DNA of 64,000 nt, from NCBI GenBank assembly GCA_016630905.1, contig WBMQ01000001.1, positions 1,178,001-1,242,000 on the forward strand, given 5' to 3'. Each line of letters starts with the position of its first letter. Position 1 is the stretch's first letter. This DNA comes from Capillidium heterosporum. Taxonomy: Eukaryota; Entomophthoromycota; Entomophthoromycetes; Entomophthorales; Capillidiaceae. Shown in pieces: positions 1-64,000 of the stretch. Made by a program: the position numbers and the translations under genes. Below the pieces are notes generated by a model. It saw nothing but the letters and a program-made list of their open reading frames with translations. It ran no database searches and was not told where the DNA came from.

Positions 1-1
1 C

Positions 2-621
2 AAAGTTAATTTGGCTCCCGAAACTTTACGCAAGACCAACTTGGGTAATTTTAAAAAATGTATAATTAATTAACTTTTTGCTTAAAGGCGAATTACAAGT
101 CGGTGCCAAAGTCAATTTGGAACGGGCAACTCAAGGTTTGTCGAGGTATGGTGGCCATTTCGTGCAAGTAAGTTATTTTCTTAAATTACCACATTTATCT
201 GGTCATTCCAATTCCATTAAAATTCCCTCAAATCTAACCTTCAATATAGGGCCACGTTGACACCACCTGCACCATCAAAACCATGACCCCTGAAGAGAAC
301 TCAGTCTGGTACCAATTCCAGCTGGATTCTTCCTTTCCCATCCAACAGGTCGTACCTAAAGGTTTCATAGCTCTCGATGGCACCTCCTTAACGGTATGTG
401 AAGTTGATGATAAGGCAAAGACGTTTACCGTTATGTTGATTCCTCATACATTGGAGAACGTCGTCATGGGTATCAAGAAAGTAGGTGATAAAGTCAATAT
501 CGAGACCGATATGCTGGGGAAGTACGTCGATAAGGTAGTAACGCAAGTATTGGAGACCGAGGATGAAGAGTCCAAGATCTACAAATTGATCGATAGGATC
601 GTACAGAAACGTTTACAGTAA
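2..621 (+). CDS. RIB5: Riboflavin synthase (3' part, truncated by window edge)
   Basis: This enzyme dismutates 6,7-dimethyl-8-ribityllumazine to riboflavin, the last step of vitamin B2 synthesis. Three exons are visible: about 2-44, 88-167 and 250-621. The introns are GT..AG and restore one frame. The joined protein shows the two lumazine-binding repeats of the family. The first ends in LERAT..LSRYGGHFVQGHVD, with the GHVDTT signature at the exon 2/3 junction. The second has IALDGTSLTV and NIETDMLGKYV. The N-terminus lies left of the window. The C-terminal tail after the KYV motif is normal for fungal enzymes. Assignment is secure from motifs; the gene symbol follows yeast usage. Confidence 0.93.
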
Positions 622-900
622 ACTTTTCATATTTCTTGGATTGAAGCTATTTGGTATTTACTATTGTGACGTTGAAAATAATTATACTTTTGGCATTTTA
701 TTCAATACACCATCATTATCTAATAAATATAAACAATTTCTAATAAAAGTAGAAACGAATAACTAAAACAAGTGAAGATAAAATAATTTTATGAATGTGG
801 TTATGATATGTATCAACCAAGTTTTAGATTTAAAATGTAGATAAAAAGTTGTTATGGGCCGAAGACTTAGACAGAATATCTAAAATAAAAGTTCGAAGAT

Positions 901-1965
901 CTAAGCGGAGGCCGTCTTTTCCTCAAGGGGCGCTTGTTTGGAAGGTTCGATCGAGGCGGTGGTAGGTACTGCTGTCTCCGGTTGCTGGGAAACGTCGTTT
1001 TGGGCACCGTTTTCACCTCCAACCTGAGCTTCACCTTCCTTAACGAGGGTATCTAAGGGGGGGATGTAGGTTGAACCGTCGGGGTTCTTACGGTCAAAGT
1101 CAGGTAGCCTTCCAACGACTTCCAAATATCGCATCTCGTGACTGGTTAAAAATCTACCACCGGGACCACGGGGACGACGCTTGGCATGCTGATGCCTGGA
1201 CTCGTGCATGTACTTCTTTCGCGTTTTGGAGATTTTGTTCTCAGCTTCTAAACGGGCACGGGCCTGACGCCGTTTCAATATGCGGTGGTACTGTTTAGCG
1301 TTGACGTAGAGAGGCTCCTCACCTTCGTTGGTGCTAGCCCCAACGTAAGTAGCAGGAGGACCCATCATAGAGGAGTAAGAGGAGGTGAAGTTAGTTTCAT
1401 GTAAATTGCGCATAGCCTGCTGGACGTGAAAGGTTGAGTTCCCGTAGTTGCCTAACTGAGCATTAGATTCAGGGGCGGCGCGTATATGGCTATTCTTGTT
1501 AGCGTTACCTTTGGGCTTCTCATCGAAGCTCTCGGCTTGCAACTTGGAAGTGTCGGCAGCCGAGATCATTGCTTCTAAATTGGCAATACTGGTCTCCCCA
1601 GAGTTTTCGTAGTGCGACTGCAGCTGGCTTTGGATCTGCATCATAGCCTGCATTTGGGCATGGGCTTGGACTAAAGCCTTTTCGCTGGGGTATCCCTTGT
1701 CCTGAGGGCGACTGTAGACGGCGCCTTGGTTGGGGTCTCCTTCGTGCAGGAAGGCGCCTTCCTGACCTTGGGCGAACGCTTGACTCTGAGGATGACCTTG
1801 GACCTGGCTTACATACTGGTGGGCCATGTTAAGGGGCATGGACTGCTGCAGGAAGGCGCCGGCTTGCATCGACTGGGCAACATTCTGACTGTCGAACTGG
1901 CTTGGCTGGCCGTTGTGGTTAACTTGTTCGTTAAACTGGTTTGTTTGGGAAGAAGGGTGATTCAT
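901..1965 (-). CDS. HAP2: CCAAT-binding factor subunit A (HAP2/NF-YA)
   Basis: A single-exon 354-residue protein. Residues about 217-273 form the CBFB/NF-YA core: a subunit-association helix ([17 protein letters not shown]) followed by the DNA-binding part ([19 protein letters not shown]). The rest is glutamine-rich and low in complexity, as is usual for the transactivation part. In the nucleus it joins HAP3/HAP5 (NF-YB/C) and reads CCAAT boxes. Two short similar segments (GAFLQQ and GAFLHEG, residues about 36-73) look like an internal repeat. The start is the first Met of the open frame. Its 5' flank is unusually rich in CCAAT pentamers, reported separately, which suggests autoregulation. 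Confidence 0.95.
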
Positions 1966-3333
1966 TGGAGTGGTTATTGATTGGCCTATATAGGTATATC
2001 TAGGTAGAGTGGGATTGGCTCTCTAAGTTAGTACTTGAAAATTTGGTAGTAAGTAAAACCAATTAACGATTGTTTTTAAAAAGGCTGGTTGGTGTTGTTG
2101 AAAACCAATGAGAGGGATCTGAGTTCAAGAGAGAATTGAAGAATGATTGATTTATGTTCCCTCCCAATCTTTTTATTGGGTTACCGATTCAGCTGTTTTG
2201 GTTTGGTTGAGTTGATCTAGTTTGCTATTCTGGATAGTTTAAGCGATTATTACGTTGATCAATGGAGTCAAACTCGGTATCATTTGCTAGTCTCGGATTG
2301 ACGTTGAAATGTATCTAATCAAATCTGGGGATTTCTTATCTTTGGAATATTCGAATGATTTAATTAATTGAAAGTTACTAAGCAGCAACCAATAGTGACT
2401 AATTGGTCAGATCTTCTATAGGTTTAAAAAAGGGTAAAGTTAAGGAGGCAGAAATATAAGTTGTAAGCGAATAGACGTCTTCATATGGACCTATGTGCTA
2501 TACTTGATAGACTAGAATTCGGCATGACCCTTGTACTGATGATGACGCTAGCAAATTTGGAAGCTTTGAAGACATCAGTACGAGTTGGATATTAACTACA
2601 TATCCCCGTTACTCTTTATCTTGGTTTTCCTTTCCGTTAATAAAATAGACTTGATAGATTAAAATACACAAACAATCGATAATTAATCCACTATTCTATT
2701 TATTGCAACTGGTTCTTGGACAACTTGAAATTGAACGATATTTAATTCAAAGCAACATTTTTCTATAAAAGTAAACGACCAATGTAAAACAAAGGGAATG
2801 TAGCGATTACATAAGCTTTTGAACATACCATTTAATGATACTAATATAGTGCAAAACCTACTTGTTTTTATTAAGCTAAACCATCTTAACAATATCTTTA
2901 CTACATCACACCGATACCATATTTTTACATTGCTTTACTATATGTGTTGAAATTAGTAATCTAATTATGGTACTCCTTTGATGTAAGAAACTTTATTTTG
3001 ATATAAACGTAGTGACTAATTGAAACTACGACTTTGCTGAACAAAATTCTACAATATCTGACTAAATACTTACAAGCAAAGCTTACCCTTCACGTTATCG
3101 ACATCTTTTCAACCTACATGCCATTTCTAGCAGGTAGCTTACATCAATTACATTGCTCAAAAGGTATATATCTCTTACAAATCAAACATATATAAAGTAT
3201 ATTTACTATCGAAAGATGATTGCATTGTAATGGAAATTTATACAAATCCAGCTTTACCAAAAGACAGATACCCGATACCATCAGATGTAATACGACAATC
3301 GCAAAAAATAAGTTGAAGTATCAAGCCCAAATA
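1966..3333. other. Intergenic region with CCAAT-rich HAP2 promoter
   Basis: About 1.37 kb between HAP2 (reading left) and the 3' end of the tyrosinase gene. The first 450 bases hold eight CCAAT/ATTGG pentamers. The rest is AT-rich and I see no convincing coding exon. Short open frames here lack codon bias and family motifs. Confidence 0.6.
1980..2406 (-). promoter_or_regulatory. Cluster of CCAAT boxes upstream of HAP2
   Basis: CCAAT on the plus strand occurs at 2059-2063, 2105-2109, 2164-2168 and 2389-2393. ATTGG (CCAAT on the minus strand) occurs at 1980-1984, 2014-2018, 2175-2179 and 2402-2406. From base composition I expect about one in this length. Pairs at 2164/2175 and 2389/2402 face each other. 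The gene they precede encodes the CCAAT-binding subunit itself. Function is inferred, not shown. Confidence 0.5.
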
Positions 3334-4188
3334 CTACACGTAGCTATAGTTGAAAATAAGACCTGTAGTATCAAACGTCTCATAGACCTTTATATTGAAA
3401 GGTGTCATAACATCCGCAACGCTACTTGTTTTGTTGAAGGCATCTCCATCATACTTGTTAAAATTATTATCCAACTTTTGCCAGTTTGCCCATCTCAAAT
3501 CCATATAAGCATGCACCAAATAAAAAATGGGATCTAAAGGAGAGTGTTTATACCCAAAGTCATATTCGAACCCACCAACTTTAAGATGTACCTGCCTATG
3601 CAGCAATTCTAATTGGGATCCAAACTCTGAATAAACTAAATTCAAACTAACTTTTTCCAGTTCATCTAAACTAGGTAGCTTACTAATAGTATCCAAGCCA
3701 TCAAACTTTCGAGCAAGGTAATGTGGAGTTGGATAGTGGAACAAAGTATCTTTGAATTTACCGGTTGTAAGCTGGTAGTTCTTGTCAGGGTCGCCACTAT
3801 TTCCTAAGAAGTTGGTGAACATGGGACTTTGATGAGGCTTTTCACTATATTTAGTCCAGTTCCAGTAAGGTAAAGCTATAGTTGGGTCGTAGGTACGTAG
3901 TAGATTTTCAAAATTGTTGAGGAAGATACGATGCCATGGATAGAACTGAGGACTTTGGAAGTTGGCAGCAAAGTTATCGACATATGTTTTGGCAAATAAC
4001 TCGTAAGGTGATAAAGTGTCGAGATTGGGCCGCTCCATGGTAGACTTTATGGCCTTGACAAAGGTTTCTATTTGTTGAGGTGTCAATGTGTCGACATCGA
4101 CTCGGACTTTTGTTGCTGAAGTCATAGGTTGACTAGATAAAGTGGTGATCGTAGTTCCTAGTAGAAAAATTAAAGTGCTGAATAACAT
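3334..4188 (-). CDS. Secreted tyrosinase-like protein with altered CuA site
   Basis: A 284-residue intron-less protein with a hydrophobic N-terminal signal (residues 1-19). The tyrosinase domain is clear: SPQFYPWHRIF (residues 79-89) with the third CuA histidine H86, LPYWNW (106-111), then CuB with H197 and H201 (LLHRQVHLKVGG) and H226 (DPIFYLVHAYMD). The first two CuA histidines appear to be missing. By alignment to the family pattern the positions are Y69 and F77/Q78. If so, copper A would have one ligand and catechol oxidase or monophenolase activity is doubtful. The frame is otherwise intact with no stop, so it may be a maintained pseudoenzyme or a recently inactivated copy. A TATAAATA element lies about 50 bases upstream. 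Confidence 0.85.
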   Translation of the reverse strand: MLFSTLIFLLGTTITTLSSQPMTSATKVRVDVDTLTPQQIETFVKAIKSTMERPNLDTLSPYELFAKTYVDNFAANFQSPQFYPWHRIFLNNFENLLRTYDPTIALPYWNWTKYSEKPHQSPMFTNFLGNSGDPDKNYQLTTGKFKDTLFHYPTPHYLARKFDGLDTISKLPSLDELEKVSLNLVYSEFGSQLELLHRQVHLKVGGFEYDFGYKHSPLDPIFYLVHAYMDLRWANWQKLDNNFNKYDGDAFNKTSSVADVMTPFNIKVYETFDTTGLIFNYSYV

Positions 4189-5344
4189 TATGTAGATGGA
4201 GTTTGAAATTAAACTACTGTCGAGTCATTTTAGCTCCTATTTATAGACTTCAACTTCATCATGTAAGTTAACTGAAATCGAAGGCAATGGGGTTTACCTT
4301 AGATTTGGGGTAGAGTTTCACCAAACTAAGGCAAGCAAGTGCTGTCCTTCTATTGTATTTGGATCCATTTAATTGAAAGGCACTGCCTCTGTTCTCTTAA
4401 ACTATCTAATATAAATCCTTTTCAATTGAGAAATGGAACTATATAATAGAACGGAAGTTAAAGTCAAAAATTAGCTTATCCAAAAATAACCTTTTAATTT
4501 TACGAGATGTGTACCCCAACAAATTGAAAACTTTTGAGATAGATCCTTGAGCTTTTTTGCAATAGCCTTGGTTGTAACTATTGAGAAAATAAGTAGATGG
4601 TTTATAGTATATGATAAGGCTTCGGATGTAAGTTCGCCAGACTTTGAGTTCAAATCGGGTAACTTAGAGAATATTAGGACACTACTGTAATATATACTGT
4701 CATTGAAATTTGGCTGATGCTTGCACATTATCGAACATAGAGTTGAAGTTTGTTAAGTTTGCTATAGTATTACTGACTATTTTCACTTAAATATATAACA
4801 ATATTTATGACTTTATTATATACAAAGTTAAATAGAGTAAGGCTGGTGGCTAGTAATACTATAAAAGTCAATCAATGCTATCTTGATTAATATCCAACTA
4901 ATAATCTTTGCAAGGAAACTGTTATAGTTTACTATCACATAGTAATATCAAAAGTAATACAACTAATCAGGTAAAGTCCTATGAATGAGCTACTTTTTAA
5001 AGGTATTGATCTCAGTAAGGGGATTCCAGTCCCTGATTTACAATTTTGAGTTCGGACAACACCACTGGTACTGTCGATGTTTATTGAAATATATTGAATA
5101 TTTACAATCTATTATATTTAAATAATATAATCTGCGGAATTTCCAGTCTATATATACCTATCGCTATGATCCGATTAAGACTAAAAGTGGCCATGTTGAG
5201 TATGTTTATCCACTACCACCATACAGTTTTCTTTAGGCAAAAGTTTGTTTCAGCTAATATCATCTACGTCATACTTTTCCCAAACCAAGCTACTTCAACT
5301 TTTTCAAAAATAAATCTATCTCATCAAGCTCAAACTCAAAAAGC
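4189..5344. other. Intergenic region between divergent genes
   Basis: Divergent promoter region for the tyrosinase-like gene (left) and the methyltransferase (right). It is AT-rich. An 85-codon open frame at 4471-4728 (minus) has no recognisable motif and I do not call it. Nothing else is seen. Confidence 0.5.
4238..4245 (-). promoter_or_regulatory. TATA box of the tyrosinase-like gene
   Basis: TATAAATA on the minus strand, 50-57 bases before the start codon. GST copies in this window have the same kind of element at a similar distance. Confidence 0.5.
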
Positions 5345-6521
5345 ATGGTAGATAAGGAAATCGAAGAAGTGCAACTGACCTCCATCGATGCTATCCAAAG
5401 CAGGTGGTCCTGTCACAGCTTAGGCTACCTCAAAGATACATACTGCAGTTTATTTTTAGATACACTAGCCAAAAAGAAAGTTGTCAAGTCCCCTATTATC
5501 AATCGAGGTAATTCCTTTACATTTCAAAATTTTTATAAGCATACCTATAGGAACTTACTTGCGCAACTTCTTTATTGAAAGCTCTATCAAAAAATTCTTG
5601 TTGGAATTTAAAGAACATGACAAACAAATAGTCAATTTGGGATGTGGATTCGATACCAAATATCTGCTTTTAAATGTAACTTTTATTGGAAGAAAGTAAA
5701 ATTCTTAATAGATACAAATATTTAGGATGAGCAAAGCTTACCTACCAACTTCAAGTTTTTTGAGGTAGACTACATAGATATTGTAAAGTTGAAATATGAA
5801 ACTATTCAAGCTTCCCCAACTTTAAATGCAAAGTATAGATTGGCTGATACAGGTAACTTTTGATACTATTTCCAATGGTTTTACATGTTTTTTATTTTGT
5901 CAAGGTAAGGACAGTTCCTATAGTTCGGATAACTACCGATTAATAAGTGGAGACTTGAATCAATTTGACAACCAAGTTCTACCCAAGCTTTTGGCTAATG
6001 GTTTTGATACAAGGTAACTATTCCTTATTATAAACACATGTATATATAATAGCATTTATATTGCTATTTTAGTCTACCTACCTTGGTCGTAGCCGAATGT
6101 TTGTTCGTATATATGGACCCCACTAAAGTCAACGACCTCCTCCACTACTTTCAGAAAGAACTACAACAATGTCAAGTTCTAAGCTATGATATGTTATTAG
6201 AACCTAGGTTTAAGCCGTTTGGTAAAATGATGGTAACCAACTTAAAAGTATGTCTAAAAAAACCACCAATACTTATGCCCTTATTAGCGCAGAGGACTGA
6301 ACCTCTACGGACTGGAAAGCTATGGGATGAAAGAGCAGCAGTTGGATAGATACCTAAAGTTAAACTATAAGGTTGTTAGCTTTAGTTCAGTCATGGAACT
6401 CTACACCTCCTTGGATAGAGACGTCAAGGTTTGGTTGGATTCCATCGAGAGGTTAGATGAGGTGGAGGAGTGGTATATGTTGGCCTCCCATTATGCCATA
6501 GTGCATCTTAAAAACCAATAA
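5345..6521 (+). CDS. PPM1: Leucine carboxyl methyltransferase 1 (PPM1-like)
   Basis: This SAM-dependent enzyme methylates the C-terminal leucine carboxylate of the PP2A catalytic subunit and so controls holoenzyme assembly. Six exons restore one 310-residue frame: 5345-5507, 5551-5675, 5726-5852, 5905-6013, 6073-6247 and 6288-6521. Family landmarks in order are SPIINRGTYLRNFF, the SAM-binding loop VNLGCGFDTKYLLL, FFEVDYIDIVKLK, and LPTLVVAECLFVYMDP, which matches the LCMT signature. Near the end are YGMKEQQLDRY and RLDEVEEWYMLASHYAI. Length fits the family (about 310-340). Introns are 36-60 bases. The methyl-transfer motifs look complete. Confidence 0.9.
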
Positions 6522-6574
6522 AATATATGGGCAACTTGACTTAATTTCAAAAATATGTCTTTATTTAATAAAAT

Positions 6575-7444
6575 TTATAAAAGCAGTTTGTAATGCTGGA
6601 AGGAGCAGCTGATCAACTTTGATTTAGGGTGTTGGTACTTTTTGAACTCAGTACAACCTTTCACCATACAGACTTTATCTTCCAATTTAGGATACTCAAC
6701 CTTACCCGATAAAGCGTCGATGCTGGCCTTCAAGTTTTCAGGTATAGAAAGCAGTACACTGTTGTCGTTCAAGTAGGAGAACCGAACTTTGTCCTTGTTG
6801 ACTGTTGCCATTTCGGGTTGAGTTTGTAGCTGAATAGGTAAGTTATCCAATTTGGACTTCTTGTTAGCTTGCCTACGTAACAATTTGTTGATGGTATCCA
6901 ACTTGTTTTGCTCTAATTTTTGGGCCGACTGATGCTTGCGTCTTCTAGAAACTTCACTTCGTTTCAGTTGCTCTTGTTCCTCAGTCAACAGCTTCTTCTT
7001 GCTGACCTCTTCCAGCTGCACTAGTTCTTCTTCGTACTCTTCTAGGTACTTGGCCCTCTGCCTTCGAGTCAAGTTCTGACCAAGCATCTGGTTGACCTTC
7101 TCCGAGTCGGACTCGCTGTCCAAGTCCATGTCAGCTTCTTTACGCTTGCTTTTGCTCTTGGATTTACTTTTAGGCTTAGATTTGGACTTTGGTTTAGTTT
7201 TGGATTTGGACTTATCGTTTGAGCCTTTGAGCTTTATCTTTATTACAGCTGGGCTGTCGACGCTTTGGTTCTCATACTCATTTTCATCCAGCTCCTCCAG
7301 CTCCTCCTCTTCGAAGTTGTCGTTATCGAGGTCGTCGATACTCTTATCATCGCTGAGGTTGAGGTTGGAGTTGGTCTCTGTATCCTTTTTGCTGACGCTA
7401 CTCTCCAACTCGCTATCCGACTTTGACGAACTTGGCGAACTCAT
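6575..7444 (-). CDS. IES2: INO80 chromatin-remodelling complex subunit B (IES2/PAPA-1 type)
   Basis: A 289-residue single-exon nuclear protein. The N-terminus is acidic and serine-rich. Residues about 77-102 are a Lys/Ser-alternating tract (KSKSK repeats). Residues about 125-205 match the PAPA-1-like region (LTRRQRAKYLEEYEEELVQL, followed by EVSRRRKHQSAQKLEQNK). The C-terminus resembles a HIT-type zinc finger, VCMVKGCTEFKKY....LISCSFQHYK, with C259, C264, C280 and probably H284. The family normally has a cysteine at the last position. In yeast Ies2 activates the Ino80 ATPase. The 3' end nearly abuts the 3' end of the methyltransferase gene (convergent, 53 bases). Confidence 0.8.
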   Translation of the reverse strand: MSSPSSSKSDSELESSVSKKDTETNSNLNLSDDKSIDDLDNDNFEEEELEELDENEYENQSVDSPAVIKIKLKGSNDKSKSKTKPKSKSKPKSKSKSKSKRKEADMDLDSESDSEKVNQMLGQNLTRRQRAKYLEEYEEELVQLEEVSKKKLLTEEQEQLKRSEVSRRRKHQSAQKLEQNKLDTINKLLRRQANKKSKLDNLPIQLQTQPEMATVNKDKVRFSYLNDNSVLLSIPENLKASIDALSGKVEYPKLEDKVCMVKGCTEFKKYQHPKSKLISCSFQHYKLLL

Positions 7445-8697
7445 GCTTGCTCAAAATTTAGGATTTGTAAAAAGGCGTGTCCGTCAACTTCGCCGCAATT
7501 TTAACCTCCTCTTGTTCAGCTTAACGCTCCATTTTCAGCCACCTGATCGGTTGAGGCTTGGTAATTGAATCGACGGCCAATTAGCTTTCTAGAACAAACT
7601 ACACTAATGAATCGACTTCGTGAAACTTTGGAAGCCAAGTTTGGGGTATCCCAAATTTTAAAAGTCGACGTTGGGATTTGAGTGGCTGACTTGGCTGTAC
7701 CATCAGGAAAATGAGTTGAAACTAGGCATATGACACATATGTGTGGTACTGTATTGTCTTCCTGGTGTATCGCCAAAGTTGAAGACTTTGATTTAGCTTC
7801 CACAATCGTATATTATCCAAGTATGTTAAATATTGTTTTGACATTGTAATAAAATTTATAAAAGCCGAGGATGCAAAAAAAGCTTCTATAAATGCAGATT
7901 CTGCAAAATTTTCCAGCAAATCTCTGATATCGGGTTTTCAGGAGATATTCCAAAGATAGTCCCGTAAAACCTCAAGCTTTATCAAACAAACCTTTATATC
8001 TACCCCCTACCGGGATAACGCTACCAACTGTATGATTAAGTTTCTAATATATGTAGCTGCAAAGCATGCTTGGAAGTTTCATTCAAAAGACTGTGTACTT
8101 TTGAAATAAGTTTGGAAGAATCAGTATATATGAGTTTATAAAAAGTAGTCGAGTCTAATAGATAATATATGAACTAGTTAAAAAGCCTACCTATTTTTTA
8201 ACCTAGGCCACTGTATATAAGAATATAGAAGGAGTAAATTGCACGTAAGAATACCTTTGCATTTGAGTATTTTGACAACACTCAAAGAAATAGTGAATGC
8301 TATACAGCTCTGGAAGTTACAAGGTAACAAATAGAGCTCTTTAAAACTATATTTTCTTGCCATCTTATAATAAGAATCTCTACAATAGATACTAATGGCA
8401 TACACCAACATTGAATTGACCCAGCAGCATTAAGGTATCGGCTTTTGAAAGTTCAAACGTAAACCCGGTTCATCAAAATTAGTAATAAGGACCATCCAAA
8501 TTTATTATTTAGGCCTAAAAAGAATACACACAACAACCAGAAATATATTCCGTAGAAATATTGCCAGTATGATCTATCCGCAGTTCAAAATGTGTTTGAG
8601 ATTCACGTCATCTAATGAAGACAAATACTATATATAAGAGGGCTATTCATCCATCTCAAAGTTAAAATATCAAAAATAATCGAAATCAGAATCAAAA
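7445..8697. other. Intergenic region
   Basis: About 1.25 kb between the INO80 subunit gene and GST copy 1. Two overlapping minus-strand open frames (7516-7919) show no motif and no coding-like composition. The right end carries the GST TATA box (8629-8638). Nothing else is recognised. Confidence 0.5.
8629..8638 (+). promoter_or_regulatory. TATA box of GST copy 1
   Basis: TATATATAAG, 60 bases before the start codon at 8698. The other three GST copies have a TATA element 47-66 bases before their start codons. Confidence 0.55.
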
Positions 8698-9473
8698 ATG
8701 TCAGTTGGTGTAAGCGAAAAGATTATAGAAGCGAATACTTACAACCCATTTAGAGAATCTACAGCGCCAAAGGCTACTTTCGCATCCACAAACCTTTGAT
8801 CGCAGCTAAGCTGGCTGGCGTCGAAGTGGATTTCGATCCTGACTTCAAATATGGTGTTGACAACATTACCGCCGAGTACTTGAAAAAGTTTCCACTGGGT
8901 CAGATCCCAGCCTTCGAGTCAGCTGACGGTAGCCTCTTGTTAGTTGAAAGTACCGCCATCGCCTTGCACTGTAAGTTATTTTCATATCCAATTCTATACT
9001 AATGAAAGCAACCTTTTATATTTATCCAAAATTACTAGTCGTCAGCTTGAGCAAGAACTCCAACTTTGGTGGGAGTAACCTCAACGATAAGGCCAAGATC
9101 AACCAGTTTATCTTCCACGGCGAGACTCAACTTCTACCAGCCACCCTAGGATTAACTTTACCTTTCATGGGTTACAGCGAGTTTGACCAGAAAGTCCAGG
9201 ATAAGAGTATGGCATCCCTTAAAAAGAGTTTGGCTTACTTGGACCAGGTCCTCGATGGTAAAAAATACCTGGTTGGCTGATGAGGTTACTATCGCCGATG
9301 TCATTATAGCTGTCAATTTGGAGCCAGCCTATTTATATTATTGTGATGAGGAGTTCCGTAGCCAGTACCCCAACGTCACCAAGCACTTTAATAACTTTTA
9401 TGGGTTAGAGAAGGTTAAGGAAATTGTTGGTAATGTCCAGTTGTGTAAGGAGACTCCTAAGCTTAAGAATTAA
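8698..9473 (+). CDS. Glutathione S-transferase, EF1B-gamma-like, copy 1 (one-base frameshift)
   Basis: Exons are 8698-8709, 8754-8970 and 9039-9473, with intron positions identical to the other three copies: after MSVG, and after the His codon that ends the thioredoxin-like domain. The N-terminal domain shows KFPLGQIPAFESADGSL and VESTAIALH, where ES-A is the glutathione gamma-glutamyl binding turn. The C-terminal helical domain has GETQLLPATLGL and DGKKYLVG....TIADVIIAVNLE. At 9278 one extra T splits GlyAsp of the LVGDE.TIADV motif, giving GGC TGA TGA in frame. Skipping that base restores full homology to the stop at 9471-9473, giving 220 residues. Without a skip the protein ends after LVG and loses the last 64 residues. 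It could be an assembly insertion, a recent mutation or recoding. Confidence 0.8.
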
Positions 9474-9889
9474 AGATTTTACTTGTGCTGTGACTATGTT
9501 TGATTTTTGGCTTGTAGTCTTTTTATATGCTGAGTACTCTTGTGCTATGAACTTATATAGATCCACCAGTTAGTTTTTGCTACATAATATAAATTGAAAG
9601 ACAAACCATATATTATATAGACAGCTTTAGTTTATATTATAGTAGAATTTTAAAATGTAAAGTAGCTGGTATTTTTTACTAATGGCCTATTGACATATAT
9701 TGTTTATTAACCATATTCATCAACAATTAATACGTATATAAGTTTATTGTTATAGCTAATATATCGAAGGAAGCTATATGTTGTCAGGTTAAAATCCAAT
9801 ATAAATAGATTCTTGAAATAGAAATTGCAAGTACACCAATCCAAAATTTTATTTTAAAAGAATAGTTAACTAACATACTTTGTTTCATA
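9474..9889. other. Intergenic region
   Basis: About 415 bases of AT-rich DNA between GST copy 1 and the first decayed LRR gene. No feature is seen. Confidence 0.5.
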
Positions 9890-32486: not shown

Positions 32487-33425
32487 ATGGTAGTACATAC
32501 GATAACCAGCTATTTTAAGAAATTTGTTGGGGTCAACAACAAAAATGGCAAACTGTTGAAAGTCCCTTCTATAAGGGTTATGGCCTGGTCATTCATAGGT
32601 GCATTTTTGGGTATAAGTGCAGTTTCTGGGTTAACTCTGCTAACCTTCTTCAAGGAGAACTACGACGCCCCAGTTATTATGGGTTCTATAGTAAGTTTTT
32701 ATATATGCAAATCGGGTTATTGATAGCAAAGTGTTTTTAGGGAGCGATAGCCATATTAATTTACGGAGCCATTGATGTACCTCTAGCCCAACCCCGAAAT
32801 GCAAGTAAGTAAAAGGTGGAACAGTTTACAAAAGGTACTAACTTTATTTTCAAAAGTTTTAGGCAACCTTCTGTCTGGTCTAGTAGGGATAATCATCAAC
32901 CAAATATTTTACTACGCCTTGGGTGATCATGACAAGTTGACTTGGTTGAAGGCTGGGCTTTCAGTTGCCATTGCTTTGGTTGTTATGCAGCTAACTCGAA
33001 CCGTTCATCCACCGGGAGGTGCCACTTCTCTAATAGCGGTTACCGGTGGTGCCAAGGTCAAAGAGATTGGATTCCTATACCTAGTGCTACCTGTCCTCTT
33101 CAGTGTAGGTATAATGATCTTCATTGCTTTGGTGGTAAATAATATTCAGAGGCAGTACCCCCTCTACTGGTTTGATCCCGACTGGGAAGCTAAGTTGAAG
33201 AAGAGTAATAGAGTTAGTTTTGAGGATGGTTATGAGAGAGAAGATATGGAAGGTGTCGTCATGACTGCGGATATTGCTTTGGATAGTACCTTTAGCACCG
33301 CTACTACGCTACCGACTTTAGCCCATGGTATCAACGTAGAGGAGTCGGATATTGCGTCAAAAATACACATCCAACGTATAGCGTACTTGGAGAATTTGCT
33401 CAGGCAGCACAACGTCGAATTCTAA
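32487..33425 (+). CDS. HPP-family integral membrane protein, copy 2
   Basis: Exons 32487-32690, 32741-32804 and 32857-33425 give 278 residues, exactly the length of copy 1, with introns at the same codons. The membrane core is nearly identical (VMAWSFIGAFLGISAVSGL, LTRTVHPPGGATSLIAV). The cytosolic tail differs more (DLEARLLNRNRKVVVEDG in copy 1, DWEAKLKKSNRVSFEDG in copy 2). Tandem duplication with copy 1 is clear. Both frames are intact, so both copies are probably functional. Confidence 0.9.
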
Positions 33426-35047
33426 GCTCATAGGTTGACAATAGAGGTTAAACGTCTTTGAATAGAAAGATAATTAATGCGTTTTGAATAAAAGTTATTA
33501 GGTTTTGAATCTTTGTAGTATCTGATACCGATGTATGCACCTTGTATTTCAATTTTAAAATTTACCTGGCTTTGTATAGGTTAATTATAGTATAGTTATT
33601 AGCGTTATAGATAATTTATACCAACCTTTTGTTAGGAGTTAAATCCAAGTATTATTAAATGCTACAATTAATATGATCGAGTCTTGATATAAATATATCG
33701 ATATATTAGAAGCTTCCACATACAATTCAAGGATCGGACTGAACGCTATACTTACAGCTGTATCAGTCAATTGATTTGACAGAGGGAACAGCTTATATAG
33801 TTCTTTCAAGATTGGGAGGGATAGCCGTTGGTTGAATTATATTGTATACTATATACAGCCTAATGTTATAAGATTGCTCAAAGTGCTGAATTCTGAATAT
33901 TGGTACGCAAAGATTAGGATTCTCTTAAACCCTATAAATCCAAACAGGTGCTATAGCGTCGTTTATATGGATTAATAGATAAGTTTTGATTATATTCGTT
34001 TTATTACTTTATTAATGAAATCTATAAGTACATAATACAATTGTTACTGCCAGTACTGCAAATAGTGTTAGGCTGATGTAGTGGAAAAATTGATTTGAGC
34101 CTTCATCCAAAGCTTTTAGCTCCAATATAATCGTGCCCTAAAAGAGTATCTAAAGAAAATAAAAGGCTACTATAAATATATAGTAGAAATAGTAACATAG
34201 AATTTATAAATTTAAATCTAATGTACTTCAATCTTTGTTCAAACATATAGTTTCAACTCCCTTTCAGTATGTTGGAGAAATAATAGTCAAAAAAGTGACA
34301 GGAAGTGATATAAATAAATAGTGATCACTAGTTGAAAAAGATAGAATTAAAGTTGTAATTTTAACATCCTTATACCTCACCCTCGTTTGTAACCTTCATC
34401 TATCGGACCTTGGACACGATCCAAAGGAGTTTAAATCCAACTTCTATGATAGAAACTTAGAAACTAACAGCTTGAGCAAGAGATCCAAAGATTAGCGTTC
34501 CGTTAAAGTTCGAAATGTAAGCAAAGGTATCAACCTACCCAGTTTAACTTCTCTATCAACATATTTTCACTAAACGTAGTAAAGAATCTATCATAATCTG
34601 TATCCTTAAAAGATACCCCAAGTACAAAGCAAAGCATGAGAGGTACTGCAAATGTACTTTAGTAAGTTGCAAATAAGGTAATTATATATACGCAAAAGCA
34701 TACCACAAAGCAAAGTGTAGCCATAGTAGAGCCAAAAGAGTTCTAAAGTTGAGGCCTAGCTTCAAAAAAGCAGAGAAATGTGTTTGAAAATGAGCAAGAA
34801 AGGGAAATAAAATTTCAAGAGGTAGCTAGGACTTAATCTACTATATTGCAGCGTTTCTAAACCGATCACAAGTAATCTATGTATGTAATAAAAGGATGCT
34901 ATACTATCATTTAAAATTTGCAGTCATATATATGCATTTTATAAGTTAAATGGCTGATGGGTAGTATCACATTCAACTTATAATCAAACTCAAAACCCAG
35001 CCGAAAATATAATCAGCTCTATTGTCATCCTAACAGTTGTTGTCACA
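33426..35047. other. Intergenic region
   Basis: About 1.6 kb of AT-rich DNA. No coding exon, RNA gene or repeat is recognised. Confidence 0.5.
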
Positions 35048-35541
35048 ATGATCCTACAATCACAAATTCAAATTTCATCCCCTCATGTCAGCAACGAATC
35101 TAGGGTTCAAACAGTAATCAACTGTCACAAAAGTTCAATTGTAACCACTAAATTAAGCAACTACGACAGCAAAGCCGAATCCATATCTCCACTCAACAGC
35201 AGCAACAGATTACTTATAGGATATTGCTGGAAAAAGTATTACAGCTGCGTAGGGATAGCATGGAGAAGAAGTCAAGCCGAGAAGGTAGGTATTCCAACGG
35301 CAGGCAAACTTTTGAGCCTGTAAATATCCTTCCAAAAGCACTACCAGAGATTTCCATAAACCCTACCCATCCTTTCCCAGTCTTCATGAAAGCTATTGCT
35401 TAAAGCTCGTGCTATATTCAACCTTAATCAAAGCCAAGCCTTGACAACTGCCCCACCCATCGCCAAGTTTCCAACAAAGGTGTATTTTGAGCCTTCATCG
35501 ATCGTCAAATCTCCGTTTGAATTATTTAAAAAGCAGTGATG
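35048..35541 (+). pseudogene. Broken unknown ORF
   Basis: An ATG at 35048 opens a 91-codon frame (SSPHVSNESRVQTVINCHKS ... IAWRRSQAEK). Protein-like text then continues in a second frame (GRYSNGRQTFEPVNILPKAL, about 35282-35402) and a third (LNQSQALTTAPPIAKFPTKV, about 35400-35540, stop near 35540). No GT..AG intron I can find joins them. It may be a decayed gene, or an intact one with assembly indels. I recognise no family. Confidence 0.35.
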
Positions 35542-36117
35542 GAATAAAATGTAATGCCCTGATCCATTTCCAAAATAGGCTAGTAGTTGAGTATAGCTAA
35601 ATATACTTGTATTATAGGTAGATTTATGGATGTAATAGCTTATAGCATAAAGTATATGAAGTAGCCAGAAATATAGTTACATAGTTGCTATTGACAGTAG
35701 TTTTATGGAATATTTGGATTACTAATGTTGGCTACAATCAAGAGTATGTATTCAATTTCAAAAATGTATTGTGACGTTGTCTTTCTTACATTTGTGTATA
35801 AGAACAGTCCTTTTATTCCATAGAACTATATTACCACCTATATATAGAGTATTCCATAGTATATATTAATAATTCATTAGAGTATATATATTATTTTAAA
35901 TTTCATTTTGGGAGGTTTACTTTGAAATTTTCTATTAGTAATTCAAAGCCATTAAGATCGTAACTCCACTTCTTTGCGGAGCAGGTCTATAACTTCAATT
36001 AATAATCCAAAGTGTCTATTTGTAGGTTTAGTTTTGAAAGCTTGAGCACTATATAAAGGTAAGCAGAATTGCCTTTAAATTAACATCAGATTGTATTTAA
36101 TTGAAAAATCAACAGAA
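35542..36117. other. Intergenic region, GST copy 4 promoter
   Basis: AT-rich. TATAAAGG at 36052-36059 lies 59-66 bases before the GST start. Nothing else is seen. Confidence 0.5.
36052..36059 (+). promoter_or_regulatory. TATA box of GST copy 4
   Basis: TATAAAGG, beginning 66 bases before the start codon at 36118. Confidence 0.5.
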
Positions 36118-36876
36118 ATGTCCATTGGAGTAAACATTACTATATAAAAATCACCATACTAAACTTTCCCTAAATAGAAAATTTACGGAAGCGTAGGCTC
36201 GCCAAGGTTCAATAAAGTCTACTTGACAGCCAAATTTGCCAACTTGGAAGTGGATTATACTGAAGAATTCAGTTTCGGTAAAGATAACAAGACTGCCGAA
36301 TATTTGGCAAAATTCCCATTAGGGCAGATCCCTGCCTTTGAATCCTACCAAGAAAAGTTGTACCTAACCGAATCCAACGCCATAGCTGTGCATTGTAAGC
36401 TCATCTCTTTTTAAAATATTATATTAACTTTGTATAATAAAGTTGCCAACCAAAGTAAAAGTATCAATCTACTTGGTAATACGTTGGGTGAAAAGGCCAA
36501 AGTTCAACAATTTATCTTCTATGTCGAAACTCAGTTGGTATCTCATTTCTTGGGGCTGATGTTGCCATTCTGGGGCTACGCTACCTTCGACGACAAGAAA
36601 CATGACTTCCATTTGCAAGCCGCTTTGAAAGGCCTCTCCTACTTGGAAACTGAACTTGAAGGTAGAAAGTATCTAGTAGGGGATAGTTTGACAATTGCTG
36701 ATATTATTGTCAATGCCGATTTAGAGTACGGGTTTAGATATTATATCGATGCTGAATTACGGGCCAAGTTCCCAAATGTAGTGAAGTATTTTAATAATTT
36801 CTATGGGCTGAAGGAGGTAGTAGATGCAGTTGGCAGGTTCGAGCTGGCTAAGGCTAGCCCTAAATTGAAGCCTTGA
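36118..36876 (+). CDS. Glutathione S-transferase, EF1B-gamma-like, copy 4
   Basis: Exons 36118-36129, 36178-36394 and 36443-36876 give 220 residues, frame intact. It begins MSIGKIYGSVGSPRF and carries KFPLGQIPAFESYQEKL, TESNAIAVH, LLGNTLGEKAKVQQFIF, TQLVSHFLGLMLPFWG and EGRKYLVGDSLTIADIIV. In the glutathione-binding region the usual ADGSL turn is replaced by YQEKL, the most divergent of the four copies there. Intron positions are conserved with all copies. Confidence 0.88.
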
Positions 36877-37196
36877 TTAATAAATTAATTTCTAAAAGAT
36901 TTGTTAGTTATCTATAATGGTAATAAATATTTTATTGTAGGTAGATTTGTTTGGTGGTATAAAGAGTTAGATTAATAGCTATAGTGCAGTTTATTGATCA
37001 ACATCGTTGGCAAATTTATAGTTGTAAGTAACCACTAAAAGTAACCAAAAAATCTAACCTATGTAGATGAATAAACTCAAAGGAATATTCTTAAACTAAT
37101 AAATGATCTTTTAGGAAAGCTAAACAGTGTAATTTTCCAATCCACTTTCCATACATATATAATATCTAAAAAACAAATTACCTAAGGTTTTAAAAA
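36877..37196. other. Intergenic region
   Basis: About 320 bases between GST copy 4 and the transposase-derived gene. I see no obvious terminal inverted repeat. Confidence 0.45.
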
Positions 37197-38582
37197 TTAC
37201 TCTTTCACCTTCTCCACTTGTTTCAAATAGCCTAACAAACTGTCGTTGGCCAATTGGACAGCAAATTTCAACTTATCTTGAGGTAGCTTATCGCAGGCCT
37301 CCAGTAGTCGCGATCTTAAGTATTCCCCCTCCACCAACATATCTCTCCGAACGTTGGGTAGTACTGCATTCCAAAAGTGATGTACAGGAGCAATATTGGG
37401 GTCATGTTGCGGTAGCTTGACGAACTTATGACCACGATGTAAAATGATATCTTCGATAGCTTTACAGTCAAACCCAGGAAGAGCACCTAGCACCAAATAA
37501 TGTTTACTCAAAGTTGGGGAACTATCCATCTTATCTAGAATTTGGGTGATAAAGCCGTAATAGTTGCGTTTGTTGGGGTCACTTGAATTGTAGGCCTTGT
37601 AGTTGAGGCTACGCTTGCTAGGTGGGTTCAACTTGCGGTTGAGGGAGTTGGTGGTATCTAGAAGCTCAACTTGGACGACTTGCCTGGAGGTGATGGCAGC
37701 TATAGTCGTATGAGTAGGCGTGTTGATGGTAACAAATTTAAGAGCCTTATCCTCACGACTGGAGTGCCAGCCGTAAGGTGCCCTATGGTTGACGCAGAAG
37801 TAAGCGTGGTCGATAAAGATACAATTGGCCATGAAATTGATGTCGGTTCTCGAGATGAAGTTGATGAAGTTCATGACTTCTTGTGAAGTATTTAAATCTT
37901 GAGGTAAGGCTTGCGATATATTCATCTTGAGGAAAGAGAGGCTTATCTTTTCGAATAAATAGTCGCGTACGATGTTGAATTTAAACTTAAAGTTGGGGAT
38001 ATGCTCTGTAAGCTTACTGAACATATCTTGTGAGGTAAGTAGTGGATCCTTGTCGAAGAGCTCGTATATAAGGTGGCTGTAAATCTGGCCTAGTTCGGCT
38101 TTGGCGTTAGTGTTGACTATGGCTTGCGTCCTACACATGTCCCAATCTGGATTCTCTTTTAATTTCTGCACCCATCGTTGCGCTACTCGGCTGGTAACTT
38201 TAGCCATCCTACCTGCTTTGGCAGCCGGATACAGCTTGACTTTGAAGTAATAGAGAAACTGCTCTTTAGTCTCTTTACTATATTTGCGCCAGATACGTTT
38301 CTCCTTCCGGTGAGATTTATCAATTGCTGTGTCGTTGGTATCGCTTAAATATGCCACGTCCATAAGCATGTTGTCACCCAAGTCGTCCATTTGATCTAAA
38401 AAATGTTGGCTTACATTGATGGAGTTGGTAGAGGCTTCATTTTGGTTTTTATTGATAGCCTGCAGGTAGCTGGCCTTGGATCGTAGGAACAAAGGTATAT
38501 CGTCTAAGTTGTTGGAGTCTGTTCGCTCATCCTGTGTCGTTGCTTCATTATCTTTGTTGTTCGTTTGCGACTTCATTTTCAA
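37197..38582 (-). CDS. Transposase-derived DDE-superfamily protein (probably inactive)
   Basis: A 461-residue intact single-exon frame. Residues about 97-146 are a helix-turn-helix (RKYSKETKEQFLYYFKVKLY, AKVTSRVAQRWVQKLKENPDW), as in Tc1/IS630-like transposases. Residues about 250-415 resemble the DDE_3 catalytic domain. The first Asp is kept (CIFIDHAYF, D258). The second (VLDN in the family) reads VLGA (364-367). The third block (LPPYSPDLNPIE in the family) reads LPQHDPNIAPVHHFW, with His in place of Glu. With two of three catalytic residues gone it should not cut DNA. A long intact frame despite this suggests a domesticated gene, perhaps DNA-binding. No flanking inverted repeats are recognised. 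Confidence 0.7.
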   Translation of the reverse strand: MKMKSQTNNKDNEATTQDERTDSNNLDDIPLFLRSKASYLQAINKNQNEASTNSINVSQHFLDQMDDLGDNMLMDVAYLSDTNDTAIDKSHRKEKRIWRKYSKETKEQFLYYFKVKLYPAAKAGRMAKVTSRVAQRWVQKLKENPDWDMCRTQAIVNTNAKAELGQIYSHLIYELFDKDPLLTSQDMFSKLTEHIPNFKFKFNIVRDYLFEKISLSFLKMNISQALPQDLNTSQEVMNFINFISRTDINFMANCIFIDHAYFCVNHRAPYGWHSSREDKALKFVTINTPTHTTIAAITSRQVVQVELLDTTNSLNRKLNPPSKRSLNYKAYNSSDPNKRNYYGFITQILDKMDSSPTLSKHYLVLGALPGFDCKAIEDIILHRGHKFVKLPQHDPNIAPVHHFWNAVLPNVRRDMLVEGEYLRSRLLEACDKLPQDKLKFAVQLANDSLLGYLKQVEKVKE

Positions 38583-39914
38583 AAGAAACGCAAATTCTCA
38601 TTTTGAGATTTTCTACCAAATTCTAAGTGCGATTGACAAATCATTACAAAACAATCCATGCTAATTTGGCGGGGTTCAAAATATGTTATGAAAACTAATA
38701 AGCCAGCTTGCTGTTGAAATATAATACCATACCATTATTAAAGCTAATTATAGCTTCAGCACAGTTGTATTGATAGAAAGTATTTTGATATTTAAGATTA
38801 GAGCCCAATTTGAACTATTAGTTCAAGACAAGCTGATAGTATACTCTCAATTTCCGACTCCAATATATCCGGCCAAGTTGTGGTGGATCAATTGTATTCT
38901 TTACACCATGTTTCTCAAGGTCCAAATGGAACAGTTTTAAAGAATGAATAAGAATAAAACCACTAATGGTTGTACTAAAACTGTTCTGTGCTAAACCCTT
39001 ATGAGAAATACTGCCTTACACTGTCCCTAACAGTATTCGTTATATTGTTTCTAAAATGGAATTGGTAACTAAAAATACAGTAAAGGTAATTTAGTTTTTA
39101 AACTTGGATATTTACCTAGACATTTGTAAATTACTTGGCAACATATTTTAGTACTTTCTCAATGTCGCTTGTAAATAAATTTGTAAATCTAGCATGCTAA
39201 CAGAAACTGCATGTTACAAGCATTTAGTCAAGCCCAGTATCGAATGTAAAGCTACTAGTACAATATATAGATTCTGGCTTTTACATTTGGAGAATCGAAA
39301 ATCGTTGCATATGATTAAAGGCAGATTTACAATATTAAGGCACAAAGTTTTAATACAGGTTGGAATGAATTCCATAGTTAGTATTGAACTGAGTCTTGCT
39401 ATTGAAGTTGATATTTGACATTTCATAAACATGATGGAACTAAATTTACATTTAAGCTCGCTTGGCTAAAAATTATAATCTCTATAAAACCTAACTCTCT
39501 AATTCTATCTTTGAATAGTAATACTACTTACTAGATTACTTAACTATCCTTTGAAATTGGAATAAAAAATTCAAACTAAATACCAGTACAGCAAAAAGTT
39601 CTCTATATAGAGCATAAATAGCTTTTTAGCATATAAACAGACTTCTACCAACACATATAAAAGTAACCAAGCTTTCGTATATATAGCAGCCCAGCTTTAT
39701 AAACTCAAAGTCACTCCCTATCTCCAATTTCCTAATCTCATTTCAACTGATAAGAAATCATTTGATCAATATGAGTCAAAATTAGTTCCATCCAATCATA
39801 GCCTAAAACCTCTCAATTCGAGGCAGCTTTGGGGAGTGCAACTTCGATAACAAAGTTCAAAAGCAAAAGTATTCAGCTACTTATCCAGTTCCCAATAGTC
39901 TATATCAACATAAT
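38583..39914. other. Intergenic region with MPC2 leader
   Basis: About 1.3 kb, AT-rich. The right end is the MPC2 leader with a four-codon upstream ORF. No further gene is recognised. Confidence 0.5.
39769..39785 (+). promoter_or_regulatory. Minimal upstream ORF in the MPC2 leader
   Basis: An ATG at about 39770 is followed by AGT CAA AAT and TAG, a four-codon reading frame ending about 130 bases before the MPC2 start. Whether it is inside the transcript is not known. Confidence 0.3.
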
Positions 39915-40465
39915 ATGGCCTCCTACTTCTCAAGAGCATCTTTCAAAGCGTTTATGGATCACCCTGCTGGTAATACATTTGTTCTTTTATTTACTGTCTT
40001 GGCAAAACTAATCGATTTTTGGTTGAAAAGGTCCAAGAACCGTACATTTCTGGGCCCCTGCTTTCAAATGGGTAATTTAAAAGGATAAGTAGCTTTTGTT
40101 AAACAAATTTTTAGGGTTTGGTAATAGCAGGTCTAGGTGACTTGAGCCGTCCAGTTGAAAAGATTTCCCTCTCCCAAACTGGAGGTAAAGTTTTTGTACT
40201 TTTAATTGTATAAAGTATTGAAACCTTGAAAATAGCTTTGGCAGTAACTGGTCTAATTTGGTCCCGATACTCATTGGTAATTATCCCCAAGAACTGGGGG
40301 CTATTTTCAGTTAATATGTTCGTGGCTGGTACCGGTCTCTACCAGCTTTATAGGGTTTATACGTAAGTTTTAAAAATTGAAGTTGAAGTTGATATGGTGT
40401 TTTCTAGTCATAATCCTAAGGCTATTGAGAATGTAGCTGCTCCGGTATCTGAGAGTAGAAAATAA
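39915..40465 (+). CDS. MPC2: Mitochondrial pyruvate carrier subunit 2
   Basis: Half of the heterodimer that brings pyruvate across the inner mitochondrial membrane. Five small exons (39915-39969, 40031-40071, 40115-40184, 40236-40362 and 40408-40465) give 116 residues. None is long enough to stand out as an ORF by itself. Joined, they read HPAGPRTVHFWAPAFKWGLV, IAGLGDLSRPVEKISLSQ, ALAVTGLIWSRYSLVIIPKN and WGLFSVNMFVAGTGLYQLYR, matching the MPC2 family with three hydrophobic segments. The start is the first Met after an in-frame stop. The N-terminus is short (about 15 residues). Introns are 43-61 bases. Confidence 0.92.
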
Positions 40466-40749
40466 ACTTTTGGTTTGATGTGCATATTGTGTAATTGATA
40501 TTTTTAATTGCCGAGCTTTTTAGTTTAGAGTATTTAGCTTGATTAATTTGAATTATTCTCTTGAAATAGAATTTATGTTACTTTTGGTATTCATATACTA
40601 TGTTTTATAGCCTATATTTACTTTTAAATATGGGTAGATAAATTTTGTTCAACTCTGAAATCAGCTTACATAAATAATTTATTTAAATATCAATTTTTAA
40701 TAAAACAGCTGTAAATCCAAATATGTCTCTACTCTATACACCATAGCGA

Positions 40750-40977
40750 TCATTCTTCCTCTGAGTTCTCCGTATCCACTTGTTGGTTAGCGTGTATCGG
40801 GGTTGGTTGTTGCGTCAAAGCTGAACTGAGGATAGTTAGCTGATGGTTTACATTGTTAGGTAGTAGGTGAACAGCACTGGTTTGTGAAATAAACTTGGAA
40901 AGGATGGAGCCGGCTTCCTTACTGTTCAAATCTTTTTGGTCGACGATTTCGAGTCTCAATGGTCTTGGGTCCTTCAT
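40750..40977 (-). CDS. Small hypothetical protein
   Basis: A 75-residue frame with coding-like composition: PRPLRLEIVDQKDLNSKEAG, then SILSKFIS, a glutamine/threonine-rich middle and an acidic end (TENSEEE). No signal peptide or membrane segment. I do not recognise the family. The Leu/Glu-rich helical start and small size fit a subunit of a larger complex, but that is a guess. Confidence 0.45.
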   Translation of the reverse strand: MKDPRPLRLEIVDQKDLNSKEAGSILSKFISQTSAVHLLPNNVNHQLTILSSALTQQPTPIHANQQVDTENSEEE

Positions 40978-41329
40978 TGCTGTTTAGTATAAAACTTGGG
41001 AAAAGCACAACAGAATCTTTAAAATTTTTGGAACTTTGGAAATTCTCAAACAAGTGAACCAGTGATTTACCGGCTAAAAAGCTTGGCCAAGCATGCTTCA
41101 AGTTAAAGAATCAAAGATCCGTGATTTCAATTTACCTTAGTCAACTATACCCGAGAAAAGAGTAACAAAAAGAGTTTAGCATCGACAGTTTAAACTAGCG
41201 ACCTAGAGTATCAACTTATAGTCGCCAACCAAAGCAAAAGAAACGTACTTATAAACAACCTTACCAACTACTTTCGAATTTTACAAGTATATCTAAAAGC
41301 GAATACTTTAGGAATCTTTTAATTTAACT
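40978..41329. other. Divergent promoter region
   Basis: About 350 bases between the small unknown gene and SERINC. A 60-codon minus frame (40919-41101) overlaps the small gene in another frame and is not called. Confidence 0.45.
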
Positions 41330-42788
41330 ATGTGTCTCTCATGTATGGGTGGCCAGTGCTTATCGTGCTGTGCAAGTTCCTTATGCCAGTGTGGCTACAA
41401 CAATATAAACTTGACTTCATCTATAGCTACCCGTATCACCTATGCTGTAAACCTATTTTCAACCAATCTTAACTTTAACTTATATAGGTCATCTTCCTTT
41501 TAAATTCCGGATTTGCCTTCCTAGCTACTACTGATTGGGCGATAAAGCAACTAGAGTCCTGGTCCTACGGGTACCTCAAGTTTACCTGCCAGCAAGGTCA
41601 GTGCTATGGTTTCTTGGCAGTAAGTTAGGTTCATATCCACATTACTTACCTCATAGGTACATCGCATCTGTTTTGCATTAACGTTGTTACACCTGGGTCT
41701 AGCTCTTCTAGTAACTGGAGTTGAGGACACTTCACACCCACGAGCTTCCATCCAAAACAAGTTCTGGGCCGCCAAGTTTGCTGCTTGGTTTCTGTTCTTG
41801 GTGCTCAGTTTCTTTATACCTAATGGGTTCTTCCAAGTTTGGGGAACTTACGTAGCCATGTTGGGAGCTACATTGTTCCTGCTGATCCAATTATTGCTGC
41901 TAGTTGACTTCTCACACACGTTTGCTGAGATGTGCATCGACAAGTGGGAGCAGGACGAATCCAATAGATGGAAGTACATCTTGATATCAGTAACAGTTGG
42001 TTTGTTCCTGGTTGCCATATTACTTACTGGATTCCTGTTCGGTTTCTTTGCCGGGGATGGGTGTGGCCTAAACCAATTTTATATCGCATTCAACATGGCC
42101 ATCGCCATCGGCGTCTCAGTTTTGGCTGTACACCCTAAGGTCCAGGCCATGAACCCTAGATCCGGTTTAACTCAAGCTGGGCTCGTCTCAGCCTACTGTA
42201 CATATTTGGTAACGTCAGCTATTGTCAACGCGCCAACCACCCCCGGTTACGAGCACTGCAACCCTATCGACAGTTCCTTGACGCCAAGGGCTACTTCAAT
42301 TGTACTAGGTGCTCTCTTCACTTTGGTTGCTATTGCCTACTCCACCTCACGAGCTGCTACCCAATCGACGCAGCTCATCTCTACACCAGATGCGGCACTA
42401 CCTCTAGATCTCCCCGAAATACGCAGTCAGGCAGTACGACGGGGTATCGAAGCTGGATCCCTATCGGAGTCGGACCTGGAGGTGGCTGCTGATGATGAAA
42501 AAGAGGGAACTGCCTACTCCTACCCTTTATTCCATGTTGTATTCGCCTTGGCCACCATGTACGTCGCCATGTTGGTCACCAATTGGAATGCCAGCTTGGA
42601 GCACACCAGTGGGAACTTCATCAACATTGGTAGTTCGCCAGCTGCCGTTTGGGCTAAGATTGTTTCTGGGTGGGTCTGCTATACGTTGTACGGGTGGACC
42701 CTCCTTGCACCAGTCCTCCTTCCCGATAGGTAATTTTTTGTAATATGCAATTTTGCTAACTTGGTTTACTTATAGGGAATTCTACTAG
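41330..42788 (+). CDS. TMS1: SERINC/TMS1 family membrane protein
   Basis: Multispanning membrane protein of the serine-incorporator family. Exons 41330-41446, 41488-41619, 41657-42729 and 42776-42788 give 444 residues. The last exon codes only the end of PDREFY. The cysteine-rich N-terminus (MCLSCMGGQCLSCCASSLCQ) is typical. So are the HRICFALTLLHLGLALL region, FWAAKFAAWF, LVDFSHTFAEMCIDKWEQ and the last helices (VVFALATMYVAMLVTNW, VCYTLYGWTLLAPVLLPDR). The family has 10-11 membrane helices. Members have been linked to serine-lipid synthesis and, in animals, to lipid scrambling. The fungal role is unsettled. Confidence 0.95.
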
Positions 42789-43601
42789 ATACTTTGATGT
42801 CACATATATATATGAACTTTTAAAGTGGATGGATTAAACTATTGTAATTAACTATTTCGAATTTATAAGGAAAGTTTATTTAGTTGTACACTACTAAAGT
42901 TAATTGATGTAAGTAGTTTCGTCCTTTGACTATTAGCAACCCAATAAAAATGCTATTTAAGCTTGCCATTAATGTATCTTTCATCTGCTTTAAGTAGTTA
43001 TACAATATTCTTCGACATAAACTAATATAGTTATCACTTTAGGGATGGTTATTGTGTCAATCTAGTAGCCTATATAGTTTTCTCCTATTGAGTATATATG
43101 CCGATTTAGCATAGTTAACTAGTAACCCAATCCAATCTACTTCCCATATCCCTTCTCTTCACATTATTTATCTTTACTACTATTGAAGTCCGACAGAACT
43201 TAAAGACTCATACGAATATAGGATTAAAAAATCAGTAGCATTATATATATCGTCTTACTAAACTTGTGAGCTTACGTTTTAAGTATATATGATTTGTAAA
43301 TATTAGATTTTTCAAAACTTGATATTGGCATAGTAAAGTCGTAAGTGTTACAATTTCAAGCTATTTGGAGTAACTACTAAAATCACATATACAATCAAAT
43401 TGCTTATCGATTTATCACACCTGCAACATGGATCATATTCTTTACAATACGAGTTGGTATATTACTATAATTGCGTAGGTTGACTAAAACAGCTTTCGAT
43501 ATCAAAACCAAATATAGAAAGCATGGGTTTTTTGAAATATGACGTAATAGCTTTGGTTATTTTTTCTCGAAGCTGCTTCTTGTGTTCCAAACTTCTTCAA
43601 C
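42789..43601. other. Intergenic region
   Basis: About 810 bases of AT-rich DNA, the promoter side of SMC2. No feature is recognised. Confidence 0.5.
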
Positions 43602-46600
43602 ATGTATATCGAAGAGCTCATTATAGATGGTTTCAAGTCATATGCAGCACGTACTCACATTACAGGATGGGATGAGAAATTCAATGCGATTACTGGTTTA
43701 AATGGCTCAGGAAAATCCAACATTCTCGACGCAATTTGTTTTGTTTTAGGCATCACCAATTTATCACATGTAAATCTAATATGCTATATCAGTTGTAACA
43801 AGAATTTAGGTAAGAGCCAACAATCTACAAGACCTAGTTTATAAGAGAGGTCAAGCAGGAATTTCAAAAGCTTCAGTCACCATAGTTTTCAACAACAACG
43901 ATACTAGCAAAAGCCCAGTTGGTTATGAGCAATATAAGCAGATTACGGTAACCAGACAGGTAGTTGACATTGGTTAATCAAATTAAATAAATTAAGATTT
44001 TAATAGGAGGTCGTAACAAGTACATGATCAACGGACACAACTCCCAGCAGCAAGCGTTAGCCAATCTTTTCCAGTCGGTTCAGCTCAACATTAACAATCC
44101 TCATTTCTTAATTATGCAAGGAAAGATCACAAAAGTTTTAAATATGAAGCCGCCTGAAATTTTAGCAATGATTGCCGAAGCTGCAGGTACTAGAATGTTT
44201 GAAGAGCATAAAGAGAAGGCCTTTAAAACTTTTGCAAAGAAAGAAAAGAAACTGGAAGAGATCCGAGTGGTAAGTAATAGCTCTTCAATTACATTAACAG
44301 GGCAAAGATACTAGATGAAGAAATTGGTCCTAAACTTGACAAGTTACGTGAGGAGAAGAAGGACTACATTGAGTTTCAAAAAGTTTCAACTGAATTGGAC
44401 TTTAGCAAGAATATGGTTGTAGCGTACCAGTACTGGAAGAACCAGGTAATATAAATTTGCTTTAAAAGTAACATATTTCTAGAAAAAATTAGAACAAAGT
44501 GGTGGTGATTTCGAAGCTAAAAAGAACCACGTCCAGCAACTCAGCTCTGAAATAGACCAAACCGAAGTTGAAATTAAGAACATCGAGGTTGAAATAAAAA
44601 AGTTCCAGGAGTCACAAGTAAACAAATATTTGGTGTTTTATCTCAAACTCTTCTAGTCAAAAAATGTCAAGACGAAAAAGCTTGACGAGGAAGTTAAGAG
44701 TGTCTCCAACAACCTCTTCACTTTAAAAGCACAACTTGATATCAATTTGAAATCGACCAAAGAGGAGGAGTCAGCTCTAAGTAAAATAAAGAGATCCTAC
44801 GAGGAGGTATTATTTATTTATTAACTTAAATTTAAATCAGATTATAGTCCACCAAAAACCTGGAGTACCATCAAAGGGAGAACCAAAAAGTGCAGGAAAG
44901 CTTCGCCAAGGTCAAACAGGACTATGATTTGGAAAGCTCTGAAGTGGAAAAAGCAGAGGAGCTTCTTCAAACCTTGACAACTGGTATTTCTGCAAAGGAA
45001 GGCCATGAAAGTGGTTATATCCAGCAAATTCAGGGTATTTTATAATATTTATTAATATCTAACTCTGGCCATAGATTCGAAAAAGGAAGCTGCTAAACTT
45101 GATTCCACAATCGAAAACTACCGACTCGGACTAGAGGACAGTCACCAGCAACTGAAGAAACTCAAAGCGGATGAGGATCGTACTCTTTATGAAAATCAAG
45201 AGTTGATTGCCAAGAAAGCAAAAATTCAATCTGAGTTAGATAAACTCACTGTAAGTAGAATATAGCTGCCATTTAGCTAAAATTATTTAGGAGCAGATTG
45301 GTCAGTTGACATATGATCCCAATAGTGAGCGAGATATAAATCGTCAGCTTAATCAGACTACTGAGCAGATTCAAAATCTACAGGAGCGCAAATACCGTCT
45401 GCTTTCCCAGCTTAACAAGCTAGAGTTTCACTACACCGACCCTCATCCTAGGTTTGATAGATCCAAGGTTAAGGGTTTGGTTGGTCAGCTGCTCGAGGTA
45501 GATGATGCCAAATTTGCCACCGCTTTAGAAATCTGTGCTGGGGGAAAACTCTACAATGTAAGTTTGTTTTTAGTTGATTTATTTATATTCTTCTAGGTCG
45601 TTGTTGATTCAGCTACTACCAGTACCAGCTTGCTCAAGCACGGCCAGTTAAAAAGCCGAGTTACCATCATCCCCCTTGATAAGATCAATCCATTCCGACT
45701 CCGGGCTGGGGTAAACAAGTTTAGTTTCCTATTTTTAATATTAGTTAGGCCGTCTCGACTGCTCAGAATATTGCTCCAGGGAAAGTGAACCTAGCGTTGG
45801 ACTTGATCGGCTACCCTGATGAACTAGAGGCGGCTATGGCTTTCGTCTTTGGTGGTACTTTGATATGTGATGGTAATTTGCTATCTAATATTTTACTAAT
45901 ATAAAAAGATCCGGAAACCGCTAAAGAGATCTCCTCGAACAAAAGAATTGCAAAATCCGTGACGTTGGACGGTGATATTTACGACCCATCTGGCACTTTA
46001 CAGGGTGGTGCCAAAGCGTCATCCTCAGGACTCCTACAATCGTTTGCGGAAATCAAGCAGCTAAATGACGAAATAAAGCTATTGGAAGCCAAGGTCGATG
46101 TCTTGAAAGCCCAACTCAACGAAGTACAGCGGGCATCCGGATCTTACAGCAAGCTGCAGGAACATATTGATATCAAAAAGTACGAGGTGGATCTAATTGA
46201 ACAGCGTTTGGCCACTAGCTCCTACGCTAAGGTAATATTGCCTAAATGCTTTGCTCATCCTTTTAGAACCAAGAAGCGATCAAAACCTATCAGCAACGTA
46301 TCGACACAACCCAATCGGAATATAAGGCAGCCAAAGCCAGGTTAACCGAAGTCGAGACCAAGATCAAGTATCTCGAAAAGGAGATGAAGGAATTCAAAAC
46401 CGACAAAGGTTCTAAGCTCAACGAACTTGAAGTACTAGTTCTTCCTAAGCAATTATTAATTCGTTTTATCAGGCCAACCTTAAAAAATCCAAAGCTTCAC
46501 TCAAAATGAAGCAGAACACGTTCAAAGAGCTGCAAAAGGCGTCCCAAGTCAAACAGCTTCAGCTTGGTAGCCATAGAATCGACATTTTTAACTAATCTTT

Positions 46601-47872
46601 ATTTCTAGAGTCGATGATAGTTGATCACAGTAGTTACAACGATAAAGTCAAGGCTGCTGAGTCGAGTCTCAGTGGATTCCGAGAGATCGATGCTGACCTG
46701 AGCCTTCGCATCAAAACCGAAGAAGTAAGAAATGCCGCCCTAGCTAAACTAACTTGAATAGAAACTGCTCGCTGATATGGAGAACAGGCTGATAAAGCTT
46801 ATCGAGGAGCAGAATCGAGACAATTTGGAGCTGCGAGCACTGGAAAAGTTACGGCAGACCAAGCGACAGCTGGTGTCAGACAATTTGGTTACCCGCCAGA
46901 CGCTGCAACATGAGATCGATAGGTTCGAGAAGGATCTTAATGAGGCACGTTCCACCGTCTCCAGGCTGGAGCGGGACAACATCTGGATCACCGAACAGAA
47001 AAGGTAAATCATTACTAAAAATTCAGCTAATCCTAGCAGCCAGTTCAATGTTCGGGATTCCAACTTTGATTTTTCCAAGCACGATATCCGAGAGCTTGGC
47101 AACCGACTCCCAGCTTTGGAGAAGAAGTTCGACTCGCTGCGTAAGAAGATCAATCTCAAGGTCATGTCCCTCATCGACAGGTAACAACTTAAAAACACAT
47201 CCAAATCTCATATACCAACTCTAGTAACGAAAAGAAGGAAGCAAACTTGAAGCAAATGTTGACCAAAGTCAAAAAGGACAAAGGTACCATCGAATCTACC
47301 ATCCGTACCTTGGACGACTACAAGAAGGAGGCTTTACACAAGACCTTTACCAAAGTCAACGAGTACTGAAATTCGGTTGTAAATATACTAACTTTTAACT
47401 AGGGATTTTGGGGCCATTTTCGCTGATTTACTACCTGGCAACTTTGCCAAGCTGGAACCACCCTCAGGTCAGACCCTAATGGAGGGTTTGGAGGTTAAAG
47501 TGTGCCTAGGCGGCGTGTGGAAGCAATCTTTGACCGAAGCTATCAGGAGGGCAGCGTTCTTTGATTGCTTTGTCGTTGATCCTAAGTCTACTGCAGTTTA
47601 AACCGGCTCCTATGTACATATTGGACGAGATTGACGCGGCCTTGGATCTGAGCCATACTCAGAACATCGGTCAGCTGTTGAAGACGCGGTTCCGCACCTC
47701 CCAGTTCATTATAGTTAGTCTGAAGGACGGTATGTTCAACAACGCCAACGTCCTGTTCAAGGCCAAATTCCGAGAAGGAGTTTCCATGGTCGAGGTATCT
47801 ACCTTTATATTTCTTGCTGATTATTAACTTTGTTTTTGAATATTCTAGCGAGTTGTCAATCGAAGGATGTAA
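43602..47872 (+). CDS. SMC2: Condensin subunit SMC2 (one +1 frameshift before the ABC signature)
   Basis: Core ATPase of condensin, which compacts mitotic chromosomes. About 17 exons, all with 35-60 base introns. The N-terminal head begins [20 protein letters not shown] with Walker [21 protein letters not shown], then [39 protein letters not shown] and [15 protein letters not shown]. Two long coiled coils flank a hinge ([20 protein letters not shown] to [18 protein letters not shown]). The C-terminal head has [20 protein letters not shown], then [18 protein letters not shown] and Walker [21 protein letters not shown]. At 47539 one extra G separates KQSLTE from LSGGQ and puts the signature out of frame. 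Skipping it restores the family. The end (RVVNRRM) is in a small last exon. Confidence 0.93.
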
Positions 47873-48088
47873 GAGAAAAAGTTGTAGATCTGAACTATTC
47901 AAATAAAAGCTTTATAAAACTGCTACCTCAAGAACTAACTAGTTGAACTATCAAAATTTATTAGTTTATTTTTACAAACGTTTTAGAATTAGTTTGGAAT
48001 GATATAACTTATTCAACAAGTACTTTGCCACATTAGAACAACTATTTAAAACATAAAAGTTCCAGTATCCACGAGGATAAACAAAGCA

Positions 48089-49811
48089 TTAGGCATCCAA
48101 TTTGACCTTGTTAATATATCTTTCCAAGTCGCTAAGAGCATCGTGAAGTTGGTTGTAGGCCAGCGACTTTTTCAACGGGTCTACAGCTAAATCTTGCTGG
48201 CTGGCCTTCTGCTCTAGCAGCTGCTGCAAGTTGAGAACTTTATCGATGAGATCGTGGTTCTCCTCGATCAAATTATCGACCTTGGCCACGAAGTTATCTA
48301 AGCTGAATGGTTGGTCACTATCATTGTCGTCTTCAGGAATTTCCTTGTACAGTTCGAGCAGGGTATGCATGATGTCGTCCAGCTCCGTCTCGGCGTCGAC
48401 TGCGATAGTATTTTCACCATCATCCTTTGTAGCTGTACTAGCTTGAACCTGCTGATCAATATGGATGCTGGATTTGGACTGGATGTGAGAATCTAGCTGG
48501 TCTTGCAGTTCTAAGACACGGTCGTTGGCATTCTTGAGCTGGGTGTCGAATTTAGTTAACAAATCCTCTTGCTGGTCCAAATGCTGCGCCTTGAGGTCCT
48601 CGATCTGCTTGGCTTGGACGTCGATGGTAGCTAAAGCTTCAGCCAATCGTGTTGACTGCGATTCGTCGAGCGTTGAGCTAGTGGTTGATATGTGTGAGTT
48701 ATTGAAGCGGTTGGCTAGAGCCTCCATATGTTCCTTACGGAACTTTGTCGTTGCCTCCCCGTTGTCGATGAAGGAGTCGTCAACAACGGCCATCTGGCCT
48801 TCCCTTAATGAATTCAGCTGGAAAGTCAGGTTATCACTCAATGCCTCCTGGTTGCGGAAGGCTAGGGCTAATACAGCCGAAGTGTGTTCGAGTAGTGTAC
48901 GGTGGGTATGCCAGCTCTGGTGATAGCAGTGCCACAGCTCAGTTGCCGCCGCTTCAACCTTCTTGTCGGCTTGAGCCAGTTGCTCCTGAGCTTGCTGAAC
49001 CAATTTGCGGTTGTTGGTATGTAATTTGATCAAGACTTGGGCCCCATTACGCATCTTGGTTTCTAAAGCTAATTTGGTCGTCAAGGTTTGGATCTGGGCT
49101 TGGTTGTTGAGGTGTTGCTAAAAACATTTAGCATTAAAAATTAAAAATAATATATAATTACCTTCCACAATCTATCTTTGACCTCCAAAGTCAGTACCTG
49201 AAATGGCTGGGCAGTATGTAGTGAAGACTCTATTAGGTGTTGTAACAGTAGCTGGTCAGCAGTTGATATTAGTTTGTCGGTTGCTAGGTAAGCCGCTTGT
49301 GGAAGTTCCAACTCTGGCTTCAATTCTAAGTTGGCTATATGAGGTGCCAGTGAGGCTTCAGCTGGAGGGGGTACAGCAAGCCCTACTGATTGAAAACCAT
49401 TTGTTTTAGTTGGGGAGGTAGTCTGTTGAACGAGTTGTTGATAGTCCTGAGTGTTGAGACCGTTTGGAAAGAAGTCAGACCGAGGTCTAGCTCCTTCTAA
49501 CTTGATATGTTCGCGCTGGATACTCTTGGTTCTTGCTCGACTAACTGAGGCATCCATGGACATTGAATTTTTGTGCTTTATAGTTTTGACAAAGTACTGG
49601 TTGGTGTCAACTTCAGCTTCGGGCAAAAATAACTCGTCCTCAGCTTCTCGACTTTCGGAAAATACAGTAGAGTAGACATCCGTTTCGTCAATAGGTTTGT
49701 CGTTGTTGAGGAAGGATAGTTTGGAAAATCGTTTGAATCGGTTGGCTTTGTCCTAAACTCACATACTGTTTAGCATTTCCTTGAAATTTAAACTATTACC
49801 TTGTAGTTCAT
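48089..49811 (-). CDS. Uds1 (up-regulated during septation) domain coiled-coil protein
   Basis: Exons 49800-49811, 49162-49752 and 48089-49117 give 543 residues. The first exon codes only MNYK. The N-terminal 120 residues are polar and probably disordered. Residues about 155-240 match the Uds1 pattern: a helix (ADQLLLQHLIESSLHTAQPF), then VKDRLWKQHLNN, then LTTKLALETKMRNGAQVLIK, the most diagnostic stretch. The rest is coiled coil (AQEQLAQADKKVEAAATELW, ATIDVQAKQIEDLKAQHLDQ) with an acidic tail. Fission-yeast Uds1 is induced at septation; molecular function is unknown. The gene is convergent with SMC2, about 215 bases away. Confidence 0.7.
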
Positions 49812-51279
49812 ATCGCTTGATAGTTCAGGAAAATGTTAAAAGGTTGGGTAAGAGCTCGGCTGCTGTTTATATAGCTCGTGGCGGTTGAAAAGATGCTTGA
49901 ATTGTAGCTGGTTCGTAAAATTTAGTTCCTAGAGTTTTGATCAAGCTTACAAAATTTTCAGTTGCCTACTTTTGAAATTGAGTTAAATTTAGAACTTTTG
50001 AATTCGGCCGGTTTCAATGTCAGAATATGGATTAAAAAAGCAAAGGACTTTGGCTTAAGCTTCTAGACAAAGTGGGCAAATATAGGTAATGTTCCCATAC
50101 AGTTGGTTATGGCCCTTTCTTCATATAGTATTAGCAGTAAAGGATTGGAGCATATGAAGAATGGCTTTGAGTTGAGTAGAATTCAATTTTAAGTGTAGCC
50201 TGAGATATTTGAACTATCATATAGACATCTGCTTTGAACAATTATTGGGCTACCACCGTACTTACCAAATGGAGATTTTCAAAGTACACTGGCCAAGTGT
50301 AACTAATTGCACTTTTCAAATAGCTTAGCTTTGGATATTCTCTATCTTTTGCTTTTTTTAGGGATGACTTCTCGGTATTGGTTCTATCGAAAAGGATTTT
50401 GTATGAAACTGTAACTCGTCGTTTTACAGTATAGTATGAAGTCTTTTTCGATTAAGCCCATATTGAAGGTGTTGTCACTAAGATTAGACCTCTGTTCCGT
50501 CAAGATTTTGAACTTCAAAAGTCCAAATTTAGGATTTCCAAAAACAAAATATTTACATTTAAATAAAGGATGAGCAAAGACTATTGAAAGTTCAACCTAA
50601 CTTTTAAATATATATATCACTGCATTATAGAGCCTTTATAACTAAAAGTTAAACTTGTAGTGCTCAAAACTATAATGGACTGAAAGCTCTTAACTCCTTC
50701 GCTACATGCGATTTACTATAGATATTTAGCAAATAATGTTCCTGTAATTAAGAGAATCTCAAGGTTTAATTTGACAAAGTTAGCTTTTCTGGAAATGCAG
50801 CTGATCCTTTAGCCATCTGGTAATGAAGGTGTTAAATTTGGAAGCGAGTTTGCCAAGCATGCCCAGATTGACTAGGCACTGTGCCAGGAGTTAGTCCAGG
50901 GTATGTCACCCTACAAGTTCTTGTCTTCAACATAGGACAAGCTTACCTTTAGACTCCTATGAAAGCCATGTATTTTATATTAGCCTTTTGAAACTGTAGG
51001 TTTAAGAAGCGAAAAAAGGATGAGAATATTTGAGTTGGATCAATTTATAAGGTAGCGGCCCAACTCCCAATTAGTAATTTTTTGTGCCAGATGGACGGCT
51101 TTCACAAAATGCTACTCATCACAATAAATGAAATATTTAAATTAATGTTTCAAAAGTGATTGCATAAGCCTTTAGATGAACCATATAGGAACCTTTTGAA
51201 TTCCAAAATCAGCCCATCCCGTAAATAAACTTTGTTATTATCCTATTCCACCTCTTAGCCGTTGTTGTTTAATCTTTTC
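49812..51279. other. Gene-poor region
   Basis: About 1.5 kb. Short protein-like fragments on the minus strand near 50.8 kb (LGMLGKLASKFNTFITRWLK, about 50790-50880) end in stops and could be a relic of an unknown element. No intact gene. Confidence 0.4.
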
Positions 51280-51660
51280 ACCATTTCAGTTTCAGCCCAG
51301 ATTTAAATAAAGGCTTGAGATCACTATATAGAACCGTCAAAGTCCATATCAACTCCCTTGCCAAGCACAATATCGTAAATCGTAAATTTTTGGACCTCAG
51401 CAAGCGTGAATTGATCCACAATTTTACTCGTAACCTACCTGCACTAGCAAACCAAAAAATAGAGTAGCATTGAAAAGACATCCTTTAATATATCCCATCC
51501 AGTTGAACAAACTTTCAGAATAGTATCGCTTTTCCTCAGGTAGTAGTAAAGGCCACACAAACTAAGAGCTCCATCAAGGTCGAGTTTGGAAATTTCTTTT
51601 GTGGCACTATCAAGGTGGTTGAGTAGGAAGCTTTAACCTAGCAAACATTAGGTATAGACT
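51280..51660 (-). pseudogene. Relic of an unknown protein gene
   Basis: One minus-strand frame gives protein-like text: SFLLNHLDSATKEISKLDLD, GALSLCGLYYYLRKSDTILK and VCSTGWDILKDVFSMLLYFL (about 51440-51635). After two close stops it resumes with VDQFTLAEVQKFTIYDIVLG and KGVDMDFDGS (about 51325-51420). I cannot name the family. The stops might lie in an intron with a gtaggt donor, but then part of the readable text would be intronic. It is more likely eroded. Confidence 0.35.
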
Positions 51661-54315
51661 ATATCTTTTGTTGGTGCTTCATTCCAATCTAGTAAAAGTT
51701 GGATATTTTAAAATGTTTGTAGTAGCATAAATATTAGATGTCACTACGTTTAAGACTATATCTTTAATATCATAAATATTATTTTTAACAGATATTGAAC
51801 TTGTATTCCATTCGTAGCTTCTAGATGAACTCTTTCAAAATGCCTATAAAAGAATCTAGTAATATTGGATGAGAATTCTTAAAGTTCCCAGCTACTTCAT
51901 TCATTTTCACCACACTTTTTCTTATAAACTTGAGTGGAAATGTAAAGTAAATTGAAATGAAGGTTAAAAGAATCTATTAATGTATAGCTACACTATTTTT
52001 GAGATAATAAAACTGAAGTTGGTAAATTTCATCGCTTTCTTTAGTCCGTTGACTACGATGCTATTCTGTGTCTATTTGAAATAGTGCTGCTCCATTACTT
52101 TTTAATGATAGCCCGATTTTAATATAACATATGTCCGTTTGAAATGCTATTAGCTCTATATTTCAGTGACAAGCCGACTATATATATTGTTCATCTTTTT
52201 GAAATGGCTTATAAATTGAATCCCAAAGACAAGTTGGATATAATACCACTCTGTATCTACTTAAACTATCGTGAATCATTTCTAGCTGCCAAAGTCAAAT
52301 GTAATAAGTTAATATCTTTGGGCTAAGACAGTTTATTCTAGGTTGATTAGTTATGTCAATGTGTTACAAAATTAAAAAGCTTTGCTATTAAATCGCCGAA
52401 ACAATTTGATAAAAAGGCCCTCGAAAAGACGGTCTACATATACACATGCAATAAAATGGCTCATGGGATCGAGTTTAATCAAAATCTCAAGGTATGTGTT
52501 GTTAAACCTTGCCAAATATGCAGTTTTAACGTACTGCCAATACAAAATACATTGCAAGTTGAGGTGAAGTAGTCCAAGTCACAGCGAACGAAAAAGGTAT
52601 AAAAACAGAGGAAGTCTTAGTTTAAGAGTTATACAGGCCATACAATGAAGCTCTCCATCGTTGTGCCCTTGTGCTCTATCTTCCCCTCCACCTCAGAGAT
52701 CATTAATTTGTTCAAGTGTCCAAGTTCCATAATCCTTTGAAACTCGAGACGTAAATCTTAGTAACATTAAATCCAAGTTGGCTTTCTTAGTAAGATGTGA
52801 TCTTTTCAAGCATGCTAAATCTAAAAATAGACAAGCTGTCTTTTCAAGAATGGCTGGTAATGATCTCAACAGCGCTTAAAAGGCCAAATTGCAAGAAGCT
52901 GCAACTTGGCAAAAGAAATTACCAAGGAAAATGGATAGATACTTGCTAAAAAGAAGTCTATATGAAGGAGAAGCACCTCAGATACCCCAAGCAACCAATT
53001 GTAAGCTTTATTACAGTATTAGTTTGAAATCCCGCCCTAAACTAATACTATGTTGAATTAAAGGATACTGGACTATAGTTTTTTTGAAAATTAATGTTGA
53101 ATTTACTGTTATATTTGTTTATTTTTATGGTTGGGCAGCTAATGATAGTAGTACATTCACCTTGACAGTTGAGCTTAATACCCATTGGAGAATCAAAGAA
53201 TTGTACTGATCTGAACTAACAGACATAAACTAATCGACTGATAGTTTTATGTTGACTAATTGAACAGTAGTCGACCTAGATGGTTAGATAAAACCTCATT
53301 GTGCTCTGTTCTACCTTTCATACTGACTAAAGATCGTCAGATAAATTGAGTGGATAGTGTTCTACTAAAAATGCAAATTTACACTTTATAACTCACCTAG
53401 ATGTCTCATTAAGTTTGAGAGCCAGTCACATCGACAATAATATAACTAAACCAACTTGAGGTCTTTACTTGAGTGGTGCTACTGAAGGTATTGGGTAAAA
53501 CCAAATACATATAGGTGGAAAAAGTGATTTGGATCACAGTCGCTCAATTTAAACCTTTATTAAATTGGGCACAGCTTAGGAAGCAAACTTGACGGTGAGC
53601 TTAACAATGCTGTTAAAGTAAATTGCCTTAAAGCTGTAAAAGCTTGCTAAACAGCACATTGAGTTATGTACTTGAATAAAATCCTCCAACGTAACCAGTC
53701 TAACAATATATATAAATATACTGTAAACATCATAAAAGACTCCATTCCTTCAACTTAGTTTCGTCAATACTGCTATTGCCCCTAAAGCTTTGAATTTAGA
53801 TAGTATAGTCTTTGACACCAACTACAAAATGCAAAAATCTGGGATACCTATTTTATAGGCGTTTAAAAGTGATCCACCTTTAACATTTAGTGCCTTCAAA
53901 ATATTGGTAACATTTGTAGCTCAAAGCGATAACTATTTAGTTTTATAGCACATAGCTTACATTACAGCATTCTTAAATTCTATTATATTAAAGGTCTTGA
54001 TGACATGCCTAAACGCTCTAAACCAACTTTACCTCTTATAAATAGTACTTTTACCTATAAATAAAACCTACATTATATATATATAGAAACTAAATTCATT
54101 CTTTACTGGCCATTATTATAAGCATCAAAGTTGGCACTTTAGCGACAAAATATATTGGATCAATTGTTTCTTATAAAACTTTTAAAATTGCTTTAGCATT
54201 CGGACAACTGAAAAACCTTGAAAGGGATCTAAACTTAAACTTAATTGGTCAATGGTTTTGGTCAACTCACTATAAACCTTTGAAAGTTGTTGAATCCTTT
54301 TCTCTACAACTCAAG
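51661..54315. other. Gene-poor region
   Basis: About 2.65 kb, AT-rich, apart from one possible secreted-protein relic at 52645-53003. Short frames at 52144-52567 have no motifs. No RNA gene or repeat array is seen. Confidence 0.45.
52645..53003 (+). pseudogene. Possible relic of a small secreted protein gene
   Basis: A TATAAAAA element (about 52599) is followed by an ATG at 52645 with a signal-peptide-like start (MKLSIVVPLCSIFP), similar in style to the secreted protein at 13.4 kb. The frame then breaks. Further text (SKNRQAVFSRMAGNDLNSA, a stop, then KAKLQEAATWQKKLPRKMDR and YLLKRSLYEGEAPQIPQ) is readable to about 53000. No gene model is possible. Confidence 0.3.
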
Positions 54316-54829
54316 ATGGCTGAAGACAAAGCTACCAATAACTCGACTCAACCTGAAGAAGTCGAAGTCGACAAAAGTGGTCAAGCTGGTGAAGCAACCA
54401 AAGACTTGAAACAAATCGAAAAAACTCAAGCAGCAGAATCGAGTATACCTCTAGCTAGTGCAACCTCCCAAAAAGCCAGTTTCGAAGAAGTAACTTTATT
54501 TAATTCTCAATCATAATTAATTGCTTTTAAAAATATAGACATTTAAGGCCTTTAAAACCGATCTAGTTAAATCAAAAGTCCAAAAGGCCTTAAAGTACGC
54601 TTTTATATCGTTAAAAACATTTTTAATATATATTTTTTACAATAGGCAACGAGAGTACAGTTCAGTAAAAGTTGATGAAAAGGATGTCGATTATTTAACT
54701 AAAGAATTGAACTTGAGTTCAGATGAAGTAACTGAGCTGTTGAAAGTTTTCAAGGGAGATGCTACCAAGCTGCTAGAAGAGTACTTTACTAAGCATGTGT
54801 CAACCAGATCGTTGCTTCAACTTATTTAG
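54316..54829 (+). CDS. HYPK-like protein (NAC/UBA-type C-terminal domain)
   Basis: Exons 54316-54489, 54548-54594 and 54646-54829 give 134 residues. The N-terminus is acidic and disordered (QPEEVEVDKSGQAGEATKDL). The C-terminal part, QREYSSVKVDEKDVDYLTKE then LNLSSDEVTELLKVFKGDAT and KLLEEYF, fits the UBA-like fold of HYPK, with the VKVDEKDV strand and the GDATKLL helix. HYPK binds the ribosome-associated N-terminal acetyltransferase NatA and acts as a nascent-chain chaperone. The match is by pattern, not by close identity, so another UBA-like protein is possible. The C-terminal extension (KHVSTRSLLQLI) is unusual. Confidence 0.6.
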
Positions 54830-55858
54830 TAGAGTTAACACAAAAGTAAAAAATAAAGTGTGGAGCTTCTAGTTTAAATTGGTTGGATTAGGTAAGAGTT
54901 TTTATTTCTATGCGTAGTTATAATGTAAACATTAGTGGATATTTTAGTATTGTAAATATCACATACTTTTGTTCTATTTATTATTATAGGGGTTATTTGT
55001 AAACTGAATAGTTGGTTATAAATTACTAGCATAGGTATGAAATTAGGTAGGTGGCTATGCCTAAAGTTAAATTTATAGGGTATTCTAAAACTATATTTCA
55101 AATATGTTCTCAATAAAATCTTATTGCTATACATATATCGAATGCTGCTTTACTTTGAGTTTACTTTACTACCATCAATATACTTTTAATTCTTGCTTAT
55201 TAGTAAAGAAATAAATATATAATATAGTCTGCTATAAAACAAATTGAAAGATAGGGTATAGTGATTTATAAATTGATAAATCCATAAGGAAATATAGTTA
55301 TAAAGAGCAAACCTCTTTGGCTAAAATTATCAAATAAATGCAAATATATAAAAATAATGGACCGTAGTAAAGTATTAAAACTGTATATGTACATCGATAT
55401 TTCTCAAGATATAGGTTCCGATCTCAGCTATGGGATTAACCTGCTTCCAAGTTCATATGTTTTTGGGATTTTAAGATACTGAGATCATGCGAAAACTGTG
55501 CAAAATGGAACGAGCTCAAAAAATTCGAAAGCCACTGATGTATATCCATCAAGGTTTTACGGTACTGTTGTTTAAACCTAAGGCCTTGGATCTAAAATTG
55601 GCACCAATTCCATTTCCGAATCGTTTATTTGAGTTTGGAGTTTGGAAGTCTGTTAGCCTTCAAATGACGAAGTATCGTTCCATCCAAACTTCTGAATTTA
55701 AGAAGCTTGGAAACTGAAAAATAACCGATCCCCTGAAAAATAATAACTCCTTTGCTTAATTTAACCTACTTTACCTAACTACAACACTATACTTTAATAC
55801 CAACCCGCTCTAAATCAACCTAGCCATATTTTACATTAACTCATAACTGTAGACAGTA
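54830..55858. other. Intergenic region
   Basis: About 1 kb, AT-rich. A 76-codon frame at 55487-55717 has no motif. Nothing else is seen. Confidence 0.45.
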
Positions 55859-58058
55859 ATGGATTCAACTTTGTCCCAACTTAGAGCCTTCCGACCCATG
55901 GCGGCTATCCAATAACTCAGCCAACAACCTCAACCTTACCAACAACAACAATGGTGGTGGCAATAAATACATAACTGATAGCTTAATATTAGATACCAAC
56001 GTAACTACCATATTGAAGGAAGTAAGAAACTTACCCAACATCTACTTTCAAACTTTCCAACTATGTTCCGATATGGAGGGTAACATAAGTGTTGCCGCTT
56101 TAAATAAAATTTTGAATTCAACTGGGCTGCAAAAGAACGTCACCAACCAAGTAACTATCTTGTTAATTTTTACAATTTATATATATGTTTGGTAGATACT
56201 GTATTTGGTAGTAGGTATGAATCAGACCCACATTGACAAGTACGAACTCTACACAATTTTGGCGTTTGTCGCTTTAGCTCAAAAGAACATTGACCTCGAG
56301 GTGGACAACCTGCTTTTGTACAAAGATGGTAAAAGTTTTAATTAAAATGGAAAATCTAAGTTCGAATTGTAATAATAGATTTACCAGAGCCCATATTACT
56401 CAACCTAGATCAGATTAACTTCAACAACTTGAAGAGTCCACCACCACCCCCAGTATTCTCAACCTCCACTTCCAACTCTACTTCCAACCCCAACGGAGCT
56501 GAGGACCCTTGGCGCTACTCCAAGTTCTCTTCGTTGAAGACAGTAGACTTCAAGAACAATTCCGTCAAGAGTAATTTGTCCAAGTTGGAAAACGTACCCA
56601 ATTTTGCCCCGGACTACGTCGAAGTTGTCGAAAGTGAACAGTTGGGTGGCACTATCTTCAAATTTATCAACTATTTGGTAGTCAGCAAGGTAAATTAATT
56701 TTGTAAATTAAGATGGATATTTATTATGTTTATTTAGGTACGTAATTGTAAAGTACTACGTAGATACAGCGACTTTTTCTGGTTGGATAGTATCTTGGTC
56801 AAGAGGTACCCTTACCGTATCCTACCTAAACTGCCTCCCAAAAGGTTTATAGGTAAGCTACTTACTCACATGGCTGTATTTTGATCATATATTTTTGGCA
56901 ACTTCTGTAGGTGACCAACAGTTCTACACCAGTCGCCGAATCGGACTGACTCGATACCTCAATCAGCTGGTCACCCATCCCACCTTGAACCAGGATTCCT
57001 TGGTCAACGCCTTTCTATCCGAACCCATCACTATGCAGCAGTACCGCCTTGACTTCGAAGTGCATACTTTTGAGGAGATAAAGTTCAACAAAGTCAATCT
57101 TCAAGAATACCAGTACGAGGAAGTTGTGAATAAGGTCATCAAAGTCAAAGAGGATGTCAATGCGTGCTTCTTGAAGTATAAGACGTTGGTCGAGACGCTG
57201 GATAGACTGGTTAAACGACAGATAGGTACCTATTTTTGATTCATGGCGCTTGTAATTTATTGACACTTATTTCCTTCTAGCTAACAGTAAAGATTACAAC
57301 AGTTTCGCCAAAGCTCTCGAGTAATTTTTATTTAGCTTAAAAAGCTGCTTATATATTTTGAATTAGGGTACATATCGACCAGAAGAACGAGTTGGACCAG
57401 ACGACCAGCAAGCTGCCAGAGCTTACTACCAACTTGAACAAGGTGGCCGATATCCTGAATGAAAACGTAAATTTACCTGTGTACGTCTCTTATTAACCAG
57501 CGCCCTTTATTTTTATTAGGCTAATATCGCAATTGAAGATGTCATCGAAAAGTTCTACAGGCATGTAGACCTGATTGAAGCTCTAAAGGTAAGCTATTTT
57601 ATCCATCCCACTGTCTTTTTACTTGAGTAACTCCAACTAACTTCCTTTCACCTTACTTTTGAACCTAAAATTAGAACCTGTTGGACCGAGCGCAGCCTTA
57701 CCACGAAGATTCCATCGAGCCTTTAACCTCCAAGATACATTCCAAGCATCAAGCCATCGACTTCCTTTCTACTTCTACCCCCAGTACTCCCAACCCCTCC
57801 ACCCCTACCAACGAACAAACTAGTAGTCAAATCAGCAAGGTCAAGTTGGAGTTGGAGGCTGATCAGTTGAAATTAGAGCAGCTGACGTTGAACTTCAAGT
57901 TCAAGATCAAATGTTTAGAGTTGGAGATTCATTATTTCCTGAATAAGCATAAGGATTTGCAAGGCATCTACAAGGGGTTTATGGACAATCGGTTGACTCT
58001 GTTTAATGGGCTGGCCAAGCAGTTTAGAATTTTGGCCAACTGTATGGATCTGGTTTAG
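55859..58058 (+). CDS. MVP1: Sorting nexin MVP1 (PX-BAR; +1 frameshift near the start)
   Basis: Endosomal coat protein that recycles or sorts vacuolar cargo; the animal relative is SNX8. At least ten exons. The N-terminal MDSTLSQL is out of frame with the DPWR motif that follows; skipping one base near 55883 joins them. Next comes an EH-like region (VTTILKEVRNLPNIYFQTFQ ... YELYTILAFVALAQ), a poly-Pro linker and a second DPWRYSKF. The PX domain carries the phosphoinositide-binding pattern RRYSDFFWLDSILVKRYPYR, ILPKLPPKRF and RRIGLTRYLNQLVTHP. A BAR-type coiled coil follows (VNKVIKVKEDVNACFLKYKT, LEQLTLNFKFKIKCLELEIH). The frame is clean after the first 10 codons. Confidence 0.88.
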
Positions 58059-58821
58059 TTTAGGTTATTTTCTTTCGTTTACTTTAGGTTTCAGGTTCAG
58101 CCGTTACTATTATGCTGCTACACTATTCATAATTAACATCTAGTCTTACAGCTAATGTTTTTCGAAATTGGATTTAGTACTTTTAGTGCTGCACTTCCCA
58201 TTGCTTTTATATAGACAGTTATTTTTAGTAGTTTTTGTAGCCATATTTCTAGAGTTTTATCTTTTTCTCCTTATTTTACCTTAATATAAACATATCTTCG
58301 TTGCTAGATTTCAAGCGAAAACATAATATATAGGTTAATACTCTAACAGTGTATAACTTCAACTCTTATACATAAATTTAATTGAACTCTCTTCACTTTC
58401 AAATAAACATATAATTAAGTATAAAGCATTGGTAAATCTTTGAAAGTTTATCTTGGAGTTGAATATAGCGTTTAGTTTATAAAGCTATATTGTAAAAACT
58501 GATGAAATATATATGTATCTGAAGCTAAACGAATGACTTTAGGTCTCGATCGGATTGAGCATTTATAATTTATTGCAAGCAAACGATCTACCAACATGGC
58601 CATTTTACTACATCCAAAGAAGCATCCCGACAAACCATGTTGTTGGCTAAATCTTATATACTTTAAATCAGCCGATAAAAGCAGACATATAATTAAGCAT
58701 TATCATCAGCCTACTTACACTCCTTGTACTGATACGTACCATTACACTATAAATAAAAGGCTTGTCAAAGAACCTTCGGAGACTATGATTATTTAAGTTA
58801 ACTCCACACTATGAAAATAAA
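58059..58821. other. Intergenic region
   Basis: About 760 bases. A 66-codon plus-strand frame at 58596-58796 starts in a good context (aacATGgcc) but has no family or signal. I leave it uncalled. Confidence 0.45.
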
Positions 58822-59720
58822 TTAAAAGCTTACTATGATGTTGCGATCCACTATATCGTACGAAGCGTTAGACGAAGTTTCAGTATAGACGCCGTCGTCG
58901 GTATTTTCCGACTCCAAGATATTCCTGCTCTTGAACAGGTTGAAAGTCAGGATATTTCTTCCCATGGCGTTGAAAAGCTCGGCCAGCATTAAAACATGTA
59001 ACTCATCCTTGGCTACCAACTTTTCCACTTCCAAGTAGCTCATATCTTTACCTAAAATCTCAGTCTCCAGTATCTCAATCAATAGCATAAGCCCTTTGAA
59101 AGGATTATCTTCAATAATTGTATCTAGTCTCTGCCCTCGTGTAGAAAATAAACAGTGAAATAAAGATCCGAATATAGGTAGTTCCATAGTTTTAAAGCTA
59201 TGGACGCTTACCTTCAAGTTACACGAAGTTAACATGGAATTGAAGTTGGTTAGTGATATTTCCTTTCTAGCCAAGCTGGCTAAACGTAGTTTCTTGTGAT
59301 TGAGATACTTGTTCAACTCTTCTAGGTTGATTAAGAAGTTATACAAGCTATCTTCATCCAAGCTTTCCACAAGCTGTACTTCAACTTTGCCAATAAAGCG
59401 GTAGTAGGTTATTGTAAGATAGTTGATAAATTTAGTCAAGCTGGAGTATTTACCGAGCTGCAGTTCTCCTTGAAATCCAATTTTGTCTTCTTCCGATATA
59501 AAGAGCTTGGAGATTATCTTGCCTAGAACTTCTGGCTTGATGTCGGTTAGATTGGTTATTCTTATGTTGAGTTGAGCTGCTTTGAGCAGATTTTTGCACA
59601 GAGTGACACAGGCTATTTATAAAATAGGCCAAATAAATATATGAGCTTTATAATGTAAAAGTAAATACCTGCATTTTTGTCACGGTGTATGCCGTTCAAG
59701 TTCAGTTCACTATTTTCCAT
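58822..59720 (-). CDS. Protein with calponin-homology-like domain (CEP95/DUF5745 type, tentative)
   Basis: Exons 59669-59720 and 58822-59612 give 280 residues. After MENSELNLNGIHRDKNA, the stretch from VTLCKNLLKAAQLNIRIT to LTITYYRFIG and ESLDEDSLYNFLINLEELNK has the layout of the CH-like domain found in CEP95-type centrosomal proteins: two helices, a loop, then a nucleotide-free CH core. The remaining 150 residues are helical and Leu-rich with no domain I can name, ending with SNASYDIVDRNIIVSF. A cytoskeletal or spindle-pole role is inference. A cryptic GTAAAT at the LQLGKY junction is read through because the frame continues. Confidence 0.5.
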
Positions 59721-60639
59721 CTAATTTGAAAATTGAAAAGTAGGTTTAGATAGCAAAGCACTTTGAAAAGTTGAAAACTTTAAATTTTGTAAAAGTGGTT
59801 GAGTCGATAAATTGGCTATCCTTCAAAAGAATATACCGAAATGGAATACAATAACCAATATACGCATATAAAGGATTCTATACAAAAACTAGATATCAGA
59901 TAGACTGAAATAACAGTACAGCTATTAAAATTTCGAAATCCTGGTATGAAAAGATAATTATAATATTTAACAGAATCTCAGCTCATAAGATTAAAGTCCA
60001 AAAAATGAGCCATATTCTCATACATATATATACTCGTAAAAGTAATTATAGTCGATTTTACATGTAAAACAAGTAATAGACACTATGGTTCGCACTTCAA
60101 GCTTGATGTATAGTTTAGAGGACATTGTTCTTAGTATCTTACAAATCCTATCAAGGCAAAGTTCGATATAAATATCGACAAATACGGACTACTATAAGTT
60201 AAATACAGTATAAAATACGTATCTTCAATCGATATTTTAATATGTACAACGTCTACTCCAACACAGTTTAAATATTGCATATCCAATGACATTTATATCT
60301 TAGAACTGCCACTTTATTATGCCTCTCAGTGCAAAGAATAAAGGCAGATACTTTGAAAATATCATACTAAATAATAAATATGCTTTAAATGTCAGTTACT
60401 TGAGAAGACCTAGTTTTAAAAACATACTTGGAATTTGAAGCCAACCTTATAGTAAAGGTACCGACATCAAAGGTATATTTGATGAACCAAATCATCAATC
60501 TTAACACCATTCAGTTGAAAAGAATACCTTATTTCTATCCTTTTTGCTTTTGGTATCAGACTTCATCCTTAAATTCGTGAGGAGTAGAGGTAGTAGAGCT
60601 TTGGAAATACAATTGAGTAGATAGGATCTTCCTAACCTA
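59721..60639. other. Gene-poor region
   Basis: About 920 bases of AT-rich DNA with no recognisable feature. Confidence 0.45.
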
Positions 60640-61400
60640 TTGGTATGGTAGGTAGTAGGTGCATAGGGCAGGGTATAGCTTCAGTTATATCTAAATTGTC
60701 GGGCTTTGTGCCTTTAGTTAATAAGTTCTTGAGTTGAATGGAGTTGAAGTTCAATTTGACTTGGGGATAGCGATTGTTGATATCTATATCGGCTTCGAAG
60801 TAGACTTGAACTGGAATACCTGTTTCTTTAATAGGTCTTACTTTTGCGTGTACTTTGGTAAACTTTATGTGGATGAAAGTTGGAGTAAGGGTGGAGCTGG
60901 TAACTTACTTGGCTAGGTTGTCAACATTATTATCGAGCCATTTGATATTGTTGGATATGTTTGAATAATTGATTGATATGCTTATACTTATCGGTAGGGT
61001 GTTGGAACTGGAGTTGAACTGACACAAATTAAACTGCCTACCTTTGTAATCAGCTGATGGGTTAAACTAATGGCCTTTTACCTTATCGCTTATACCATTG
61101 TTCCTACTTTAACTAAACTTTGACTCATTTCTATTAAAGCTATATCTGTCTTCTGCTTTTGAATTGGAAACCTGATGCTGACCTCCTTCGTACACTAAAA
61201 TTTGACTTGGATTCCCAGAAAAGCTTATGCTTGCAACTGAGCTTTCCTGATTGAGGTAGGTGTAGTGATATTTGTTGCCAGGTAAATCGTACATGGCGCA
61301 AATGTTGGCTCCTTTCGTTCATTAGGATAGGTGCTCTTGCAAAGTTCAAAACTGATGAAAATTTAGCTTTTTGTATATTGAAGTTATTGCATACTTTCAG
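60640..61400 (-). pseudogene. Unresolved multi-exon or decayed gene, possibly secreted
   Basis: The minus strand gives clear protein-like blocks. VLNFARAPILMNE (about 61310-61350) joins ANICAMYDLPGNKYHYTYLN and ESSVASISFSGNPSQILVYE (to about 61140) if one base is skipped. Next is RQFNLCQFNSSSNTLPISIS (near 61000), then NNIKWLDNNVDNLA, a gtaagt donor, and FTKVHAKVRPIKETGIPVQV, YFEADIDINNRYPQVKLNFN and TKPDNLDITEAIPCPMHLLP (to about 60655). The style, beta-rich with a few cysteines, suggests an extracellular protein. I recognise no family. A stop lies between the second and third blocks, so it may be a pseudogene. Confidence 0.4.
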
Positions 61401-62419
61401 GTTTTGGTAAATCTAAGCCAATCAACTTAGATACTATCAAGAGTACAGCAAGCAGTTGAAAATTATTTGCAGCCAACAGCAAACTGTGTATTTGATTAAA
61501 ATTCTTGGCTATTCCGAATTAGAAAGGGAAGATGTGCCGAATTTTCAATATAAAGTACTTTGTATCAACATGCATCCGATTTTGAACAAAATAATATACT
61601 AAACTAAACTATTACATCATAAATGACTATTATAGGATAAAATTTTATTACAAGAAAGCTTATATGTGGAAATTTTATTTAGACTACTGTAATAGCTATC
61701 TATTTAAATTGTAAATTGATATCTTGATCGCTGAATAGGCTTAAATACATTATTTTCGAATATAAAATTATAGAAATCAAGGAAATAAAGAAATTCAAAT
61801 ATGAAAAGTTAGAAATGCATTTTAATGTATAGCTTAGAGATGCATCACTACCAACTAAACAAGCCCAAGTAAAGGGTTTTATATAATATCAATAATGCTA
61901 TCAGACTTGATATCCAGAAACCTAATCCATCTATACAATAAAAATCTTTACGTACACTTAACTAAACTTTGAAGAAATCAGTGTATTACTCGAAAACTTT
62001 TACAGATACAGTAAATGCCCGTCAACAATATATGCTGACACTTCAAGCTATATTTTCGATTGCAAGTAAATCTTTACCAGCCTTTAAAAGGGAGTCTGCC
62101 AACTATCCTCAATGTTATAAATGCGTAATGGTTATCAAGTAGTTTTTATGTACATAGGTATTTAGGTTTAAATAGAACCTTACAATATGTATATAAAATT
62201 TTATTTGTAAAAGATGTTGGTAACGTTTAGTAGGCAATTGGTCCTTGAAGAGCTACATCTTGTACTTTGTAATGAAAGTTGACGTGTTGTTTCAACATTT
62301 TGACCTTCCCAAACTTGAACTTTGTAAAATGAGGTCATTTTAGCTTAGAATCTTCAAAGCTTTACAAACTTCAAATCCACAACCAACTTTCCCAACCTAA
62401 ACAAGAGAAAATATCTAGC
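61401..62419. other. Intergenic region
   Basis: About 1 kb, AT-rich, the promoter side of the helicase gene. Nothing recognised. Confidence 0.5.
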
Positions 62420-64000
62420 ATGGACAAAAAAAACCTATTCCAGAAAAAGAAGTTCAAGTTCCAAACCGGACCTAGTACACAATCCAAACCAGCTTTAGCG
62501 CCACAACGTAAGTTTTTACTTTTATAGCTCAGCTACCTACCCTCCATTGTTGGATTCCATAGCTAATTATACGTCTTGGGCATAAATAATATAGTTTTCA
62601 TTTAGATGCTGCTCCATCAGAATCGACTTCTACAATCCTAGTTAAACCCAGTACCAACCTCTTTGAAAAGGAAGATGAGGCTGAGGTTGAACTTTCAGCC
62701 CAGCCTGACATTGGTCAAGCTTCTGACGAAGACCCTTTAGACAGCTTTATGGCCGATCTCGACAAACAATCTAAGGAGGAGGCTACCCAAGCCAAAGCTA
62801 AACCCAAGTTGGAACAGATTTTCCCGGATGATGCCAAGGAAGACCTTATGGAATCCTTTATAAAGCATCGTAAGAAGCAGCCTGCTCCTACCTTTGTCCA
62901 CAATAGAGCTATGGATTCAGATGATGAGGTGTACGCCACCGCCAAGGCTCTAGATGAACAAGAAGGGTACGATGAGTCGACTATGGACATGGACTATAAC
63001 GAGAAGAAGGATATCGAGCCACTACAGCCGATCGATCACGCCACTATAAACTACTTACCCATCAAGAAGAACTTCTACAGGCAACATAAGGAGATCGAGC
63101 AATTGACCGAGGATCGGGTCAAGTTACTTAGGGAGGCCATGGAGGTCAAGGTGCGATGGCCCGAAGGGGTAGTATGCCCCAAACCCTGTATCGCGTTTGC
63201 CCACTTCCAATTCGACCAAAGATTGCTGTCGCGGCTGACCAAGAGTATGTACGAGACGCCTACCCCCATTCAACAGCAGGCGGTGCCCTGTGGCTTAAGT
63301 GGTTTAGATATAATTGGTATTGCCAAGACTGGTTCCGGGAAGACAGCTGCCTATCTGTGGCCATTAATCGTCCATGTTCTTGGACAGCCCCCTTTAGCTG
63401 ACCGAGATGGACCTATCGGACTAGTTTTGGCACCGACGCGTGAGCTGGCCCAGCAGATCGGGGCCGAACTCCGCAAGTTTGCCAAGAACTACGGACATAC
63501 GCTACGAACTGCCGTAGTTACTGGGGGTGCTTCTAAGTTGGAACAGTTCAAGGAATTACGCAACGGGGTCGAGGTTGTCATCGCAACTCCAGGTCGTCTC
63601 ATCGACCTCATCAAGATGAAAGGAACTAATTTGACGCGAGTTACTTATTTAGTTTTAGATGAGGCCGACCGTATGTTGGATTTAGGCTTCGAACCCCAAG
63701 TTGTCTCTATTGCTAAGAACATACGTCCCGATCGCCAAACTTTACTGTTCTCAGCCACCTTCCCTAAATCTATTGAGCAGTTGACTTTACAGTTCATGAT
63801 CAAACCTATTCGAATTACAGTGGGGAGTATTGGCCAGGTAGAGTCTTTACTATTTTAGTTTTTTATTGATTTGGTTATAGGTTAGTGACCACGTAGAGCA
63901 GAACTTCGTCGTAGTAGCAGAGGCTGAACACAAGTGGAATGGGTTGCTGGCATTACTGTCCGACCACCAACCTTTGGATCAACCTTTAGTCCTCATTTTT
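62420..64000 (+). CDS. DEAD-box RNA helicase, DDX42-like (truncated by window edge)
   Basis: Exons 62420-62507, 62606-63837 and 63881 to the window end. The N-terminus is basic then acidic (DEDPLDSFMADLDKQSKEEA, a segment shared with Prp5/DDX42/DDX46-type spliceosomal helicases). The helicase core shows the Q motif FDQRLLSRLTKSMYETPTPI, motif I AKTGSGKTAAYLWP, motif Ia APTRELAQQI, motif Ib ATPGRLIDLI, motif II LDEADRMLDLGFEPQ and motif III LLFSATFPKSIEQL. Domain 2 has just begun (DHVEQNFVVVAEAEHKW). DDX42 is linked to U2 snRNP assembly. The C-terminal half is outside the window. Confidence 0.93.

Follow-up and report, generated by a model that had tools for sequence, protein, structure and literature searches.

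Frequent +1 frameshifting has been described in Euplotes, where the proposed mechanism has a stop codon occupying the A site while the P-site tRNA re-pairs (PMC5009743). For the genome of T. brucei Lister 427, INDEL errors have been traced to a collapsed diploid assembly, in which allelic variants had been merged into the consensus (PMC8445201). Here, single-base frame changes are described in a fungal assembly of 29.5 Mb in 44 contigs, both in the window, by which we mean the whole stretch of 64,000 nucleotides that was analyzed (C1:1178001-1242000), and elsewhere in the assembly. By hand count, 15 homology-supported +1 events were found, 4 of them in the window and 11 outside it. Two further events, both outside the window, lack one base, so that +1 changes make up 15 of the 17 events. 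The initial annotation had described all shifts as going one way, which applies to the confirmed window sites but not to these two. The pattern is a real property of the assembly and most likely not one of the organism. We assign a probability of roughly 70% to the reading, drawn from the sequence itself, that the extra bases are consensus errors arising from the merging of two slightly different haplotypes, i.e., an assembly artifact.

Genes in the window contain short introns. Among named relatives of its Serinc-type protein, the best one comes from Massospora cicadina (59% identity), which suggests an entomophthoralean fungus. Five +1 disruptions had been proposed for this region. Those in the GST gene, the EDEM-type gene (two), and SMC2 are present in the sequence, whereas the one in MVP1 has no homology anchor (Table 1). 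In GST copy 1, the GST_C profile (PF00043) is matched from position 10 to 50 and then from 51 to 92, with only the T at 9278 standing between codons, as had been claimed. Three further GST copies in the window read on through KYLVGD... in a single frame. Altogether, the window holds four EF1-gamma-like GST copies (8760-9473, 20276-20952, 22305-22997, and 36184-36870), the last three of which are unshifted where the first one shifts. The first frame change of the EDEM-type gene exists but had been misplaced at 27374-27376; it must lie upstream, at about 27366 to 27372, because the conserved E (TETC/SETC) at 27373-27375 is already in the new frame. Its second change, reported at 27436-27440, was found within 27433-27440. 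The extra G reported for SMC2 at 47539 was recovered as well. The sequence up to 47538 aligns to residues 293 to 337 of PDB chain 6qj1_A and that from 47540 onward to residues 338 to 419, so this single base falls between the adjacent residues 337 and 338. PX-domain matches in two exons downstream of the N terminus support the identity of MVP1; its ATG at 55859 sits one frame off the long open frame, and the N-terminal piece matched none of the Pfam families. The window also contains two tandem copies (30131-31200 and 32355-33425; 73.7% alike), the second of which includes an open frame for an HPP-family membrane protein, and, on the minus strand at 37197-38582, an open frame of 461 residues whose match to the DDE_3 transposase is weak and falls short of Pfam's cut-off.

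Table 1. Positions of frame junctions and flanking gene pieces in the window
Feature	Position	Strand	Basis or remark
GST copy 1 before junction, elongation-factor-1-gamma-like, two exons	8760..9277	+	GST_N 6.2e-09; GST_C positions 10-50
GST junction word GGCT for one Gly	9275..9278	+	GGC/GGT synonymous; zero-frame stop next
GST copy 1 after junction	9279..9473	+	GST_C positions 51-92; EF1-gamma 5dqs_A
EDEM-type gene, extent of Glyco_hydro_47 match, exon by exon	26978..28358 (C1:1204978-1206358)	+	Profile matches
EDEM-type gene, first junction	27366..27372	+	Not uniquely placed; ACAG and GTCA both allow a silent third-position pair
EDEM-type gene, second junction, TCAG = Ser, then GGG GAA	27433..27440	+	TCA/TCG synonymous
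SMC2 junction word GAAG for one Glu	47536..47539	+	GAA/GAG synonymous; structure alignment
MVP1 N terminus	55859..55884	+	Main open frame offset by one from that of the ATG; CTTA (Leu) as a possible word

To survey the rest of the assembly, Pfam families were searched over its whole length, a junction being defined as at most 16 bases between matched pieces, and the listings were read by hand. HSP70 (47 matches, 45/45 candidates scored) yielded five +1 junctions in four genes, located on C23, C41, C1 (two in one gene), and, in an Hsp110-like gene, on C6, together with one missing-base case. One junction each was seen in GH47 (19 matches, 14/14 scored), on C12 and in addition to the window gene; in SNF2 (26 matches, 26/26 scored), on C6 (L062); in kinases (141 matches, 126 of 278 candidates scored), on C23; and in ALDH (13 matches, 11 of 20 candidates scored), on C12. 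Apart from one weak junction on C7, none was seen in TCP1 (41 matches, 39/39 scored), and none at all in tRNA synthetases (17 matches, 16/16 scored), actin (36 matches, 35/35 scored), or kinesin (40 matches, 35/35 scored). AMP-binding proteins (15 matches, 14 of 51 candidates scored) and MFS transporters (9 matches, 9 of 153 candidates scored) likewise showed none; wherever only the best candidates of a family were scored, broken genes were likely overlooked. The junctions are spread over several contigs and unevenly distributed among gene families. In the affected genes, no damage other than the single base was seen beside the junctions.

A scan of the fetched loci added, among others, the +1 events L021 and L010, which we take to be an SNF1-type and an AGC kinase, respectively, and a -1 event in L020. 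The latter (C3:761981-765736, minus strand, near 814) is a missing-base shift in a kinase-cluster gene to which loss of a silent third base can be fitted by eye. The first ab initio scan had low power and missed the window sites. After retraining, it returned eight +1 events and one -1 event under the stricter setting; the looser one gave 19 and 5, respectively. These counts include apparent false calls on the antisense strand. A search for insertions in untranslated genes, using tRNAs, was uninformative (63/2,727 candidates scored). Introns were rejected as an explanation of the junctions, given that the gaps between matched pieces never exceed 16 bases, compared with about 30 to 60 bases for intron gaps as judged by hand from the listings; the internal stops listed for the C41 and C6 HSP70 matches were assumed to be introns. 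The apparent truncation of an SNF2 gene on C12 turned out to be an ordinary intron, and this candidate was discarded. Elsewhere, HSP70-like matches occur in several frames, many with stops, and are apparently relics (C44:335k-990k, C2:407k and 441k, and C32:697k). They were left out of the counts, and the two that were fetched (L045 and L046) looked decayed.

Most junctions have a common signature: a word of four letters, XYZW, is crossed by the frame, and the codons XYZ and XYW are synonymous, mostly through a C/T or an A/G difference. Examples are CCCT (Pro), GACT and GATC (Asp), GAAG (Glu), GGCT (Gly), and TCAG (Ser). The initial annotation saw no obvious slip motif at the sites; this holds in part, but the silent third-position pattern was missed. 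To evaluate the pattern, the shift was placed by homology alone in 14 events, and the best-scoring reading was checked for a silent third-position pair. Such a reading was obtained in 12/14 events, with a transition available in all 12; the first EDEM junction passed weakly, having 11 tied readings, and the two failing events, L021 and L010, were scored against distant kinases. When a random base was inserted, 78 of 200 simulations fitted, 45 of them with a transition (binomial P = 4.6e-4; transitions, P = 9.6e-7). Duplication of a base gave 65/200 and 37 (P = 6.2e-5 and 1e-7), and extension of a run gave 92/200 and 56 (P = 2.7e-3 and 1.2e-5). As a positive control, the second allele of a silent SNP was inserted, which produced a fit in 158/200 cases and a transition in 149 (P = 0.41 and 0.27). 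The observed pass rate agrees with the writing of both alleles and disagrees with random, duplicated, or run-extending insertion, at P values that are optimistic because the idea arose from most of the same events.

It should be noted that 11 of the 14 events in the test, plus MVP1, were already known when the signature was conceived, and that the ALDH, L021, L010, and SNF2 events were found later. Three of the later ones (ALDH, L021, and L010) entered the test, where the automatic scoring passed one and failed two; by eye, all three and SNF2 fit. The two missing-base events are compatible, again by eye, with the loss of a silent third base. The 14 events comprise neither L003, L023, L026, and the second L010 event, which lack a homology anchor, nor L049, where a run simply differs in length; also outside the test are MVP1 and L062 (SNF2). 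An earlier version based on HSP70 only was more lenient, passing 128/250 random-base insertions and 225/250 positive controls.

We infer heterozygosity at the junctions, as well as the responsible consensus step, from the silent-pair signature. The assembly would have collapsed two haplotypes that differ at mostly silent third positions, and the consensus would have kept both alternative bases side by side, adding one base and shifting the frame by +1. Occasionally it would have kept neither base, and one would have been lost. The true alleles would be intact and ordinary. Keeping both alleles of a silent SNP would account for the size of one base, for the direction, and for the lack of decay. 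The initial annotation leaned toward assembly error, and in this respect it is supported, although it overlooked the silent pairs and misplaced one site.

Differences of a suitable kind are present in the assembly. Two short contigs, C17 and C18, nearly duplicate parts of C4 and C41 (99.3% and 99.9% identity, respectively, over about 7 kb each), and these pairs may be separated haplotypes or duplications. Over about 13.9 kb, C18/C41 and C17/C4 together show 25 transitions, 5 transversions, and six indels, and such transition-rich differences are the kind that the merging of alleles needs. C14 also matches part of C2, as seen from matching hits only. On C23, two inverted, near-identical kinase copies lie about 6 kb apart (C23:2888494 and C23:2894322; 99.6% over 1,575 bases). 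They differ by 5 transitions, 1 transversion, and one indel and were kept out of the haplotype difference counts.

The same contigs provide evidence for a different reading, namely, that the extra bases are plain residual sequencing insertion errors, random or run extending, that occurred independently of heterozygosity. All four one-base indels of the two contig pairs fall in runs, as does the indel of the inverted C23 duplicate. One of the differences, an extra C in a run on C17, disrupts an open frame whose C4 counterpart is unbroken; this is a plain run-length difference and a misfit to the merging of alleles. In addition, the extra base at the second EDEM site, in SMC2, in MVP1, and at several HSP70 junctions can also be read as run extension. 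On the other hand, the silent-transition signature appeared in only 37 to 56 of 200 simulated insertions, compared with 12/14 observed events. On balance, plain insertion error is doubtful, at a probability of well under one-half.

The merging of alleles on its own predicts neither of two further regularities. These were tallied in 12 clear cases, from which MVP1 was excluded, as were three events readable with more than one word (EDEM1, L062, and the first HSP70 event on C1), and in which the words of L021, L010, and C6 were set by eye. At 5/12 clear junctions, the zero-frame codon that follows is a stop, where 9.2% would be expected for silent transition pairs in long open frames (P = 0.003). 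Given a T as the fourth base, a stop follows in 5/8 cases against 29.7% expected (P = 0.056). Furthermore, in 11/12 the pair of third bases is ordered alphabetically. If the consensus software always writes alleles in a set order, this could explain the alphabetical order and much of the stop excess, and shifting at stops could explain the stop excess. Part of the excess may also stem from ascertainment, because the ab initio scan and the initial annotation could both see stops.

Genome-wide +1 recoding, either by four-base decoding or by programmed frameshifts of which some occur at stop codons, would be a major discovery if true, and it accommodates several observations. The +1 shifts lie in conserved genes without evident decay, they dominate the events at 15/17, and the stops found next to five clear junctions resemble those of known +1 sites. 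However, 7/12 clear junctions have no adjacent stop, two events are of opposite sign, and shift sites vary from one HSP70 gene to another, with two full-length HSP70 matches being unbroken. In the 36 longest open frames, with 15,361 codons in all, ten junction words each occurred in frame 24 to 161 times; these open frames came from the fetched loci, some carrying events, and were not each confirmed as a gene. The words are therefore neither reserved nor avoided, and recoding by a simple motif is unsupported because these four-letter contexts are frequent in frame. Recoding also does not depend on synonymy between XYZ and XYW, but 12/14 events show a silent pair. To our knowledge, no recoding mechanism demands that the skipped base be a synonymous alternative. 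The present data make recoding very unlikely. A wobble-based version acting in essential genes, in which XYZW is decoded as one residue when the third and fourth bases are interchangeable for the same tRNA, T is the favored fourth base, and a following stop is a frequent trigger, is slightly less probable still.

Real loss-of-function indels, in pseudogenes or null alleles, are hardly credible even though HSP70-like relics with stops do occur elsewhere in the genome, given that the affected genes belong to normally essential families, such as SMC2 and HSP70, that the junctions are undamaged beyond one base, and that the C1 HSP70 and EDEM genes each carry two events of the same size.

Consensus errors that combine both alleles thus remain the preferred reading. 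A literature search for this artifact found no paper. The signature suggests that haplotype-merging assemblies can break conserved genes in a recognizable way, and a word with synonymous third and fourth letters could be screened for without reads to distinguish such an artifact from recoding or pseudogenes.

Compared with the known systems, the present case resembles Euplotes (PMC5009743) in that many genes need a +1 shift and a stop comes next at 5/12 clear junctions. It differs in that the in-frame stop at the shift is absent from 7/12 and that no single codon is common to the sites. Like the homopolymer-length errors of long-read assemblies (PMC8812927), the extra bases would be residual single-base errors able to break genes; unlike with those errors, the silent-transition signature, found in 56/200 simulated run extensions, is seen here in 12/14 events. 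The likeness to T. brucei Lister 427 lies in apparent frameshifts in otherwise normal genes. There, reads and phasing backed the explanation (PMC8445201), whereas here it is a silent third-position signature, in a fungus, that points to merged alleles.
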